Assembly (NCBI GenBank): GCA_965223725.1 | Contig: CBDCXE010000006.1 | Span: 496,001 to 560,000, forward strand | Source of the DNA: CBDCXE01 sp965223725 [NCBI: Nitrospinota bacterium] | GTDB taxonomy: Bacteria; Nitrospinota_A; UBA7883 | Length of the DNA stretch: 64,000 bases | Direction: 5' to 3' | Shown here: in pieces, positions 1-64,000 of the stretch | Layout: each line of letters starts with the position of its first letter | Position numbering within the stretch: the stretch's first letter is position 1 | Program-made: the position numbers and the translations under genes | The notes under the pieces: generated by a model | Database searches by the model: none | Seen by the model: the letters and a program-made list of their open reading frames with translations, nothing else | Told to the model about the DNA's origin: nothing

Positions 1-177
1 GGCGGGCATATGGGCATCCTGGCGGAAGGTGAAAAAGCGTTGGCCACCACCAACCGAAACTTCGTCGGCCGGATGGGCCACCCCGGCTCGGAGGTCTATC
101 TGGCGTCCCCTGCCGTCGCCGCCGCATCGGCCGTGACCGGCGTGATCACCGACCCGGAGGATGTGCTGAGCGAATAA
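1..177 (+). CDS. leuC: 3-isopropylmalate dehydratase large subunit, C-terminal end (partial)
   Basis: Frame 1 is open from the window edge to TAA at 175-177 and encodes the last 58 residues. The segment contains [22 protein letters not shown] and [12 protein letters not shown], the typical C-terminus of the aconitase-family LeuC subunit, in which the 'TNRNF.GRMG' stretch helps bind substrate. LeuC with LeuD isomerises 2- to 3-isopropylmalate in leucine synthesis in the cytoplasm. The 5' part and its neighbours lie outside the window. A homoaconitase-type paralogue cannot be excluded from so short a piece. Confidence 0.85.
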
Positions 178-270
178 CTGGCTAACATACCGCAAGCAAG
201 CATAGCGCCTAGCGCGAACTAAAAGGAACTTTCACAAACGCGTCAGCGTAGTTTGCGCTGGCCATGCCAG

Positions 271-831
271 TTAGCCGTTGTATTTGTCGAGCAGTCTTTC
301 CCGCTCGACCTTGTAGGCTTCTATCGCCTCGAGGACCGCTTCGGAGGCTTCGTCATGGTCCATAAAATCTTTTACGATCACTTCCTTGTTCTCCAGGGTT
401 TTGTACTCCTCGAAAAACTTTTTCAGCTCGTTGCGCTGGTATGCGGGCAATTGTGAAATGTTGAATATCTCCGCAAACGCAGGGTCACCAGAGGCGATGG
501 CGATCACTTTGTCATCCAGCTCGCCCTGGTCGGTCATCCGCATGGCGCCGATGACGCGGGCGTCGACGATGGTCCCGGAGGGTATCGGCTCGGAACAGAG
601 GACAAAGATGTCCAGCGGGTCCTTGTCGTCGCAATAGGTCCGCGGGATAAAGCCATAACTGTGCGGGTAATGCACGGCGCCATGTAAAATACGGTCCACC
701 ATCAGAAAGCCGGTATACTTGTCCAGCTCCAGCTTCAGCCGCGAGTTCTGCTCGATCTCGATAAACGCTTTTACATATGTCGGGACCTTGTCGCCCAGAT
801 CAATATCAAACCATGGATGTCTCTTGTTCAA
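271..831 (-). CDS. ppa: Inorganic pyrophosphatase, family I
   Basis: The 186-residue product has the size of a bacterial family I soluble pyrophosphatase, which hydrolyses PPi to drive biosynthesis. It shows the family layout: an early conserved stretch (IEIEQNSRLKLELDKYTG), the HYPHSYGFIP segment and the Mg-binding signature as DDKDPLDIFVL, where the consensus is DGDPLDVLV. A Lys replaces the usual Gly between the acidic residues, but the metal-binding Asp positions appear retained. It stands alone, convergent with leuC, and has a plausible promoter upstream (986-1014). Confidence 0.92.
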   Translation of the reverse strand: MNKRHPWFDIDLGDKVPTYVKAFIEIEQNSRLKLELDKYTGFLMVDRILHGAVHYPHSYGFIPRTYCDDKDPLDIFVLCSEPIPSGTIVDARVIGAMRMTDQGELDDKVIAIASGDPAFAEIFNISQLPAYQRNELKKFFEEYKTLENKEVIVKDFMDHDEASEAVLEAIEAYKVERERLLDKYNG

Positions 832-985
832 TGTCGTCCTCGTCTCGGATTGTTCAGTAATATAGTTGCGAGGAAAACATCATAACCCACATCCGGCCCG
901 TATTCCACCGGCGATTGGCCCCTACTTCATATCCATATCATTATATATAATCCTTATTAATAGTTAAATTACCATTACAATGCCT

Positions 986-1014
986 ATGGTATAAATAATT
1001 TACAAGGTAGTCAA
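986..1014 (-). promoter_or_regulatory. Possible sigma-70 promoter for ppa
   Basis: On the minus strand TTGACT (1014-1009) is followed after 17 bases by TACCAT (991-986), a moderate match to -35/-10 elements. It lies in the AT-rich 288-base gap between the Cys-rich protein gene and ppa and would give a leader of about 150 bases. Nothing else was seen in this gap. Confidence 0.35.
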
Positions 1015-1119
1015 GCGAAAAAAGAGCGGGGGTAAATTTAGCAGCGCAAAAGGGGTTAGGGCTCTGATATCTGTTTCAAGCAAATAGCCACCCATAAACA
1101 TGCTGACGCAAACTGCCCA

Positions 1120-1794
1120 CTATCCAACACACTGGCAAACGCATATGTAATAAACATCAACCGTTGTCCAGAACAAACGATATTTGGGGTCTATCCTGAT
1201 AGTTGAAGCTACTGGTTTGCATGTTCCTTTATCACAGTTTCCTCTGCATTTTCCAATTGTCGCGCAATGGGCCTGGGCTGCGTCTATTGCTTTCTGAACA
1301 GCGCTTCTGCTGCCGATACCGCTCCTTGTAATTTTATGCTCTTTCGAACTTGCGCTGCCGCCGGTTGCGCACTTGAGGCCTGTGCCGGGAAAAGTAATCT
1401 CTGTCAACACCTCCGATGAAATCGTGTAAACCGCAACACCAATCGCTAAAATAGCCGCCAACACAGCCGCTATTGTCGCAAAAAGCGCCGTTCCTGCCGT
1501 GGCGCCTGCCGCCACCGCGCCCCCTTCACCGGCGACAACACTTGCGCCGGCGCCCCCTGCGTGGAGCTCCAATGCGCCCGACAATACACCAGGGGCAAAT
1601 CGGCCCAGCCTGCCAAGCAGAATAAGAATACGACGAATCTGTTCAACATTCTGGCTGGCAAATAAAAAATAAAGCAGGCGCAGGAGCTCACGGGCATTAA
1701 GACTCCTGCCGTTTGCCCAAAGCTGTTGCACAATCTCCTGCAAATTTGGCGGGAGTTGCCGATAAAGCTGTAGATATTCTTCATAGGTTGTCAT
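1120..1794 (-). CDS. Unknown protein with glycine/alanine-rich membrane segment and Cys-rich C-terminus
   Basis: The start at 1794 is chosen because GGAGG lies seven bases upstream (the longer open frame begins at 1893 without such a site), giving 224 residues. The first ~70 residues are helical and Leu/Arg-rich. A Gly/Ala-rich stretch follows, then a strongly hydrophobic segment (ATIAAVLAAILAIGVAVYTI) that could span or insert into a membrane. The last ~100 residues contain about nine cysteines, including CATIGKCRGNCDKGTC and the final CVCQC. No family was recognised and no cleavable signal is evident. A secreted or membrane-inserting small toxin-like or structural protein is possible, but this is only an impression from composition. 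Confidence 0.6.
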   Translation of the reverse strand: MTTYEEYLQLYRQLPPNLQEIVQQLWANGRSLNARELLRLLYFLFASQNVEQIRRILILLGRLGRFAPGVLSGALELHAGGAGASVVAGEGGAVAAGATAGTALFATIAAVLAAILAIGVAVYTISSEVLTEITFPGTGLKCATGGSASSKEHKITRSGIGSRSAVQKAIDAAQAHCATIGKCRGNCDKGTCKPVASTIRIDPKYRLFWTTVDVYYICVCQCVG

Positions 1795-2045
1795 AGTATA
1801 CCTCCGCGATTGATTAATAATTTGTAGCCAGTAAAGCACTAACGCACAATCACCGAGTGATATTATCTCATCAGTAATACTATTAATGCCCATAAAAACC
1901 GTGTATTAAGCTAGGGTTCATAATGGGTTAGCAACAGCGCCACAACCTATATAGAATAATAAATACCTGCCCGCGCAATTATCGATTGGAACCGATATCC
2001 GGTTTGGCGGTACCATACACCTATCAATAACAACAGCAGTGGGCC

Positions 2046-4910
2046 ATGACAACTACTACGCAAAGCAACGAAACAGAGATAAAACACACAACCTGTTATA
2101 TGTGCGCCTGCCGGTGCGGCATCAAGGTAACGCTGGAAAACGGGCAGATACGCTATATCCAGGGCAACGACAGCCACCCCACCAACAAAGGGGTGATCTG
2201 CGCCAAAGGCTCCGCCGGATTGATGAAGCAGATCAGCCCGGCGCGCCTGACCCAGCCACTTTTGCGCAAGGAGGGCGCGGAGCGGGGCGAGAGCGAGTTC
2301 GAGGAGATATCGTGGGAGCGGGCGTATGAGATCCTGACGGAACGATTGAAAAAAATCCGGGAGACCGACCCGAAAAAGCTGGCTTTCTACACCGGCCGCG
2401 ACCAGATGCAGGCGCTGACCAGCTATTTCGCCAAACAGTTCGGCACCCCCAACTTCGCCGCCCATGGCGGGTTCTGCTCGGTGAACATGGCGACCGGCAT
2501 GATCTACTCCGTCGGCGGGACCAGCTGGGAGTTCGGCGGCCCGGATTGGGACCGCACAAAGTACACGATCCTGTTTGGTGTGGCGGAGGACCACGATTCG
2601 AACCCGTTCAAGATCGGCATCGGCAAGCTGAAGGATCATGGCGGCAAGCTGGTGGTGGTCAACCCCGTCCGCTCCGGCTATGGCGCGGTGGCGGATGAGT
2701 GGGTGCCGGTCCGGCCCGGTACCGACGGCGCGCTGATCATGGGTATGATCCATGTCCTGATCAGCAACGGGTTGTATGACCGCGAGTTTCTGCTGACACA
2801 AACCAACGCCCCGCAACTGGTGGTCACCGATGAAGGGGGCGAGGATGAGGGCCTGTTCTGGCAGGAGGACGACCGGGGCGACAGCGACTTGAACGCCAAC
2901 TATGTGTGGGACAAGGTGACCGACTCTCCAAAACCGTTCGGGGAGAAGGGTGTGGAGCCGGCCTTGATCGGGTCGTTCAAAATGCCTGATGGCAAAAATG
3001 TGAAAACGTCGTTTCAGCTATTAACCGAGCGGGTGCTGGCCGATTATCCGTTGAACGTGGTGTCGCACATCACCAAGGTCCCGGAGGAGCAGATCGAGCG
3101 GATCGCGCTGGAGATGGGTGTGACCGCGCGGGACGAGACGATCACTTTGCCGATCGAGTGGACAGATGCATGGGGCAATCATCACAAGACAGTGACCGGC
3201 AACCCGGTGTCGATCCACGGCATGCGCGGGCTGGCGGCGCACTCCAACGGGTTCCAGACGGTGCGGGCCATATCGACCCTGATGATGATCCTGGGCACCA
3301 TCGACCGGCCGGGCGGGTTCCGCCACAAACCGCCCTTCCCGCGCCCGATCCCGCCCTGCCCGAAGCCGATCGACGATCCGGAGCTGATAAAACCGAACAC
3401 AGCCCTGCCGAACCCGGAGCTGGGGTTCCCCACCAAACCGGAGAACCTGATGGTCAACGAGGATGGCTCGCCGGTGCGGATCGACAAGGCGTTCAGTTGG
3501 GAGTTCCCCATCACCGCCCACGGCATGATGCAGAACGTGATCACCAACGCGGTGAAGGGCGACCCGTACAAGATCGATACGCTGATCATCTTCATGGCGA
3601 ACATGGCGTGGAACTCCACCATGAACACATCGGGCGTGATGGAGATGCTTAAGGAGAAAGAGGAGGATGGGTCGTACAAGATCCCGTTCCTGGTGGTCTC
3701 CGACGCGTTCTTTTCGGAGCAGGTGGCGTTCGCCGATCTGGTGCTGCCCGACACAACCTATCTGGAGCGGCACGATGTGATCTCGATCCTCGACCGGCCG
3801 ATCAGCGAATACACCGGCATCGTCGATTCCATACGGCAGCCGATACTGGAGCCGCCGGAGGGGTGCGAGCCGTTTCAGGAGACGCTTGTAACCCTCGCCG
3901 GGCGTCTCGGTCTGCCCGGGTTTTGCGACGATGATGGCACGCCGAAGTTTTCCGGCTATACCGACTTCGTGACTAACTGGACCGTGGCGCCAGACACGCC
4001 GGTCGGGTTCCTGGCCGGATGGCGCGGCGACGGGACCGAGCACCTGGTGGGCGAGCCGAACCCGAACCAGTGGGAGATGTATAAGAAAAGCGACTGCTTT
4101 TTCCAGTTCGAGTTGGAGGAGTCGTTGCAATATAACCGGAACATTAATCAAGGCTACCTCAACTGGGCCATGGACCATAAGCTGATCCGGCGCAACGACC
4201 CGATCATCATGAAAATCTATTCCGAGGTGATGCAACGGTTCCGCCTCGCGGCCAAGGGGTCGCGGAAGGGCCGCCAGCCGGGCCGCCAACAGGACCGCGA
4301 CCGGATAATGAAATATTTCGACCCGATCGCCGCCTGGTACCCGCCGCTGGAGGACGCCGTGGTGGACGGCAAGAAATACAACATCCACGCCATCACCCAG
4401 CGGCCGATGCCGATGTACCATTCGTGGGATTCGCAAAACGCCTGGCTGCGCCAGATCATCGGACAGAACTTTATGTATATCAACCCGATCAAAGCGAGGG
4501 AGCTGGGGCTTAACGATATGGACTGGGTCTGGATCGAATCGGCCCACGGCAAGATCCGCGCGCAGATAAAGTTCACCCAGGCGGTCCAGCCGGATACGGT
4601 ATGGACATGGAACGGCATCGGCAAGCTGCCGGGCGCCTGGAACCTGAGCCCGGAAGCGGATGAAGCAAGAAAGGCGTTTCTGCTGAACCACCTGATCTCC
4701 GAAGAGATACCGGACGGGGCGGGCGGCGTGACCTCCAACTCCGACCCGATCACCGGACAGGCCGGCTGGTACGACCTGAAAGTAAAAATCTGGAAATCGG
4801 ACGGCGAGGGCGCATGGCCGAAATTCGACGCGCTGAAAATGCCACCGGGTATCGGGGGGCGGCCCGATATTTTGCAATATTCCTCTAAACGGGGAGGGAA
4901 CGGGAAATGA
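2046..4910 (+). CDS. soeA: Molybdopterin oxidoreductase, probable cytoplasmic sulfite dehydrogenase subunit SoeA
   Basis: This 954-residue DMSO-reductase-family catalytic subunit begins with a [4Fe-4S] site C17-x2-C20-x3-C24-x27-C52, in the form TCYMCACRCGIKV. The central region carries bis-MGD binding segments (TGRDQMQALTSYF, HGGFCSVNMATG, VAEDHDSNPFK), and the C-terminus has the family beta-barrel (about 800-940). There is no Tat signal, so the enzyme should be cytoplasmic, as SoeA is. The motif set and the size trio with the two downstream genes fit SoeABC, which oxidises sulfite to sulfate and feeds quinones. The stop overlaps the start of soeB. A thiosulfate/polysulfide reductase-type role is the main alternative. 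The start has only a weak ribosome-binding site. Confidence 0.75.
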   Translation: MTTTTQSNETEIKHTTCYMCACRCGIKVTLENGQIRYIQGNDSHPTNKGVICAKGSAGLMKQISPARLTQPLLRKEGAERGESEFEEISWERAYEILTERLKKIRETDPKKLAFYTGRDQMQALTSYFAKQFGTPNFAAHGGFCSVNMATGMIYSVGGTSWEFGGPDWDRTKYTILFGVAEDHDSNPFKIGIGKLKDHGGKLVVVNPVRSGYGAVADEWVPVRPGTDGALIMGMIHVLISNGLYDREFLLTQTNAPQLVVTDEGGEDEGLFWQEDDRGDSDLNANYVWDKVTDSPKPFGEKGVEPALIGSFKMPDGKNVKTSFQLLTERVLADYPLNVVSHITKVPEEQIERIALEMGVTARDETITLPIEWTDAWGNHHKTVTGNPVSIHGMRGLAAHSNGFQTVRAISTLMMILGTIDRPGGFRHKPPFPRPIPPCPKPIDDPELIKPNTALPNPELGFPTKPENLMVNEDGSPVRIDKAFSWEFPITAHGMMQNVITNAVKGDPYKIDTLIIFMANMAWNSTMNTSGVMEMLKEKEEDGSYKIPFLVVSDAFFSEQVAFADLVLPDTTYLERHDVISILDRPISEYTGIVDSIRQPILEPPEGCEPFQETLVTLAGRLGLPGFCDDDGTPKFSGYTDFVTNWTVAPDTPVGFLAGWRGDGTEHLVGEPNPNQWEMYKKSDCFFQFELEESLQYNRNINQGYLNWAMDHKLIRRNDPIIMKIYSEVMQRFRLAAKGSRKGRQPGRQQDRDRIMKYFDPIAAWYPPLEDAVVDGKKYNIHAITQRPMPMYHSWDSQNAWLRQIIGQNFMYINPIKARELGLNDMDWVWIESAHGKIRAQIKFTQAVQPDTVWTWNGIGKLPGAWNLSPEADEARKAFLLNHLISEEIPDGAGGVTSNSDPITGQAGWYDLKVKIWKSDGEGAWPKFDALKMPPGIGGRPDILQYSSKRGGNGK

Positions 4911-5638
4911 CACAACTGGCTCTGATAATCGATCTGAACAAATGCGTCGGCTGCCACGCCTGCGCCGTCAACTGCAAATCGTGGAACACCTCCGGCCAGT
5001 TCGGCCCGCTGACCGAGACCGATCCGTATGGAACGAAGCCGGTGGGAGTCTGGTTCAACCGGGTGCAGACCTATGAGATCGGCTCGTTCCCCGATGTGGA
5101 TGTGCTCCACTTTCCGAAGTCGTGCATGCATTGCGTAGACGCGCCCTGCGTGCCGGTCTGCCCGACCAACGCATCGTACAAGCGGGAGGAGGATGGCATC
5201 GTGCTGGTCAATTACGACGACTGCATCGGCTGTAAATACTGCTCCTGGGCCTGCCCATACGGATGCCGCGAGTTCGACGAGACCGACGGCGTGATGAAAA
5301 AATGTACGCTGTGCGTCGACCGGATATACGACCAGAACCTGCCGGAGGAGGAGCGGCTGCCCGCCTGCGTGCTGGCCTGCCCGACATCGGCGCGTGTGTT
5401 CGGTGATGTGAACGATCCGGAATCGGACGCTTCGAAGGCTGTCCGCGAAGGGATGGGGTATAAACTGATGCCGGAGAGCGGCGCCAACCCGAGCAACCAG
5501 TATCTGCCGCGTCGGCCGGTGAAGGTGATGGTGGATGAGGATGAGATCACCGTCAAGAAGCAGGACGTGATCCGGGCCGTCCGCAAAACCGTCGATGTGG
5601 AAGAGACCGTCCTCGACGATTTCGGTATGGGAGGGTAG
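4907..5638 (+). CDS. soeB: Four-cluster ferredoxin subunit of the molybdoenzyme (SoeB-like)
   Basis: This 243-residue electron-transfer subunit has four Cys-rich [4Fe-4S] sites: CVGCHACAVNC near residue 15, CMHCVDAPCVPVCP near 75, CIGCKYCSWACPYGC near 105 and CTLCVDR...CVLACP near 130-155. It would carry electrons from the molybdenum site of SoeA to the membrane subunit. Its ATG overlaps the soeA stop by four bases and soeC starts five bases after its stop, so the three are almost certainly cotranslated. The length and pattern also fit DmsB/PsrB proteins. The SoeB assignment rests on the partner subunit. Confidence 0.78.
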   Translation: MTQLALIIDLNKCVGCHACAVNCKSWNTSGQFGPLTETDPYGTKPVGVWFNRVQTYEIGSFPDVDVLHFPKSCMHCVDAPCVPVCPTNASYKREEDGIVLVNYDDCIGCKYCSWACPYGCREFDETDGVMKKCTLCVDRIYDQNLPEEERLPACVLACPTSARVFGDVNDPESDASKAVREGMGYKLMPESGANPSNQYLPRRPVKVMVDEDEITVKKQDVIRAVRKTVDVEETVLDDFGMGG

Positions 5639-5643
5639 GCGAT

Positions 5644-6666
5644 ATGAGTCCTGAACTTTCGATCATCATACTCACCGTCCTGGCCGGGGTGGGCCAGGGG
5701 CTGTTCATATTCCTGGTCACCGGCGACCTTATCAGCGCTATCAGAGGGACCCGTATAGAGAACAATACCATCATCGCTGGTGTCGTTGTCGCGTTGCTGT
5801 TCACCACCGCTGGTGTGGCGGCCTCGTTTTTTCATCTGACCCATAAGGCGCGCGGCGTCAAAGCGATCAAACAGTGGAAAAGCTCCTGGCTGTCGCGGGA
5901 AGTGATTCTGCTGCCGTTGTTCCAGGGGTTAACGGTTCTGTACGCCGCCTCCCTGTTCATCGGCGCCTCCACAGAAATTCGTATGCTGATCGGGGCGTTG
6001 GGTGTCATCGCCGCGCTGGCGCTCTATCTGGCCTCTGGCATGATCTATGCCGAGGTGCGCTTCGTCAAGGAATGGGGCACGTTGTTTACACCGCTCAACT
6101 TTATATTAATCGGGCTGGCCACCGGCGGGGTGGCGGCCATAGTGGTGTTCGAATTCAGCGGCGCCGCGCCTTCCCTCACGTTAAGTATACTGCGCGCTGT
6201 GTTTGGTGTGATCGTTTTGGGGCTGCTGGTCAAGCTGGTCTACTACCGGCGCAACTCTATGTTGTACTCGCCCTTCTCCATACAGAGCGCCATCGGGGTC
6301 AACCATCCGGACATACGGCTGGCCGACATGGGTGTCAGCTATGACCATTACAACACCATCGAATACAACTACGGCGGGTTCAAGGGCAGCCGAAGCATGA
6401 TTCGGATTATATCGATCGTTTTGCTGTTCATCGTCCCGATCGTAATTTTGTCGCTGGATTATATGCCTCTGTTCCGGGGTGAACCTGCCGGGCTTGCCCT
6501 GGTGGCTGTGCTGTTGATGATACCTGGGGCGTTGATGGAGCGGTGGCTCTTTTTCGCCGACGGCAACCATGCGCAGAACCTGTATTATGGCAACTTCATA
6601 GATAAGGGCGCTTTGAATCCCCTCCTCCAGTCGGGCAAGGCGCAGGCCCCGTTACCGGAAAAGTAA
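5644..6666 (+). CDS. soeC: Membrane anchor subunit of the molybdoenzyme, DmsC-like (SoeC-like)
   Basis: The 340-residue protein has about eight hydrophobic helices (for example IIILTVLAGVGQGLFIFLV at the start and IISIVLLFIVPIVIL near 260). A 'HLTHKARG' loop near 62 and a C-terminal 'GALMERWLFFADGNH' are typical of DmsC-type anchors. It should bind the SoeAB module to the inner membrane and pass electrons to or from quinone. The final codons (PLPEK, stop) are the beginning of the 121-bp repeat array that follows. That is an unusual junction and may affect the mRNA end. Confidence 0.78.
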   Translation: MSPELSIIILTVLAGVGQGLFIFLVTGDLISAIRGTRIENNTIIAGVVVALLFTTAGVAASFFHLTHKARGVKAIKQWKSSWLSREVILLPLFQGLTVLYAASLFIGASTEIRMLIGALGVIAALALYLASGMIYAEVRFVKEWGTLFTPLNFILIGLATGGVAAIVVFEFSGAAPSLTLSILRAVFGVIVLGLLVKLVYYRRNSMLYSPFSIQSAIGVNHPDIRLADMGVSYDHYNTIEYNYGGFKGSRSMIRIISIVLLFIVPIVILSLDYMPLFRGEPAGLALVAVLLMIPGALMERWLFFADGNHAQNLYYGNFIDKGALNPLLQSGKAQAPLPEK

Positions 6667-7061
6667 CTGCCGCGGGCAGGCCGATGACCCTGACGGTATT
6701 GCGGTTATGCCAGGCCGTCGCGCAGGAAGCGTTCGCTGGCGCTCTCTGCCTGCGGCCTGGGATAGAACGGTGTTGTTACCGGAAAAGTTGCCGCGGGCAG
6801 GCCGATGACCCTGACGGTATTGCGGTTATGCCAGGCCGTCGCGCAGGCTGTGTTCGCTGGCGCTCTCTGCCTGCGGCCTGGGATAGAACGGTGTTGTTAC
6901 CGGAAAAGTTGCCGCGGGCAGACCGATGACCCTGACGGTATTGCGGTTATGCCAGGCCGTCGCGCAGGAAGCGTTCGCTGGCGCTCTCTGCCTGCGGCCT
7001 GGGATAGAGCGGTGTTGTTACCGGAAAAGTAACTGCCGCGGGCAGGCCGATGACCCTGACG
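6651..7061 (+). repeat. Tandem array of ~121-bp repeats, about 3.4 copies, starting in the soeC tail
   Basis: Copies begin at 6651, 6775, 6896 and 7017 with GTTACCGGAAAAG. The spacings are 124, 121 and 121 bases, and the fourth copy breaks off near 7061. Copies are nearly identical. The first and last share a TAACTG variant after the GGAAAAG where the middle two read TTG. Because 121 is not a multiple of three, the apparent small open frames inside change frame from copy to copy and are not credible genes. The first copy contains the last codons and stop of soeC. The internal segment GTCGCGCAGGAAGCGTTC also occurs near 41692, so the unit belongs to a dispersed family. Confidence 0.9.
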
Positions 7062-7193
7062 GGCGGCGTTACGGCGCTTTCAGCACTGCCGGGATAATTG
7101 GTAACGCTTTTCCACTTGATCGTCCATTTTGACGGGCCCGATACCTTGCTGCTTTATTCATATAACAGGGTGGAGGATTCCGGCGGATGTGGG

Positions 7194-8672
7194 TTAGGTG
7201 GCCAGCCGGGCACGCTGATGGGCCCATTGGCGGAGCGCTTTGATATCTTCATACATTGTGCGCGACAGCGGCACGCTATCCTCCAGGCTGGTGGTGATAT
7301 CGTCGGTGGTGAACTCCCGTTTTTCGCCAAACGCGGTGTACATCGCTTCCACAATCGCCATCTCTATCTCGGCGCCGGAGAACCCATTCGCCTGTTGCGC
7401 CAGGCTGGTGGTTTGAAAGTCCACAGGGTTCCTGCCCCGTTTGCTCAAGTGGATATCGAATATCTCCTTGCGCTCCTCCTGCGTCGGCAGGTCGATGAAA
7501 AATATATCGTCGAACCTGCCTTTGCGCAGCAGCTCCGGCGGAAGGTCGGCGATGGAGTTGGCGGTGGCGATGACGAAAACCGCGCTGGTTTTCTCCTGCA
7601 TCCAGGTCAGGAACGTGCCGAAAATCCTGGAGGTGACCCCGGCGTCGGTGACGCCTGAAGATTTGACGCCGGAGAAGCCTTTCTCTATCTCGTCGATCCA
7701 TAGTATCACCGGCGCCAGCGATTCCGCCGTGGCAATGGCTTTGCGCATGTTTTCTTCGGTGGAGCCGATATAGGAGGAAAATATTTTACCCATATCGAGC
7801 CGTAACAGCGGCTGGTTCCACAGGTTGGCGATCGCTTTGGAGGTCAGGCTCTTGCCGCAGCCTTGCACGCCCAGCAGCAACAGCCCCTTCGGCAGCGGCA
7901 GGCCATAATCGCGCGCCCGACTGGTGAACGATTCCTTTCTGGCGGTCAGCCATTGTTTCAGGCTATTGAGCCCGCCCACATCTGATATGGTCTCCGACGC
8001 GTCGTAATATTCCAGCGAGCCGGACTTGCGTATCAATTGTTTCTTTTCGAACAGGATCAGGTTCACATCGCTCGGCTCGAATGTATAATTATTGAGCAGT
8101 GCTTTGGCGAAAATGCGCCGCGCTTCCAGCAGGGTCAGCCCCAGCGCCGCGTCCACCACCGAGTTTTTCTCCTCTTCGGCAAGGGATACTTCGAGGCGTG
8201 GGTTGCGCTGGGCGAAGGCCAGGGTGTCGTCCAGCAGCGCGCGTATCTCGGCCCGGCCCGGCAGGGCCAGATCGATGATGGTGATATCCTTCTCCAGCTC
8301 TTCCGGGATTTTCAGCTTGGGCGAAACTATGACAACCGTTTTGTGGCTTTTGGCGAATTCGCCGACCAGATCGCGCATTTTGCGGATAACGATTTCGTTT
8401 TCCAGGTATGGATGAAAATCGCGCAGTACGAACAGCGCAGAATCGGCTGACTTTATCGCTTTATCCAGAATATCGACCGCCCTTTGGGTGGGGCTGTTCG
8501 CGCGGCCCTCCGTCACCGACCATAGCTCTATATTTTTCTTCAGCTCTCCGGCGATGTTTTTGAGCGCACGTTCCGCCCTCTCCTCTTCATAAGTGAGCAG
8601 GTAGACCACCGGATAACGGGACCGGATCAGCAGTTTCAGTTCATTGGCAATATCAGTCAAAAGCGCCCCCAT
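7194..8672 (-). CDS. AAA family ATPase, Ycf46-like
   Basis: The 492-residue protein has an N-terminal domain of about 210 residues beginning LLTDIANELKLLIRSRYPVVYL, typical of the Ycf46 family (a chloroplast/cyanobacterial relative). A C-terminal AAA module follows: Walker A GVQGCGKSLTSKA near 268, Walker B VILWIDEIEKGF near 325 and a sensor/arginine-finger region near 385. Ycf46 proteins are cytosolic ATPases whose exact targets are poorly defined (carbon-uptake regulation has been suggested in cyanobacteria). The stop lies 130 bases from the end of the tandem array. The neighbouring beta-propeller gene ends six bases upstream of this start, so the two may be cotranscribed. Confidence 0.85.
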   Translation of the reverse strand: MGALLTDIANELKLLIRSRYPVVYLLTYEEERAERALKNIAGELKKNIELWSVTEGRANSPTQRAVDILDKAIKSADSALFVLRDFHPYLENEIVIRKMRDLVGEFAKSHKTVVIVSPKLKIPEELEKDITIIDLALPGRAEIRALLDDTLAFAQRNPRLEVSLAEEEKNSVVDAALGLTLLEARRIFAKALLNNYTFEPSDVNLILFEKKQLIRKSGSLEYYDASETISDVGGLNSLKQWLTARKESFTSRARDYGLPLPKGLLLLGVQGCGKSLTSKAIANLWNQPLLRLDMGKIFSSYIGSTEENMRKAIATAESLAPVILWIDEIEKGFSGVKSSGVTDAGVTSRIFGTFLTWMQEKTSAVFVIATANSIADLPPELLRKGRFDDIFFIDLPTQEERKEIFDIHLSKRGRNPVDFQTTSLAQQANGFSGAEIEMAIVEAMYTAFGEKREFTTDDITTSLEDSVPLSRTMYEDIKALRQWAHQRARLAT

Positions 8673-8678
8673 CGATAA

Positions 8679-9602
8679 TCAGATTTCCAGATAATCATAA
8701 TGACTGTGGTCGGTCATGGTCTCGTCGTACAGCCCGATTTTATAGCATATTACATTACCCTCGTCGGATACCAGAACAAACCGGTCCCCTGCCCGGGCCA
8801 TCTCGCAATGGACCCACGAATGCTCCGTCTTTGTGTGCCACAGCCTTGCGCCGTCGCCATCCATCAACGCCGCCTGACCGTCCAGGCTGACCGCCAGTAT
8901 CCGGTCGCCTTTCTGATCGATGGAAACATTGTTGACAGAAAACTGCGGATCGTATGTCACCAGCTCGCTGTTTTCGATCTCTATTTTTTGCAAGCCGTTG
9001 TCCATAGCCGGTATGAACAGTTTTCTGCCATACTCGCTCACTTCGATCTGCGCCACTGGATAACCGAGGTCATACTGCCGCTCTGGCTTATAGTATCGGC
9101 TGTATATACCAACCCAGCCATGGGCGCTGGCCACAAACAGGTCGCCCGATTCACTGGAGAAGTTGGCGTATATAACCGGTTTTTCTGTATGCACAAGTTT
9201 TATACGTTTGCCATGGCTGTTTATCACATGAAAGCAGGCGCGCAGGCTGCCCACCAGCGCCGCTTCGCCATCCGGCTTTATAGCCAGGGCCACCGGCTTG
9301 TTGTCGGTCCAGTAGTCCCATTCTATCTGGGCGTTGCGCGCGATATTTATCAGATGCCCATCAACGGTGAGCACAAATGCGTGATCGCCAGATTCTGTCA
9401 GCTTCGATTTAAGCGGTGTAAAATCTGTGGTATGCCGCCAGGCAACCTTGCCGTCGGAACCGAGGTACAGAAGTCGGTTACGCCGGTCCGAAATCAGGCA
9501 ATCGCCAGAGACGCTGGCTAACGCAAAGTTGTCCACCACGCCATCATAATGATATGACCAATGATGAAAAACCCTCAGTCGCCCGCCCATATCGGGTATC
9601 AT
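8679..9602 (-). CDS. Predicted beta-propeller (WD40/PQQ-like) protein of unknown function
   Basis: The start at 9602 (ATG preceded by AAAGG) gives 307 residues. The frame stays open upstream but would run across tmk on the other strand. The sequence is a succession of ~40-residue beta blades with recurring patterns such as 'DCLISDRRNRLLYLGSDGKVAWRH', 'HAFVLTVDGHLINI', 'DRILAVSLDGQAAL' and 'DRFVLVSDEGNVICYK', which suggest about seven blades. There is no signal peptide, so it should be cytoplasmic. It lies six bases before the Ycf46-like gene and may act with it. No enzyme motif was seen. Confidence 0.7.
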   Translation of the reverse strand: MIPDMGGRLRVFHHWSYHYDGVVDNFALASVSGDCLISDRRNRLLYLGSDGKVAWRHTTDFTPLKSKLTESGDHAFVLTVDGHLINIARNAQIEWDYWTDNKPVALAIKPDGEAALVGSLRACFHVINSHGKRIKLVHTEKPVIYANFSSESGDLFVASAHGWVGIYSRYYKPERQYDLGYPVAQIEVSEYGRKLFIPAMDNGLQKIEIENSELVTYDPQFSVNNVSIDQKGDRILAVSLDGQAALMDGDGARLWHTKTEHSWVHCEMARAGDRFVLVSDEGNVICYKIGLYDETMTDHSHYDYLEI

Positions 9603-9674
9603 GTAACCTTTCTGGATGTTGCTACTTAAAAACTGCCATACAATGGCAAAAACCACATTATATATGGAAGAATT

Positions 9675-10319
9675 ATGAATAAAGGGCTGTTTATTACATT
9701 CGAGGGGGTGGAAGGCTCCGGCAAGAGCACGCATATCGCCACCCTTGCCAAAAAACTGGAAGGGCTGGGGCATAAGGTGACCACCACCCGCGAACCGGGA
9801 GGCACGCCTGTGGGTATGGCTATTCGGTCGATACTGCTCGACCCCGCCACCGGTGAAATCGATCCGGTGACCGAGCTGTTGCTTTTCTCCGCAGCCCGGT
9901 CGGAGCTGGTCACCACGGTGATCATACCAGCGCTGGATAACGGGGATATCGTACTGTGCGACCGGTTTGTCGACTCCACCTTCGCCTATCAGGGGGGCGC
10001 AAGGGGGATCGATTTTGCGGGCATCAAAGGTATGGCGATGATGACCTGCAAAGGCGTATGGCCAATCAGGACCATCGTGCTGGATATTCCAGTCGAAACC
10101 GGGCTGGACAGGGCAAAAAGCCGCAACAAGGATAATAACGCCGAGGCCGAAGGACGGTTTGAGAAGGAAGATCTCGATTTTCATATCCGGGTTAGTCAGA
10201 GTTTCAGGGAAATAGCTTCGGTGGATCCACAACGAGTGCGGGTGGTCAGCTCGGAGCCGCCGGTGGAAGAAGTGAGCAAAAAAGTGTTCGAAGCGATAGA
10301 GGATTTGCTGGAAGAATAA
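9675..10319 (+). CDS. tmk: Thymidylate kinase
   Basis: The 214-residue enzyme phosphorylates dTMP to dTDP. It has the P-loop FEGVEGSGKSTH at residues 9-20, the DR(F/Y) motif in 'VLCDRFVDSTFAYQGG' near 100 and an Arg-containing lid 'RAKSRNKD' near 150. It is the first gene of a tmk-holB-PSP1-SH3 run on the plus strand, a common arrangement in deltaproteobacteria and Firmicutes. Confidence 0.95.
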   Translation: MNKGLFITFEGVEGSGKSTHIATLAKKLEGLGHKVTTTREPGGTPVGMAIRSILLDPATGEIDPVTELLLFSAARSELVTTVIIPALDNGDIVLCDRFVDSTFAYQGGARGIDFAGIKGMAMMTCKGVWPIRTIVLDIPVETGLDRAKSRNKDNNAEAEGRFEKEDLDFHIRVSQSFREIASVDPQRVRVVSSEPPVEEVSKKVFEAIEDLLEE

Positions 10320-10344
10320 GTTTCACTGTTTCGGGTAATAAACA

Positions 10345-11376
10345 ATGGAAAAATTAAGCCAGATAATCGGGCAGGAGACCGCGCTGGCGGCGATGAAGGC
10401 CTCGCTCCCACCTGCGGAGCCGGCCAGCGCATATCTGTTCGTCGGACCGACGGGCGTGGGGAAGATGACCACGGCGCTGGCCTGGACCCGGGCGCTGATG
10501 TGCAGTGGCGACGCTGCTGCCGGACTGTTTGACAATGAGAGTGATGACGACGTCTGTGGCGTATGCGGGCCATGCGTGAAAATCGAGAAAGGTTCGCACC
10601 CTGATCTTCACATTGTTAAGCCGGAGACCAGGGATAAAAAAGTCACCGAAGAGATCGACATCGTGCATATCCGGGAGCTGACCGCCCGGCTGGCCTACAA
10701 GCCATATGAGGCGGAGCGGGCCGTGGCCATCATAGACGGAGCGGACAAAATGAACCTCTCCGCCGCCAACGCGTTTTTAAAAACATTGGAGGAGCCGCCC
10801 GGCGACACAGTAATCATCCTGATAGCGTCCAACCTCAACTCGCTGTTGCCTACGATTATTTCGCGGTGCCGTGTTGTGCGGTTCCGGCCGGTGGCTTTCG
10901 AGCTGATGGTAAATTTTTTGTCGGAGCGGCTGAAAGTAAGCGGGCAGGAGTCGCAGGAGCTGGCTGCGCTTGCCAAAGGCTCGCCCGGCGCGGCTTTAGG
11001 AAGCGGCCTGGAAGAAAAAAAGAGTATACGAGATGAAGCGATGGCGATGATAGCTAACGCCAGCGCAGATCCGTTGGCCCGGGCGTATAGAAAAGCGAAC
11101 GAGCTGGATAAAACCGCCAACCGGAAAAGGGCTGATCTGCTCTTGCCTGCGGCGCAGGAGATCATACGGGACATGATCCGCCTGAAAATTACAGGGAAAT
11201 ATGATAATTTAGTTAATATGGACCTTGTTACAACAATAAGTGAGGCAAGCGCGAGGTTTTCTTGTAAACGACTGATGGATATTTTTGAACTGGTGGAAGA
11301 GATGAAGACCGCAAGAAAATGGAACATCAACCCGCTTCTGGTTTACAACCTGCTATTGCTGGAAATGAAAGAATGA
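10345..11376 (+). CDS. holB: DNA polymerase III delta' subunit
   Basis: The 343-residue clamp-loader subunit has an AAA+ fold. Its P-loop-like GPTGVGKMTTAL (residues 34-45) carries Met where Thr/Ser usually follows the Lys. A zinc module includes DDVCGVCGPC near 70. A conserved 'NAFLKTLEEPPGDTVIILI' segment and the 'SRCRVVRF' sensor region follow near 170. It works with tau/gamma and delta to load the beta clamp. It sits between tmk and the PSP1 gene, with which it shares an ATGA stop/start overlap, so translation is probably coupled. Confidence 0.93.
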   Translation: MEKLSQIIGQETALAAMKASLPPAEPASAYLFVGPTGVGKMTTALAWTRALMCSGDAAAGLFDNESDDDVCGVCGPCVKIEKGSHPDLHIVKPETRDKKVTEEIDIVHIRELTARLAYKPYEAERAVAIIDGADKMNLSAANAFLKTLEEPPGDTVIILIASNLNSLLPTIISRCRVVRFRPVAFELMVNFLSERLKVSGQESQELAALAKGSPGAALGSGLEEKKSIRDEAMAMIANASADPLARAYRKANELDKTANRKRADLLLPAAQEIIRDMIRLKITGKYDNLVNMDLVTTISEASARFSCKRLMDIFELVEEMKTARKWNINPLLVYNLLLLEMKE

Positions 11377-12551
11377 GCGAACCGAAACAACAGGACCGGC
11401 CAGACCAGCAGACAGCGCAGGATGTTGATGACGACCAAAACGGCCAGAGCCAATCTGACAAAAAGTTTGTCATCGGTGTGATACTGGAGACAGGTGGCAG
11501 CATCAACTATTACTATTGGAACAATATAGAGCTGAAAGTTGGCGACCTGTGCATAGTCCAGGAAGATAAATATTTCGAGTTCGGCACGGTGGCCATCTCC
11601 CGTTTTTTATTGTCGGGGAAATGTTGCCGGGCGAGGCCGTCGGGCAAGATCATCCGCATGGCCAATGATAAAGATATCGACCGATCGATTGGTAACGGGC
11701 GGAAAGAGAAAGCCGCCATGGCTTATTGTCGAGACAGGATATATGAGCGCAACCTGTCTATGAGCCTTTCCAAGGTCCACTACACGCTGGACAGCAGAAA
11801 AGCGTTTTTCTATTATACGGCCGACAACCGCGTCGATTTCCGTGCGCTGGTGAAGGACCTTTGCAACCATACCCGGGTGAAGGTGGAGATGCGGCAGGTC
11901 GGGGTGCGGGACGAGGCCAGGATGCTGGGCGGGTGCGGCCCCTGCGGGCAGGAGTTGTGTTGCTCCAAGTTTCTGAACGATTTTTCACCTGTGACGATAC
12001 GGATGGCGAAGGATCAGGGCCTGTCGCTGAGTCCGGAGAAGATATCTGGCGTCTGCGGCCGGTTGATGTGCTGTCTTTCCTTTGAGCATGCCACATACAA
12101 GCAAGCCTTGAAAGGCGCGCCGAAGATGGGCAAAGCTGTGGTGACCAATGATGACAGGTGCGGCAAGGTGTGCCAGCTAAACGCATTGAAAGAGACCGTG
12201 GTTGTGGCGTTCGAGGATGGCTCCAGAACGGAATATCAGCTTTCTGAAGTAAAAAGAGCTAATCAGCAAACCTCCGGGGCGCGTTGGCCTGATAACGGGC
12301 CTGGCCAGAACAAACCGTCCACGTCAGCTTCAAATGGTGGTGATCGACAAGATAACGCGGCTATGGATACCACGAATGCAGAACCAAAAACAGCGGCCGA
12401 TAAACCGGCCAGAAAAGAAAACCTGCAAAACAATGGCAGGAAATCAGTAGTTAGAGACAAGCCTGGCGAACGTCGGCCCATTAAAAAGCATCGGCGCCCG
12501 CCCAGGTCCGGACGTAGAAAAATTGATCAAGAGGAAAAAGGAAATGAGTAG
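11373..12551 (+). CDS. PSP1 domain protein (RicT/YaaT-like)
   Basis: The start at 11373 overlaps the holB stop (ATGA) and gives 392 residues. The PSP1 domain (about 70-300) carries the diagnostic cysteines 'GGCGPCGQELCC' and 'SGVCGRLMCCLSFEH'. Bacillus RicT of this family binds an Fe-S cluster with RicA/RicF and influences RNA processing; that function is not shown here. The C-terminal ~110 residues are low-complexity, polar and increasingly basic (ending in RRPIKKHRRPPRSGRRK), a likely disordered and perhaps nucleic-acid-binding tail not found in shorter homologues. The stop overlaps the start of the SH3 gene. Confidence 0.88.
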   Translation: MSEPKQQDRPDQQTAQDVDDDQNGQSQSDKKFVIGVILETGGSINYYYWNNIELKVGDLCIVQEDKYFEFGTVAISRFLLSGKCCRARPSGKIIRMANDKDIDRSIGNGRKEKAAMAYCRDRIYERNLSMSLSKVHYTLDSRKAFFYYTADNRVDFRALVKDLCNHTRVKVEMRQVGVRDEARMLGGCGPCGQELCCSKFLNDFSPVTIRMAKDQGLSLSPEKISGVCGRLMCCLSFEHATYKQALKGAPKMGKAVVTNDDRCGKVCQLNALKETVVVAFEDGSRTEYQLSEVKRANQQTSGARWPDNGPGQNKPSTSASNGGDRQDNAAMDTTNAEPKTAADKPARKENLQNNGRKSVVRDKPGERRPIKKHRRPPRSGRRKIDQEEKGNE

Positions 12552-12990
12552 AAGTTTTATGACCGTAATTGTTTTCTTTTTGGCTATAGCGTGGAGCGCT
12601 CCAGCGATCGCCGAGGAAATCTATGTTGAGGGCAGTAAAGCCAGGATGCGCTCTGGCCCTGCGACAAAATATGAGGTTTTGTGGGAAGCGCCAAAGTATA
12701 CCCCCCTGGAGTATCTGGCCAAGTATAAGGACTGGTATGTGGTGCGGGACCGCGAAGGCGACGTGGCCTGGGTCAGTAACCAGGTGATCGGCAAGGGCAA
12801 GGCGGCCATCGTCACCAATACCAAAGCGAACATCCGCAAAGGCCCCGGCACAAACAATCCCATCGCCTTTTCTGTGGAAGAGGGTTATGTTTTCCGTGTG
12901 CTAAAGAAAAAAGGCGACTGGTATAACGTCAAGGATGTGGAAGGCGATGAAGGCTGGGTGATCAAGGATCTTGTCTGGGTGTCCCGCTGA
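12544..12990 (+). CDS. Secreted bacterial SH3-domain protein
   Basis: Starting at 12544, where ATGAGTAG overlaps the PSP1 stop and follows AAAGG, the 148-residue product opens with a signal peptide (MTVIVFFLAIAWSAPAIAEE). Two SH3b-type repeats follow, each with the pattern 'AR/KANxRxGPxT/GxxY...' then 'DWYxVxDxEGDxxWV' (about 30-85 and 95-148). Such proteins usually bind peptidoglycan in the periplasm. It is the last gene of the tmk operon. Confidence 0.85.
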   Translation: MSRSFMTVIVFFLAIAWSAPAIAEEIYVEGSKARMRSGPATKYEVLWEAPKYTPLEYLAKYKDWYVVRDREGDVAWVSNQVIGKGKAAIVTNTKANIRKGPGTNNPIAFSVEEGYVFRVLKKKGDWYNVKDVEGDEGWVIKDLVWVSR

Positions 12991-13005
12991 ATAGCTAAAT
13001 CGAAT

Positions 13006-13030
13006 GGCGGTTGCGTCTGTGGCCGCCTTT
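13006..13030. terminator. Likely bidirectional terminator between convergent genes
   Basis: GGCGG at 13006-13010 pairs with CCGCC at 13023-13027 and is followed by TTT. It sits between the end of the SH3 gene and the convergent end of the cation-efflux gene. The stem is short with a 12-base loop, so the call is moderate. Confidence 0.45.
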
Positions 13031-14036
13031 AATTGATTTCTATATCAATATGTTTCACTTCAGGGACATTCTCCCTTATCTTGCTCTCAATAGCGTCCAC
13101 ATGTCGGCCGATGACCCTGGGGATACGTTGCGCTGTGGCGGCGGCGAATTTCACAAAATCTGTTTTATCCCGGATCGATCGAAACTCCTGCTCCAGCTCC
13201 CCGTCGGCGTATAGTTCTTTCAACAAGGCGGTTCCATCCAGCTCCGCTTCGAACGATATGCGGTACTCGTCCAGGCTGACTATGGTCGACTTGAATTCCA
13301 CCACCTCGTCGATGATCGGCTCCGACTGGAGATACGCCATCACCTTTTCCTTTGCGTCCGCCGGCATCGCCCTTTCGATCAGGTAAGAGCGGTTGATATT
13401 GATCAGCACGACCGCCATGACCGCCAATAGAACACCCACCACGATCGAGCCGACGGCGTCCCACACCACCATCCCCGTCGCTTTCGTCAGATAGAGGCTG
13501 ACCAGGGCGATGACTATGCCAAGTAGCGCGATGGAGTCCTCGAACACTATGGCCAACGTGGTGGGGTCGCCGCTCTCCATGGCGGCTTTCAGGCTGGGGC
13601 TGCGGCTCTTCAGCTCTTTATACGCGATGATGAATGTCACCGATTCGATGGCAAATGAAAGCAGGAGCAGCCCAATGGTGAGCATGCTGACATGCACCTC
13701 CGCATGGTCCGCCATCAAGGTTGTGACGCCATGATAGATGGTGACCCCCGCCCCGATGAAAAACACGCCGCACGCCGAGATGACCGCCCAGAAAAACCGC
13801 TCCTGTCCATAGCCATATCGATGTCTTTTGTCGGGCGCCTTCTCCGATCGTTTGACGCCGACCAGCAGCAACAGCTGGTTCGATATATCGGCGAGGGAGT
13901 GAATGACCTCGGCGAACAACGTGGCGGACCCGGACATCATGAACCCGGCGAATTTCGCCAGGGCGATTATGGTGTTGCCTGTAACAGCGGCCAGCACAGA
14001 GGCCAGCCCGGCTGTTTTTCCATGTCCGCCTGCCAT
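13029..14036 (-). CDS. Cation diffusion facilitator family transporter
   Basis: The 335-residue CDF protein has about six membrane helices in the first 200 residues. The first contains 'AAVTGNTIIALAKFAGFMMSG', the second the metal-site segment 'EVIHSLADISNQ', and a later one 'AIVFEDSIALLGIV'. The cytoplasmic loop 'HRYGYGQERFFW' is typical of the family. The C-terminal ~100 residues are the soluble dimerisation domain. It should export a divalent metal (Zn, Mn, Fe or Co) from the cytoplasm by proton antiport. The substrate cannot be read from the sequence. It lies just downstream of lepB. Confidence 0.88.
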   Translation of the reverse strand: MAGGHGKTAGLASVLAAVTGNTIIALAKFAGFMMSGSATLFAEVIHSLADISNQLLLLVGVKRSEKAPDKRHRYGYGQERFFWAVISACGVFFIGAGVTIYHGVTTLMADHAEVHVSMLTIGLLLLSFAIESVTFIIAYKELKSRSPSLKAAMESGDPTTLAIVFEDSIALLGIVIALVSLYLTKATGMVVWDAVGSIVVGVLLAVMAVVLININRSYLIERAMPADAKEKVMAYLQSEPIIDEVVEFKSTIVSLDEYRISFEAELDGTALLKELYADGELEQEFRSIRDKTDFVKFAAATAQRIPRVIGRHVDAIESKIRENVPEVKHIDIEIN

Positions 14037-14052
14037 ATCTGTTCCCGTTTGA

Positions 14053-14646
14053 TTATTTCAACAGCTTGCCCAGCCGGTTGAGCCGAACGTTGTAGCTGTT
14101 ATTTTTCCATGACCAGTGGATTATAAAAGCCTTGCCATGGATTTTCTTCATATCAAGCGTTCCCCACACCCGCGAATCCTGGCTGTTATCTCGGTTATCG
14201 CCCATCATAAACAGGTTCCCTTCCGCGATTTTCACCGGCCCGAAATGATAGCCGCTGCTGGCGCCTTGATATATTGCATACGGCTCGTTCAAAGGCTTGC
14301 CGTTGATGAATACGTTATTGCCTTTCACCTCCAGCGTCTCCCCCGGCAGGCCGACAACCCGCTTCACAAAATCGCGGCTGTCATCCTTTGGGTATTGGAA
14401 CACGATGATGTCGCCCCGCTCCGGCTCGCCGAAGTAATAGGCCATTTTATTCACCAGCAGATGGTCGCCCACCAGCAGCGTGTGGAGCATCGATTCGGAG
14501 GGTATCTTGAACGCCTGGACAACGAAGGTGCGGATAAAAAGCGCCAGCAATACCGCGATCACCGCCGCCTTTATCAGCTCTTTGGCGGAGGCGGTCTCCT
14601 CCTTCCGCTCCTGATCGCCCGACGATTGCAACGCTTTCTCTTTCAT
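14053..14646 (-). CDS. lepB: Signal peptidase I
   Basis: The 197-residue inner-membrane protease removes signal peptides. One transmembrane helix is seen near 25-45 (AAVIAVLLALFIRTFVV). The catalytic Ser lies in 'IPSESMLHTLLVGD' and the general-base Lys in 'RDFVKRVVGLPGE'. The conserved 'MGDNRDNSQDSR' follows near 150. It sits 17 bases downstream of lepA, the classical lepA-lepB order. Confidence 0.95.
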   Translation of the reverse strand: MKEKALQSSGDQERKEETASAKELIKAAVIAVLLALFIRTFVVQAFKIPSESMLHTLLVGDHLLVNKMAYYFGEPERGDIIVFQYPKDDSRDFVKRVVGLPGETLEVKGNNVFINGKPLNEPYAIYQGASSGYHFGPVKIAEGNLFMMGDNRDNSQDSRVWGTLDMKKIHGKAFIIHWSWKNNSYNVRLNRLGKLLK

Positions 14647-14663
14647 CCAGCCCTTTCCATCCT

Positions 14664-16454
14664 CTACTGTTCCGTCTTCAGGATCGCCAGAAACGCCTCT
14701 TGCGGAATTTCGACCTTGCCGATGTTTTTCATCCTCTTCTTGCCCGCCTTCTGTTTCTCCAGCAGCTTGCGCTTCCTCGTCACATCACCACCATAACATT
14801 TTGCCAGCACATTTTTCCGCAGCGCCTTCACATCGGTTCTGCTGATGATCTTGCCGCCGATCGCCGCCTGGATAGAGACGTTGAACATCTGCCTCGGTAT
14901 CAGCTCTTTCATCTTCGCCGTCAGGTCCCGCCCGACACTGTACGACTTATCTTTATGGACGATCATCGACAGCGTGTCCACCACCTCGTTATCCACCAGC
15001 AGGTCCAGCTTCACCAGGTCCGCCACGTTATAGCCATGATACTCATAATCCATGGAGGCATAGCCGCGGGTGATCGATTTCAGTTTATCGTAAAAGTCGA
15101 GCACAATCTCGTTCAGCGGGATCAGGAACACGAATTTCACCCGGTCGGTGGAGATGTATTCCATACTTTTCTGCTCGCCCCGCCGCTCTCTGGCCAGGGC
15201 CATCATGGCGCCGATATACTCGTCGGGGCAGATGATGGTGGCTTCTATCACCGGCTCCGCTATGCTGCTCCGTTCGTTGGGGCCGGGCAGATGGGCGGGG
15301 TTGTCTATGGATACCTCTTCGCCGTTATTCAGCGTCACTTTATAGACCACCGTGGGCGCCGTGGAGATCAGCGCCAGGCCGAACTCCCTTTCTAACCGTT
15401 CGCGGATGATGCCCATATGCAGCAGGCCCAAAAATCCGCAACGGAACCCGAACCCGAGCGCCAAAGAGCTTTCCGGCTCGAAATGAAACGATGAATCGTT
15501 CAGCCGCAGCTTGCCCAACGCGTCGCGCAGTTTTTCATATTCGTCGCCGTCTATCGGGTATAGCCCGGAAAAGACCATCGGCTTCGCCTCCTCGAACCCG
15601 GGCAAGGCTTCGGTGGCGCCATTTTTCGCCGAGGTGATCGTGTCGCCGATCCGGGCGTCCGATATGGTTTTGATCGCCCCGGTGAAAAAGCCAACCTCGC
15701 CGGCGGAGAGCTGTTTCACATTCTCCGGTTTCGGTGTGAACACGCCCATCTTGTCGATCTCGTACTCGGCGCCGCTGGCCATGAACATGACCGTGTCACT
15801 ATTGTTTATGGTTCCGTCTATCATCCGTATCAGCGACACAACCCCTTGATAAGAGTCGTACCAGGAATCGAGCAATAAACCGCGGGCCGGGGCGTCGAGG
15901 TCCCTTTTGGGCGGCGGGATCCGCTCCACTATCGCCTCCAGTATCTCCTTGATACCGGTCCCCTGTTTGGCGGAGGCGGGGATCACCTCTTCGGGCGGTA
16001 TACCGATGACATCGTTTATCTGCTCCGATACCGCGTCCAGGTCGGCGGCGGGCAGGTCGATCTTGTTGACCACCGGGATCATCACCAGATCGTGCTCCAG
16101 CGCCAGATGGACGTTGGCCAGGGTCTGCGCCTCTATCCCTTGCGACGCATCCACTATCAGCAGAACACCTTCACACGCCGACATACTGCGCGACACTTCA
16201 TACGAGAAATCGACATGGCCCGGCGTATCGATCAGGTTAAGGATATAGCTATCGCCCGATTCGGCCGTATACTCCAGCCGGGCGGTCTGCGCCTTTATGG
16301 TTATGCCCCGTTCCCGCTCTATATCCATGGTGTCGAGCGCCTGATCTTGCATCTCCCGGTCGGACAGGGCGCCGGTATATTCCAGCAGCCGGTCGGCCAG
16401 GGTCGATTTGCCATGGTCGATATGGGCTATGATCGAAAAGTTTCTTATTTCCAT
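14664..16454 (-). CDS. lepA: Elongation factor 4 (ribosomal back-translocase)
   Basis: The 596-residue translational GTPase has full family length. G motifs are [15 protein letters not shown] (residues 10-24), [11 protein letters not shown] near 77 and NKIDLP near 131. The LepA-specific C-terminal domain ends in '[18 protein letters not shown]'. It acts on stalled or mis-translocated ribosomes and associates with the membrane. It starts two bases after the end of the znuB-like gene and is followed by lepB. Confidence 0.97.
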
Positions 16455-16455
16455 G

Positions 16456-17268
16456 TCAAATCATTTTTTGTAAAGCGCTTTTCGATAACGCAGAGAGTAA
16501 AAACAGGAATGCGCACGATAATACAATAGCCGCGCCGGACGCGATATCGAAATAGTAGGAAACGGTCAGCCCGGTGATAACCGAGATAAGGGACGTGGCG
16601 ATCGATATGACAAACTGCATCCGGTAGTTGCCGGCCAACGCATAGCCGACCGCGCCAGGGATCACCAGCAGGGCGGAGACCAGCACGATGCCCAGCAGCT
16701 TGATAGAGACCACAATCGTCACAGCGATCATGATCAACAACGCGTCCTGCAATCGGTCAACATTGATGCCGCACACCCGCGCCCACTCCTCGTCGAAGCA
16801 GTAGGCGATCAGCTCCTTGAACAGGAAAAGCGTGACGGCAATCACCAGGACAAACGCTGTCAACGCGATGACAAGATCCGATGAAGAGACGGCCAGGATA
16901 GAGCCGAACAGGTATGAAAACAGATCGATGTTATAACCATCCATCAACCCCAGGATCATCACGCCAAACGCCATGGAAGCGGAGAACACGATGCCGATGC
17001 TGACATCCTCATGGACGCCCCCCTTCCGGGAGAGCCAGCCGATTATCAACGCGACAAAAACCGAGAACGCCAGCGTGGCCAACGTCAGGTTGATACCCAA
17101 AAACGCGCCGAGCGCAACACCGCCAAACGCCGAGTGGGAGACGCCCACCCCAACGAACGATATCTGTTTCAACACGATGAAAACCGATATCACCGCGCAC
17201 AACGTCCCGATGATAAGCCCCGCCGTGAAGGCGCGGACCATGAACCCGTGGTCGAACATCTCCATCAT
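16456..17268 (-). CDS. Metal ABC transporter permease, ZnuB-like
   Basis: The 270-residue ABC-3 family permease has about eight hydrophobic helices. It includes the family segment '[16 protein letters not shown]' near 37 and a long C-terminal set of helices. With the ATPase encoded immediately upstream (ATGA overlap) it would import Zn or Mn across the inner membrane. No periplasmic binding-protein gene is adjacent, so the solute receptor must be elsewhere. Confidence 0.88.
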
Positions 17269-18101
17269 TGCTCCGGCCCCGGCCGCTGGTCATGATCATG
17301 TTTGTTGACAACGCGATGCGGCACGCTGTGGCCATGCATCAGTATCTCCGCCTCGCATCCATAGGCGCTGCCGATCAGCCCGCTGGCCAGCGCGTCGGGG
17401 GGCGCTGAATGGCAGAACACTTTCTGGTTGATACATATCAGGTCGTCCACCATGCTGGTGATCACGCCGATGTCGTGGCTGACCAGCAGGATGGTCATAT
17501 GAAAATTATCGATCAACGATTTGAGCATGGCATAGAAGTTGTCCTGCGCCAGCACATCCACGCCGGTGGTCGGCTCATCCAGCAACAGCAGCTTCGGCTT
17601 GGCGCAGAGCGCGCGGGCGATGAATATTTTCTGTTTCTCGCCGCCGGACAGCCCGCCGAACTTTTCGCCAGCGAGGTCCGCCGCGTCGACCAGCCGGAGC
17701 GCCTCATCCACAGCGGCGCGGCCATCTTTGCCTGGCGACCTGCCCAGCCCCAGCTTGCTATACAAGCCCATGGTGACCACATCGCGGGCGGAGACAGGAA
17801 AGTCGGGCGCCGCTTTACCAGATTGTGGAACGTACCCGATCAGGTTATGCGCCTGACCCGGGCTGTGCCCAAACAGGCGAATGGACCCGGCGTCTGGCTC
17901 TATTAAACCCAGCAATACTTTCAGCAGCGTTGTCTTCCCGGCGCCATTGGGGCCGACCAGCCCGGTGAAACTGCCCGCTTTTACTTCAAGGTTTACGTTG
18001 TCGAGGATGTTGCGCGCGCCGATGGTGACGGTGAGGTTCTCTATCTGAACGACATTGATTCCATCGATGGGGCCGCTACTGACCGATGTTTCATTCATCA
18101 C
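17265..18101 (-). CDS. Metal ABC transporter ATP-binding protein, ZnuC-like, with His-rich tail
   Basis: The 278-residue ATPase has Walker A GPNGAGKTTLLKV near 53, the signature LSGGEKQK near 154 and Walker B LLLLDEPTTGVD near 172, with the H-loop 'LLVSHDIG' near 207. The last ~25 residues (HGHSVPHRVVNKHDHDQ) are rich in His and Asp and could bind Zn, perhaps sensing cytoplasmic metal; that role is inferred. It energises the ZnuB-like permease. It starts three bases after the JAMM peptidase gene ends. Confidence 0.9.
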   Translation of the reverse strand: MMNETSVSSGPIDGINVVQIENLTVTIGARNILDNVNLEVKAGSFTGLVGPNGAGKTTLLKVLLGLIEPDAGSIRLFGHSPGQAHNLIGYVPQSGKAAPDFPVSARDVVTMGLYSKLGLGRSPGKDGRAAVDEALRLVDAADLAGEKFGGLSGGEKQKIFIARALCAKPKLLLLDEPTTGVDVLAQDNFYAMLKSLIDNFHMTILLVSHDIGVITSMVDDLICINQKVFCHSAPPDALASGLIGSAYGCEAEILMHGHSVPHRVVNKHDHDQRPGPEQ

Positions 18102-18103
18102 GT

Positions 18104-18580
18104 CTATTCGTCGCTTTGCTGGACGAACTTACCTTGCTCCGCGTCCCACAGAAACAGGGCGTGGCCCCGGACCTCTCCGGAAAATATCGATATCACCACA
18201 TGAAAAGCGTCCGGAAAGGAAGGCTCGTCCGTGCCGGCCCACATGGCGGCGCGATGGTCCTCCTGCGACCAATAGGCCTCATGATTCGGGTGGGAATGGT
18301 AGAACCCTATTATATCCAGGTTTTTTTCGCTGGCTTCCTTGAACGTCGCCATCAGCTCTTTCGGGTCGAGGAAATATCCGGTGTCCGCGTCCCGGTTGTA
18401 AAGCAGCGGGTCTTGCTCTTTGAGCTGGTGTTGTATGTTGGCGCCGGGGCGGACCTCGCTCTTTTCCGGCTCGCCCAGCTTCCCCATGATGACGCCGCAA
18501 CATTCGTTGGGATATTCCGATACGGCGTGCCCATACATAATATCCAGGTCTTCCAGGCAAAGAAAACGTTTAATCGACAT
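18104..18580 (-). CDS. JAMM/MPN metallopeptidase (Mec-like)
   Basis: The 158-residue protein has the zinc-protease JAMM signature: a Glu early in 'SEYPNECCGVIMG', then HSHPNHEAYWSQED (His-x-His and Ser-x2-Asp). Bacterial single-domain members resemble Mec, which releases cysteine from the CysO carrier, or deubiquitinase-like enzymes for ThiS-family proteins. No carrier protein or cysteine synthase gene is adjacent, so the target is unknown. It is the upstream member of a run leading into the metal transporter genes. Confidence 0.85.
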   Translation of the reverse strand: MSIKRFLCLEDLDIMYGHAVSEYPNECCGVIMGKLGEPEKSEVRPGANIQHQLKEQDPLLYNRDADTGYFLDPKELMATFKEASEKNLDIIGFYHSHPNHEAYWSQEDHRAAMWAGTDEPSFPDAFHVVISIFSGEVRGHALFLWDAEQGKFVQQSDE

Positions 18581-18657
18581 AACTTCCTATTGCATATATA
18601 CAGAGATTTAATCAAATAGATAATTATAACCTTGAATTCAGGTTCCGCGCGTCGATT

Positions 18658-20067
18658 TTACTTGCCGATGCAAAACTCGTTGAATATTTTCTCCAACACC
18701 TGGTCGTCCACCACTTTACCGGTCAACTCTTCCAACGATTCTTTGGCGGCTTGCAAGTCCGCGGCCACGAACTCCCGGCTCAGCTTTTGCTGGACAGCAT
18801 CTATGGCTCTGCTCACCGACTCGCCCATCTCCACCAGCCGTAACAGGTGGCGCTCCCTGGTCAGCATGGGGCCGTCTCCGGCGTTTTCACCCAGGATTTC
18901 AATCTCCGAAGTTATCCGCTTTTTCAGCTCATCTATCCCGTCACCGAATTTGGCGGAGATCGTGGAAACGGGGGACCCTGCGCGCTTTTCCAGATTTTCC
19001 AGGTCGAGCTTTAACTCCATATCTGATTTGTTCACCACCGGAATCAGCCTGATTGATTCCTTATCGGCCAGTAAATCATCCAGCAGGTCGATATCGCCGG
19101 TGTCAACTTCTCTGGATCCGTCGAACGTGATCAGCGCCAGGTCGGCGGATTTCGCCGATTGTATCGCCCGTGCTATGCCCAGTTTTTCCGCCCTGTCACT
19201 GGCGTCGCGGACGCCTGCGGTGTCGATTATTCTAACCGATATTCCATCTATGTGCAGCGTCTCCTCGACGGTGTCCCGGGTGGTGCCAGGGGTGTCGTCG
19301 ACGATCACCCGGTCCCGCTCCAGCAGGGCGTTCATCAGGCTCGACTTGCCCACATTGGGCGAGCCGGCTATGGTGATCACTATCCCTTCCCTGTATATGC
19401 GACCCACTCCGTATGTACTTGTTAATTTGTCTATATCGTTTTTCAGCTGGTCCAGCTGGCCTGCTATCTCATCATCCGCCGCGATCTCCAGCTCTTCATC
19501 AGGGAAATCTATCGAGGTCTCGATGGCGGTTATGATGGTGACCAGCTTATCCTCTATCCCCGCCAGTCTGTCCGACAGCTTGCCATCCAGCTGGGAAAAC
19601 GCCGTCTTCCAGCTTTTGTCAGATTTCGACCGTATAAGGTCTATGATCGATTCCGCCTGCAGAAGATCGATCCGCCCGTTCAGAAACGCCCGTTTGGAAA
19701 ACTCGCCCGGCTCCGCGCTCCTGGCGCCCAGCTTTAGCGTGCGGTCCAACGCCTTGCGGAGCACCGCTGTCCCCCCATGGCAAGAGATTTCTACCACGTC
19801 CTCTCGGGTGTAGGTCCGCGGCGCCCTCATGGCCGTCACCATGGCCTCATCTATCCGGTTGCCGTCTGTGTCGATCACGTGACCGAAATAGACCTTGTGG
19901 GATTCGAATCTGCTCCGTGGTCTGCCGGAGGGGTTGCGGAAAACGGCAGCCAGAATATCGATGGCTTCCGAGCCGGAGAGCCTTACTATACCAATTCCCC
20001 CCTCACCCCTTGGCGTTGATATGGCGGCGATCGTATCTTCCTGGTTTGTTATATTCATAATGTTCAT
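18658..20067 (-). CDS. mnmE: tRNA uridine-5-carboxymethylaminomethyl synthesis GTPase
   Basis: The 469-residue protein has all MnmE parts. The N-terminal tetrahydrofolate-binding domain begins TIAAISTPRGEGGIGIVRLSG. The inserted G domain has GSPNVGKSSLMNALL near 229 and the switch segment 'DDTPGTTRD'. The C-terminal signature is CIGK. With MnmG it modifies the wobble uridine of several tRNAs. It lies 93 bases downstream of the corrinoid operon's last gene and on the same strand, so read-through is possible. Confidence 0.97.
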   Translation of the reverse strand: MNIMNITNQEDTIAAISTPRGEGGIGIVRLSGSEAIDILAAVFRNPSGRPRSRFESHKVYFGHVIDTDGNRIDEAMVTAMRAPRTYTREDVVEISCHGGTAVLRKALDRTLKLGARSAEPGEFSKRAFLNGRIDLLQAESIIDLIRSKSDKSWKTAFSQLDGKLSDRLAGIEDKLVTIITAIETSIDFPDEELEIAADDEIAGQLDQLKNDIDKLTSTYGVGRIYREGIVITIAGSPNVGKSSLMNALLERDRVIVDDTPGTTRDTVEETLHIDGISVRIIDTAGVRDASDRAEKLGIARAIQSAKSADLALITFDGSREVDTGDIDLLDDLLADKESIRLIPVVNKSDMELKLDLENLEKRAGSPVSTISAKFGDGIDELKKRITSEIEILGENAGDGPMLTRERHLLRLVEMGESVSRAIDAVQQKLSREFVAADLQAAKESLEELTGKVVDDQVLEKIFNEFCIGK

Positions 20068-20160
20068 TGCATCCGCTGGTTTATCAGCGTCGGACCATTA
20101 GTATATCAATAACGGAAAATTTGATCGACATCAGAAGCGGCGGGTAGAGCGCCCCTGGTG

Positions 20161-20802
20161 TTATTCGGTGTCGTTCGCCAGCCTGATTTCCTGATCAAGC
20201 TGGCTGCACATATCCAGATGCTGCTCCAGGATAGTGGAAGAAGAATCTGTGACCTCCAGTGATATTCCAAATGCGTCGCAAGATTCTTTCGCTTTTTCAG
20301 TGAAATAATCCATATCACCAACGCCAGTATCGATAAGAAGACCACGCTGACAACCATTAAATATCTCCTTCGCCACTTCCATATGATCGACCCCGTAATC
20401 CCTGGCCTTGTTGATATGAAGCTTGTTGAATATCAAATCTATACCTTGCTCCGCCCATCCCGGGGTCATGAACCAGGTGCTCGCTTCTTTCTCTACTTCC
20501 TTGGCGTAGCGCTCCGGTGTGAGGAGGATAGCTATACAATCCCTTTCCTGGGGGTGGACGATGGGAATGTCAAACTGTTCATCGATCCTATACAGCGACT
20601 GGCAATATCCATAACCGAGGAAAATCACATCAACTCTGTCCTTAAGCGAGTTGATCTGCTCCACCAAAGCCTCTTTCAGCTTTTGAGGGTACATATGATC
20701 GCAGGCGTCTATATAGATAACCTCCGTGATATCGTCCCTCTTTTCCATAACTTTGTCCAGCTCCCGCTTCATTATCTTGCAGGCGAGGACACCAATGCTC
20801 AT
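20161..20802 (-). CDS. DUF1638 family protein
   Basis: The 213-residue protein starts with 'IGVLACKIMKRELDKV' and contains 'VIFLGYGYCQSL' and 'HPQERDCIAILL', which match my memory of the DUF1638 family. That family is often encoded beside corrinoid methyltransferases in archaea and anaerobic bacteria. Conserved Cys residues near 8, 31, 72 and 91 might bind metal or corrinoid; no function is established. It is the last gene of the riboswitch-controlled operon and starts two bases after the UroD gene upstream. Confidence 0.75.
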   Translation of the reverse strand: MSIGVLACKIMKRELDKVMEKRDDITEVIYIDACDHMYPQKLKEALVEQINSLKDRVDVIFLGYGYCQSLYRIDEQFDIPIVHPQERDCIAILLTPERYAKEVEKEASTWFMTPGWAEQGIDLIFNKLHINKARDYGVDHMEVAKEIFNGCQRGLLIDTGVGDMDYFTEKAKESCDAFGISLEVTDSSSTILEQHLDMCSQLDQEIRLANDTE

Positions 20803-20804
20803 GG

Positions 20805-21827
20805 TTAGTTTACCAGGCTGGCGGTTCTAGGCTCTGAATAGTTGATCGATTTGACAGTATCCACATACGCGCGAATATTTACCAAAGGAGTGTCAGGCAA
20901 AATGCCACATCCGGGCGCTATGATATCCAGGCCTGCGTCTTTCACTTCGTTGACCATATCCACCACGTCATCCGGCGACCCCAGGAACAATTGCTGTACA
21001 TTCAGGTTGCCCACCAGCGCGCATTTACCTTCCAGATCCTCTCTGGCTTTTTGTATATCCACAGGAAAATCGATCGATAGTCCGTTGGCTCCTGTGGCGG
21101 CCATCTCTTTTATCACTTTGCTGGGGTTGCCGCAAATATGCAATATTGATGGCACATTGAATGTGTCGATCAGTTTTGTGGTGTATGGACCGGAAAACTC
21201 GGTGAACAGGCCAGGGTTCAATGTCTGCGAAGTGCCATCGACAACCATCATGACATCCACACCAGCATCCATTAGACATTTGGCGTATACAGTTTGCATC
21301 GCCAGAATTTTGTCTAACATGTCAAATATTTTGCCTTTGTCATCTCCTATATCTTCAAATATTTCCTCGAAGCTGTATACAGTGCACAATACTTCAAATG
21401 GTGTTCCCAATGCTGCAATCAACGGCATGTCAGCCTCTTTTTCTTTGCTGACTATTTTGACCGCTTTTATTACTTCCGCCATTCTGCCTGATGTTGAGGG
21501 GTCAGGATATATCAGGCTATCGAGGGTGTTTCTGCCTTTAGGCTTGCTTATTGGAGGGTCCGATTCCGATCCATATCGGGTGTCACACCCCATCGACTCC
21601 GCCTCGATATTAATATCGAACGGCACGCGAATGGCCTCGTATCCGCATACTTTTGTCAAACCAAGCGCCAACTGGGCCATCGGCTCCGCATTGCGCAGCG
21701 CATCCGGCCAGAAGACGCCAACCTCTTTCATGGCGCCCACAGTTGCGTTTTGGGTTGGCACGACCACTGGAGGTCGATCTACCGGTTTCATATCTAGTAC
21801 GTTTAACAATCGCTCCTTGAAGGTCAT
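20805..21827 (-). CDS. UroD-type (MtaA/CmuA-like) methyltransferase 1
   Basis: The 340-residue TIM-barrel protein belongs to the uroporphyrinogen decarboxylase/methylcobamide methyltransferase family. Expected zinc ligands of the methyltransferase branch are present: His-x-Cys in 'SILHICGNP' near 238 and a Cys in 'APGCGILPDTP' near 312. This supports methyl transfer to or from a thiol via a corrinoid rather than haem synthesis. The N-terminal 'PVDRPPVVVP' is also typical. Its start overlaps the end of the SelW-like gene. Which of the three paralogues acts on the primary substrate cannot be told. Confidence 0.85.
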   Translation of the reverse strand: MTFKERLLNVLDMKPVDRPPVVVPTQNATVGAMKEVGVFWPDALRNAEPMAQLALGLTKVCGYEAIRVPFDINIEAESMGCDTRYGSESDPPISKPKGRNTLDSLIYPDPSTSGRMAEVIKAVKIVSKEKEADMPLIAALGTPFEVLCTVYSFEEIFEDIGDDKGKIFDMLDKILAMQTVYAKCLMDAGVDVMMVVDGTSQTLNPGLFTEFSGPYTTKLIDTFNVPSILHICGNPSKVIKEMAATGANGLSIDFPVDIQKAREDLEGKCALVGNLNVQQLFLGSPDDVVDMVNEVKDAGLDIIAPGCGILPDTPLVNIRAYVDTVKSINYSEPRTASLVN

Positions 21828-22051
21828 GCTATCTCCTTTATTATATCCATTATTTCGCCTTTGTTTGGCAACCTGCCAAGCTCATCTTTCGAATAGACAG
21901 TATTGCCATCAACTATCACATTAAAAACACCGTTTTTGCCAGCTATATAATCTATTTCACACTCATATTCACTCTTAATATCCATCGCCAGTTTCCCGGC
22001 AATCGGCATATAGTTACAAACCTTGCAATATTCGAATACAATTTTCATCAC
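21824..22051 (-). CDS. SelW/Rdx-family thioredoxin-like protein (Cys form)
   Basis: This 75-residue protein has a CxxC redox motif in 'YCKVCNYMPIAGKLA' and a later 'FNVIVDGNTVYSKDELGRLP', the layout of SelW/SelT/SelH-like Rdx proteins, whose CxxC/CxxU site acts in thiol redox. Here both motif positions are Cys, unlike the selenoprotein just upstream in the operon. It starts 18 bases after that gene ends and overlaps the following UroD gene, so it is a full operon member. A role in reducing the neighbouring selenoenzyme is a reasonable guess. Confidence 0.75.
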   Translation of the reverse strand: MMKIVFEYCKVCNYMPIAGKLAMDIKSEYECEIDYIAGKNGVFNVIVDGNTVYSKDELGRLPNKGEIMDIIKEIA

Positions 22052-22069
22052 TTATAGCTCCTTTGATGT

Positions 22070-22816
22070 TCAAATCTTTGTCGCGTATAATACAATGCCT
22101 TTGGTTATTGGCGAGCTGTTGATCCCGGTCTCGCCTTTTATCTCTGGTTGCTTAAATCCTGCGTCTTTTAACATTGCCAGGAAAACCTTTCCCGGTATAG
22201 CGCCGCCCTCTCACCTGAACCAGCTTTTAACCAGATCCTCTTTGCATACTGCTTCATCCGAGGTCAATACCTGATCGGCGACCATCAGCTGGCCATTATG
22301 TTTCAGAACTTTGTGCATTTCATTAAACATTTTTTGTTTATCTGTGACAAGGTTTAAAACACCGTTGGATATTATAAAATCAAAATGATTTTCTGGAAAC
22401 GGCAACCGGTCGTCACTGATTTCGACAAATTCGATATTTTCCAGGTTCATTTCATCGGCGTTCTGTCTGGCGCGCTCCAGCATGCCTGGTGTGATGTCCA
22501 CCCCGGTAACTTTACCCGATGGCCCAACCAGAATCGACGCTACGACACTGTCCAGGCCGGCTCCACTGCCTATATCCAGAACGTGGGCGCCTTCGTTTAT
22601 CCGCCCCAGTTTGAAAGGGTTGCCCACTCCACAGTAAGACTTGCTAACAGAATCCGGGATTGATTCCAGGACGCTTGCATCATACTCAAGAAAATCGAGC
22701 GCCGCTTTGCCAGTTATATAATTAAATTGGCCATCGGCGTTTAAAGCTACTTTAGAGTATTTATCATGTATGCTTTCTTCGATAAGTTTTTTATCTTCAG
22801 CAGAGAGAGCCTGCAT
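22070..22816 (-). CDS. ArsM-like SAM methyltransferase, predicted selenoprotein (UGA = Sec at residue 202)
   Basis: Read conventionally the gene stops at TGA 22213-22211 after 201 residues. Reading through gives 46 further residues in the same frame (EGGAIPGKVFLAMLKDAGF...) to TGA at 22072-22070. This tail has the expected C-terminal region of ArsM-like methyltransferases, where homologues as I recall carry Cys in a 'CxxGAL' motif; UGA falls on that Cys. A hairpin with a GGU loop lies at the right distance downstream (22177-22195). The SAM-binding motif is VLDIGSGAGLDS near 80. Of the other ArsM arsenic-binding Cys positions, one is Gly here (ISNGVLNL), so arsenite need not be the substrate. 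It lies between 4Fe-4S and SelW-like genes. Confidence 0.8.
22177..22195 (-). promoter_or_regulatory. Bacterial SECIS-like hairpin
   Basis: On the coding strand CCGGGAAA-GGT-TTTCCTGG forms eight pairs (one G-U) with a three-base GGU loop. The stem starts 16 bases after the in-frame UGA and the loop G is 24 bases after it, within the usual spacing for bacterial SECIS elements, whose apical loop G and U are recognised by SelB. It lies entirely inside the read-through coding sequence. Confidence 0.8.
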
Positions 22817-22834
22817 AAGGTCGCGCCTCCCCTT

Positions 22835-23590
22835 CTAACCGGTGGCGGATTGCTTTGCCAGGCCCTTGATATCGCCAATAGGACAGCTCATAAAACATAT
22901 ACCGCAAACAGGCAAACCATACTTCGGTTCGTTGGTTACCATAAAGTCAGAGCAAGCTTTAATATCAACCAGTTCATCGTTACCCATGTCGCGGGTCCAG
23001 TTTATACCTTTGATCGCAGATACCGGGCAGACAGACTCGCATATGCCACAACTAAAACATTGACCCTCTGTATACTTTGTCGACGAAGGCTTCAGTGGCG
23101 CGTTGGTCAGGATTGTGGCCCAGAAAAGGTTCGGGCCATATTTTTTGTTCAACAACATTCCGTTTTTGCCTATCCACCCAAGCCCTGCGCAGGTTGCCGC
23201 GGTACGGTGTGGGAACAGGCTGTGTAAATATGAAGAGAACTTCCGCTCGGAACTGTTATGGATAGGAGGCAAGGAAAAGTATTTAAATCGACGCATCTTG
23301 AATTCTTTTTCCAGGGAACGAAGAATTCTGCCAAGGGTTTCTATCGCGTCGTTACTTTCCTCCATATAAGAGAGTATTTTGCGATGCTTTGTATCATCTG
23401 AGTCATCTCTACCATAAGAGCCATTGTTTTTATCCTGATAATATACAGCGATAGAAACCGCTCTGGTAAAATGTTGAAATTCCCCAGGCATAGCCATTTG
23501 CACATCATCATCAGACAGGTCAGCGACATCAACCAGATCTGCGCCCAAACCGATGATCCTGCGCTTAAGCCTCTCTGTTTTTATGGGCAT
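22835..23590 (-). CDS. 4Fe-4S double-cluster protein, QueG/reductase-like
   Basis: The 251-residue protein ends in a two-cluster ferredoxin domain: CFSCGICESVCPVSAIKG near 190, plus a Cys in 'KACSDF' and CGICFMSCPIGD near 235. The middle segment 'AATCAGLGWIGKNGMLLNKKYGP' is the conserved stretch shared by epoxyqueuosine reductase and corrinoid-dependent reductase-like proteins. It is shorter than QueG (about 350) and lacks the HEAT domain, so it is probably an electron-transfer protein for the corrinoid system, for example to RACo. It sits 18 bases upstream of the selenoprotein gene. Confidence 0.78.
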   Translation of the reverse strand: MPIKTERLKRRIIGLGADLVDVADLSDDDVQMAMPGEFQHFTRAVSIAVYYQDKNNGSYGRDDSDDTKHRKILSYMEESNDAIETLGRILRSLEKEFKMRRFKYFSLPPIHNSSERKFSSYLHSLFPHRTAATCAGLGWIGKNGMLLNKKYGPNLFWATILTNAPLKPSSTKYTEGQCFSCGICESVCPVSAIKGINWTRDMGNDELVDIKACSDFMVTNEPKYGLPVCGICFMSCPIGDIKGLAKQSATG

Positions 23591-23725
23591 ATGACATCCA
23601 TCCTTGCTTATGACGCTTTATACAAACGACTATACGCTCTGAATCAGTCTAATCTTGCATATGCAAAATTATCCTGATCCACAGCTTCCAGGTTTTCTAA
23701 TGAAAACCTGTCCCGGGTAAGCCTG

Positions 23726-23959
23726 CTAAACTTTCTGCAGTTCAGACCTTTTAACTTTCACAAACTGCTTTGGTCCAACAGTTATTCTCACAAAGAGACC
23801 CGAATGAAATTCCTTCTCCATGCATTCATATTCTTTCGAATTTTCCAGCTTGACGATATCATCCCCTTTGGTAAGTTTCGCGTCTCTCGTTTCACCAATG
23901 TAGTTGACCCTCATTCTACCAGATGATTTGGAATATATTACTCTATCTCCGCTTGCCAT
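23726..23959 (-). CDS. Small unknown protein of the corrinoid operon
   Basis: The start at 23959 follows AAGGAGACGCAA, a strong ribosome-binding site, giving 77 residues. The frame's earlier ATG (23998) lacks such a site. The protein is rich in beta-forming and charged residues (GDRVIYSKSSGRMRVNYIG, FVRITVGPKQFVKVKRSEL) and could be a small beta-barrel. No family was recognised and no Cys motif is present (a single Cys near 45). It lies between the RACo-like and 4Fe-4S genes. Confidence 0.6.
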   Translation of the reverse strand: MASGDRVIYSKSSGRMRVNYIGETRDAKLTKGDDIVKLENSKEYECMEKEFHSGLFVRITVGPKQFVKVKRSELQKV

Positions 23960-24028
23960 TTGCGTCTCCTTAAAAAGATAAAATTTAGATATCACCACAT
24001 ATTTCCGACAACATAGAGTCGTCAGATT

Positions 24029-26074
24029 TCAACTTTTTTTACTTACTGATTTCCAAAGATGCTCCGAAAGAGGAAATTCGTTTGTCATATGAGGAAATTG
24101 CATAGCAGCGCCAAACCGGTCGTTAAAATCCGCTTCCAACGCCAACTCAATATATTCCACTTGTGTAGCTATCTCGTTTGCCTCACGACGTTTATCCGTA
24201 TTCAGCAATGCCGCCCTGGCGCCATCACCCGCCGAGTTCCCAAGAAAAATTATTTTTTCCGGATCACAGTCTGGATACATACCTATCACTAAAGCCTGAT
24301 CTTTGTCAATATGACTTCCGAAAGCTCCAGCTATCGCCAGCCGGTCAAAATTACATCCCATCTTGTTCATCATTATCTCACAACCGGAATATAGCGACCC
24401 CTTGGCCAGCTGTATCGCCCGGACATCTTTAATGTTCACATAAATATCTTCTTCAATGGCGGTTTCATGCGCCCAGGCAATTACATACTCCGGCACACCT
24501 TTCGTCCGCTCCCGAACCCGCGGTGTATCCAGCTCCATATTAAACCGACCGCTTTTTTCAATTATACCGGTTTTAAACATCTCCGCAATGGCGTCGATAA
24601 TGGCAGATCCGCAAATACCACGCGCCTGCATATCTTCTTTACCATCGCTCCACTTATCACTTCCGATAACCTGGTAAGAAGCCTCCAGGGTTTCCGGGTC
24701 TATTTTTATCTTTTCAATGGCGCCCGGGGTAGCTCGAATACCATAAACAACCTCACCACCTTCCAGGGCCGGGCCAGTAGCTGTCGAACAAGATATAAGC
24801 TTATCCTTGTTGCCAAACACAAGCTCACCATTTGTTCCAATATCGATCAGCAAGGTCATCTCTTCACGATCATAAGGAGCGTCAGCAATCAGACAACCAA
24901 CGTTATCCGCGCCAACAAACCCAGCTTCAATCGGCAACACATGCACATTACCAGAAGGAAGCATATTCAATCCAAACCGCTCCGCCTTTACATCCACAGA
25001 TTTGTGCAACGCAGGCGCAAAGGGCGCCGCGCCAATATATTCCGGATTGATACCCAACAGAATATGGTGCATTGCAGTATTACCCACCAGCACCACCTCG
25101 CTGACATCTTCAGGCTTCAGCCCCACTTTTTCCGTAGAGTTTTCAACAATAGTGGAAAGACCACGAATAATTGTATCTTGCAATTCTTTGATACCCGCCT
25201 GCTCATTAATCATGCAATACGTTATGCGAGACATAACATCCTCACCATAACTGACCTGAGGATTCATCATCGATTCTGTGGTCAAAACCTCGCCAGTATT
25301 CAAATCGGTCAGATACCCTGCGACAGTTGTCGTTCCAATATCAACCGCCAAGCCAATATTAGTGTCAACTTTGCCCGGCTCAACACGAATAATTTCTCTA
25401 TTATTAAGTACGGTAACCGTCACCTTCCATTGCGAGTTTCTTAGTGTGTCCGGTATACCTTGCAATACTTTGTAGTCAGCGTCGACTTTTTCTATGCCAT
25501 GCTCCTCCGCCAAAGCGCTTTCGATCCGCTCCAGGTCGCCCTTGGGATCATGCAGGTCTGGTGGGGTCAACTCAAGGTAATATTTTCTCACCGCAGGTTT
25601 GATTTCTATATCAATATCGCTGGCAGCCTTGCTGACAATAGATTCGCCAGTCCGGCTTCCTTCCGGCACAAACACCAGAACATCACCCATAACCTTGGTG
25701 GAGCAAGCAAGCCGGATATTTTCTTCCAGCTCTTCAGAGGCGAGCTCCGCATGCTTCTTTTTCAGTTTTTCAAGTTTTTTCTCTGCCTTTTCACGATCTA
25801 TAACTGTCTTGGCCGCGGCAATTTCCGCTTCAAGCTCGATAACAATTTTTTTATCTTTCTCCGCCATTCTGCTCACATGGCTCAAAGACGAAGTTATGCC
25901 TTCCTTGGGGAACTCTCCTTCCATTATTTGTACTTTACACTTACCACAGGTAAGATTATCACCACAAACAGCTTCTATCCCCACTCCCAGTTTTCTGGCA
26001 GCGTTTAATATTGTAGTCCCATGAGGTACGCTGGCGCGCCTCCCGGAAGGTTGGAAGATTACATTATGCTCCAT
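24029..26074 (-). CDS. Corrinoid activation protein, RACo-like (2Fe-2S plus DUF4445 ASKHA domain)
   Basis: The 681-residue protein fits the ATP-dependent reductive activators that return inactive Co(II) corrinoid proteins to Co(I). An N-terminal plant-type [2Fe-2S] domain has C37, C43 and C46 (AVCGDNLTCGKC). The fourth Cys (C124, RLACST) is displaced by a charged coiled coil at about 73-118 that I do not recall in standard members. The C-terminal half has ASKHA motifs: AVDIGTTTVAGYL near 242, VGNTAMHHILLGI near 333, LLIDIGTNGEL near 410 and AGAFGSHID near 590. It lies 78 bases downstream of the corrinoid protein gene, its likely target. Confidence 0.9.
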   Translation of the reverse strand: MEHNVIFQPSGRRASVPHGTTILNAARKLGVGIEAVCGDNLTCGKCKVQIMEGEFPKEGITSSLSHVSRMAEKDKKIVIELEAEIAAAKTVIDREKAEKKLEKLKKKHAELASEELEENIRLACSTKVMGDVLVFVPEGSRTGESIVSKAASDIDIEIKPAVRKYYLELTPPDLHDPKGDLERIESALAEEHGIEKVDADYKVLQGIPDTLRNSQWKVTVTVLNNREIIRVEPGKVDTNIGLAVDIGTTTVAGYLTDLNTGEVLTTESMMNPQVSYGEDVMSRITYCMINEQAGIKELQDTIIRGLSTIVENSTEKVGLKPEDVSEVVLVGNTAMHHILLGINPEYIGAAPFAPALHKSVDVKAERFGLNMLPSGNVHVLPIEAGFVGADNVGCLIADAPYDREEMTLLIDIGTNGELVFGNKDKLISCSTATGPALEGGEVVYGIRATPGAIEKIKIDPETLEASYQVIGSDKWSDGKEDMQARGICGSAIIDAIAEMFKTGIIEKSGRFNMELDTPRVRERTKGVPEYVIAWAHETAIEEDIYVNIKDVRAIQLAKGSLYSGCEIMMNKMGCNFDRLAIAGAFGSHIDKDQALVIGMYPDCDPEKIIFLGNSAGDGARAALLNTDKRREANEIATQVEYIELALEADFNDRFGAAMQFPHMTNEFPLSEHLWKSVSKKS

Positions 26075-26152
26075 TTAATTATTCCCCTTAATCCCTTTTA
26101 TATATAAGCGTGGAACCCGATTTATATACCGGGCCCCACACGATGTTAATCA

Positions 26153-26830
26153 TTAATTCGGTGACACTAAACCCTTGCGCAGTGAATCCAGCATGTTCAT
26201 CGCTTCCCGAAGCGCGTTCGGCGCGTTGTCAGCTGTGGTATCTGCGCCATAATCCTCAACCGTCTTCTCACTGATTGGCGCTCCGCCGATCATGATCATA
26301 GTATTCGGATTTTTCTCCTTGATCATCGGAATCAGCTTCTTCATACCAACCATCGATGTGGTCATCATGGCCGAAAGCATAACTATATCCGAATCTGTCT
26401 TCAACTGCTCGTCCACAAAGCTCTGCAGCGGCACGTCGCGACCCAAATCATGAACTTCCCAACCGGCGGATTCGAAAATCGCCTTGATCAGGTTTTTGCC
26501 CAGATCATGAACGTCACCCAGCATAACGCCAAGCACAACCTGACCTTTAATGCCATCGCTTGTTTCGATATGCGGCTTCAATACGTCAAGCGCCGCATAC
26601 AATGCTTTTGCGCAAAGCAGTGTTTCCGGAACAAAGTATTCGTGACTATCAAACTTTTCACTAACAGTTTCCATTCCCCCTGCCAGGCCGTCCATAGTCA
26701 TACGATACGCGTTGCACCCGTCAGCCACAGCCGCTTCAGCCAGTTTCTTGGCTTCGTCAACCTTATAGTAGATAACCGCATCTTGCAAACCAGCGATTAT
26801 CTCTTGTTCTCTTTCTTCAGTACAAGCCAT
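26153..26830 (-). CDS. Corrinoid (B12-binding) methyl-carrier protein, MtaC/MtbC-like
   Basis: The 225-residue protein has an N-terminal helical cap domain (about 1-90) and a B12-binding Rossmann domain. The Co-ligand signature D106-x-H108-x2-G111 lies in 'GVMLGDVHDLGKNL', followed by 'SAMMTTSM' near 150 and 'IMIGGAPISE' near 180. His108 would replace the lower axial base of the cobamide. It should carry the methyl group between UroD-type methyltransferases encoded on either side, with reactivation by the adjacent RACo-like protein. Confidence 0.92.
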   Translation of the reverse strand: MACTEEREQEIIAGLQDAVIYYKVDEAKKLAEAAVADGCNAYRMTMDGLAGGMETVSEKFDSHEYFVPETLLCAKALYAALDVLKPHIETSDGIKGQVVLGVMLGDVHDLGKNLIKAIFESAGWEVHDLGRDVPLQSFVDEQLKTDSDIVMLSAMMTTSMVGMKKLIPMIKEKNPNTMIMIGGAPISEKTVEDYGADTTADNAPNALREAMNMLDSLRKGLVSPN

Positions 26831-26862
26831 TATATTCTCCTTAACATTTAAAAAAGTTGTTT

Positions 26863-27921
26863 TTAATAAACCCCATATTTTTTAGCTGCGTCTACGATCA
26901 GCTTTGCGTTCTTCAGAGGAGCGTTGGGTGGATACTCGCAACCGGTGGACATGATATACCCGCCGTTTGGTTTGTATATCTCGATCTCCGCCTTCGTCTC
27001 TTCCTCGATCTCTTCCTCATCTCCCAGCATGGCCACAGGACCAGGAGGCATCCAGCCGATGGAACAGACCTTGCTACCCCATTTCTCCTTCTGCTCTTCC
27101 CAGCTGTCCACATCGTCCGCCACATAGGCGTGGGATATTGCGTGCGGGATTCCGTGCTCGATTATCTCATCAAAATATATACCGTTGCCGCAGTTGTGAT
27201 GCACCACCAACGCGCCGGTGTCCTGGATCGCCTTGCACACCTTCATCATACCCTTCGCTTCAAACTTGCGCCACAACGGCTTGCTCAATATGCTCTCCGA
27301 CGCGTACAGGTTGTCGTAACATACAGCATGCGCCCCGGCTTCCTGCTGCGCCACCGCATACTCCGCCAATACATCGTCCATGATCTCGATCGCTTCCATC
27401 ACTTCATCAGGATACTCCACAAGGTCCATGAAAAACTTCTCCGGGCCGCGCATCATGCTCAACGTGCCCAACGAACCGTATACAAAGCCAACGATAGCAT
27501 GGCTGGTGCCGATCTTCTTCGATAACGCCGCCGTCGCGTCTATGATCCCCTTCATACGCTTCGTCTCACGCGGGTTGATCGACTTGATCTTCTTGTAATC
27601 TTCAGGACCCTTGATAAATGGATCGTCGTAGTTAGGGTGCGCGGTGTCCATCACTGGATAAATGGTCTCGCATCCAAAAGCCTCCGCCTCCACGGTGAGA
27701 TCGATCAGCATTACGATTCCAGCCATATCGCAATACTCTATCGCGTCCACATGACCAGATACAAATGCGTCGATATTCTCGCAACGGGACCACTCTTCGT
27801 ACGTTATACCCGAAAACCGGTGCGCCGCTCCGCATATCAGGGGCGCCACAGGGACACGATCTGGCACTCCACCCGTCGCCGCCACTGCCACTCGTTCCAG
27901 TTCACTCATTTCTTCAGCCAT
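26863..27921 (-). CDS. UroD-type (MtaA/CmuA-like) methyltransferase 2
   Basis: The 352-residue UroD-family protein starts 'ELERVAVAATGGVPDRVPVAPL'. The likely zinc site is His-x-Cys in 'LVVHHNCGNG' near 240 and a Cys in 'IMSTGCEYPP' near 326. It is the most divergent of the three paralogues and lies directly next to the corrinoid protein gene (32 bases), so it is the best candidate for the enzyme that charges or discharges that protein. Substrate is unknown. Confidence 0.85.
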   Translation of the reverse strand: MAEEMSELERVAVAATGGVPDRVPVAPLICGAAHRFSGITYEEWSRCENIDAFVSGHVDAIEYCDMAGIVMLIDLTVEAEAFGCETIYPVMDTAHPNYDDPFIKGPEDYKKIKSINPRETKRMKGIIDATAALSKKIGTSHAIVGFVYGSLGTLSMMRGPEKFFMDLVEYPDEVMEAIEIMDDVLAEYAVAQQEAGAHAVCYDNLYASESILSKPLWRKFEAKGMMKVCKAIQDTGALVVHHNCGNGIYFDEIIEHGIPHAISHAYVADDVDSWEEQKEKWGSKVCSIGWMPPGPVAMLGDEEEIEEETKAEIEIYKPNGGYIMSTGCEYPPNAPLKNAKLIVDAAKKYGVY

Positions 27922-27977
27922 AATATCCTCTCCTAATTACAGTTAAATGAACTCAAAAACTACTACTACCCTCACAC

Positions 27978-28649
27978 TTAATCAACTAGGATCAGCCCAC
28001 TCCAGATAATCTCATTTTCGGGAGGCATCTTAAATGGCAGTCCTGCGTTAATACATGTTTTAAAAACATCAACCCCTACACCTTCCATGGAAGGCCTGGC
28101 CTGGTACGGAAAACGGCATTTTTCACCAGAGTTGACATCCACACACTCTCTGCAGAGCATGCAGTCTCCACCAATAAAACCTGTCGTATAGTGAAAACCC
28201 ATAGACATGGACATAGCTTCCACATCATTAACCAACAGGTGCAGCCTTATGGCGGCAAGCTTCATATTGTCCAGGTCAGTATATACTTCTTCTGATTCTT
28301 TTATTTTTTTATTGCTGGCGCCGGGCGCCGCTATAAACTTTAAGACCTTCTCCTTGTCCGCATCGGCAAGCTCGCCGGTAATTGAGCTTCTGGTCTGCAC
28401 CAGCAACGCGTTATCATAAGTGGCCAGAACCTTTCTGAACTCGTCCACCGACATGATGTTCGGCGGGCAGGTCAGGCAGTGACCATAATGCGGGCACAGC
28501 GGTATTTCGCATTTCATCCTGACCCGATCATCCACGACTATCTCACGGGCCGAGAACACCTTCGCTTTATAAGCGCCTTTATCCATCGCCTCTTTACACA
28601 ACTGTTCAAGCTGTGTAGATTTATCGACCAGATGTAATGATTTGCTCAT
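27978..28649 (-). CDS. DUF2284 predicted metal-binding protein
   Basis: The 223-residue protein has the Cys clusters of DUF2284: 'CEIPLCPHYGHCLTCPPN' near 48-65 and 'CMLCRECVDVNSGEKCRFP' near 165-183, enough for one or two Fe-S or Zn sites. Members are often found beside corrinoid methyltransferases and may donate electrons, but a biochemical role is not established as far as I know. It lies between the zinc-ribbon protein gene and UroD paralogue 2. Confidence 0.8.
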   Translation of the reverse strand: MSKSLHLVDKSTQLEQLCKEAMDKGAYKAKVFSAREIVVDDRVRMKCEIPLCPHYGHCLTCPPNIMSVDEFRKVLATYDNALLVQTRSSITGELADADKEKVLKFIAAPGASNKKIKESEEVYTDLDNMKLAAIRLHLLVNDVEAMSMSMGFHYTTGFIGGDCMLCRECVDVNSGEKCRFPYQARPSMEGVGVDVFKTCINAGLPFKMPPENEIIWSGLILVD

Positions 28650-28660
28650 AACAAAATTAC

Positions 28661-28885
28661 CTATTTCATAAAATGAAATTTTTTCGGTTTATATGTCCTG
28701 GCGTTAACCATGTTCTCATTCAGCACTTTATGTTTTATCTTCCAGCATTTCGGACACATGTAGCGGGATCGCAAACCACGGTCCATCCCTACGTATCTTT
28801 TTTCCAAATGGTCTCTGCACGCTTTTGTGCTACAGTCTGGACAGATATAGATAGCTGGTTTTTTGCATTTAAAACAGACTTCCAT
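28661..28885 (-). CDS. Small zinc-ribbon-like protein
   Basis: The start at 28885 follows GGAGAG and gives 74 residues; earlier ATGs lie inside the VWA gene. The N-terminus MEVCFKCKKPAIYICPDC has a CxxC...CxxC zinc ribbon, with a further Cys-His pair (KACRDHLEKR) and CPKC near 52. The C-terminus is basic. Its frame overlaps neither neighbour. It may bind metal or nucleic acid, or act as an adaptor for the VWA protein. No specific family was recognised. Confidence 0.65.
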   Translation of the reverse strand: MEVCFKCKKPAIYICPDCSTKACRDHLEKRYVGMDRGLRSRYMCPKCWKIKHKVLNENMVNARTYKPKKFHFMK

Positions 28886-28901
28886 CTTCTTCTCTCCTAA
28901 C

Positions 28902-31574
28902 CTAACTTGTAAGACGTTTATAAATAAGTGGCATGATAACAGGCAAAGCTTCCACATTATTAATAACAGTGAAGTTCGACTCACCATACATATAAGGAAG
29001 ATACTCGCTGCTCTTTTTATCCACCGTAATACAAAAATAGGTCAAACCTTGTCTTCGCCCCTCCATAAGCGCCATCCGTGTGTCTTCCAGGGAGTATGTT
29101 GAATCGCCATAATCCACATCATAGGGCCTGCCGTCTGATAATAATATCAATATTCGGATCCTTGATGACTGCTTTTTCAATATGGAGCTGGCATGCCGAA
29201 TCACCGCGCCCAGCCTGGTCTGCGCCATCGGCTTCATACCTTCAAAACGCATCTTGACTTCATCATCATACTGGTCATCAAAATCGTGAATGACGTAAAA
29301 ATCCACCTTCTCTTTAGTCTTGGTGGAAAAACCGTATACTGCCCACTGATCCCCTATGCTTTCCAATGCCTCCGCCATCAAAACGATTCCCTCTTTTTCC
29401 ACATCGATTATTCTTTTACCCGACGGCATTTCGTCACTAGTAGAATAACTCATATCGACCAGGAACGCCACAGAGACATCCCTCAGGTTTTTTTCCCTTC
29501 GTATATATACCTTGTCTGATGGGGTTAATCCAGCTTTTCTGTCTATGATCGATTCAATCAATGCGGAGTAATCTATATCATCGCCCCGCTCTTCGCGGAA
29601 AAATCGCTGGATCCTGTCTGGGCGGAGCATGCTGAAATGCCGACGCAACTGGCTGACAACACCGTAATTGTTTTCTATAGCTTCGTTGTAAAACGACAGA
29701 CTGGACGGGGCCATATCCATCTCGCGAACCTTGCACCAGCTTTTGTTGTAATCATCTATTCCATTGTTCCATTCATCGTAATGAACAGTCCGCCTGATAG
29801 CTTTTTCCGACTCCAGGTCCTTGATGGTCATCTCAATCACTTCGAAAAGATCATCTCTTTTCTCCGGGTCGTCAACACGCCAGATCAGATCCTCAGGCTC
29901 GATCCCTTCGTTCTCTTCAATTCTGTCGAACGCCTCCAGCACAGTTTCTTTTGTAAGGTCGTCAAACTTGTCATCGAACCGGGACATGGAATCCTCCAGA
30001 AGATTCTCCATCCCGACTTTGGCGTTCTTTACCAACTCGAAATCGAGAACGCCCCTGTAGAACGGCCTTTCCGGTGTCTTGCGCTCTGTTTCAGAGGTCA
30101 CATCCTTGTCCCCTTCCACCTGCTTGTATATATCGTACGCCAGGTCCAGGGTAGATTGCGCCGTTGCGCTGGTCGATTTTATTTTCTGAACAGCTTCACC
30201 CAGCAAGCTCGCCAGCTTTGCTTCGAAATGGCCTGCGTTTTCCAGGTTTTGCGGAACACCGAAACAGATCGATTCAAATACAGACAACGGCTCATCGGCT
30301 CTCTTTGCCAGATACTTTTTCGCCAATCCTGCCCTGTCCTTAACCAGGCCTGGGTATTGCTCACCCATCAAAAAGTCAACCCGCTCATCTTCCAGGAACT
30401 CAAAAACCCGAAACGCCATGGCGGAATCGTGAAAGCCGTTCAGCCTGGCAACGTCATCCACCGTCAGTTCAAAGGTGCCATGTTGCTGATGCGCGATCTC
30501 GTGGGCCAGCGATAGTTTGAATGTCATGAAATCGAGGTCTTCATCACCAAACACCGAAATTTGTGATGGGAGAAAAATGTTGGCCCCGTCGGTGACACTG
30601 AGAAACCGCGCCAGGCCGGGCAGGTTTTTGTAGAAAAGTGATGAAGAGCGTAAAAGAACTTTTGATTCGGCAAGCGCCTCGGCGTATGGTCGAAGCACGG
30701 TATGGATCTCTTTCAGCTCCAGCCCCTGGACCAGCCCTTCCACCGCCTGACGACCGCTGCTGGTCTGCAAGGAAAAGAACGCGTTGCCTTTTGTTTTATG
30801 CTGGTCGGTGACCTGCAGCCCCTGCTCCACCCATTTTTCTATATCGTTCATCGACAGCCGGCTGAGTATCTGCGGCGCCGATTTGAAATATTGTATGCCC
30901 AGGTCCAGTTTTTTGCTTTTCCCTGCCAATGCGCCAACGGCCAGCAGGCTTTGGGCTTTATGCTTGGCTTTAATTTTTGGGCTTTTCTCCACCAGGTCGA
31001 TACCCAGCCCTACCCATCGCTCCATATCGCCCGGCTCTATCTTGGTGACCGCCTCCGGGCTGGCCTTGAAATACTCTTTTGCCGCCCGCCACGATTTGCC
31101 TGCCAGCTTATTGCCCAGGCCGGCCCATTCAGAAAATTTGGCGCCGCCCAGATGCTGCAACACCTTCGGGCTGGCGTTCAGATATTCCACCGCCACATCC
31201 TGATCGACACTGGCCAGCGAAGCGGCGTTTTCCAGCCAGTCGAGATGGAACCCGTGATCGGTCTCGGATATTTCGACCATTTTTTTGAATGATGCGATGC
31301 CGACGCTCCAGTTGGCCTTGCCCATACCGATGATAATCTCCAGGGCGGTGCGGCGATCATCCTTGCTATCTATAACAGACAGCGCCCTGGCGCCGGAGCC
31401 TAACAACCATTCGCATGCGGATTTGTTGAAAGAATGGAACATTTCTGCAATACTGAAAAAACTGTCCAGGCCTTGCTCATCCAGAATCGGCCCGACTTCT
31501 TCAAGACATTGGGCGAACAGCGCTTCCTGCCCAATCTTCTTGCCCAAGTCAGATCCTGTTTGCGTCATGGTCAC
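28902..31574 (-). CDS. VWA-domain protein, CbbO/NorD-like partner of a MoxR ATPase
   Basis: The 890-residue protein has a long helical-repeat N-terminal half (recurring ~30-residue units such as 'WAGLGNKLAGKSWRAAKEYFKASPEAV'), a middle region with 'LSLAHEIAHQQHG' resembling a metallopeptidase HExxH motif, and a C-terminal VWA domain. The VWA MIDAS residues lie in 'VAFLVDMSYSTSDE' near 690 and 'LLSDGRPYD' near 810. CbbO and NorD proteins work with MoxR ATPases to activate rubisco or insert iron in NO reductase. The gene starts three bases after the ATPase gene. Its client here is probably an operon enzyme (inference). Confidence 0.88.
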   Translation of the reverse strand: MTMTQTGSDLGKKIGQEALFAQCLEEVGPILDEQGLDSFFSIAEMFHSFNKSACEWLLGSGARALSVIDSKDDRRTALEIIIGMGKANWSVGIASFKKMVEISETDHGFHLDWLENAASLASVDQDVAVEYLNASPKVLQHLGGAKFSEWAGLGNKLAGKSWRAAKEYFKASPEAVTKIEPGDMERWVGLGIDLVEKSPKIKAKHKAQSLLAVGALAGKSKKLDLGIQYFKSAPQILSRLSMNDIEKWVEQGLQVTDQHKTKGNAFFSLQTSSGRQAVEGLVQGLELKEIHTVLRPYAEALAESKVLLRSSSLFYKNLPGLARFLSVTDGANIFLPSQISVFGDEDLDFMTFKLSLAHEIAHQQHGTFELTVDDVARLNGFHDSAMAFRVFEFLEDERVDFLMGEQYPGLVKDRAGLAKKYLAKRADEPLSVFESICFGVPQNLENAGHFEAKLASLLGEAVQKIKSTSATAQSTLDLAYDIYKQVEGDKDVTSETERKTPERPFYRGVLDFELVKNAKVGMENLLEDSMSRFDDKFDDLTKETVLEAFDRIEENEGIEPEDLIWRVDDPEKRDDLFEVIEMTIKDLESEKAIRRTVHYDEWNNGIDDYNKSWCKVREMDMAPSSLSFYNEAIENNYGVVSQLRRHFSMLRPDRIQRFFREERGDDIDYSALIESIIDRKAGLTPSDKVYIRREKNLRDVSVAFLVDMSYSTSDEMPSGKRIIDVEKEGIVLMAEALESIGDQWAVYGFSTKTKEKVDFYVIHDFDDQYDDEVKMRFEGMKPMAQTRLGAVIRHASSILKKQSSRIRILILLSDGRPYDVDYGDSTYSLEDTRMALMEGRRQGLTYFCITVDKKSSEYLPYMYGESNFTVINNVEALPVIMPLIYKRLTS

Positions 31575-31577
31575 TCG

Positions 31578-32408
31578 TTATATTATAGAAGAGACTATCT
31601 CTTCCAAGGTTTTCCTTATCTGGACATCATCGGTGATCGGGTCTATCAAAGCGCTGGTGCACGCCCGTCTCGGCTCGATCCCGTTCTTTATCAGCACCCC
31701 TGCGTATATCAGCAACCTGGTGGACGCGCCTTCGTCCAGGCCGCTGTTTTTCATGGTACGAAACTTCTCCGCCACTTTGCGCAGGTCATTGGCGTCTTTT
31801 GCGCTTACACCGCTTTCATGGACGATGATCTCTTCTTCCAGGCTGGCGGCGGGATAATCGAAATCTAGGCTGATAAAGCGCTGTTTCGTGCTCTGCTTCA
31901 AATCCTTAAGCACTGTCTGGTACCCGGGGTTATAAGAAATCGCCAGCATGAAATCGTCGCTGGCTTCCACAATATGCCCACGCTTCTCCAGCGGCAAAAC
32001 CCGCCGGTCATCGGTGAGTGGGTGGATAACAACGGTGGTGTCTTTTCTGGCTTCCACAATCTCATCCAGATAGCAGATGCCGCCATGTTTGACCGCCGTG
32101 GTCAACGGGCCATCCTGCCATACCGTCGAGTTGCCATCCAGGAGGTACCGGCCAACCAGGTCACTCGATGTCAGGTCTTCGTGACATGCCACAGTAATAA
32201 GCGGAAGCTCCATCTTGTATGCCATATACGACATAAACCGGGTCTTGCCGCAACCGGTGGGACCCTTTAACATAACTGGCAGCTTATGCTCATATGCAAT
32301 CTCGTATAACTCGACTTCATCACCAGCAGGAAGATAGAATGGCTCTTCCTCTATCCTGTAATCCTGAATATCCGTCTCGGTGCCGGGCTTTACCATTGCG
32401 TGTGACAT
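31578..32408 (-). CDS. MoxR-family AAA ATPase, CbbQ/NorQ type
   Basis: The 276-residue ATPase has Walker [12 protein letters not shown] near 49, Walker B '[11 protein letters not shown]' near 112 and the sensor segment '[11 protein letters not shown]' near 155. This is the length and pattern of CbbQ/NorQ/NirQ proteins. These form hexamers that bind a VWA partner and remodel or metallate a client enzyme. Pairing with the adjacent VWA gene is conserved. Finding it inside a corrinoid methyltransferase operon is unusual. Confidence 0.92.
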
Positions 32409-32436
32409 ATTTTATTTTTCCTTTAAACCAAAGGGG

Positions 32437-32847
32437 CTAGGCAAGCTCCTTTGTATAATTAAATTTGTCCAGAACCTGATCCAGCGAAGATTCTGTAAGC
32501 TCTTTTACTTTTTCTTTTTCGATACCAAACACCACCGAGTTTACAGTAACAACCATTTTCCCGACCGGCTCTCCATCCTGGCCATTGACCGTTGCTTCAG
32601 CGCCTTCACCAACGACAGAGCCATAGTAATACTGCCCCTCAGCTTCAATATGCGCTTTCACATGACCAATATCTATAACACCGTTATCTATCAGGGTCTG
32701 TGATAATGTCAGCAACAGGTCTTGGATAAAATTGCGCAATTCGACAGGATCCACCTCTTTCGCCATGGTAACTTTATGGCTCATGCCATACGAGTTTATC
32801 CCTTCGTGGGGCAGTGGCTTATTCGAGGTCTCCTGAATATCGTTCAT
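32437..32847 (-). CDS. Unknown 136-residue protein of the corrinoid operon
   Basis: No family was recognised. The protein has a polar N-terminus, a helical segment (VELRNFIQDLLLTLSQTLIDNG), a Gly-rich beta region (YYYGSVVGEGAEATVNGQDGEP) and an acidic helical C-terminus. There are no cysteines, signal or membrane helices. Its start overlaps the GTPase stop and it precedes the MoxR gene by 28 bases, so it is tightly coupled to the GTPase-ATPase-VWA block and may be an adaptor. Confidence 0.65.
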   Translation of the reverse strand: MNDIQETSNKPLPHEGINSYGMSHKVTMAKEVDPVELRNFIQDLLLTLSQTLIDNGVIDIGHVKAHIEAEGQYYYGSVVGEGAEATVNGQDGEPVGKMVVTVNSVVFGIEKEKVKELTESSLDQVLDKFNYTKELA

Positions 32848-33461
32848 GCGTTTACTGTAATTTCGATAATATCATCGGCGATCTCTTCGACACCTTCACC
32901 ATTTTTAGTAGAGATGAAAATGATTTTCGCGGATGGATTGGTTTTCGAGACAAACTCACCTGCTGTTTTTACATCTTCTTTACTACTCGCGTCCATCTTG
33001 CTAAGCGCCACAATATCCGCGTCATTCAGCTGCGTGGTGACAAGCCGCTTCAGCGTTTCGTAACTTATCAGCTTATCGACGCGTGTAGTGTCAAAAAGCA
33101 CAACGGTAGGGCCAAAACTGATATCTGTCTCTTCGTTGGTATGCTTTGCCACATCATTTATGGCATTCGGCACGGCAATCCCCGTCGGCTCTATAATAGT
33201 AATATCCGGCTTTTGGGTCGCCGCCAATGCATTCAAGGTGGCTATAAGGTTGCCAGCGATCTGGCAACATATACAGCCACCCCCAATATCTTTAACCGTA
33301 AGGCCAAATTCACTCATCACCTTGCCATCCACTGGAACTTCGCCAACATCGTTGACCAGGATCGCAACTTTCTTCCCTTTTTCAGACAGCGCCCTGACCA
33401 AAGTCAGGATTAGTGTTGTTTTACCTGATCCCAGGTATCCGGCAATTTGAACAAGTTTCAT
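32844..33461 (-). CDS. G3E-family GTPase, CobW/HypB-like (metallochaperone)
   Basis: The 205-residue protein has P-loop GYLGSGKTTL (residues 8-17), the metal-binding signature GGGCICCQ near 61-68 (the CxCC of COG0523), 'EPTGIAVP' near 91 and the specificity motif 'LSKMD' near 150. It lacks the C-terminal domain of CobW, so it is a minimal GTPase module. Such proteins deliver Zn, Co or Ni to enzymes, so a role in metal or cobamide supply to the operon's methyltransferases is plausible. It lies 26 bases downstream of UroD paralogue 3. Confidence 0.85.
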   Translation of the reverse strand: MKLVQIAGYLGSGKTTLILTLVRALSEKGKKVAILVNDVGEVPVDGKVMSEFGLTVKDIGGGCICCQIAGNLIATLNALAATQKPDITIIEPTGIAVPNAINDVAKHTNEETDISFGPTVVLFDTTRVDKLISYETLKRLVTTQLNDADIVALSKMDASSKEDVKTAGEFVSKTNPSAKIIFISTKNGEGVEEIADDIIEITVNA

Positions 33462-33487
33462 ACAAGCCTATAATAAATTGTTAATAA

Positions 33488-34501
33488 TCAACCCTTAAGT
33501 GATACAACCAGCTCCTGCATATTCTCTGGTGTAACTTCCGGCCAGATGTCGCAACCAGGCCATACCGCGCTGGCGCCTTCGCACATTTTCAACACTTCCG
33601 GCTTCACATCCGCCAGGCTGCCCTGATGCAAGACTTTGATAGGATCAAAGCCGCTCAGAATTATCGCTTTTTCGCCCAGCTTTTTCCTGCTCTCGGCCAT
33701 ATCGTTTTTGTGGTCCACACTCACTGCGTCGGCGCCACATTCGGCCATCGATTCAATGATGTAGTTGGTGTTTCCACAAATATGAAGAATGGAAGGGCGT
33801 GGCATTTTTGAAATGACGTTGATCAGGTGCGGCTTTACAAGGCTGTTAAAGCTTTTCGGGCTCATAACATCCGATGTTGCGCCCATTTCTCTCAATGTGA
33901 AATAGTCAGCGCCGGCTTCTTCATAAATTTTGAATGCGCTAACCACCACGTCTGACAGTTTCCCAAGCAGGTCGTTCGTTTTTTCTGGAGCGGTGAAGGA
34001 CTCTTCAAGCAGCTCATCAAGCTCCTTGAGCTGGCCGGCCAGTGTGAAAGGCCCAAGCACATGAACACCAACGGCCACTTCGTCGCCAAAATCTTTTTTC
34101 AGCAATTTGATAGCTTCAACAACAACCGGGATCCTGCCAGCGGTGGCCAGATCGTCAGGATAGCTAACGTTATTATCGGGACCAACAGATTTTTCCCGGA
34201 TCGTTGGATAGAGAACCTGGTTCTCACCTTCATAAAAATTCGGTTTCGATCCCAGGGCCTCCGCCTCGACAGCCAGGTCGAACGGCACCACCGCGCATTC
34301 GAAACCATATTCATGATACATCCCCGCCGCCGCTTTGGCCATCTCTGCCGGGTCGCGATGAACGTTGTGGAATTGAATACCGTACTTATCCAACACTGGT
34401 TTAATTATGTTACCCATACCGCTAAAGACTGGCGGACGGTCTACTTCTTTACCGGCTAAAAAATCGAGAACCCTCGCTTTGGGTGTTAACGTACTAGACA
34501 T
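33488..34501 (-). CDS. UroD-type (MtaA/CmuA-like) methyltransferase 3, first gene of operon
   Basis: The 337-residue UroD-family protein begins 'TPKARVLDFLAGKEVDRPPVFSG'. Its expected zinc ligands are His-x-Cys in 'SILHICGNT' near 240 and a Cys in 'VWPGCDIWPE' near 315, as in paralogue 1, which it resembles most. The ATG at 34501 follows AAGGTCATGAT. It is the first gene after the cobalamin riboswitch leader and hence the one most directly controlled by B12. Confidence 0.87.
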   Translation of the reverse strand: MSSTLTPKARVLDFLAGKEVDRPPVFSGMGNIIKPVLDKYGIQFHNVHRDPAEMAKAAAGMYHEYGFECAVVPFDLAVEAEALGSKPNFYEGENQVLYPTIREKSVGPDNNVSYPDDLATAGRIPVVVEAIKLLKKDFGDEVAVGVHVLGPFTLAGQLKELDELLEESFTAPEKTNDLLGKLSDVVVSAFKIYEEAGADYFTLREMGATSDVMSPKSFNSLVKPHLINVISKMPRPSILHICGNTNYIIESMAECGADAVSVDHKNDMAESRKKLGEKAIILSGFDPIKVLHQGSLADVKPEVLKMCEGASAVWPGCDIWPEVTPENMQELVVSLKG

Positions 34502-34755
34502 ATCATGACCTTATTTTTTTGAAGTTTTTGGTTTGGAAACAGGTATGTTGATAACCAACCTTGGTTAAGCTGTCAGGATCCAGGAGAGATATTCGCTCCC
34601 TGAATGTGAGAGGCGCAGATAGCGTGCTTGCGTCGCTTACATCACAAAAGCAAATATTCGCTTTGTAAAGCATGGCCTTGTCCTATTCCCCAATTTAATC
34701 TGGTGTCAATTCCCAAAAGGCTCTCTACGAAACCCAGGAAACATTAAACAACATT

Positions 34756-34906
34756 GGCAGGTATTCTGGCTCGCGGATCGTTCTAATTGCATTGCCTTCC
34801 CACACAATATTGTATGCAGTGGCGCTCATCATGCTTTCGTCCCCGCTTACAGCGGCGAGACCGCAACCGATTTTAACGGTTTTCCCTATTAACTGACTGG
34901 ACCAAA
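34756..34906 (-). promoter_or_regulatory. Cobalamin (B12) riboswitch
   Basis: On the minus strand the order of conserved blocks matches the adenosylcobalamin riboswitch: AATAGGGAA, AATCGG-TTGCGG, CGCCGCTGTAA, GCCACTG, GGGAAGGC and finally the B12 box AGCCAGAATACCTGCC (34771-34756). It begins around 34906 and ends 255 bases before the first UroD start. Expression of the operon should fall when cobalamin is plentiful (known for the class). The leader between the box and the gene carries no obvious intrinsic terminator, so control may be at translation or by another route. Confidence 0.93.
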
Positions 34907-35381
34907 TGTTGAATTTAACAATTGCTAATGCTTTTTGTACCGCCTATTTTTCTCCTTCTATTTAACATGCGCGCTTTTATGCATGTGTAACAAAATTAAA
35001 AAAACAACACCATCACCACTACTTAATTCTAGCAGACTTTACGAAAAAAAAAATCGAAAGAATGCTTTTAACCGTACCAACTGCATTTTAACATTTGATA
35101 ACAGCTCACGTATTTTATTCACAGCAACATGGTATGTCAAGTCTAAAAATTTATTTTTTGCTATTTATTTTTGATATCACAATAACTTATTGATTTATAA
35201 TAATATACAATAATTTATTGTAACCGGAATGTGTAATGAATGCTCACAAATTACAAAATTTTCTTATATTGATGGCCCCCACAGGTTGCGCCATAATTAA
35301 GCAGTGCTGTTATTCACAATGCTTGCCAAAAACTTGCCTGCTAACTTAACCCATTGATAAATTAGTCTCTAGATGCCTTTA

Positions 35382-35410
35382 TTGTAACTTCGCATTAATA
35401 GTGCTAGAAT
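35382..35410 (+). promoter_or_regulatory. Sigma-70 promoter for the MEDS regulator
   Basis: TTGTAA (35382-35387), a 17-base spacer and an extended -10 TGC-TAGAAT (35402-35410) form a good promoter. Transcription would start near 35417, giving a leader of about 109 bases before the ATG at 35526. Confidence 0.55.
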
Positions 35411-35525
35411 CTGCTTAGTTGTGAAAAAGTGGCGGTTGCCGTCTAGGTCTAATTTATAGTTTTATTATTAAAGAGAACACAGCTTTATTTTTTGCCTGCA
35501 CAGGCAAGGGATAAACGTAAGTAAT

Positions 35526-36317
35526 ATGGATTACCTTACTATAGATGAAGTAGTACAAATCCTCAAGGCTCATCCTAACACCATTTATAAAATGTGCAGA
35601 GAGGGCACACTCCCCGCCGTAAAAATTGGCAAGGAGTGGCGCATCGACAGGAAAAAACTGGCCAAGTTTATGGAGGGTGGCACCCCGCCTACGAAAGCGG
35701 GCGAGTTCGAGGGCCTGGTGCGCCTGGCATTGCAGCCTGGTCATTTTCTTGGTTTATTCTCTAACGAAAACGATATTCAGGATTTTGAGTTGACATATCT
35801 GTTGGAAGCTAAAAAAAGCGGATACAGGTTGTTCAAGGAGTGTTGGTGGCAACATCCGGATGATGTACGCAGGCATTTGGCCGAAGCCGGGCTGCCGGTG
35901 GAGGCTATGGAATATGATGGATCGTTGGTTATGCTCGACTTTAACGAAATCTTTGTAATCCATGGGGCGGACAAAGCGTCGGAGGCCTGGTATAGTACCG
36001 CTGAACGCGCAATGAAGCTGGGTTTCAAAGGATTAGTCAGCGCAGGGGCTAAACATTTTGATTGTTGCGCCAACCATCATTCACTGCTGGCATTCGAAAA
36101 CGCAATCCAGAAAACGGCAAAGGCAATACCGATCAGCGCTATCTGCTCTTATAGAATGGATCTCAATGTGAACGATGTCATTACCAGGCTCGTGGATCTT
36201 ATTTTGGTGCATGATCGATTTTTCATTCAGACTGAAAATACCGAAGTTTTGGCGCAGGTCAATTATTCGATAACTCATCCAGGCAGAAAGATAGAAAGCA
36301 GAATCAGCTCCAGATAG
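35526..36317 (+). CDS. Excisionase-type HTH plus MEDS sensory domain regulator (DcmR-like)
   Basis: The 263-residue protein has an N-terminal HTH of the excisionase/MerR type (residues 3-50, 'YLTIDEVVQILKAHPNTIYKMCREG'). A domain at about 70-245 matches the MEDS (methanogen/methylotroph DcmR sensory) pattern: 'GHFLGLFSNENDIQDF', 'HPDDVRRHLAEAGLPVE', 'GSLVMLDFNEIF', 'GFKGLVSAGAKHF' and 'ISAICSYRMD'. DcmR controls dichloromethane dehalogenase in Methylobacterium and MEDS proteins occur in methyl-metabolising organisms. Placement divergent from the corrinoid operon suggests it senses the substrate or a pathway intermediate. A CC pair at 182-183 (FDCCANHH) could be a sensing site. Confidence 0.82.
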   Translation: MDYLTIDEVVQILKAHPNTIYKMCREGTLPAVKIGKEWRIDRKKLAKFMEGGTPPTKAGEFEGLVRLALQPGHFLGLFSNENDIQDFELTYLLEAKKSGYRLFKECWWQHPDDVRRHLAEAGLPVEAMEYDGSLVMLDFNEIFVIHGADKASEAWYSTAERAMKLGFKGLVSAGAKHFDCCANHHSLLAFENAIQKTAKAIPISAICSYRMDLNVNDVITRLVDLILVHDRFFIQTENTEVLAQVNYSITHPGRKIESRISSR

Positions 36318-36356
36318 CGCAATTATCGGGGTAAAAAGCTGAGCCTCTTCAATAAT

Positions 36357-37012
36357 TCAAAGCTTTGATTTATTCTCCAGCGCAAACTGCAGAAGCTTCC
36401 CCTGCCCATTGATTCCCAGTTTGGAGCATATGTTGGCGCGATGGTTTTCCACTGTACCGCACGCTGATATTCAGGTCGACCGCTATCTGTTTATTTGTTT
36501 TATGTTTTGAAAGCACGTTCAGGACTTTTTTTTCCGCTGGTGATAAAGTAGATATCAATATGGAATTGGTGTCGGCCTTTCTCATTATCAGCCATAATTA
36601 ACTCTGAAATTGATGGGCTGAAATATGATTTCCCAGCTACGACAGCCGAAAGGCAATCTACCATATACATAGCAGCGTCATCTTTCAGCAGATAGCCTAT
36701 GGCGCCAAGTTTAACCGCTTCTTCAAAATACTCTTTATTGTCGAACATCGTGAGGATTATGAACCTGGTATCGGAATCTTTCTCCTGAAACTCTTTTAAC
36801 ACCTCCAATCCATCCAGCTTCGGCATCGATATATCCATAACCGCGATATCAGGGGTGGTTTGTTCTATCAGTTCAATCGCTTGCTCGCCATTATCCGCTT
36901 CGCCGACCAGCTGATAGCCATCACAGTCAGCAATTATAGCGGTCAGGCCTTTCCTGAATATAGGATGATCGTCTACCACTATAACGGTAGTTTCAGTTGG
37001 TATCGACGCCAT
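36357..37012 (-). pseudogene. LuxR/NarL-type response regulator with two frameshifts
   Basis: The receiver domain (residues 1-125) is intact, with the phosphoacceptor Asp in 'PDIAVMDISMPKLDG' and Lys in 'GYLLKDD'. The frame then breaks near 36575 (one extra base in GAAAGGCC). The HTH continues in another frame (STLSPAEKKVLNVLSKHKTNKQIAVDLNISVR), breaks again near 36457 (one extra base in GCGGTAC) and ends in a third frame (TVENHRANICSKLG). The corrected product is about 218 residues, ending at 36357. The gene overlaps the end of the histidine kinase. Whether the breaks are mutations or sequencing errors cannot be decided here. Confidence 0.8.
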
Positions 37013-38896
37013 TGCCTTCTATATATATGGTCAGTTTCGTCCCTGCGCCAGGTTTCGTCTCCACTGAATAGGAGCCGCCCAGCAATTTTACCCGCTCGCT
37101 TATACTGTACATACCCAGCCCCGGTTCAGTTGTCGATAGCGGGACAGCATCCTGGTTATACCCTGTACCATCATTCTTCTATAAAAATTTTCAACTGCAT
37201 TGCCGCTATTTAATATCTCCACCCTGGCATGGGCGGCGCCTGAATGTTTAACTATATTATTAATCCCTTCTTGGATAATACGATAAATATGGATCTCGTT
37301 AGATGTTTGAACAATATTATCCAAAGGTTCGATATTAATCGAATAATCTATACTAGCCGTTTCCAGGGCGTGTTGCGTGTACGATTCCACCGCTTTGGCC
37401 AACCCCAAACGCTCCAACATATGCGGGTGAAGGTTGTGTGATATCTCCCTGACCTCCGTAACCGATTGCGACGCCAGCTCGGAAGCCGACTCCAGCGTTT
37501 CATTATCATTACTGTTCGACTGGCCCGCCTTTAGCACAGAAAGTATTTTGCCTCTTATCACCAGCATAGTCTGACCGATGCTGTCGTGTAGTTCCGCAGC
37601 TATTCTTTTACGTTCTTTCTCCTGGGCGTTGATCAGCTCCAGGGATAGCCTTCGTTCTGTTTTCCACGCGCTCAACTGGGCTTTTTTCTTCTCTTCATCC
37701 AGCATATTGATCCTGTTGGCCAAACCAAACGACAAAACCAGCGATGATAAAGCTATACCAATATTTGATCCATATTCAGGATAAAACGAATCTGGAACAG
37801 CGCCTATATTATTGAGAATGGCCAAAAAGATAAAAATAAATACAGGAATAAAACTGAATAACGCATATAGCGCCGGACGAAATCCTCTGACATACGACCA
37901 GACGATCGTTATGAAAATAGCATGAAGAATTATAACCCCCATGCTGGTTGCGATTTTAACGGCAATGCTGTAGTCAATAAAAAGCAGGAGGCCAATCAAT
38001 ACCAGGCCAGAATATGAAATTATGGACATTACCATGTCCATACCAGGGGCATATACATTGGACTGGGCAAATCGGCGTGTAAACCAAACACCAAAATATA
38101 CGCCCAGCCCCGCAAAAAACGGAACGGCAATGTTTGCCCAGTTATAAGCCTCTGGCCATAGATATTGAGCGGAAAACCCGGTCATGCTCGCCAGCAGCAA
38201 GGTGAGGTTGGCCAGATAGAGCGAATAATATAGATAGCTGGTGTCCCTCACCGATATAAACAGAAAAAGGTTATACAACACCAGCGCCAGATGTATACCG
38301 TAAAACAGGCCAAATATAACCTGCTCTTTGCTATCTGCGCGGTAGAAATAAGCCGACTCCCAAATGGATAGTGGCAAACGGACAGAGCCTTTCGATTTTA
38401 CCCGCATATACATGGTTTTCACGCTCTGATCAACATCAGGAATCTTCCACACAAAATGTCGGTGCCATATCTCCCGGCTGGAAAAAGGGCGCCGATCACC
38501 CGATTTTCTGATATCTAACCTGCCATCAGCATGCAGAAAGTATAGCTCCACATCATCTATGAGCGGATACCCAAGCTCTAACATCCATTGCTTTTCCGGA
38601 GCGCTCCCATCGGCCCGAACAGCAAACCTCAGCCAATAGACAGAAGAGGTAAAGCCAAAATTGTTCACATCTTCGTTGCTGATGGTAAACCCGCCGGAAT
38701 CCGCCAGGGCGATGATATCCTCGATGGCGAGAGCGCCCTCTTTATCTTCCAGATACTCTACCCTGGTTACTTGATAATATGGAACATCATAGTCCAACTC
38801 TACCAACGGCAACTCCATAGCCGCCCCGTCCGCCGCCGGCAATATGGCGCATAAGCAGACAGCAGCAATCATACGCATTGTAAATCGTTGTTCCAT
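36993..38896 (-). pseudogene. 7TMR-DISM sensor histidine kinase, frameshifted in the ATPase domain
   Basis: The N-terminus has a signal peptide (MIAAVCLCAILPAADGA), then a 7TMR-DISM extracellular domain (about 45-180, with 'SVYWLRFAV' and 'DDVELYFLHADG'), seven membrane helices (about 190-390) and a HisKA_3 dimerisation segment with phospho-His in 'AAELHDSIGQTML' near 430. The open frame ends at 37100, but the true HATPase C-terminus is spread over other frames: 'QLKIFIEE', then 'NDGTGYNQDAVPLSTTEPGLG', to a stop at 36993. Two indels lie between about 37165 and 37200. The stop overlaps the regulator start by about 20 bases, as in a coupled pair. Confidence 0.8.
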
Positions 38897-39073
38897 AACT
38901 GCTTTTTACATCATTTGCAAATAAAGCGCAATATTGGCGGGCAAAAATGAGTAAGATTACTCATGCTATATGAGCAGCCATGTCTATTGCATTCCACCAA
39001 CAGACAGTCTACTATTACTTTCTCAATGCAATGGATTGGTTCCAGGTTATTAGTTTACTGAAAGGGGAAGACA

Positions 39074-41469
39074 ATGGGTAAACCAAAGGTCATCTACAAA
39101 TTATCATTAATCATTTTCACGATCATGTTTGCAATTATATCCACCCACACCGCCACCGCCCAGGTTCCGTTTATCAGGAATGGCTCCGCAGCGGGCACAG
39201 GGGCCATCTACGGGGTCAACTCCCATGCTACCGGTATGGGCGTCCGTGGTTTCGCCATCAGCGCCACCGGCGCCACCCGGGGCGTGTTCGGCCACACCTT
39301 GAGCGGCAGCAACGGCGCCAGCGGTGTGTTCGGCTACGCTTCGTCCACCGGCGCTGGTGTGACCTATGGGGTGTGGGGTCTCAGCAACAGCTCCAACGGC
39401 CGGGGTGTGGTCGGCATGTCCACCAAAGCCACCGGCGCAGGCATCGGCGTCTGGGGTCAGAGCGCTGGCGTTACCGGCAAAGGTCTGTTTGGCTACGCCA
39501 CCAGCGCCACGGGCGTGAATATGGGTGTATATGGCGTATCGATAAGCCCCACCGGGTTTGGCGTATATGGTATTGCGTCCACGCTACCGGGGCCACCAAA
39601 GGTGTGTATGGCCTTAGCAGGAGCTCGGCCGGGTTTGGCGTGTATGGTGTGAACACAGCCGGCGGCGAGGCGGGTCATTTTGCAGGTGACGTGGCTATCA
39701 CCGGTGACCTGGATGTGGGCGGCTCTATCACAGGGTTGGCGACGGTCAACACCTCTGGCGGCGCAGGCTCCTCCGGCGCCATCCCCGCGCTCAACGCCAG
39801 CGGCCAGCTCGACGCATCGTTCATCCCGCCGGCCATCACGACTAACGTAACCGGCAACGTGACCGGTAATGTGACCGGCAACTCCGGCACCGCCACCGCG
39901 CTGGCGGCCAACGGCGCCAACTGTCCGGCGGGTCAATACCCATTGGGCGTAGACGCCAGCGGCGCCGCGGAAGGCTGCTCTGCAGTACCTCCGGCTGGCT
40001 GGAGCCTGGCCGGCAATAGTATTGCTGGCAGTAATTTCCTGGGTACGACGAACAATATTGCTTTGGATATTAGGGTCAATAATGCCCGCGCAATGCGCAT
40101 TGAACCGAACGCCACCAGCCCGAATATTCTCAGTGGTAAATCGGGCAACTGGCTGACTGCAGGAGTGTATGGCGCCACTATCAGCGGTGGAGGCTCTGGA
40201 GCTACTTTCAACAGAGTCACCGATACATATGGGACAGTGGGCGGTGGGATAAATAACCAGGCTGGCGATAATGCCAGCACAATAACCAACGCATCCAATG
40301 CTACAGTGGGAGGTGGGTCCGGCAATAGTGCAAGCGGACATGCTTCCGCCATTGCTGGAGGCCAGAATAACGTCGCCAGCGGCGATACCTCTGCTGTGGC
40401 AGGAGGCACTGTCAACACCGCTAGCGCCTCCTATTCTACAGTAGGTGGTGGTATACTCAATACCGCCAGTGGATCAAAATCTACTGTGGGTGGAGGTTAT
40501 TACAACAATGCCAGTGCGTTAAGCACAACAATCGGCGGCGGCTCCGCTACTGACCCTGATGCTGGCGGTCCATTGACCAATAGCGGCAACCGAGCAACAG
40601 ACGACTACGGCACAGTAGGCGGAGGAGAATACAATCTGGCAGGAGACGCAACAGGGACAACAACCAACAGAACCCATGCCACCGTGGGCGGAGGCTTTGA
40701 AAACACCGCCAGCGGCGCATTTTCCACGGTGCCAGGCGGTAGGAATAACACTGCCAGTTCCTCATATTCCACCGTGGGAGGAGGCTTGAGTAACACCGCC
40801 AGCGGCGGAGGTTCCACGGTTCCGGGCGGGCAATATAACACCGCCCAAGGTAATTTCAGTTTCGCGGCTGGTTATAGAGCGCAGACCGGCGCCAATAATG
40901 GTGTGTTCATCTGGGGTGATAGCACAGAATCTGCTGTGACGGCGCCTGCGGCTGATACGTTCATCGTCCGAGCCAGTGGCGGGATGTGGTTCGGGACGAC
41001 AAACATTCCTTCCATTCCTGCTGGTTATTTCCTGAATACATCTACTGGCGGATATCTGACCACCACAGGTGTGTGGACCGACAGCAGTGACCGGAACCTT
41101 AAGGAAAATTTTGAGGAGCTGGACGTAAAGGAGATTTTGGATAAAGTAGCGTCATTGCCTGTGACCCGATGGAACTATAAAATCGATGACGATTCTATCC
41201 AGCATATCGGTCCAGTGGCGCAAGATTTTTATGACGCTTATGGTATAGGCAATGACGATCGGCATATCGCTTCGCTTGATAGCGCCGGCGTGGCGCTGGC
41301 CGCCATCCAGGGGCTCTACGATGTGGTGAAGGAGAAGGAGGCGAAGATCGCCGAGCTGGAGTCGCGGCTGGCCGAAATGGATGACTTACGATCACGCTTG
41401 CTGGCGCTGGAGATGCGGTCCGGTTCCGCCGCCAACGCTGGCTATCAGGTCTCTTCTCTGGAGAAGTAG
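39074..41469 (+). CDS. Secreted surface protein with YadA-head-like repeats and C-terminal S74 chaperone, one frameshift
   Basis: A signal peptide (LIIFTIMFAIISTHTATAQ) is followed by GVYG/GVWG-type repeats (about 39180-39660). The frame breaks near 39590, where one missing base between 'GVYGIAS' and 'ATGATKGVYG' shifts reading. Continuing, a coiled 'TGNVTGNVTGN' linker leads to YadA/Hep_Hag-type head repeats 'STVGGGxxNTASG' (about 40230-40890). The C-terminus is a Peptidase_S74 intramolecular chaperone ('DSSDRNLKENFEEL', 'IGPVAQDFYDAYG') with a short coiled coil. Such proteins trimerise, then self-cleave. Full length would be about 798 residues. AAAGGGGAAG precedes the ATG. No phage genes are nearby, so it is more likely an adhesin or surface fibre than a prophage tail fibre. 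Confidence 0.75.
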
Positions 41470-41556
41470 TTTATCGACGAATCGCCGGCGACCTTGTGGG
41501 GCATGGCGTCATCAACGACGCTGTGCCCAGGGAGGGCGGCGGGGCCACTGCGGGTG

Positions 41557-41681
41557 ACGCTGACGCGGTGGCGCGGCGCCGGAACGGCGATTCTGTACGC
41601 TGACGCGGTGGCGAGGTCACTGCTTCTGTACGCTGACGCGGTGGCGAGGCCACTGCTTCTGTACGCTGGCGCGGTGGCGAT
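41557..41681 (+). repeat. Short tandem repeats of ~33 bp in non-coding DNA
   Basis: The core ACGCTGACGCGGTGGCG or a close variant occurs at 41557, 41597, 41630 and 41663 (spacings 40, 33 and 33), separated by 'AGGCCACTGCTTCTGT'-type sequence. The array lies just after the surface protein gene and has no credible coding frame. Confidence 0.8.
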
Positions 41682-41689
41682 GTTCCTTC

Positions 41690-41742
41690 CTTGTCGCGCA
41701 GGAAGCGTTCGCTGACGCTCACTGCCTGCTGGCATGGCCAGA
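41690..41742 (+). repeat. Dispersed copy of the soeC-tail repeat segment
   Basis: GTCGCGCAGGAAGCGTTC followed by a close match to GCTGRCGCTCWCTGCCTGC repeats the internal part of the 121-bp array at 6.7-7.0 kb. A shorter piece, CGCTCACTGCCTGCGGCCT, appears again near 42291. This marks a dispersed repeat family. Confidence 0.7.
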
Positions 41743-41889
41743 GCAGGGGGCGCTGACGCGTTGGCATTGCTCCTTTCAAGCCGCGCAAGGCGCTTCGCTT
41801 GCTTGCGGTCTTATTCCTATGAATGGAAGGGCCGGTTAATAAAAACAATGATATAGGTTTTAGCTTCCGCCTACGCGCAAGCAACAAAC

Positions 41890-42345
41890 GCGCCATAATG
41901 GCGCCTCAAATGCTTCTTTTGCCTCAAATCCCTCAAATCACTCATATGCTCCAAATGCTTCAAATCCCTCACCTGCTGTTTATTATCTATTTTTCTCTTG
42001 TATATTTGTACTTAATGCGGCGTGTACCGCAGAAGGAAACGATATTGGCAAGGAAAATAGAAATGAAATGGCCGGTTAAGATGGATAGTCATACAGAAAG
42101 GCAGTCCCATTTATCCCGACAGGGCTGGATGCGCCATCATGGCGTCCTCACCTGCTATTTACTGATAGTAATAACCCTCGTAATCTCGTTATTAATGCAC
42201 AACGGGTGCAGAAATGATGATAAGGAGATTAAATATGACGACGAAAATATATAGTTGCCGGGATCCTGCGCCGGTCGTGTAAGACATATCGCTCACTGCC
42301 TGCGGCCTCTGTGAATTGCAGGACCGAAAGCGCCATTATGGCGCC
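41890..42345. repeat. Three copies of a palindrome GCGCCATWATGGCGCC
   Basis: Perfect palindromic copies occur at 41890-41905 (GCGCCATAATGGCGCC) and 42330-42345 (GCGCCATTATGGCGCC), with an imperfect copy at 42131-42147. Each can form a hairpin. Between the first two lies a run of 'CAAATSCYTC'-type micro-repeats (41904-41972). The block has no supported gene. A frame covering 41823-42254 was rejected. The stretch 41470-42393 as a whole is non-coding and repeat-rich. Confidence 0.65.
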
Positions 42346-42393
42346 TGCCTGGGGCAGATGCTATACTACTGGTTTTGATAATTGGTGAGTGAA

Positions 42394-42957
42394 ATGCTTT
42401 TATTATTGGACAATTACGACTCGTTCACATACAACCTGGCGCAATATTTGGTCGAGCTGGGTGAAGATGTAAAAGTCGTCCGCAACGATAAGATAACAAT
42501 AGCGGAAATGGAGCGACTGAACCCGGAGCGCATAGTCATATCGCCCGGCCCGAAGACTCCGTTGGAAGCGGGTGTATCCATCGACACGGTAAAAGCGTTC
42601 AACGATAAAATTCCGATCCTGGGCGTATGCCTGGGGCATCAGTCAATAGCCGCCGCCTATGGCGGAAAAATTTTAAAAGCGCCGACACTGATGCACGGCA
42701 AAACCAGCCTGGTGACCCACGACGGCGAAACCGTGTTTAAAGGGATCAAAAACCCGTTCGAAGCCACACGGTATCACTCCCTGATCGTTGACGAGCAGAC
42801 GTTGCCCGATTGCCTGACCGTGACCGCCCGGGCGCCGGACGGCGAGATCATGGCCATCCGGCATAAAAACGCGCCGACGGAAGGGGTCCAGTTTCATCCG
42901 GAGTCGATAATCTGCGAATGTGGCAAGGAACTGCTGAAAAACTTTTTGGAGCTGTAG
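42394..42957 (+). CDS. trpG: Anthranilate/aminodeoxychorismate synthase glutamine amidotransferase
   Basis: The start at 42394 (MLLLLDNYDSF) follows GGTGAG and gives 187 residues. The class I amidotransferase has oxyanion loop 'SPGPKTP', nucleophile Cys in 'LGVCLGHQSIAAAYGG' near 80, and His/Glu in 'GVQFHPESI' near 168-170. It supplies ammonia to TrpE (or PabB). trpD follows 13 bases downstream, favouring a tryptophan role, but trpE is not adjacent. A dual TrpG/PabA role is possible. Confidence 0.92.
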   Translation: MLLLLDNYDSFTYNLAQYLVELGEDVKVVRNDKITIAEMERLNPERIVISPGPKTPLEAGVSIDTVKAFNDKIPILGVCLGHQSIAAAYGGKILKAPTLMHGKTSLVTHDGETVFKGIKNPFEATRYHSLIVDEQTLPDCLTVTARAPDGEIMAIRHKNAPTEGVQFHPESIICECGKELLKNFLEL

Positions 42958-42970
42958 AGCCGTTGCGAAA

Positions 42971-43981
42971 ATGATAAAGGAAGCGATAGCAAAACTGATA
43001 GACCGGGTCGACCTGACCGAAGACGACATGGTCGCGGTGATGGACCAGATAATGACCGGCGGCGCCACCGACGCCCAGATCGGCGCTTTCCTGACCGCGC
43101 TCCGGATCAAGGGTGAAACTGTCGATGAAATCAGCGGCGCAGCCAAGGTGATGCGCGCAAAGGCGATAAAAGTATCTCCCGGCGGTGGAACCGTGGTGGA
43201 TACATGCGGCACCGGCGGCGACGGCGGGAACACGTTTAACATATCGACAACGTCAGCGTTTGTGACCGCCGGCGCCGGGCTGACCGTGGCCAAGCATGGC
43301 AACCGCGCGGTATCCAGCGCATGCGGATCGGCGGACGTTTTGAAAGCGTTGGGCGTCAACATCGAAGCTGATGTTGGGCAGGTGGAGAAATGTCTGCAGT
43401 CAGCCGGCATCGGGTTCCTGTTCGCGCCCTTGATGCATGGCGCCATGAAGCACGCCATCGGCCCCCGGCGGGAGATCGGCGCGCGGACAATTTTCAATAT
43501 CCTGGGCCCGTTGACCAACCCGGCCGACGCAAAGGCGCAGGTGATCGGCGTATATGACAAGGCGCTGCTGGAGCCGGTGGCCAGGGTGCTGGGCAAGCTC
43601 GGCTCGGAGCATGTCTATGTGGTCCATGGCAGCGACGGACTGGACGAAGCCACCATAACCGGCGCGACACATATTGCCTGCATGAAAGATGGCGATGTGG
43701 AACTATACGATATTGATCCGCAAAAGTATGGCATGCAATTAAGCCCGCTGGATGATATAAAGGGCGGCGACCCGGAGACCAACGCCAGGATCACCACGGC
43801 TGTGCTTAATGGCGATAAAGGTCCGGCGCGGGACATCACTTTGCTAAACTCTGCCTTGGCGATTGTGGCTGGCGGTTTTGTCGATACTGTTGAACACGCG
43901 ATTTTGCTGGCGGAGAAGTCGATAGATGATGGCGCCGCCATGGACAAGCTGGAACGATTAAAAGAGCTGAGCCATTCATGA
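42971..43981 (+). CDS. trpD: Anthranilate phosphoribosyltransferase
   Basis: The 336-residue enzyme transfers phosphoribose from PRPP to anthranilate. The PRPP/Mg site is 'DTCGTGGDGGNTFNIST' near 77-93, with 'KHGNRAVSSACGSADVL' near 105-121 and 'GPRREIGARTIFNILGPL' near 163-180. It is preceded by trpG and overlaps proB (ATGA). No other trp genes are linked, which is an unusual split. Confidence 0.96.
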   Translation: MIKEAIAKLIDRVDLTEDDMVAVMDQIMTGGATDAQIGAFLTALRIKGETVDEISGAAKVMRAKAIKVSPGGGTVVDTCGTGGDGGNTFNISTTSAFVTAGAGLTVAKHGNRAVSSACGSADVLKALGVNIEADVGQVEKCLQSAGIGFLFAPLMHGAMKHAIGPRREIGARTIFNILGPLTNPADAKAQVIGVYDKALLEPVARVLGKLGSEHVYVVHGSDGLDEATITGATHIACMKDGDVELYDIDPQKYGMQLSPLDDIKGGDPETNARITTAVLNGDKGPARDITLLNSALAIVAGGFVDTVEHAILLAEKSIDDGAAMDKLERLKELSHS

Positions 43982-45123
43982 GCCGCTCCAACAACAAACG
44001 GCGCAACGCGCTGCTGGAGTCGGCACGACGGATCGTGATCAAGATCGGCAGCGGTGTGCTGACCGGCGAGGGCTATACTGACGTAAACGAAGACGTGGTG
44101 AAAGAGGTCGCCCGGCAGGTGGCCCAGCTCGTTCGGGGTGGACGCAAGATCGCCATAGTCAGCTCCGGCTCGGTGGCCATCGGCTCCAAGCTGCTATCCA
44201 TACCGCGTCATGGCAGATCTATCCCGCATCAGCAGGCGGCCGCGTCCATTGGGCAGGGCAACCTGATATCGCTGTGGGCGCGTCATCTCGGCGGTGAAGG
44301 ATTGAGGGTGGGGCAGATTTTGCTGACCCATGACGATCTCTCCAACAGGCGCCGGTTCATAAACTCTCGCAATACTATCAAGACATTGTTCGATTTCGAC
44401 ACCATCCCGGTGATCAACGAAAACGATACCGTGGCTGTGCATGAGATAAAGTTCGGCGATAACGACACCTTGTCGGCCCGGGTGACCAACGTGGTGGAGG
44501 CGGATATGCTGGTGATCCTGTCGGATGTAGATGGACTCTATTCCGACGACCCCAGGCTCGGCGCCAATGTGGAGCGGATCGACTTTGTGGATACAGTTGA
44601 CGAGAGCGTGAAAGCCATGGCCAAGGATTCATCCACCCACACCGGCCTGGGCGGCATGGCGTCGAAGGTCAACGCGGCGGAGGAAGCGGGCCGGTTTGGC
44701 GCCCCGACATACATTTTGCACGGGACCAGGAAAAATGTATTGCTGGACGCATTCAACGGCGCGGATATCGGGACATTTTTTTTCCCGAACGAAGACAGGA
44801 TGAGCAGCAAGAAACATTGGATCGAATACGCGCTGAAATCACAAGGCTCCATCTGTGTCGATCAGGGCGCCAAACGGGCGCTGACGCAGGATGGCAAAAG
44901 TCTGCTGGCCTCCGGGATAAAATCTTGCGAAGGCGATTTTGAATCGGGCGAGGCTGTCGACCTGACCGATATGGATGGCAACGCGTTTGCCAAAGGTCTT
45001 GTAAACTACCACTCATTCGAGCTGGCCCGTATCATGGGCCGTAAATCGAGCGAGATAGAAAGCGTCCTTGGTTATAAATTTTATGACGAAGTGATCCACC
45101 GGGACGACATGGTCTTTTTGTAA
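43978..45123 (+). CDS. proB: Glutamate 5-kinase with C-terminal PUA domain
   Basis: The 381-residue protein has the amino-acid-kinase domain: 'IVIKIGSGVLTGEGY' at the start, 'IVSSGSVAIGSKLL', 'NENDTVAVHEIKFGDNDTLSARV' near 142-164 and 'GLGGMASKVNAAEEAG' near 222. A PUA domain occupies about 285-360. The product starts proline synthesis by phosphorylating glutamate. It overlaps trpD by four bases, and radA begins ten bases after its stop. Confidence 0.95.
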   Translation: MSRSNNKRRNALLESARRIVIKIGSGVLTGEGYTDVNEDVVKEVARQVAQLVRGGRKIAIVSSGSVAIGSKLLSIPRHGRSIPHQQAAASIGQGNLISLWARHLGGEGLRVGQILLTHDDLSNRRRFINSRNTIKTLFDFDTIPVINENDTVAVHEIKFGDNDTLSARVTNVVEADMLVILSDVDGLYSDDPRLGANVERIDFVDTVDESVKAMAKDSSTHTGLGGMASKVNAAEEAGRFGAPTYILHGTRKNVLLDAFNGADIGTFFFPNEDRMSSKKHWIEYALKSQGSICVDQGAKRALTQDGKSLLASGIKSCEGDFESGEAVDLTDMDGNAFAKGLVNYHSFELARIMGRKSSEIESVLGYKFYDEVIHRDDMVFL

Positions 45124-45133
45124 CAGGAGCGAT

Positions 45134-46510
45134 ATGGCGAAAACAACCACCGTTTATGTGTGCCAATCGTGCGGATACAACTCGGCCAAGTGGATGGGCA
45201 AATGCCCATCGTGCAACCAGTGGGACACTTTCAGCGAGGAGGTCACCTCCACCAACCCGACAACCCTGGGCGACAAGCGACGATGGACGCCAACCGACGG
45301 AGGCAACGAACCGGTCGCTATATCGAGCGTGGCCGAGGGCGACGGCGCTGTCCGGTTCAGTTCCGGCATATCAGAGCTGGACCGTGTGCTGGGGGGCGGG
45401 ATCGTGCAAGGCTCGTTCACCCTGGTCGGGGGCGACCCTGGCATTGGCAAGTCGACGCTGATGTTGCAGGTGGCCGGGGCGGCGGCGCGTGACGGCGTGG
45501 CGTTGTATGTATCGGGTGAAGAGTCACCCGGTCAAATAAAACTGCGGGGCCAACGGCTCGGCTCGTTGTCGGATAACCTGCTGACACTGCCGGAGACGAT
45601 GGTGGAGGAAATCGAAAAGCATATTTTGAAAATCAACCCCGCCGTGGTCGTCATCGATTCCATCCAGACCATCTATACGTCCGATCTGCCGGCGGCGCCA
45701 GGCAGCGTGGGACAGGTGCGTGAGGCGGCGGGCCGGCTGTTGCGTGTGTGCAAGGCCAGCGGCGTGCCGATGTTTCTCATCGGGCATGTCACCAAGGAGG
45801 GCGCCATCGCCGGGCCGCGTCTGCTGGAGCATATGGTCGATACGGTGCTCTATTTCGAGGGTGAGAAGGGAAGTCCGTTCCGGATCCTGCGGGTCGTAAA
45901 AAACCGGTTCGGCTCCACCAACGAGATCGGCGTGTTCGAGATGAAGCATGAAGGGCTGATGGAGGTGGACAATCCCTCGGAGCTGTTCCTCTCCGACAAG
46001 CCGGGTGATATATCCGGATCGGTGGTGACAGCGTGCGTCAACGGGACACGCCCCCTGCTGGTGGAGGTGCAGGCGCTGGTCTCGTCGAGCCACTACCCTA
46101 CCCCGCGGCGGACCACATCGGGGGTTGACCCGAACCGTGTGGCGATATTGATGGCGATCATCGAGAAGCGGTGCGGCTATCATCTGATGGGCGAGGATGT
46201 GTTCGTCAATGCGGCGGGCGGAACACGGATCGACGAGCCGGCTGTTGACTTATGCATCGTGGCCGCTGTGGTCTCCAGCTTCCGCGATATCCCTGTCGAT
46301 TCCAAAACCATCGTCATCGGCGAAGTGGGGCTGGGGGGCGAGATACGGCCGGTATCTCAACTCGATCTGCGTATTTCCGAAGCGGCCAAGCTGGGCTTCA
46401 CCCGCACGGTTGTTCCGAGCACAAAGAAGCCGACTGCAAAACCGGCAAATATGGATGTTATCCAGGTCGCCAATGTTATGGATGCGCTGGAGACGGTGAT
46501 CGGCGCCTAG
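45134..46510 (+). CDS. radA: DNA repair protein RadA
   Basis: The 458-residue protein has an N-terminal zinc finger CQSCGYNSAKWMGKCPSC (residues 10-27), Walker A GGDPGIGKSTLM near 105, the RadA-specific KNRFGSTNEIG near 256 and a C-terminal Lon-like domain. RadA (Sms) processes recombination intermediates as a RecA-like helicase. The stop at 46508-46510 overlaps the convergent end of the nucleotidase gene, so transcripts of the two strands overlap. Confidence 0.97.
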   Translation: MAKTTTVYVCQSCGYNSAKWMGKCPSCNQWDTFSEEVTSTNPTTLGDKRRWTPTDGGNEPVAISSVAEGDGAVRFSSGISELDRVLGGGIVQGSFTLVGGDPGIGKSTLMLQVAGAAARDGVALYVSGEESPGQIKLRGQRLGSLSDNLLTLPETMVEEIEKHILKINPAVVVIDSIQTIYTSDLPAAPGSVGQVREAAGRLLRVCKASGVPMFLIGHVTKEGAIAGPRLLEHMVDTVLYFEGEKGSPFRILRVVKNRFGSTNEIGVFEMKHEGLMEVDNPSELFLSDKPGDISGSVVTACVNGTRPLLVEVQALVSSSHYPTPRRTTSGVDPNRVAILMAIIEKRCGYHLMGEDVFVNAAGGTRIDEPAVDLCIVAAVVSSFRDIPVDSKTIVIGEVGLGGEIRPVSQLDLRISEAAKLGFTRTVVPSTKKPTAKPANMDVIQVANVMDALETVIGA

Positions 46511-48009
46511 TTACGGCTGTCGTTTTTTCCGAGGATCATCCTGTCATCAATGACCGGGGCTATGGTTTCCCGGACCTTGATTTCATCGGCGACCATATCC
46601 GCGATCCGCTCTCCATACTCCGGCGGCAGGATCACTTCGGCCGTGGAGAACATATCGTACCCGTCGCCACCTTCCAGGATGTAATCGTTGGTGGCCAATG
46701 TATACTGTTCCGCGGGCCCGATCGGTTTGCCTTCAAACAAAACTTCAGTGACACGGGCTCCAGGCTCCGCGCTGATGTCGGCCCTGAATGATATTCCGGA
46801 TATTTGCGGGAACCTGCCGGCGTTATCTTTATATTTGCTCAGTCCGTTTTCCAACGCTTTGCTGATCGTGGCGCCATCGACCTTGATTTTACAGATCACA
46901 GACCCGAACGGCAGAATGGAGAATATATCCTTTTTGGTCAACTGGCCTGGTGGGTATACCTTGTTGCTTCTGATATTGCCGCCGTTGAATAGGGCAACCT
47001 GCGCGCCGGTATGTTTGCGCATGGTGTCGGCTATGAAATTGGCCAGGCCGGTCTCGCCATGGCGGGAGGACCAGGCGGTGGCGTCGAGCGGTGTCCTGGT
47101 TTCACCGACGACCGTATCCAGCTGTTTGCTTAACCTGTTTTTCCATTTTGCCACCACCTGGGCAACTTCTGCATTTTCTTCCACGCTGGCATCAACCGGC
47201 AGAAGCTCGGCCCTGCTTAATACACCTGTGCTATCCAAAATGATATCGACCTTGGCAAGTTTTCTGGCGTTGGCGCCTGCTTTCACGATCAGTGTGTTGT
47301 TGACCTGTTCGATTAATTCCGAATGGTCATGGCCGCCCAGGATCAGGTCGATATCATCAACATCGCGGGCCAGCTGCCGGTCCTGGTCGGTGTCGAGGTG
47401 GGTCAACGCAATAATCAGATTGGCCCCGTTCTGTTTCAACTCCGTCACAACTTCGCGCGACGCACTGTATATATCCAGTATCTCTGTTTCTTTAGAGAGG
47501 CCGCCGATGACCTTTGTCTCTTCCGTGATCAACCCGATGAAGCCGACTTCTATACAACCGACCTTTTTCATGAGGTAACGTATAGAACCGTGGTAATGCT
47601 TGCCGTTTTTCAGAAGATTCGACGCCAACCAGATAAACCGCGACTCGGCCATCCTCCGTTTCAACACATCGTCGCCGAAATCGAATTCATGATTGCCAAA
47701 CGTGGTGATATCCAGGCCGGCGGCGTTGAGAGCGTCGATCATCTGTTGACCGAAAAACAGCCCAGACATCAACGATGGTGAAAGGAAATCGCCACCGTGG
47801 GTGAATATGGTTTCCGGATCCTCTTGCTTTATCCTGTCGACAACGGTTTTGATTTTTGCGAAGCCGCCGTTGCCCGATCTGGAAGATTCGATCTCGTAGA
47901 CATCGTTTATATGGGCGATGGTGACCCGCCCAGGTTGCTCACACTCCGCCCAGGCAAAGGATGAATGGAATGCAGAAAAGGCGAGAAGGTATAAGAGTAA
48001 TCTGATCAA
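46507..48009 (-). CDS. Periplasmic 5'-nucleotidase/UshA-like metallophosphatase
   Basis: The 500-residue protein has a signal peptide (LLLYLLAFSAFHSSFAWAE). Metallophosphoesterase motifs are 'AHINDVYEIES', 'THGGDFLSPS', 'TFGNHEFDFG' and 'LGGHDHSE' in the first 230 residues. The C-terminal 5'-nucleotidase domain contains 'NGGNIRSNKVYPPGQLTKKDIFSILPF'. It would hydrolyse nucleotides or related phosphoesters in the periplasm. It overlaps the HerA-like gene start/stop by four bases (co-directional) and is convergent with radA. Confidence 0.9.
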   Translation of the reverse strand: MIRLLLYLLAFSAFHSSFAWAECEQPGRVTIAHINDVYEIESSRSGNGGFAKIKTVVDRIKQEDPETIFTHGGDFLSPSLMSGLFFGQQMIDALNAAGLDITTFGNHEFDFGDDVLKRRMAESRFIWLASNLLKNGKHYHGSIRYLMKKVGCIEVGFIGLITEETKVIGGLSKETEILDIYSASREVVTELKQNGANLIIALTHLDTDQDRQLARDVDDIDLILGGHDHSELIEQVNNTLIVKAGANARKLAKVDIILDSTGVLSRAELLPVDASVEENAEVAQVVAKWKNRLSKQLDTVVGETRTPLDATAWSSRHGETGLANFIADTMRKHTGAQVALFNGGNIRSNKVYPPGQLTKKDIFSILPFGSVICKIKVDGATISKALENGLSKYKDNAGRFPQISGISFRADISAEPGARVTEVLFEGKPIGPAEQYTLATNDYILEGGDGYDMFSTAEVILPPEYGERIADMVADEIKVRETIAPVIDDRMILGKNDSRN

Positions 48010-49505
48010 CTGCGCCCGCCGAAAATTGAACCGAGTACACCGCGGATGATGCGCCTGCCAATCTGGCTGCCGATGGCGCGGGCGGCGCTTTTCAGCATCG
48101 CCTCCCCTGCGCTCTGTCGCCTTCGTCCAGATTTTTTCGCCTTCATTTTTTCCTGGGCTTCCTTCTCCTGTTGTTTCTCTGCGGCGATCCGGGCTTCCTC
48201 ATCGATTTTCTCCTGCTCCGCCGCCCGCTTTTTCAAGATTTCGTATGCGGACTCCCGATCGACGCTTTCCTCATACTTGTTCCGCATGGGCGAGCGGGTG
48301 ATACGCTCCGCCCGGACCTCCTCCTCTATCGGCCCGATCTGCGATTCCGGCGGACGGATGAGGACCCGTTGTACCGGCGTCGGGCTGCCCTTCCGGTCCA
48401 GGGTCGACACCAGCGCTTCGCCGATGCCGAGCTGGGTGATCGCCTCTCTGGTATTAATCTCCGGGTTTTCCCGGAAGTTTTTTGCGACAGTATCCACAAC
48501 TTTTTTATCCTTGGGGGTGAACGCCCGCAGCGCATGCTGTATGCGCAGGCCGAGCTGGCCCAGCACAGACTCCGGGACATCGAGCGGGCTCTGGCTGATG
48601 AAATATACGCCCACACCTTTGGAGCGGATCAGCCGGACGACCTGTTCGATTTTGTCGAGCAGAGCCTTTGGGGCGCGTTTGAAAAGCAGATGCGCCTCAT
48701 CAAAAAACATCACAAACTTCGGGCGGTCGGCGTCGCCCACCTCCGGGAGCTGCTCAAAAAACTCCGACAACAGCCAAAGCAGGAACGTGGCGTAGAGCCG
48801 TGGCGAGTTCGATATCAGCTCTGTAACATCCAGAACGCTGATCACGCCGTTACCGGAAAAATCGACGCTCATCAGGTCCCGGATATCGAGCGCCGGCTCA
48901 CCAAAGAAAATGTCCGCGCCCTGCTCCTCCAGCACCAGCAGCTTGCGTTGTATGGCGCCCACACTCATAGAGGTGATATTGCCATATTCACCAGTTAACT
49001 CTTTTCGATTCTCCGTCATCCATGCCAGCAGCGCGCGGAGGTCCTTCAGGTCGAGCAGCAGCATACCGTTGTCGTCGGCGATTTTAAATGCGGAGTACAT
49101 GATGCCGGTCTGTGTGTCGTTCAGCTCCAGCAGGCTCGACAGCAGAAGCGGCCCGATCTCCGAGATGGTGGTCTTGACGGAGTGGCCCTGCTGGCCGAAC
49201 AGGTCCCAGAATACTGTAGGGTAGGGGCGCGCTGTGTAGTCATCGATCCCGATCCGCTCTATCCGCTCATCAATCTTTTTGTGCGGTTTGCCCGGTTTGG
49301 CCAAGCCAGAAAGGTCGCCCTTTACATCCGCCATGAACACCGGCACGCCGATGCGGGAATACGCCTCTGACAATATTTGCAGTGTGACTGTTTTGCCCGT
49401 ACCAGTAGCGCCAGCGATCATCCCGTGTCGGTTGCCCATGGACGCGTCCATAAACACCTGCTCTCCGTTTTCTCCTCCAATCAACAGTTTTGGCGCTTCA
49501 CTCAT
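48006..49505 (-). CDS. HerA-like ATPase, DUF853 family
   Basis: The start at 49505 (MSEAPKLLIGG) follows GGAAAG and gives 499 residues. It has Walker A AGATGTGKTVTLQ near 33, 'MADVKGDLSGLAKPGK' near 60, Walker B 'KFVMFFDEAHLLF' near 245 and an Arg-finger-like 'YFISQSPLDVP' near 290. The C-terminus is a charged coiled coil (about 400-465) and a basic tail. DUF853 proteins are AAA+ DNA-motor-like ATPases of unclear role. The nucleotidase gene overlaps its end. Confidence 0.85.
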   Translation of the reverse strand: MSEAPKLLIGGENGEQVFMDASMGNRHGMIAGATGTGKTVTLQILSEAYSRIGVPVFMADVKGDLSGLAKPGKPHKKIDERIERIGIDDYTARPYPTVFWDLFGQQGHSVKTTISEIGPLLLSSLLELNDTQTGIMYSAFKIADDNGMLLLDLKDLRALLAWMTENRKELTGEYGNITSMSVGAIQRKLLVLEEQGADIFFGEPALDIRDLMSVDFSGNGVISVLDVTELISNSPRLYATFLLWLLSEFFEQLPEVGDADRPKFVMFFDEAHLLFKRAPKALLDKIEQVVRLIRSKGVGVYFISQSPLDVPESVLGQLGLRIQHALRAFTPKDKKVVDTVAKNFRENPEINTREAITQLGIGEALVSTLDRKGSPTPVQRVLIRPPESQIGPIEEEVRAERITRSPMRNKYEESVDRESAYEILKKRAAEQEKIDEEARIAAEKQQEKEAQEKMKAKKSGRRRQSAGEAMLKSAARAIGSQIGRRIIRGVLGSIFGGRS

Positions 49506-49611
49506 TCTTTCCACTCATATTTATATTAATGCGCAAACTCCCACCAGAACGCTTGATAATCTGAAACAATTTTCAAGCGATGGGTGGAAGTTTACAGAAT
49601 ATTCGTTTTAA

Positions 49612-50019
49612 CTAATACTGTATTACAGGCTTCAGCTTTTTGGCTTGCGAAATCCATCCGGATACTGTTTTCTCGCCTGGGCATACCTTGCAAACCCGTT
49701 TTTTGGCGTTGACCTCTCGCATCTTCACGGTCAGATTATCGGCCCTTCGGTTGCGCAGTTCCTTGACCGAGTCGACCCCGGAAGCTTCCAGCAGCTCGGA
49801 ATATTGCCGCGCGACACCTTTGACCCGGAACAGGTCCGCCATGTTCACAGACCGCAGGATGATCGAGTGGCTGACGCCGGTGGTTTTGGCGAGTTCATTC
49901 CTGCCTTTGCGGGTGGTTCCGGCTTTCAGGAGCGCTCCTGTGGTGGAAATACCAGCTTTGCGCAATTTTTTACCGAAGACAGGACCGATACCTTCGATTT
50001 CTTCAATTGGTTTTGACAT
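49612..50019 (-). CDS. DUF4332 helix-hairpin-helix protein
   Basis: The 135-residue protein begins 'IEEIEGIGPVFGKKLRKAGI', a helix-hairpin-helix motif, with a second HhH-like 'LFRVKGVARQYSELLEASGV' near 63. The C-terminus has a CxxC-containing 'RVCKVCPGEKTVSGWI'. This matches DUF4332, predicted to bind DNA or act as an adaptor. It stands alone. The upstream 326-base gap to anmK (50020-50345) shows only a small palindrome TTGGGGTATCCCAA and no gene. Confidence 0.82.
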   Translation of the reverse strand: MSKPIEEIEGIGPVFGKKLRKAGISTTGALLKAGTTRKGRNELAKTTGVSHSIILRSVNMADLFRVKGVARQYSELLEASGVDSVKELRNRRADNLTVKMREVNAKKRVCKVCPGEKTVSGWISQAKKLKPVIQY

Positions 50020-50345
50020 GTTTCTTCTCCAGTTGATTGATTTAGTATTGCCGTATATAGATCAATTGACCAAGAATCATAAATTCCCTTTGTCAAATTG
50101 ATTTCCAAGGTAAGGCTGATGGATGGCTAATGAAGATGACTGCGCTTGTGAATAGAATGGATCAGACAGTTGGGGTATCCCAATATCATTTATACAGTGG
50201 ATGCACATAACACTCCGACCAGTTCACGCCAATTGTCAAAAATTGATTTATTAAGTTGCTGGGCATTTTACTATTTCGATGATTAAAAAATCCAGTAGTA
50301 ATTGTGAATGCTTATAGAGCGCAAACAGATTATCAACCGAAAGTG

Positions 50346-51473
50346 TCAGACAGGGGTTAATGCGCCCATCAGGATCGATCCCTTTGACCCGGTGATTGAT
50401 GACAGGTTTTGCCGTATTCCGTTTTCCGCAAACCAGGCCAATAATGCTATCAGCACAGGCTCCACCAGCTTGCATGGAACGCCCAGCCCGTCCGACGTCA
50501 CCACTTCCATCTCCGCTCCGCACAACGCCTTGATCCTTTGCAAAAGATGGTGGTTTTTAGCGCCGCCGCCACATATAACAAGCCTGTCTGTTGGCTTGCC
50601 TGCTTTCTCCATTTTCTTAATTTCGTTAACTATGGTTGCCGCGGTAAGCTCTGTGACGGTTGCTATAATATCGCTGTCGTCTGCTTTTCCAGCATGTATG
50701 TTGACCCATTGCAGGAATGAATCACCAAACATCTCGCGCCCCGTAGATTTTGGCGCGCGTTTTTTGAAGTATGGATGGCGTAAGCATTTATCCAGCAACC
50801 TTGCGTCCACCACGCCTTTGGCGGCGATGGCTCCGTTACGATCGAAATTACCCTTGCCAAATTCCCTGACCAGCGTGTCGATCAACATGCAGCCAGGGCC
50901 GGTGTCATAGGCCATCAGACTTTGCAGGTCGACGGCGCCGGCTGGAATGTGGGTTATGTTCGCTATGCCGCCGATGTTTACCACTGCCACGTTCAACATT
51001 TTATGACCAAACAGCGGCAGATGAACAATCGGGGCCAACGGCGCGCCCTCTCCACCAATTGCCATATCCGCCGATCGAAAATCGGACCAGGTTTTGACTC
51101 CGGTGGCCGCCGCTATCACCGATGGGGCGCCTATCTGCAGGGTGGCGCCTTTATCTGGCTGGTGCCAGACAGTCTGACCATGGGAGCCGATGCACGCGAC
51201 ACGACCGTCCACATTCTGGATAGCCTTCAGGGCGCATTTGGCGAACACCCGGCCCACTTCCATGTTCAGCTCGCACAGTTTTTGTGTGTCGGTGTCGCCA
51301 CTGCCAGTGGAAAGTAGCCGCTCCTGGAGATTGCGCGGATAGGTTGCAGAGCAATGGGATTTTATTTTTATGGTGGGCTGCAACACACCCTTGCTGCTAC
51401 GCCTGATATCGCATATAACAGCGTCCACACCATCCAGTGATGTGCCAGACATCAGGCCCACAACCTGCGCCAA
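50346..51473 (-). CDS. anmK: Anhydro-N-acetylmuramic acid kinase
   Basis: The 375-residue ASKHA-fold kinase begins 'VGLMSGTSLDGVDAV', its hallmark, followed by 'CIGSHGQTVWHQP' near 95 and 'NIGGIANITHIP' near 165. It converts anhydroMurNAc and ATP to MurNAc-6-P during cell-wall recycling. It lies downstream of the M20 amidohydrolase gene, with a 17-base gap. Confidence 0.95.
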   Translation of the reverse strand: MAQVVGLMSGTSLDGVDAVICDIRRSSKGVLQPTIKIKSHCSATYPRNLQERLLSTGSGDTDTQKLCELNMEVGRVFAKCALKAIQNVDGRVACIGSHGQTVWHQPDKGATLQIGAPSVIAAATGVKTWSDFRSADMAIGGEGAPLAPIVHLPLFGHKMLNVAVVNIGGIANITHIPAGAVDLQSLMAYDTGPGCMLIDTLVREFGKGNFDRNGAIAAKGVVDARLLDKCLRHPYFKKRAPKSTGREMFGDSFLQWVNIHAGKADDSDIIATVTELTAATIVNEIKKMEKAGKPTDRLVICGGGAKNHHLLQRIKALCGAEMEVVTSDGLGVPCKLVEPVLIALLAWFAENGIRQNLSSITGSKGSILMGALTPV

Positions 51474-51490
51474 TGTGTTATCCGCCCCGG

Positions 51491-52669
51491 CTACTGTTTG
51501 GCAAATTCCGCTTTGACCTGCGCCATCAGCTTCTTGTCGGTCAGCAGATCATAAACGGTCATCGCCATGGCGCGGGTCATATCCAGCATGGCGGATATGC
51601 CCTGTTTCGAAGTGACCGCCGTCAGAAATTCGCGGGAGTGGTTGGTGGCGCTCTTCGCCCCCACCGCATATTCCGGATGGAGCGTCGGGGCCACCAGGCT
51701 GAGGTTGCCGATGTCGGACGAACCGATCTCGTCGGTTTCGTTGAACCCGTCCTCCTTAACGCCGATGGTCTTCATGTTGCGCCGGAACGCCTCTCCCATG
51801 GGGCGGCTGGGGTAGAACGGCTCGTACTCGTGGCCCTTGCGCTTGATCTTGACTGTGCATCCGGCGGATTTGGCGCTGGCCCTGGCGGTGGCGATGATTT
51901 TTTTCACCAGCTCCCGGAAGTATTTGCGGTCGAGGGAACGAATGAAAAAGTCCATCACTATCCGCTCCGGGATGATGTTCGGCGCGTCGCCGCCGTGGGT
52001 GAAAATGCCATGCACCCGCGCCTCGTCGCGCATCTGCTGGCGCAATGTGGAGACAGCGTTGTAGAACAGCACACCCGCGTCGAGCGCGTTGACACCCCGA
52101 TCCGGAAACGCCGCCGCGTGGGCCGCCTTGCCGAGGAATGTAAACTCCAGCTCCGCTATGGCGTACATCCGGCAGATGACCCTGGTTTTGTTGCTGGGGT
52201 GGGTCATGATGGCCGCGTCCACGCCGTCGAAGGCGCGCTTGTTGATCATTTTCACTTTGCCTCCGCCCCCCTCTTCGGCCGGTGTGCCGATAACCAGCAG
52301 CTTGCCGGGAAAGTCGGGCGCGGCTTTCGAGATAGCCACAGCGGCGCCATAGGCGGATGCGGCGATCATGTTATGTCCGCAGGCGTGGCCTATTCCCGGC
52401 AGGGCGTCATACTCGGCGATCAGGGCGATTGTCGGGCCCGGTTTGCCGTTCGATCTGGATGCCTTGAACGCGGTTTTTAAACCGGCGTACGGAGTTTCCG
52501 TTTTGAATCCTGCGTCGGCTAAACAATTGACCATGAGCCGGGTCGCGAATTTTTCATTAAAGCAGGTTTCCGGATTATCAAAAACTTCCTGATTGATCTG
52601 TGTTATGGGGCCGATGATATCATTAATAGTTTTTGATATACGCTTTTTGATTGAACTGCTGTTGGCCAT
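51491..52669 (-). CDS. M20-family amidohydrolase/peptidase
   Basis: The 392-residue protein has the M20 metal-binding pattern: 'GHACGHNMIAASAYGA' near 97, 'GTPAEEGGGGKVKM' near 130 with the catalytic EE pair, and 'MTHPSN' near 155. A dimerisation domain (about 170-285) and a final His ('TNHSREFL' near 347) follow. The sequence resembles PM20D2/AbgB-type amidohydrolases that cleave N-acyl or dipeptide amides. Next to anmK it might take part in peptidoglycan recycling, but that is only context. Confidence 0.87.
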   Translation of the reverse strand: MANSSSIKKRISKTINDIIGPITQINQEVFDNPETCFNEKFATRLMVNCLADAGFKTETPYAGLKTAFKASRSNGKPGPTIALIAEYDALPGIGHACGHNMIAASAYGAAVAISKAAPDFPGKLLVIGTPAEEGGGGKVKMINKRAFDGVDAAIMTHPSNKTRVICRMYAIAELEFTFLGKAAHAAAFPDRGVNALDAGVLFYNAVSTLRQQMRDEARVHGIFTHGGDAPNIIPERIVMDFFIRSLDRKYFRELVKKIIATARASAKSAGCTVKIKRKGHEYEPFYPSRPMGEAFRRNMKTIGVKEDGFNETDEIGSSDIGNLSLVAPTLHPEYAVGAKSATNHSREFLTAVTSKQGISAMLDMTRAMAMTVYDLLTDKKLMAQVKAEFAKQ

Positions 52670-52672
52670 GGT

Positions 52673-53989
52673 TTACAAATTTCTCCAGATACGCAGATAG
52701 TTTAGCTCATACGGGATGTCACGATCCTCACAATAGTTATTTTCCGCCAGGATCTTCAGATCCTCCAGCGATCTTTTGTCGCCCTCGAAGGTTACGGTGG
52801 TGGCGTTTTCATCCGCCAGTATGCCGCCCGCTTCCAGCATCTCCAGGACAGAGCGGCAGTTATATTTATCGCCGTTTACGATCATGAACAGGTCGGTGCC
52901 ATGTTGCTGCACTATGAAGCTGACATACGTCGCGGGCCGCGCATGGAAGCCTTGCGGCCTGGGCAGCGGCAGCTCATACGATTCCGGTATCATATACTTC
53001 GACAATATACGTTCGGCAATCTCGTTGCCTTCATGCAAGTATCGATTGCAGTAGTGAAGTCCAAATTCGATTACATATTGGCTCAGCTTTTCGTCGTCCA
53101 CCAGTTTTGATATTTTCTCCTTCGTATCGCTTTTACGGATCTGGTTCTCGTGTCGTTCATAGAAATGTACTATCCACCGCAAAAACTCGAACAGATGCAT
53201 CGGTATGGCGGTCAACCCGCGCAGGGTAATGACCCACTGGTTATCCTTTTCGCTCAGCCCGCCCCGCAGATATGTATCATATTCGCTTTGCACATTATGG
53301 AGCATGCTCTCCAGCCGGGATACGATAGGCTCGTTAATCTTGGATGGGATAATTTCGCTCAGGTTGTCGAACTTTGCCTTGCGATGGAGCCGCTGCTGGC
53401 GGAAGTTTTTATAAGCCTCGCGGTACGACTGGGCAATGGAGATGATCCGCTCATCCTCGTCGGTGACTTCCACATCGGTGATTGTGTATGGAAGCAGCGG
53501 CTTGATCCTGACCTGCCACTGCTCGGCCGGCAGCGCCACCACTTCGGTGTTTACTTCCAGCGCTTTCGCCTCTTCTATCAACGCCTGGCGGAACCGGCGC
53601 AATGTATCGGCGAAGTATTCGAGGGTTTTTTTGGAATCTTCTTCAAACTTGCTCCTTATATTGTTTACTTCGCTGCCCAGATAGTCGGAGTAGCGGTCGT
53701 GCACATGATACAGATGGACGCCGGCGATGGAAAAGTTGCGCATGCACGCCACCAGCTCGGAAAAATAAATCCACTTCTGGTTGAACCGCGCGCCATGATC
53801 ATCAAGAAAATCTTCCAGTTTCTCCGTTTCCTGATGGAGCGTGAAATAGAACAGCTTGTTTAATGACAGGTTCTCGTCGCCCAGGGCGCTTATGACAGAG
53901 AACATGCCACTGCATCGTTTCTGGATCAGCGGGAGAAATTCCTCCTCACTGAGGATGGGTGACAGGGATCGGTTATGTGACGTATCCAA
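52673..53989 (-). CDS. Unknown protein with C-terminal HPr-like domain
   Basis: The 438-residue protein has a helical, charged N-terminal part (about 1-335) of no recognised family and a C-terminal domain (about 338-425) that matches HPr. The phosphorylatable His lies in 'RPQGFHARPATYVS', and a Ser at the regulatory position lies in 'CRSVLEMLEAGG'. HPr relays phosphate in the phosphotransferase system or serves in regulatory phosphorelay. No enzyme I or EII genes are nearby. The fusion suggests that the N-terminal region senses or uses the phospho-His signal. It ends three bases upstream of the M20 gene. Confidence 0.8.
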   Translation of the reverse strand: MDTSHNRSLSPILSEEEFLPLIQKRCSGMFSVISALGDENLSLNKLFYFTLHQETEKLEDFLDDHGARFNQKWIYFSELVACMRNFSIAGVHLYHVHDRYSDYLGSEVNNIRSKFEEDSKKTLEYFADTLRRFRQALIEEAKALEVNTEVVALPAEQWQVRIKPLLPYTITDVEVTDEDERIISIAQSYREAYKNFRQQRLHRKAKFDNLSEIIPSKINEPIVSRLESMLHNVQSEYDTYLRGGLSEKDNQWVITLRGLTAIPMHLFEFLRWIVHFYERHENQIRKSDTKEKISKLVDDEKLSQYVIEFGLHYCNRYLHEGNEIAERILSKYMIPESYELPLPRPQGFHARPATYVSFIVQQHGTDLFMIVNGDKYNCRSVLEMLEAGGILADENATTVTFEGDKRSLEDLKILAENNYCEDRDIPYELNYLRIWRNL

Positions 53990-54013
53990 TGATGATCCCT
54001 CAGAAGTTGGTTA

Positions 54014-54109
54014 TCAGGAAGACTCCGTCTTTTGACGTTTGGTCTTGGATTTTCGTTTCACATTGTTGATGTGGCGTTTTCTCTTCTGCTTGCTTTTGGT
54101 CCGGGGCAT
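54014..54109 (-). CDS. 31-residue very basic protein
   Basis: A short frame MPRTKSKQKRKRHINNVKR... of 31 residues with 15 Lys/Arg is preceded by AAAAGGATATAAAT, a well-placed ribosome-binding site. It ends 24 bases before the HPr-fusion gene on the same strand. It resembles tiny ribosome-associated proteins (bTHX/S22-like), but length prevents a firm match. The frame is more convincing than chance because of the RBS and the composition. Confidence 0.6.
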   Translation of the reverse strand: MPRTKSKQKRKRHINNVKRKSKTKRQKTESS

Positions 54110-54238
54110 ATTTATATCCTTTTAAATTTTAATATAGTTGCAATGGTAACCGTGTGGCGCCGCCGTGTCAATGAGGATAGAATCCTCTATTGGGTGGATC
54201 AATTTCAGGTATATAGCAAGGTTTGTAAAAATATGAGG

Positions 54239-54267
54239 TTGACAATAAATATAGTTGTATATACAAT
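54239..54267 (+). promoter_or_regulatory. Strong sigma-70 promoter of the MarR gene
   Basis: TTGACA (54239-54244), 17-base spacer, TACAAT (54262-54267) is a near-consensus promoter. The predicted start of transcription (~54274) coincides with the ATG at 54274, and no ribosome-binding site is seen, so the mRNA may be leaderless. Confidence 0.75.
54255..54266. promoter_or_regulatory. MarR operator copy 1
   Basis: The perfect 12-bp palindrome TTGTATATACAA covers the spacer and -10 of the MarR promoter. The same palindrome with flanking TAG occurs inverted at 54747-54758, so a bound repressor would block RNA polymerase here. Confidence 0.75.
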
Positions 54268-54273
54268 CTATTC

Positions 54274-54723
54274 ATGGGTAATTCAGATATCGATCCGATC
54301 GTATATGAAATGGCAAAAGATTGCGTCGCAGCCCGGTTGCGCAGTCTCAGCCGGCTCGTCAGTGGAATATATGCGGATGCGATACGCCCGCATGGACTTA
54401 CGATTAGTCAGATAAATATTCTGGTTGTTATCGGGTTGCTTAAAGGTACCAGGCCAAAGGACATCTGCTCCATTTTGCAGCTTGATACATCGACCCTCAG
54501 CCGCAATATAAGCAGAATGGTGGAACGGGGTTGGATAAAATCAGAGCCGGACGCCGATGGCCGCGCCCATGTTCTGGAAATCACCGCGAAAGGTCGCTCT
54601 CTCCTCAAGCGCGCCTATCCGGACTGGAGAATAGCGCAAGACAAGGCAAAGGCGCTGCTGGGGAACGATGAGGCAGACGGTATCGTAAGTATCGCCAATC
54701 AGGTAGTTATGGGAGGGAAGTAA
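54274..54723 (+). CDS. MarR-family transcriptional regulator
   Basis: The 149-residue winged-helix protein has the MarR layout: helix 'GLTISQINILVVIGLL' near 42, recognition helix 'LDTSTLSRNISRMVERGWI' near 72 and wing 'SEPDADGRAHVLEITAKG' near 92. It is probably an autorepressor that also controls the next gene, because the same palindrome precedes both. The start at 54274 coincides with the predicted transcription start. Confidence 0.9.
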   Translation: MGNSDIDPIVYEMAKDCVAARLRSLSRLVSGIYADAIRPHGLTISQINILVVIGLLKGTRPKDICSILQLDTSTLSRNISRMVERGWIKSEPDADGRAHVLEITAKGRSLLKRAYPDWRIAQDKAKALLGNDEADGIVSIANQVVMGGK

Positions 54724-54746
54724 CGGCAATTTTTTTGCGACATTAT

Positions 54747-54758
54747 TTGTATATACAA
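54747..54758. promoter_or_regulatory. MarR operator copy 2, upstream of the 4Fe-4S/SCP2 gene
   Basis: TTGTATATACAA, identical to the palindrome at 54255 and extended to TAGTTGTATATACAA on the opposite strand, lies 20 bases before the ATG at 54779. A -35-like TTGCGA (54735-54740) precedes it, so the gene may have its own regulated promoter. Confidence 0.7.
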
Positions 54759-54778
54759 CTAATTTCAAGGGAGCAATC

Positions 54779-56098
54779 ATGGATACAATTACAAATGAAT
54801 CTGAAATGACTAATGAAACCGAAATGGCCACTGCGCCGATTTCATACGATTGGATCAAAAAGCTTTGTCTTGGGCTGGGTGCGGATGACGCCGGTTTCGT
54901 GGAGATCGACCGGCCGGAGCTGGATGATCAGCGGGAAGATATACTGCGCGCCTTCCCGTGGGCTCGGAGCGTCATGCTTTTGGGGGAGCGTACGCATAGG
55001 GACAGCATTCGATCGCCCTATCGCTCCACATCCAGTATCGAGTTTCACCAGGTGGGGGAATCGATAACAGCCACCACCCGCAAAGTGATGCTGGCGCTGC
55101 AGGACAAAGGTATCCGGTGTGTCGCGGAATCGTGGGGCTTCCCGATGGAGTCTGACAAATGGCCCGGCAAACTGTGGTTTCTCTCCCACAAGCCGATCGC
55201 GGAGGCGGCCGGGCTGGGGAAAATGGGAACGAACAGAATGATCCTCCATCCGAAATATGGATCTTTCATTTTTTATGGCGGCGTGGTCATCGACGCCGGG
55301 CTGGACAAATATGACAAGCCGGTAAAGGAGAGCCCATGCCTCGACTGCAACCTGTGCGTCGCCACATGCCCCACCGGCGCCATCGGCAAGGATGGATCGT
55401 TTAACTTTGCATCATGTGTCACTCACAATTACAGGTACAAGCTGGGCGGGTTTTCCGCATGGGTGGAACAGGTGGTCGATAGCGCCAATAGCGCCGATTA
55501 CCGCTCGCGTATAGACGACCGGGAGACGTTCGATATGTGGCAGAACCTGAGCCATGGCTCCAACACGACATGTGACAGCTGTCTGGCCGTCTGCCCGGCG
55601 GGCAGCGAATCGGAGCCGGAATTCCTTAACGATAAAAAAGGTTTTGTCAAACGATGGGTAAAGCCGCTGCAAGAAGCAGAGAACAAAGTGTTTGTGGTAC
55701 CAGGCTCCGACGCGGAGGCGAGTGTGGAAAAACGGTTTCCGCACAAAGAGAAGCGGCTGGTCGCCAACAACATACGGCCCAGAACCATTGCGTCGTTCCT
55801 CAGCACGATGGAACATATGTTCCAGCCGGGCCAGGCGAAAGGGCTGGACGCCACCTATCACTTTACATTCAGCGGGTCAGAAATAGTGGACGCGACAATC
55901 ACAATAAAGGACCAGAGTATTAACGTGCGCTATGGCCATCATGGCAAGCCGGACATGCGCGTAAAAGCTGACAGCGATACCTGGATAAAGTTCCTGGCAA
56001 AGGAGAAGAGCATAGCCGCGGCTTTGTTGACCTTTAGGATTGTGGCGCTGGGTGATCCGCGTCTGCTCCTGGCGTTTGGAAAATGTTTTCCGTCGTAA
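54779..56098 (+). CDS. 4Fe-4S double-cluster reductase-like protein fused to an SCP2 domain
   Basis: AGGGAG precedes the ATG. The 439-residue protein has a QueG-like reductase core (about 15-180, 'AEAAGLGKMGTNRMILHPKYGSF' near 142), a two-cluster ferredoxin domain ('CLDCNLCVATCPTGAI' near 187 and 'CDSCLAVCPAG' near 264) and a C-terminal SCP2 sterol/lipid-binding-like domain (about 335-435, 'AKGLDATYHFTFSG'). It lacks QueG's HEAT repeats. It is probably an Fe-S reductase acting on a hydrophobic substrate (inference) and is controlled by the adjacent MarR. Confidence 0.82.
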   Translation: MDTITNESEMTNETEMATAPISYDWIKKLCLGLGADDAGFVEIDRPELDDQREDILRAFPWARSVMLLGERTHRDSIRSPYRSTSSIEFHQVGESITATTRKVMLALQDKGIRCVAESWGFPMESDKWPGKLWFLSHKPIAEAAGLGKMGTNRMILHPKYGSFIFYGGVVIDAGLDKYDKPVKESPCLDCNLCVATCPTGAIGKDGSFNFASCVTHNYRYKLGGFSAWVEQVVDSANSADYRSRIDDRETFDMWQNLSHGSNTTCDSCLAVCPAGSESEPEFLNDKKGFVKRWVKPLQEAENKVFVVPGSDAEASVEKRFPHKEKRLVANNIRPRTIASFLSTMEHMFQPGQAKGLDATYHFTFSGSEIVDATITIKDQSINVRYGHHGKPDMRVKADSDTWIKFLAKEKSIAAALLTFRIVALGDPRLLLAFGKCFPS

Positions 56099-56109
56099 CG
56101 GGGCGGCGG

Positions 56110-58023
56110 TCAGGGGATCGTGATGTTGATTGGCTCCGAGTGTATGCTTTCCAGATTGTCGATACCCACCACAGATACCGTGTAATTGCCTGAATCTCCG
56201 CTATCCATATCCTTCAGTACAAAATAATTTTCCCTGGTCGAGCCTATTGTTTTCCAGCCGAAAAAACCTTTTTTATGGATAATATACTCCTCCACATCGG
56301 TTTTGGCCGGCGCTTTCCAGGTAAGCACTATATCCAGCTCCTCTTCTTTCCACTCCACATCGGTCACAGGCTCCGGCGCTTTTTTTGTCGTGCCTTCTAC
56401 AATGTCAGAAAACTCACCCTGAAGCTTATCCTTATCTACAGTTCGCACTTTGTAATAGCGGGTGACGCCATTATCCAGCTGCTTGTCCAGATAATAGTTT
56501 TTATCGGCGGAGACTTCAGTTAATTTATTAAACTCTCCTTTTTCAGAATCGGACCAGAATATCTGGTATGATTTGACGCTCACATCCGGGTTCAGCCTCC
56601 AGTGTATCGGTATCTGGTTAGGCCTGCCGCTGGTGGCGCTCACATCTTCTGGTATGGCGGGCACAGCCTTCGTCATCGCCGATATAGCCTCGCTCATGGG
56701 CGACATGGAGCCTACCCAGTTATACGCCTGGATTTTGTAATAGTACACGAAGGCGTTTTCAAGCTTTTTGCCGTTTTTATTGAGTATACCGCTGGCGCCA
56801 TCCACATATTCCGTCTTTTCCCTATCCTTTATTTCAGCGATCTTTTCATACGGGCCATTTTCCTCGCCAGCGCGATAAATAATATAACCGCTCACATCTT
56901 CATTCGGATGCATATCCCACAATAGCGGCACTTTATTAGCCTGCCACCCTTTACCCAGAAACCTGGTCACCGCCGCTGGCGGCCCCGCTGTCTTGGCCAT
57001 CACAGGCTTGCTCATGGGCCCTTCAGCGCCAAACGGGCTGTACGCGGAAACCTTATAATAATAGTTTTTGGAGTCCGCCAGTTTTGGATCGGATTTCCTT
57101 CCGCCGTTCCTGTCTGTATATTCAACCTTTTTATGGTTTTTTATAACCCTTACTAATTCGTAATCATCCTTTTTCGATTCGCTTCTGTAAACCTTATAGC
57201 CTCTCACTTCATCGTTATCATGCAAGTCCCATTTGATCTTTACAGAACGAATCAACCCTGGCTCCGCTTCGATGCCATCGGGCGGTTGCGGAGGAGTGGC
57301 CGAGCTGGTTTTTACAACTTTGGATTTCGGACTTCCAGCGCCAAGCTTGTTGTATGTCGATACCTTGTAATAATAATCGGTCGCATCGCTCATTGGCCGT
57401 TTTGGTGTGTGCCGGTCCACAAATCTAATGGCATCCCGCATTTTGACTCTACCAATTTCGTCGAAGTCATCTTTTTCGCCGCTTTCCGAGCGGTAGATAA
57501 TAAACCCTCTGCTCTCCGGCTCTGGCTGGAAATTCCATGTAATCTCATTCCTGCGAAAGCCGATGGAGCGCGCCTCCACATTGCCAGGCGCGGATGTAAA
57601 CCGTCTGATTTTATCGCCCTGCAACATCCTCCTGGCGCCACTGCCCAGACGGACACCTATTGAGTTTTCTTCAATAGAAATAACCTTGATATCGCCGATC
57701 ACCAATTGTTTGACTTTGATCAGGGCGCCGGTATCCGGATCGTTGACTGCTTCCCCAATACGGACAACCACCATCCTGTCTCCCACCTTTAACTCAGGTT
57801 CCGAAGAAAACGATATCAGCCCTTGTTTTTCTTTATGATCAACAAACAGAAGCTCCCCCTCACTGAAAAAAAGATCCGATACTTTAACGCGCTTCGATTT
57901 TTTTGCGTAAGCGAGAGGAGAGATGGACGGGACCGCCATTGATAACGCAAAAATCACAGGAATAATGACCGGCAAGCGAACGAACAGGGATCGGCAACAT
58001 AACTCTACTTCTTTTGCTTGCAT
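56110..58023 (-). CDS. Exported fibronectin type III repeat protein
   Basis: The 637-residue protein has a signal peptide (VIIPVIFALSMAVPSISPLAYA). A first domain follows at about 40-150 ('GELLFVDHKEKQGLISFS', 'GDRMVVVRIGE'), resembling a small beta-barrel. About five FnIII repeats (roughly 150-637) come next, each with '.W......V.GY.IYRS....' and 'YYYKVSAYN..G.GSP.S' patterns. It is likely periplasmic or surface-attached and may bind glycans or proteins. No catalytic motif was seen. It is convergent with the SCP2-fusion gene. Confidence 0.85.
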   Translation of the reverse strand: MQAKEVELCCRSLFVRLPVIIPVIFALSMAVPSISPLAYAKKSKRVKVSDLFFSEGELLFVDHKEKQGLISFSSEPELKVGDRMVVVRIGEAVNDPDTGALIKVKQLVIGDIKVISIEENSIGVRLGSGARRMLQGDKIRRFTSAPGNVEARSIGFRRNEITWNFQPEPESRGFIIYRSESGEKDDFDEIGRVKMRDAIRFVDRHTPKRPMSDATDYYYKVSTYNKLGAGSPKSKVVKTSSATPPQPPDGIEAEPGLIRSVKIKWDLHDNDEVRGYKVYRSESKKDDYELVRVIKNHKKVEYTDRNGGRKSDPKLADSKNYYYKVSAYSPFGAEGPMSKPVMAKTAGPPAAVTRFLGKGWQANKVPLLWDMHPNEDVSGYIIYRAGEENGPYEKIAEIKDREKTEYVDGASGILNKNGKKLENAFVYYYKIQAYNWVGSMSPMSEAISAMTKAVPAIPEDVSATSGRPNQIPIHWRLNPDVSVKSYQIFWSDSEKGEFNKLTEVSADKNYYLDKQLDNGVTRYYKVRTVDKDKLQGEFSDIVEGTTKKAPEPVTDVEWKEEELDIVLTWKAPAKTDVEEYIIHKKGFFGWKTIGSTRENYFVLKDMDSGDSGNYTVSVVGIDNLESIHSEPINITIP

Positions 58024-58036
58024 TTCTATCTATTTA

Positions 58037-58555
58037 TTACTGATCCAGCTTGCCAAAATCGCTCGGTTTAACGTTATGGAGCCATGTTTTGAATTGATCC
58101 TCATCCGCTGATTGCTCCAAAGGAATATTCATATCTATCGATTTTGCGCTTTCCAGCACCTTGTTGGCCACAAATATAGGCGCTTCCACCCTCAATGCTA
58201 TAGCAATCGCGTCTGACGGGCGTGAATCTATTTCGACCGCGCCGTCGTTTATATTTATAGATACAACTGCATAGAACGTATTGTCTTTCAAATCGTTAAC
58301 ACATATGTGATTAACGTCCACATCCAGGCCATTGATAATGTTTTTGATCAGGTCATGGGTCATTGGGCGGGGTGTAACCACAGATTCCATCTGAAGCGCG
58401 ATTGCAGTCGCCTCCGGATAGCCAACCCAAATGGGCAGTGATCTGGCGCCATCCATATCCTTCAGAATTATGATCGGCGTGTTTGTTAAAGGATCAAATA
58501 CAAGGCCGTCGACCTTCATTTCAACACTGTCTCTAACTCCACTCACACGAGCCAT
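58037..58555 (-). CDS. Bifunctional nuclease family protein (DUF151)
   Basis: The 172-residue protein shows 'PIIILKDMDGARSLPIWVGYPEATAIALQME' near 25-55 and 'AVEIDSRPSDAIAIALRVEAPIFV' near 105-130, the hallmarks of DUF151/BFN proteins. Plant homologues have RNase/DNase activity; the bacterial role is unsettled. It starts 14 bases after miaB ends, an arrangement common in deltaproteobacteria. Confidence 0.9.
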   Translation of the reverse strand: MARVSGVRDSVEMKVDGLVFDPLTNTPIIILKDMDGARSLPIWVGYPEATAIALQMESVVTPRPMTHDLIKNIINGLDVDVNHICVNDLKDNTFYAVVSININDGAVEIDSRPSDAIAIALRVEAPIFVANKVLESAKSIDMNIPLEQSADEDQFKTWLHNVKPSDFGKLDQ

Positions 58556-58569
58556 CCTTTCCGCTTGTT

Positions 58570-59889
58570 TCAGGTGACAAGCAGGCTATCAAGACTATAC
58601 TTACCAACTTTACTGATAATAGCATGAATTGCCTTGCCTGTGTAGTCGATATCAGACTCGAAATGAACAACCAGGTTTTGTGGTGATCGGCCGGTTTGGC
58701 GCGCCCGATCTTTTTTGCTTGGGCCTTCCACCAGGATCTCGACTTCGCGGCCCACCCAATAGCTGTAGACTTCATCGGTGATCCCTTTTTGCAGCTCCAT
58801 CAACCGGTCGAAACGGGATGACATAACCGAAGGGGCAATTGTGTCTGGCATTTTGGCCGCCGCTGTCCCCTTTCGGGGTGAATATTTGAACAGAAAAATG
58901 TTGGTGAATGAAAGCTTTGCCAGCGCTTCGTATGTTTTATCAAAATCATCATCCGTTTCGCCAGGGAAGCCGACAATAATATCCGATGTAAGCGCCAGAT
59001 TATCAACCCGCGCCCGCAGCCTCTCCACCCTCTCGAAATAGTGGCCCGACGTATAACCCCGGTTCATTTTTTCCAGGATCGTGTCAGAGCCGGATTGCAA
59101 CGGCAGATGGAGCGCCGGGCAAACATTTGGCAGACCGGCCATGGCCTCTATCAAACGGTCCGAAAGATCCTTTGGGTGGGATGTCACGAATCGGATCCTG
59201 TCAATCCCATCTATTGCGTCAACTTTTTCAAGCAGTCCGGGGAAGTCTATCTTTGAATCAAGGCCAGCGCCATAACTGTTCACATTTTGACCCAGTAATG
59301 TTATCTCCTTATATCCTTTATCGGCAAGGGCTCTGGCTTCGTTCAGGATAGATTCCACCGGGCGGCTCCGCTCCGGCCCCCGAACGCTCGGTACGATGCA
59401 ATAGGAGCAGTAGTTATCACATCCTTGCATGATGGAGACCCAGGCGCTGATGGATGATTCCCGCACCATGGTGACTTCGTCGAACCGGTCGGTGAACGAC
59501 GTGTCGACCTGCGGCTCGCCGGTTTCCAGAAATCGCTCCAACATAGTGGGCATGTTTTCTATGGCGCGCGACCCGATCACAAGATCGACCAGCGGCTCCC
59601 TTTTTATTACCTTCAGGCCCTTGTCTTGCGCCACACACCCGGCCACACCTATGACCATGTCCGGTTTCGCCTCTTTCAGCGGGCGCAACCTGCCCAACAG
59701 CGAAAAGAATTTCTGCTCCGCCTTGTCGCGCACCGTGCAGCTGTTCACCAGCAGGAAATCAGCTTCCTCCTTCTGCTCCGTCAGCTTATAGTTGTCCTGT
59801 AACAGCCCGGCGATCCACTCGGAATCATGCTTGTTCATCTGGCAGCCCAACGTCACGATGGCCAGCTTTTTCATCCCGTTATTTTGCAT
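58570..59889 (-). CDS. miaB: tRNA-2-methylthio-N6-dimethylallyladenosine synthase
   Basis: The 439-residue radical-SAM methylthiotransferase has the N-terminal Cys ligands 'TLGCQMN', 'NSCTVRDKAEQK' and 'GCVAQ', the radical-SAM site 'CDNYCSYCIVP' near 155 and a C-terminal TRAM domain (about 375-435). It adds methylthio groups to A37 of tRNAs. The start may be either of two close Met codons (59889 or 59874). Confidence 0.96.
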   Translation of the reverse strand: MQNNGMKKLAIVTLGCQMNKHDSEWIAGLLQDNYKLTEQKEEADFLLVNSCTVRDKAEQKFFSLLGRLRPLKEAKPDMVIGVAGCVAQDKGLKVIKREPLVDLVIGSRAIENMPTMLERFLETGEPQVDTSFTDRFDEVTMVRESSISAWVSIMQGCDNYCSYCIVPSVRGPERSRPVESILNEARALADKGYKEITLLGQNVNSYGAGLDSKIDFPGLLEKVDAIDGIDRIRFVTSHPKDLSDRLIEAMAGLPNVCPALHLPLQSGSDTILEKMNRGYTSGHYFERVERLRARVDNLALTSDIIVGFPGETDDDFDKTYEALAKLSFTNIFLFKYSPRKGTAAAKMPDTIAPSVMSSRFDRLMELQKGITDEVYSYWVGREVEILVEGPSKKDRARQTGRSPQNLVVHFESDIDYTGKAIHAIISKVGKYSLDSLLVT

Positions 59890-59976
59890 AATTCAAGTTT
59901 ATGAGCGGCATTGGTAAGAGTCAAATGAATATGGGTACAAATAGAGAAGCATTGGTGTGGATTACTCGCGCTCTGA

Positions 59977-61236
59977 TTATTTTGAAACGCCGGTGGCTGT
60001 AAACCCGGCTTCGATCACAGCCTCGTGTTTCTTGGTGGCTTCCGATTCTGTTTTGTATCTGCCGACCCGCACGTTATACAGGGTGCGTTCATTTGATTCG
60101 CTGGAGACAAACGCCGGGAATCCGGCGTCCTGTATACGGGCGCTCAGCTCTTCCGCTTCTTCACTGCTCTGGAATACGCCGGCGCTCAAGGTCACGCCAG
60201 GCCCGGGGTTAAGATATGCGGTTTTCGTTTTAAAACCTGCCAGCCCCATCTTGCCAGATGTCGCGGAAGCTTCCTTGACTGTTTCATACTGACCAACCAG
60301 AACACTATGAACAGACTCGTCAGTTTTACCAAGCAACACCCAGGCGTCGAACCCTTTTTTTCGCAACTTGTCTCTCATGCCAATCGCGGTCTGATCATCG
60401 GTGGTGGACATTATCTGCACAAAGTAAGGTTGGCCGGAGTTTGTATCGGCCTTTTTAACCTTTTTGCTATTTTGACCTTTTATTTTCCGGGCTTTTTTAA
60501 AAGTTTTCGTAGAAATCGAGGCTACCTTTTTTTTCGGAATAATAGCGCTCTTTCTAACTGGATCTGCCGAGTTTGCTCTTGTCTCAGATTTTTTGGCCAG
60601 TTCAGCAGGTTTTTCTGACCTCGATTTTTGAGCGTTTTCATTTTTATCGTCAGGCGCCCCATCCGTGGTATTATCCGCGCTTTCGTCCACTCCGGTTCCG
60701 CTTTCCGCGCCATACACATCAGACACATCGATTTCCTTTGCCGAAAGCGAATTTTCAACCAAACCGGGGGACTCTTTATCCAGTGACGGTCCTTGCACGG
60801 CCAGGGTTTCCTTTCCATTGGAAGTTGATTTCTCATCCACAGCGCCAGGCGCTTCCTCATCCATCCCGATCATGTTCTTTTCCTGGAGCAAGGCTATTTG
60901 CTTCTCAAGGCTTGGTGGTTCATCCTTAGTTGGTTCGACTTCTTTATCCTGTTTATTCCGAGTATCGGCCGATTCGGTGGTTGGCGCGCCATCTATCTGT
61001 GGGGTCCGTCCATCAGGGTTGGATGTGGAGGTCATATTGTTCCCAAATTCATGGTCGGCAACCCCAGGCGCCCCTCCGGAAAAAGAGAAATAAGCGATGG
61101 CGACAAGACCTGCTATGACACCGCCAGCTACAAGGAAAATATTTCTCTTACGGGCGCGTTCGTCGCTCGCCAGCTCTTCCTCAAGCTCGTTGAGAAGTTC
61201 CTGATCTACCCCTTCAGGCCTGTCGTTTTTGCTCAT
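59977..61236 (-). CDS. Membrane-anchored protein with two SPOR repeats
   Basis: The 419-residue protein has a cytoplasmic N-terminal ~33 residues, one membrane helix (NIFLVAGGVIAGLVAIAYFSF, about 35-55), a long acidic, low-complexity periplasmic linker (about 60-270) and two SPOR-type repeats at about 272-345 and 345-419 ('YFVQIMSTTDDQTAIGM', 'VRVGRYKTESEA'). SPOR domains bind denuded glycan strands at the septum, so the protein probably acts in division or wall remodelling, like FtsN or DedD. It stands alone between miaB and the ROK gene. Confidence 0.88.
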   Translation of the reverse strand: MSKNDRPEGVDQELLNELEEELASDERARKRNIFLVAGGVIAGLVAIAYFSFSGGAPGVADHEFGNNMTSTSNPDGRTPQIDGAPTTESADTRNKQDKEVEPTKDEPPSLEKQIALLQEKNMIGMDEEAPGAVDEKSTSNGKETLAVQGPSLDKESPGLVENSLSAKEIDVSDVYGAESGTGVDESADNTTDGAPDDKNENAQKSRSEKPAELAKKSETRANSADPVRKSAIIPKKKVASISTKTFKKARKIKGQNSKKVKKADTNSGQPYFVQIMSTTDDQTAIGMRDKLRKKGFDAWVLLGKTDESVHSVLVGQYETVKEASATSGKMGLAGFKTKTAYLNPGPGVTLSAGVFQSSEEAEELSARIQDAGFPAFVSSESNERTLYNVRVGRYKTESEATKKHEAVIEAGFTATGVSK

Positions 61237-61328
61237 AAATTTTACTCTATACTTTTTATGCCGGTTTTACCACAATCTATAATTTATCACAACACAATCG
61301 ATGTTGGTCAGTTACTATATAGAGTACT

Positions 61329-62294
61329 ATGACGCTATATAAATATGTTACAGGTGTAGATATTGGTGGCACAAACATCCGTTCCGCCGCTATTTCACCT
61401 TCCGGGAAGTTGACGGCTGGGGCAAAAACCAGCTCGGAACCATCATCGGGCTATAAATCCGTTGTCCAAAAAATAGTGACGACTGTGAATGAAACAACAG
61501 AAAAAATGGGCCATCCGCCAGATGTTGTATGTCTGGCGTCCGCGGGCGCAATCGACAGGGATAGCGGAATCGTTATTCGGTCTCCAAACTTTCCGGACTG
61601 GAGAGATGTCGACCTGGCCAACGATGTGAAAGGGCTGATAGACAACATCCCTGTTCTTCTGGAAAATGACGCCAACGCCGCCGCAGTGGGTGAAGGCTGG
61701 ATCGGCGCCGGCAAAAGGGCGGAAAGCTTCATTATGATAACCATCGGCACAGGTATCGGCGGCGGTATCATACTGGATAGAGAGCTGTGGCGGGGCGCCA
61801 CCGGTATGGCAGGCGAAATTGGCCATATCAATGTCAGGCCGGATGGCAGGATGTGCGGTTGCGGGCGGCGTGGCTGTCTGGAGACTACCGCCTCCGCCTC
61901 CGGTGTTGTTAACACCGCCAAAGATAAACTCCGACACAGAGACGCGGACTGGCTGAATCAAATGATCCAATGCGACCCGGATAAAATCACGGCCGATATG
62001 ATCGCCAGAGGCGCGGAAAACGGCGACCCTTTTTGCAAAGGATTGTTCCGCAGCGCTGGGGAGGACCTGGGTGTGGCGCTGGGCTTCCTGGCTTTGACCT
62101 TGGATATAGGCGTGTTTGTGATTGGCGGAGGCATGGGCCCTGCCCTGAAATTCATGGAATCGGCGGCCCGGCAAGTGGCCATAGACCGGGCGTTCACACT
62201 GAATACCATGAAGCTTAAAATCAGACCGGCCACCCTGGGCAACCTGGCAGGTATAATTGGCGCTGGGAAAATAGCCCGCGACTATATGGATTGA
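61329..62294 (+). CDS. ROK-family sugar kinase (glucokinase-like)
   Basis: The 321-residue protein begins 'GVDIGGTNIRSAAI', the ROK ATP-binding motif. 'LLENDANAAAVGEGWIGAGK' lies near 115 with the catalytic Asp, and the zinc motif 'CGCGRRGCLE' near 178. It would phosphorylate glucose, N-acetylmannosamine or a related sugar. Sugar choice cannot be read here. It is separated by three bases from the permease gene. Confidence 0.88.
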   Translation: MTLYKYVTGVDIGGTNIRSAAISPSGKLTAGAKTSSEPSSGYKSVVQKIVTTVNETTEKMGHPPDVVCLASAGAIDRDSGIVIRSPNFPDWRDVDLANDVKGLIDNIPVLLENDANAAAVGEGWIGAGKRAESFIMITIGTGIGGGIILDRELWRGATGMAGEIGHINVRPDGRMCGCGRRGCLETTASASGVVNTAKDKLRHRDADWLNQMIQCDPDKITADMIARGAENGDPFCKGLFRSAGEDLGVALGFLALTLDIGVFVIGGGMGPALKFMESAARQVAIDRAFTLNTMKLKIRPATLGNLAGIIGAGKIARDYMD

Positions 62295-62297
62295 GCC

Positions 62298-63503
62298 ATG
62301 CTTAGTATAATCTTCCGTGTGGCGATGCGAGAGCTTGGGAGCTCGCTCACCCGGTCGTTGTTAACCATGCTGGGGGTTATCATCGGAGTGGCCGCTGTGG
62401 TATCCATGGTGGCCATCGGCGAAGGCGCCAAACGCGATATCACCAAAAACATAGAAAACCTTGGCGCGAACCTGCTGATCGTGCGCCCGGGATTGCTGAA
62501 ACGGGGCCATGTCCGCAGCGCCACGGCGCAGACGCTTACTTTATCCGACGCCACACTGATACGCAAAAATGTTCCTCAGATTAGATCTGTCGCCCCATCT
62601 GTATCGCAAGCCGCGCAGATTAAGTATTTTAACCAGAACCGAAGAACCAACGTTATCGGAGTTACGCCTGATTACCTGTCCGCTCGGCAATTTTCGGTGG
62701 AGAAAGGGTCGTTTTTCACTATCCGAGATTTGGCGGCGGCCAAGCGGGTGGTGGCGCTGGGCAAAACGGTGGCGGAGGCGCTGTTCGGTACAAAGCAGCC
62801 GGTGGGCAAACAGGTTAAAATTAACGGGATAAACTTTTTTGTCACCGCTGTTATGGCGGAAAAGGGACAGGCTGGATGGTGGGATGCGGATGATCAGGTG
62901 ATGATACCGATCACCACATATCAAAAACGGCTTTTTGGCGGATCCGACATCGCCAATATTTTCCTGGAAGTGGAAAGTCGTGAAGCCATGGAGGAGGCCA
63001 GCGCCGTGGTGACCAGGCTGCTGCGGCAGTCGCACCGTATCGGCAGGGATAGCGAGGCGGATTTCCATGTCAGGAGCCAGACCGATATTATGAAATCGAT
63101 GGAATCTATGACCCGCACATTCACTTATCTGCTGGGTGGCATCGCCGCCATATCCCTCATGGTCGGCGGGATTGGCATCATGAACATCATGCTGGTGACC
63201 GTGACCGAGCGCACGAGGGAGATCGGGTTACGCAAAGCGTTGGGCGCCAAACGACGCGATATACTGAAACAGTTTCTGGTGGAGTCCACCATCCTTTCGG
63301 GGGTGGGGGGTCTGATCGGAGTCGGCCTCGGTTTTCTGGGCGCTTTTGCCATTGGGCATTTTTCTGAATGGGAGACTTTTGTATCGCCAAATTCTGTCAT
63401 CATCGCATACGGCACGGCATTGCTGGTGGGTGTCTTCTTCGGCTGGTGGCCGGCCTACAAGGCGTCTGCGCTCAGCCCGGTGGACGCGTTGCGCCATGAG
63501 TAA
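62298..63503 (+). CDS. ABC transporter permease, MacB/FtsX type
   Basis: The 401-residue protein has one N-terminal helix ('TMLGVIIGVAAVVSMVAIGEGAK'), a large periplasmic MacB-PCD domain (about 40-270) and three C-terminal helices of the FtsX domain with 'LMVGGIGIMNIMLVTVTERTREIGLRKALGAKR'. It acts in efflux or lipoprotein-type export, needing an ATPase not encoded here. Its stop overlaps the glmU start. Confidence 0.88.
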   Translation: MLSIIFRVAMRELGSSLTRSLLTMLGVIIGVAAVVSMVAIGEGAKRDITKNIENLGANLLIVRPGLLKRGHVRSATAQTLTLSDATLIRKNVPQIRSVAPSVSQAAQIKYFNQNRRTNVIGVTPDYLSARQFSVEKGSFFTIRDLAAAKRVVALGKTVAEALFGTKQPVGKQVKINGINFFVTAVMAEKGQAGWWDADDQVMIPITTYQKRLFGGSDIANIFLEVESREAMEEASAVVTRLLRQSHRIGRDSEADFHVRSQTDIMKSMESMTRTFTYLLGGIAAISLMVGGIGIMNIMLVTVTERTREIGLRKALGAKRRDILKQFLVESTILSGVGGLIGVGLGFLGAFAIGHFSEWETFVSPNSVIIAYGTALLVGVFFGWWPAYKASALSPVDALRHE

Positions 63504-64000
63504 TAAACCAGCAGTCGTGATTCTGGCGGCGGGAAAGGGGACAAGGATGAAGTCGGACCTGCCGAAGGCTTTGTGCAGCCTCAACGGCAAACCACTGCTT
63601 GGCCACGTGGCGCAAACGGCTCGATCGCTGGATCCGGAAAAGATCATCGTCATAGTTGGCCATAAACGAAAGCTGGTGACAGAACAGTTTGCCGACACTG
63701 GGTTGGTCTTCGTTGTCCAGGAGCCGCAGCTTGGCACCGGCCACGCCGTGGCGCAGGCGGAGGACGCTTTGGCAGATCATGATGGCGCTGTGATGGTCCT
63801 CTCTGCTGATGTGCCGCTGATTAGAGAGGCCACTTTGCAGAACATGCTTAACGCGCATACCACCGCAGGCGCTGCGGTTACTATACTGACCTGCAAACTG
63901 GATGACCCAGGGGCATATGGCAGGATTATTCGCCGGAATGGCCGCGTCGTGGCGAATGTCGAAGCGAAGGACGCCAGCGATGAGCAACTTGCGATAAATG
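63496..64000 (+). CDS. glmU: GlmU N-terminus, UDP-GlcNAc pyrophosphorylase (partial)
   Basis: The start at 63496 overlaps the permease stop by eight bases. The first 168 residues contain 'VVILAAGKGTRMKSDLPKAL' (the nucleotidyltransferase signature), 'QLGTGHAVAQAEDAL' and 'LSADVPLIR', as in GlmU. The gene continues beyond the window, so the acetyltransferase half is not seen. It makes UDP-GlcNAc for cell-wall precursors. Confidence 0.9.
   Translation, partial: MSNKPAVVILAAGKGTRMKSDLPKALCSLNGKPLLGHVAQTARSLDPEKIIVIVGHKRKLVTEQFADTGLVFVVQEPQLGTGHAVAQAEDALADHDGAVMVLSADVPLIREATLQNMLNAHTTAGAAVTILTCKLDDPGAYGRIIRRNGRVVANVEAKDASDEQLAIN

What the first reader, a model, noticed from the sequence alone, without database searches (positions are those of the whole stretch)
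20161..34906. Riboswitch-controlled corrinoid operon joining methyl transfer with a MoxR/VWA chaperone pair
Seen: fifteen minus-strand genes with small or overlapping gaps behind a cobalamin riboswitch. They include three UroD-type methyltransferases with His-x-Cys...Cys zinc ligands, a corrinoid protein (DxHxxG) and a RACo-like activator, plus a CbbQ/NorQ ATPase, its VWA partner and a CobW/HypB-like GTPase. Known: UroD-type enzymes act in corrinoid C1 metabolism (MtaA, CmuA); MoxR/VWA pairs activate rubisco or NO reductase. Inference: a new C1 or demethylation pathway whose corrinoid enzyme needs ATP-driven remodelling or metal/cobamide insertion. No recognised MttB/MtaB/MtmB-type substrate enzyme is present, so one UroD paralogue may be the substrate enzyme.
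Basis: partly seen in the sequence, partly recalled or inferred. Interest (0 to 1): 0.92.

Follow-up and report, generated by a model that had tools for sequence, protein, structure and literature searches.

The report
B12 methyltransferase operon with MoxR/VWA pair
A bacterial operon, probably from the phylum Nitrospinota, joins B12-dependent enzymes that may strip methyl groups from sulfur- or selenium-type compounds with an ATP-driven protein pair known elsewhere for inserting metals, and it hides a selenocysteine gene that looks truncated; if the pairing is functional it would be a new client for that machine.

Summary
Sixteen minus-strand genes (20161-34501) lie behind a cobalamin riboswitch (34739-34922): three UroD-type enzymes with His-x-Cys...Cys, a corrinoid protein, RACo, a CbbQ/NorQ ATPase, a NorD-like VWA protein, a CobW-type GTPase, DUF1638 and others. 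One gene was hidden: the ArsM-like gene reads through an in-frame UGA, predicted selenocysteine.

The order UroD1-CobW-p136-MoxR-VWA-Zn-DUF2284 recurs in four relatives; UroD2-corrinoid follows in three of them and on one cut contig. VWA of this type was found in 5 of 24 genomes of the phylum; no other genome among 385 matched along its length at the threshold used.

Best reading: a variant of the published mlp-cluster/SdmABC kind of corrinoid S/Se-methyltransferase system. UroD2 is the likely substrate enzyme; UroD1 and UroD3 group with MtaA. CobW plus p136 may be a split COG0523 metallochaperone. MoxR/VWA is inferred to be a NorQD-like insertase or remodelling machine for these enzymes; nothing here shows its client. 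The riboswitch was found only in the window (0 of 3 relatives with intact fronts).

Verdict: new variant of a known kind, fairly interesting.

The parts
34739..34922 (-). cobalamin riboswitch (RF00174)
   Evidence: cmscan 97 bits vs gathering 31.5; not found in 3 relative operons with intact fronts, even at E up to 5
33488..34501 (-). UroD1: SCMT/MtaA-like methyltransferase
   Evidence: PF01208; H240/C242/C317; in one 100/98 clade with MtaA and UroD3; under the PRK06252 (235 vs 244) and TIGR01463 (204.8 vs 235.4) cut-offs
32844..33461 (-). CobW/COG0523-type GTPase, G domain only, GCICC motif
   Evidence: PF02492 126.3 bits; NF041053 CobW-related selenoprotein 134.5 bits, below its cut-off of 180
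32437..32847 (-). p136: possible detached CobW C-terminal-like domain
   Evidence: no Pfam family; model pLDDT 87; Foldseek's three best rows are YjiA or its mutant, E 0.003-0.007, none under 0.001; relative in G024 begins with a DHDHDH run
31578..32408 (-). MoxR AAA+ ATPase, CbbQ/NorQ type
   Evidence: CbbQ_C and AAA_5; CbbQ and NorQ structures E 2.6e-95 or better; Cys pair 53/75 kept in 5 of 5
28902..31574 (-). NorD-like VWA protein, 890 aa
   Evidence: NorD structure 9qhd matches 585-888, E 1.5e-57; MIDAS
28661..28885 (-). small Cys-rich (zinc-ribbon-like) protein
   Evidence: weak B-box/HIT matches below cut-off; 62-70% identical in 5 relatives
27978..28649 (-). DUF2284 predicted metal-binding protein
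   Evidence: PF10050
26863..27921 (-). UroD2: divergent UroD enzyme, candidate substrate methyltransferase
   Evidence: PF01208; own clade; H242/C244/C328
26153..26830 (-). corrinoid protein, DVHDLG
   Evidence: B12-binding domains; 80-84% identical in 4 relatives
24029..26074 (-). RACo/RamA-type reductive activase
   Evidence: RACo domains and Fer2
23726..23998 (-). small conserved protein p90
   Evidence: no family; 51-54% identical in L001 and L009
22835..23590 (-). 4Fe-4S protein, QueG/RDH-like C-terminus
   Evidence: seen beside the block only in window and L001; not searched genome-wide
22070..22816 (-). ArsM-like SAM methyltransferase, predicted selenoprotein
   Evidence: read-through raises NF041536 from 253.3 to 325.5 bits; TGA at the same codon in 5 relatives, TGT in a sixth
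22211..22213 (-). in-frame UGA, predicted selenocysteine 202
22177..22195 (-). predicted bacterial SECIS hairpin, GGU loop
   Evidence: minimum-energy fold in 4 of the 5 UGA sequences folded (6 known), not significant against shuffles; synonymous-codon identity 37/42 vs 230/614 elsewhere
21824..22051 (-). Rdx (SelW-like), CxxC here, in-frame TGA (CxxU) in L010
   Evidence: PF10262; L010 codon TGA; L010 copy TIGR02174 57.9 bits, cut-off 34.2
20805..21827 (-). UroD3: MtaA-family methyltransferase
   Evidence: above the TIGR01463 and PRK06252 cut-offs; beside MtaA in the tree
20161..20802 (-). DUF1638 protein
   Evidence: PF07796 105.6 bits
35526..36317 (+). HTH + MEDS-domain regulator, divergent
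   Evidence: HTH_17 and MEDS; 60% identical relative inside the L001 operon

Best explanation
The operon encodes a corrinoid-dependent S/Se-type methyltransferase system of the mlp-cluster/SdmABC kind, fitted with its own metal-loading machinery. UroD2 (His-Cys-Cys zinc site) takes a methyl group from a soft-element donor such as a methylated selenide or sulfide and gives it to Co(I) of the corrinoid protein. UroD1 and/or UroD3, which group with MtaA, pass it to a thiol acceptor. RACo, with DUF1638, returns Co(II) to Co(I). The CobW-type GTPase and p136 (its possible detached C-terminal half) deliver zinc. MoxR and the NorD-like VWA protein act as a NorQD-like ATP-driven insertase or remodelling machine on the UroD or corrinoid enzyme. 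The ArsM-like selenoprotein and the SelW-like Rdx handle the released or competing soft-element species. Shown here: genes, order, conservation, motifs, UGA read-through signature. Inferred: substrates, direction of methyl transfer, metal, and the client of MoxR/VWA.
For: Conserved block in relatives and shared distribution of VWA and UroD2. All three UroDs keep His-x-Cys...Cys, which PMC10418091 reads as S/Se rather than O chemistry. UroD1 and UroD3 form a 100/98 clade with MtaA and one UroD of a 3-UroD corrinoid cluster in Acetoanaerobium noterae; UroD2 lies outside it. No H4folate methyltransferase match among the 16 genes, as in mlp clusters. Selenium link: ArsM-like Sec gene, Rdx with in-frame TGA in L010, SelB above cut-off in 5 of 5 operon genomes and 10 of 24 in all, against 2 of 14 control genomes. 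CbbQ, NorQ and NorD are the closest solved relatives of MoxR/VWA, and NorQD is needed for FeB insertion into NOR (PMC13036017). No second NorQ/CbbQ-like gene in the four operon genomes whose contigs hold MoxR. COG0523 subfamily 13 sits beside corrinoid methyltransferases. DUF1638 and a RamA-like protein were both linked to B12-dependent methionine synthesis by mutant fitness in Phaeobacter (PMC5764234 passages).
Against: No substrate, metal or interaction is shown. The ArsM-like gene is adjacent only in the window and L001. In G023 and G024 no operon gene was found in the 13-19 kb read around it; in G019 and G021 it lies on contigs of 3-4 kb, so adjacency is unresolved; G022 has it without a VWA or operon-type UroD2 hit and without SelB above cut-off. 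UroD2 is far from every characterised UroD enzyme met here. The simpler Corr-UroD-UroD-RACo locus of G007 goes with no VWA or MoxR hit in that genome, so that core chemistry does not need MoxR/VWA. The YjiA match of p136 is weak (TM 0.34-0.39; other folds score higher Z). Halomethane chemistry remains open: CmuA and MecE are also UroD enzymes, the regulator has a MEDS (DcmR-type) domain, and response-regulator-like and kinase-like ORFs (by eye) lie just upstream, recalling the mec cassette. CdhC/AcsB: 0 of 24 genomes (of 14 controls only two archaea rang), so a Wood-Ljungdahl outlet looks unlikely.
Confidence: 0.5

Rival explanations
1. Haloalkane (chloromethane/dichloromethane-type) or other C1 catabolism: UroD2 is a CmuA/MecE-like dehalogenating methyltransferase and the MEDS regulator senses the halomethane.
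For: The mec cassette also has several UroD proteins with a corrinoid protein and a two-component regulator; the regulator here has a MEDS domain and its relative lies inside the L001 operon; regulator-like ORFs at 36500-38896 look like a response regulator and a histidine kinase (by eye).
Against: No MTII of the MecF/H4folate kind among the 16 genes. UroD2 is about 25% identical to CmuA. In G019, G021 and G023 the MEDS gene lies beside ORFs that by eye are groES and/or groEL. CdmB, a solved haloalkane UroD, showed no zinc, whereas UroD2 keeps all three ligands.
Confidence: 0.15
2. Metalloid cycle: the system demethylates methylated arsenic, and the ArsM-like selenoprotein is its methylating or binding counterpart.
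For: ArsM-type family matches; Sec at the codon where a relative has Cys.
Against: Score is under the curated cut-off of NF008823 (176.4 vs 263); no ars transporter or regulator match among the 16 genes; the ArsM-like gene is not always next to the operon.
Confidence: 0.12
3. MoxR/VWA acts as a CbbQO-like reactivase that frees an inhibited UroD-corrinoid complex, not as a metal insertase.
For: CbbQ structures score somewhat better than NorQ against the MoxR; a CbbQ-VWA pair next to carboxysome genes shares the architecture.
Against: RACo already reactivates the corrinoid (by family); a CobW-type GTPase and p136 lie directly upstream.
Confidence: 0.25
4. MoxR/VWA and the corrinoid genes share an operon but act on different clients.
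For: VWA is only 52-64% identical while the corrinoid protein is 80-84%, so the constraints differ.
Against: Fixed placement between UroD1 and UroD2 and joint distribution; no second NorQ-like gene in the four genomes where this could be seen.
Confidence: 0.15

Closest known systems
Type 1 mlp gene clusters / SdmABC (Kountz and Balskus preprint PMC10418091: results, discussion and legends read; SdmABC from passages of PMC11097638)
   Same: Two or three SCMT-like UroD proteins, corrinoid protein, Ram/RACE activase, no H4folate methyltransferase, His-Cys-Cys zinc sites, selenium traits.
   Different: UroD2 falls outside the MtaA clade; MoxR, VWA, split CobW pair, DUF2284 and Zn protein are added. 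'MoxR', 'VWA', 'AAA', 'CobW' and 'DUF1638' occur 0 times in the main text of that paper; its supplements were not seen.
NorQ/NorD (and CbbQ/CbbO) MoxR-VWA machines (PMC13036017: introduction, discussion and two result sections read)
   Same: CbbQ_C ATPase; VWA with MIDAS; cysteine pair 22 residues apart, as in NorQ C46/C68.
   Different: 890-aa VWA with its own N-terminal region; sits in a corrinoid methyltransferase operon; no nor or rubisco match among the 16 genes.
mec cassette for dichloromethane (passages of PMC9768040)
   Same: Several UroD proteins plus corrinoid protein; likely activator genes in most versions.
   Different: No MecF-type MTII or transporter match among the 16 genes; 'MoxR' occurs 0 times in that paper's main text.
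COG0523 subfamily 13 beside corrinoid methyltransferases (passages of PMC2770081)
   Same: GCXCC GTPase next to mtaA-type genes.
   Different: G domain and a possible C-terminal domain are separate genes.
Selenoprotein arsenite methyltransferases NF041536/NF041537/NF008823 (table passages of PMC13188914)
   Same: Sec in a UxxG motif (here U-E-G-G), homologous over residues 3-247.
   Different: No fused DUF2284/AhpD domain; DUF2284 is a separate gene of the operon; scores below curated cut-offs.

Membership tests
type 1 mlp gene cluster | encodes at least an Mlp2 and an Mlp3 (published SSN/tree) | tested here: inconclusive
type 1 mlp gene cluster | corrinoid protein and Ram/RACE activase in the cluster | tested here: met
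type 1 mlp gene cluster | His-Cys-Cys zinc ligands in the UroD proteins | tested here: met
   3 of 3
type 1 mlp gene cluster | selenium trait in the genome (87% of published species) | tested here: inconclusive
   SelB above cut-off in 5 of 5 operon relatives; the window's own genome is not held
NorQ/CbbQ MoxR ATPase | AAA_5 plus CbbQ_C, Walker A | tested here: met
NorD/CbbO VWA partner | VWA with DxSxS MIDAS adjacent to the MoxR gene | tested here: met
NorQD system for nitric oxide reductase | norB/norC client genes in the cluster | tested here: not met
   no match among the 16 genes; not tested genome-wide
COG0523 metallochaperone | G3E GTPase domain with GCXCC | tested here: met
COG0523 metallochaperone | CobW C-terminal domain in the same chain (most, not all members) | tested here: not met
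   205-aa chain with G domain only
COG0523 metallochaperone | p136 has the CobW C-terminal fold | tested here: inconclusive
   Foldseek's three best rows are YjiA, E 0.003-0.007, TM 0.34-0.39; Z 6.0-6.2 at ranks 34, 43 and 48
arsenite methyltransferase selenoprotein | Sec codon with SECIS | tested here: met
   by sequence only: conserved TGA, read-through homology and codon conservation over the hairpin; no protein evidence
arsenite methyltransferase (NF008823) | curated score cut-off 263 bits | tested here: not met
   176.4 bits with read-through
mec cassette | MecF-type H4folate MTII | tested here: not met
   no match among the 16 genes

The most novel reading that the evidence does not exclude
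A NorQD-type MoxR/VWA machine has a new client class: it inserts metal into, or mechanically resets, a corrinoid-dependent UroD-type methyltransferase complex, working with a split CobW metallochaperone, in a selenium-linked demethylation pathway in which UroD2 is a new substrate-specific family.
Probability: 0.35. Interest if true: 0.8.

Novelty: new variant of a known kind. Interest (0 to 1): 0.62.

Why it matters
How zinc and cobamide get into corrinoid methyltransferases is, as far as I recall, largely unexplored. A conserved operon that carries a NorQD-like pair and a possibly split COG0523 GTPase beside its UroD enzymes makes the question directly testable by co-expression. It would also extend corrinoid methyl-selenium/sulfur chemistry to Nitrospinota with a new UroD clade, and would give this MoxR/VWA type a client among soluble B12 enzymes (I recall no earlier one). 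The hidden selenocysteine genes would look truncated to a gene caller that treats UGA only as stop.

Tried and rejected
Looked for the operon outside the phylum. The single genome-contig scan gave one locus, L001. VWA over 385 genomes gave 23 with E at or below 1e-40; outside the five operon genomes the other 18 align from profile residue 327 or later, though tblastn adds weak N-terminal pieces of 22-27% identity in some. Six loci from five of those 18 genomes were read: 4 of 6 also have a MoxR hit, none a UroD hit, and one (L058) has a corrinoid-protein hit about 4 kb away. UroD2 over the same 385 gave four operon genomes plus G341, a 5 kb contig with UroD2-like and corrinoid genes but no MoxR/VWA; 2 further genomes of G341's phylum gave nothing. 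Plasmid searches with VWA, UroD2 and corrinoid gave only relatives under 60% identity.

A second selenocysteine in the MEDS regulators of G022 and G023, suggested by '1 TGA inside', was rejected: the TGA is the terminal stop. A supposed assembly duplication in L001 was my own error: the file held two records; the clean map is. Structure of the VWA protein: mean pLDDT 57, not used for fold search. Folding energy of the SECIS hairpin is not significant against shuffles; the case rests on codon conservation and read-through homology. With the Cys gene of G024 the hairpin codons agree at 3 of 5 comparable positions for each Sec gene, too few to show decay. Wood-Ljungdahl outlet set aside: CdhC 0 of 24. 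Riboswitch as a general feature rejected. Paper searches combining MoxR, von Willebrand, AAA ATPase or CobW terms with corrinoid terms: one search found 0 papers; others (12 found, 10 listed; 14 found, 6 listed) showed no title on MoxR/VWA in a corrinoid operon; the listed papers were not opened except those cited. Only the held open-licence library was searched.

Full report
WHAT IS THERE. The minus-strand run from 34501 down to 20161 holds 16 genes with gaps from -4 to 135 bases: UroD1, CobW-type GTPase, p136, MoxR (CbbQ/NorQ), VWA, a 74-aa Cys-rich protein, DUF2284, UroD2, corrinoid protein, RACo, p90, an Fe-S protein, an ArsM-like methyltransferase, Rdx, UroD3 and DUF1638 (families). A cobalamin riboswitch (97 bits) precedes it at 34739-34922, and a divergent HTH/MEDS regulator lies further upstream at 35526-36317. 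G+C is 0.43-0.53 in the nine 2-kb windows from 20 to 38 kb, against 0.53-0.60 in 18 of the 23 others.

LINEAGE. The window's own genome is not held. Its MnmE is 64% (partial match) to 54% identical to those of nine of the 24 genomes in the phylum of G001, the genome of L001, whose record title says Nitrospinota. Ten more of the 24 match at 42-47% and five not at the threshold used; the best match outside the 24 is 48%. So the window is close to a subgroup of that phylum, probably Nitrospinota.

CONSERVATION. L001 carries all 16 genes; its Fe-S gene is on the other strand and its DUF1638 is divergent upstream. UroD1-CobW-p136-MoxR-VWA-Zn-DUF2284 keep that order in L001, L008, L009 and L010 (UroD1 is cut in L009). 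UroD2 and the corrinoid protein follow in L001, L009, L010 and L007, with RACo complete in L001 and L009 and cut by the contig end in L007 and L010; the L007 contig ends inside VWA, and the L008 contig ends just past DUF2284. UroD3, Rdx and DUF1638 also lie beside the block in L010. VWA was found in 5 of 24 genomes of the phylum. Operon-type UroD2 (68% identity or more) was found in 4 of 24, the fifth lost to a contig end; 17 other genomes, G024 among them, have only distant UroD matches (27% or less) and 3 have none. In 385 genomes, those 24 included, matches along the length of VWA stayed confined to the five. In the four operon genomes whose contigs hold MoxR there is no second NorQ/CbbQ-like gene (next matches E 7e-5 or worse, none in G001). 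The riboswitch was not found in the three relatives with an intact front, so it is not part of the conserved system.

HIDDEN SELENOCYSTEINE. The ArsM-like ORF ends at UGA 22211-22213, but the frame continues for 46 homologous residues, to 22070 with the stop. Relatives in G001, G019, G021, G022 and G023 have TGA at the same codon and match past it; G024 has TGT. Twelve less similar matches have no stop inside. Fifteen bases after the UGA begins an 8-bp hairpin with a GGU loop; it is the minimum-energy fold in 4 of the 5 UGA sequences that I folded (of 6), not in the Cys gene, and not significant against shuffles. Among identical residues of four divergent genes, codons are identical at 37 of 42 positions in the hairpin codons and 230 of 614 elsewhere; for all six Sec genes 91 of 105 and 720 of 1591. 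Reading through raises the NF041536 score from 253.3 to 325.5 bits. SelB passes its cut-off in 10 of 24 genomes, including all five operon genomes but not G022, and in 2 of 14 control genomes. The operon's Rdx has CxxC in the window and L001, and TGA in place of the second Cys in L010. Selenoprotein arsenite methyltransferases with UxxG are already listed in PMC13188914 (table passages), so the family is known; the operon link is what I add.

THE METHYLTRANSFERASE CORE. All three UroDs keep His-x-Cys...Cys. A maximum-likelihood tree of 40 rows puts UroD1, UroD3, MtaA (PDB 4ay7 fragment) and MtaA-like UroDs of simpler corrinoid loci (Nitrospinota G007 and others; Acetoanaerobium noterae) in one clade (100/98), and UroD2 with a G341 protein in a separate one (100/100). 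An earlier tree of 43 rows agreed; between the two I dropped four rows of three loci (one long branch, the rest duplicates) and added MtaA. Rows were chosen by similarity to the window's UroDs, the CmuA row is a long branch and the deepest supports are weak (41/79), so the deep position of UroD2 is uncertain. The preprint PMC10418091 (results, discussion and legends read) describes over 100 genera with such clusters ('type 1 mlp gene clusters'): multiple SCMT-like UroD proteins, corrinoid protein and Ram/RACE, no H4folate methyltransferase, His-Cys-Cys ligands, strong selenium association, and Mlp2 activity with selenide. PMC11097638 (passages) reports a locus very similar to SdmABC induced under selenium depletion.

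METAL AND REMODELLING GENES. COG0523 GTPases of subfamily 13 co-localise with corrinoid methyltransferases (PMC2770081 passages). Here the GTPase is a G domain only, and the overlapping next gene p136 (model pLDDT 87) matches YjiA, a COG0523 protein (name of the family recalled), in its three best Foldseek rows (E 0.003-0.007, none under 0.001, TM 0.34-0.39). A second aligner gives YjiA Z 6.0-6.2 at ranks 34 to 48 and ranks other alpha/beta folds higher, up to Z 9.0. The G024 relative starts with a DHDHDH run. I read the pair as a split zinc (or cobalt) metallochaperone, as inference. MoxR is closest to CbbQ and NorQ structures and VWA to NorD. NorQD is needed for FeB insertion into nitric oxide reductase (PMC13036017, introduction, discussion and two result sections read). 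The MIDAS residues are invariant in all six VWA sequences aligned. A cysteine pair with the same 22-residue spacing as the NorQ redox pair is kept in 5 of 5 MoxR sequences.

HOW IT MOST LIKELY WORKS. UroD2 demethylates a methyl-Se/S-type donor onto the corrinoid protein; UroD1/UroD3 pass the methyl to a thiol; RACo and DUF1638 keep cobalt reduced; the CobW/p136 pair and MoxR/VWA load or reset the zinc or corrinoid enzymes; the ArsM-like and Rdx selenoproteins deal with the soft-element side. Only the anatomy, conservation and read-through signature are shown. CdhC/AcsB was not found in any of 24 genomes (the only controls that rang were two archaea, and the genomes are drafts), so the methyl group probably does not enter acetyl-CoA synthesis.

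AGAINST MY READING. The selenium genes are not all tied to the operon: around the ArsM-like gene of G023 and G024 no operon gene was found in the 13-19 kb read, in G019 and G021 the contigs are too short to tell, and G022 has it without VWA or operon-type UroD2. The MEDS regulator hints at other substrates, but in G019, G021 and G023 it lies beside ORFs that by eye are groES/groEL. The sample is small: six operons (window plus five), draft genomes, related to each other, so co-occurrence counts are not independent.

Noticed in passing
window 54274-56098: MarR-like gene (by eye) followed by a second Fer4_16 4Fe-4S protein, QueG-like by eye (Pfam).
   Followed up: partly
window 2046-6666: Molybdopterin oxidoreductase with, by eye, an FeS subunit and an NrfD/DmsC-like membrane subunit.
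   Followed up: partly
window 36500-38896: ORFs that by eye are a response regulator and a histidine kinase, next to the MEDS regulator upstream of the operon.
   Followed up: no
L088, L089, L090: The MEDS/HTH regulator lies beside groEL and/or groES (by eye) in three relatives, while it flanks or sits inside the corrinoid operon in the window and L001.
   Followed up: partly
L081 (G007), L080 (G010): Other genomes of the phylum carry a simpler corrinoid cluster with UroD genes (RACo and DUF1638 also seen in L081) without MoxR/VWA, resembling the published mlp clusters.
   Followed up: yes
L060 (G253), L058 (G250): Related VWA genes lie near a CbiM cobalt-uptake gene (L060, with MoxR) and near a homocysteine S-methyltransferase and a corrinoid-protein match (L058, no MoxR hit); could be chance.
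   Followed up: no
L010 10434-10655: SelW-like Rdx with in-frame TGA at the second cysteine of CxxC; no hairpin was examined.
   Followed up: partly
L001 7617-8073: The DUF2284 gene matches in two different frames in L001, perhaps a frameshift in the assembly.
   Followed up: no
L090 4679-6592: An ORF that by eye resembles a CooS-type CO dehydrogenase in G019, although CdhC/AcsB was not found in that genome.
   Followed up: no
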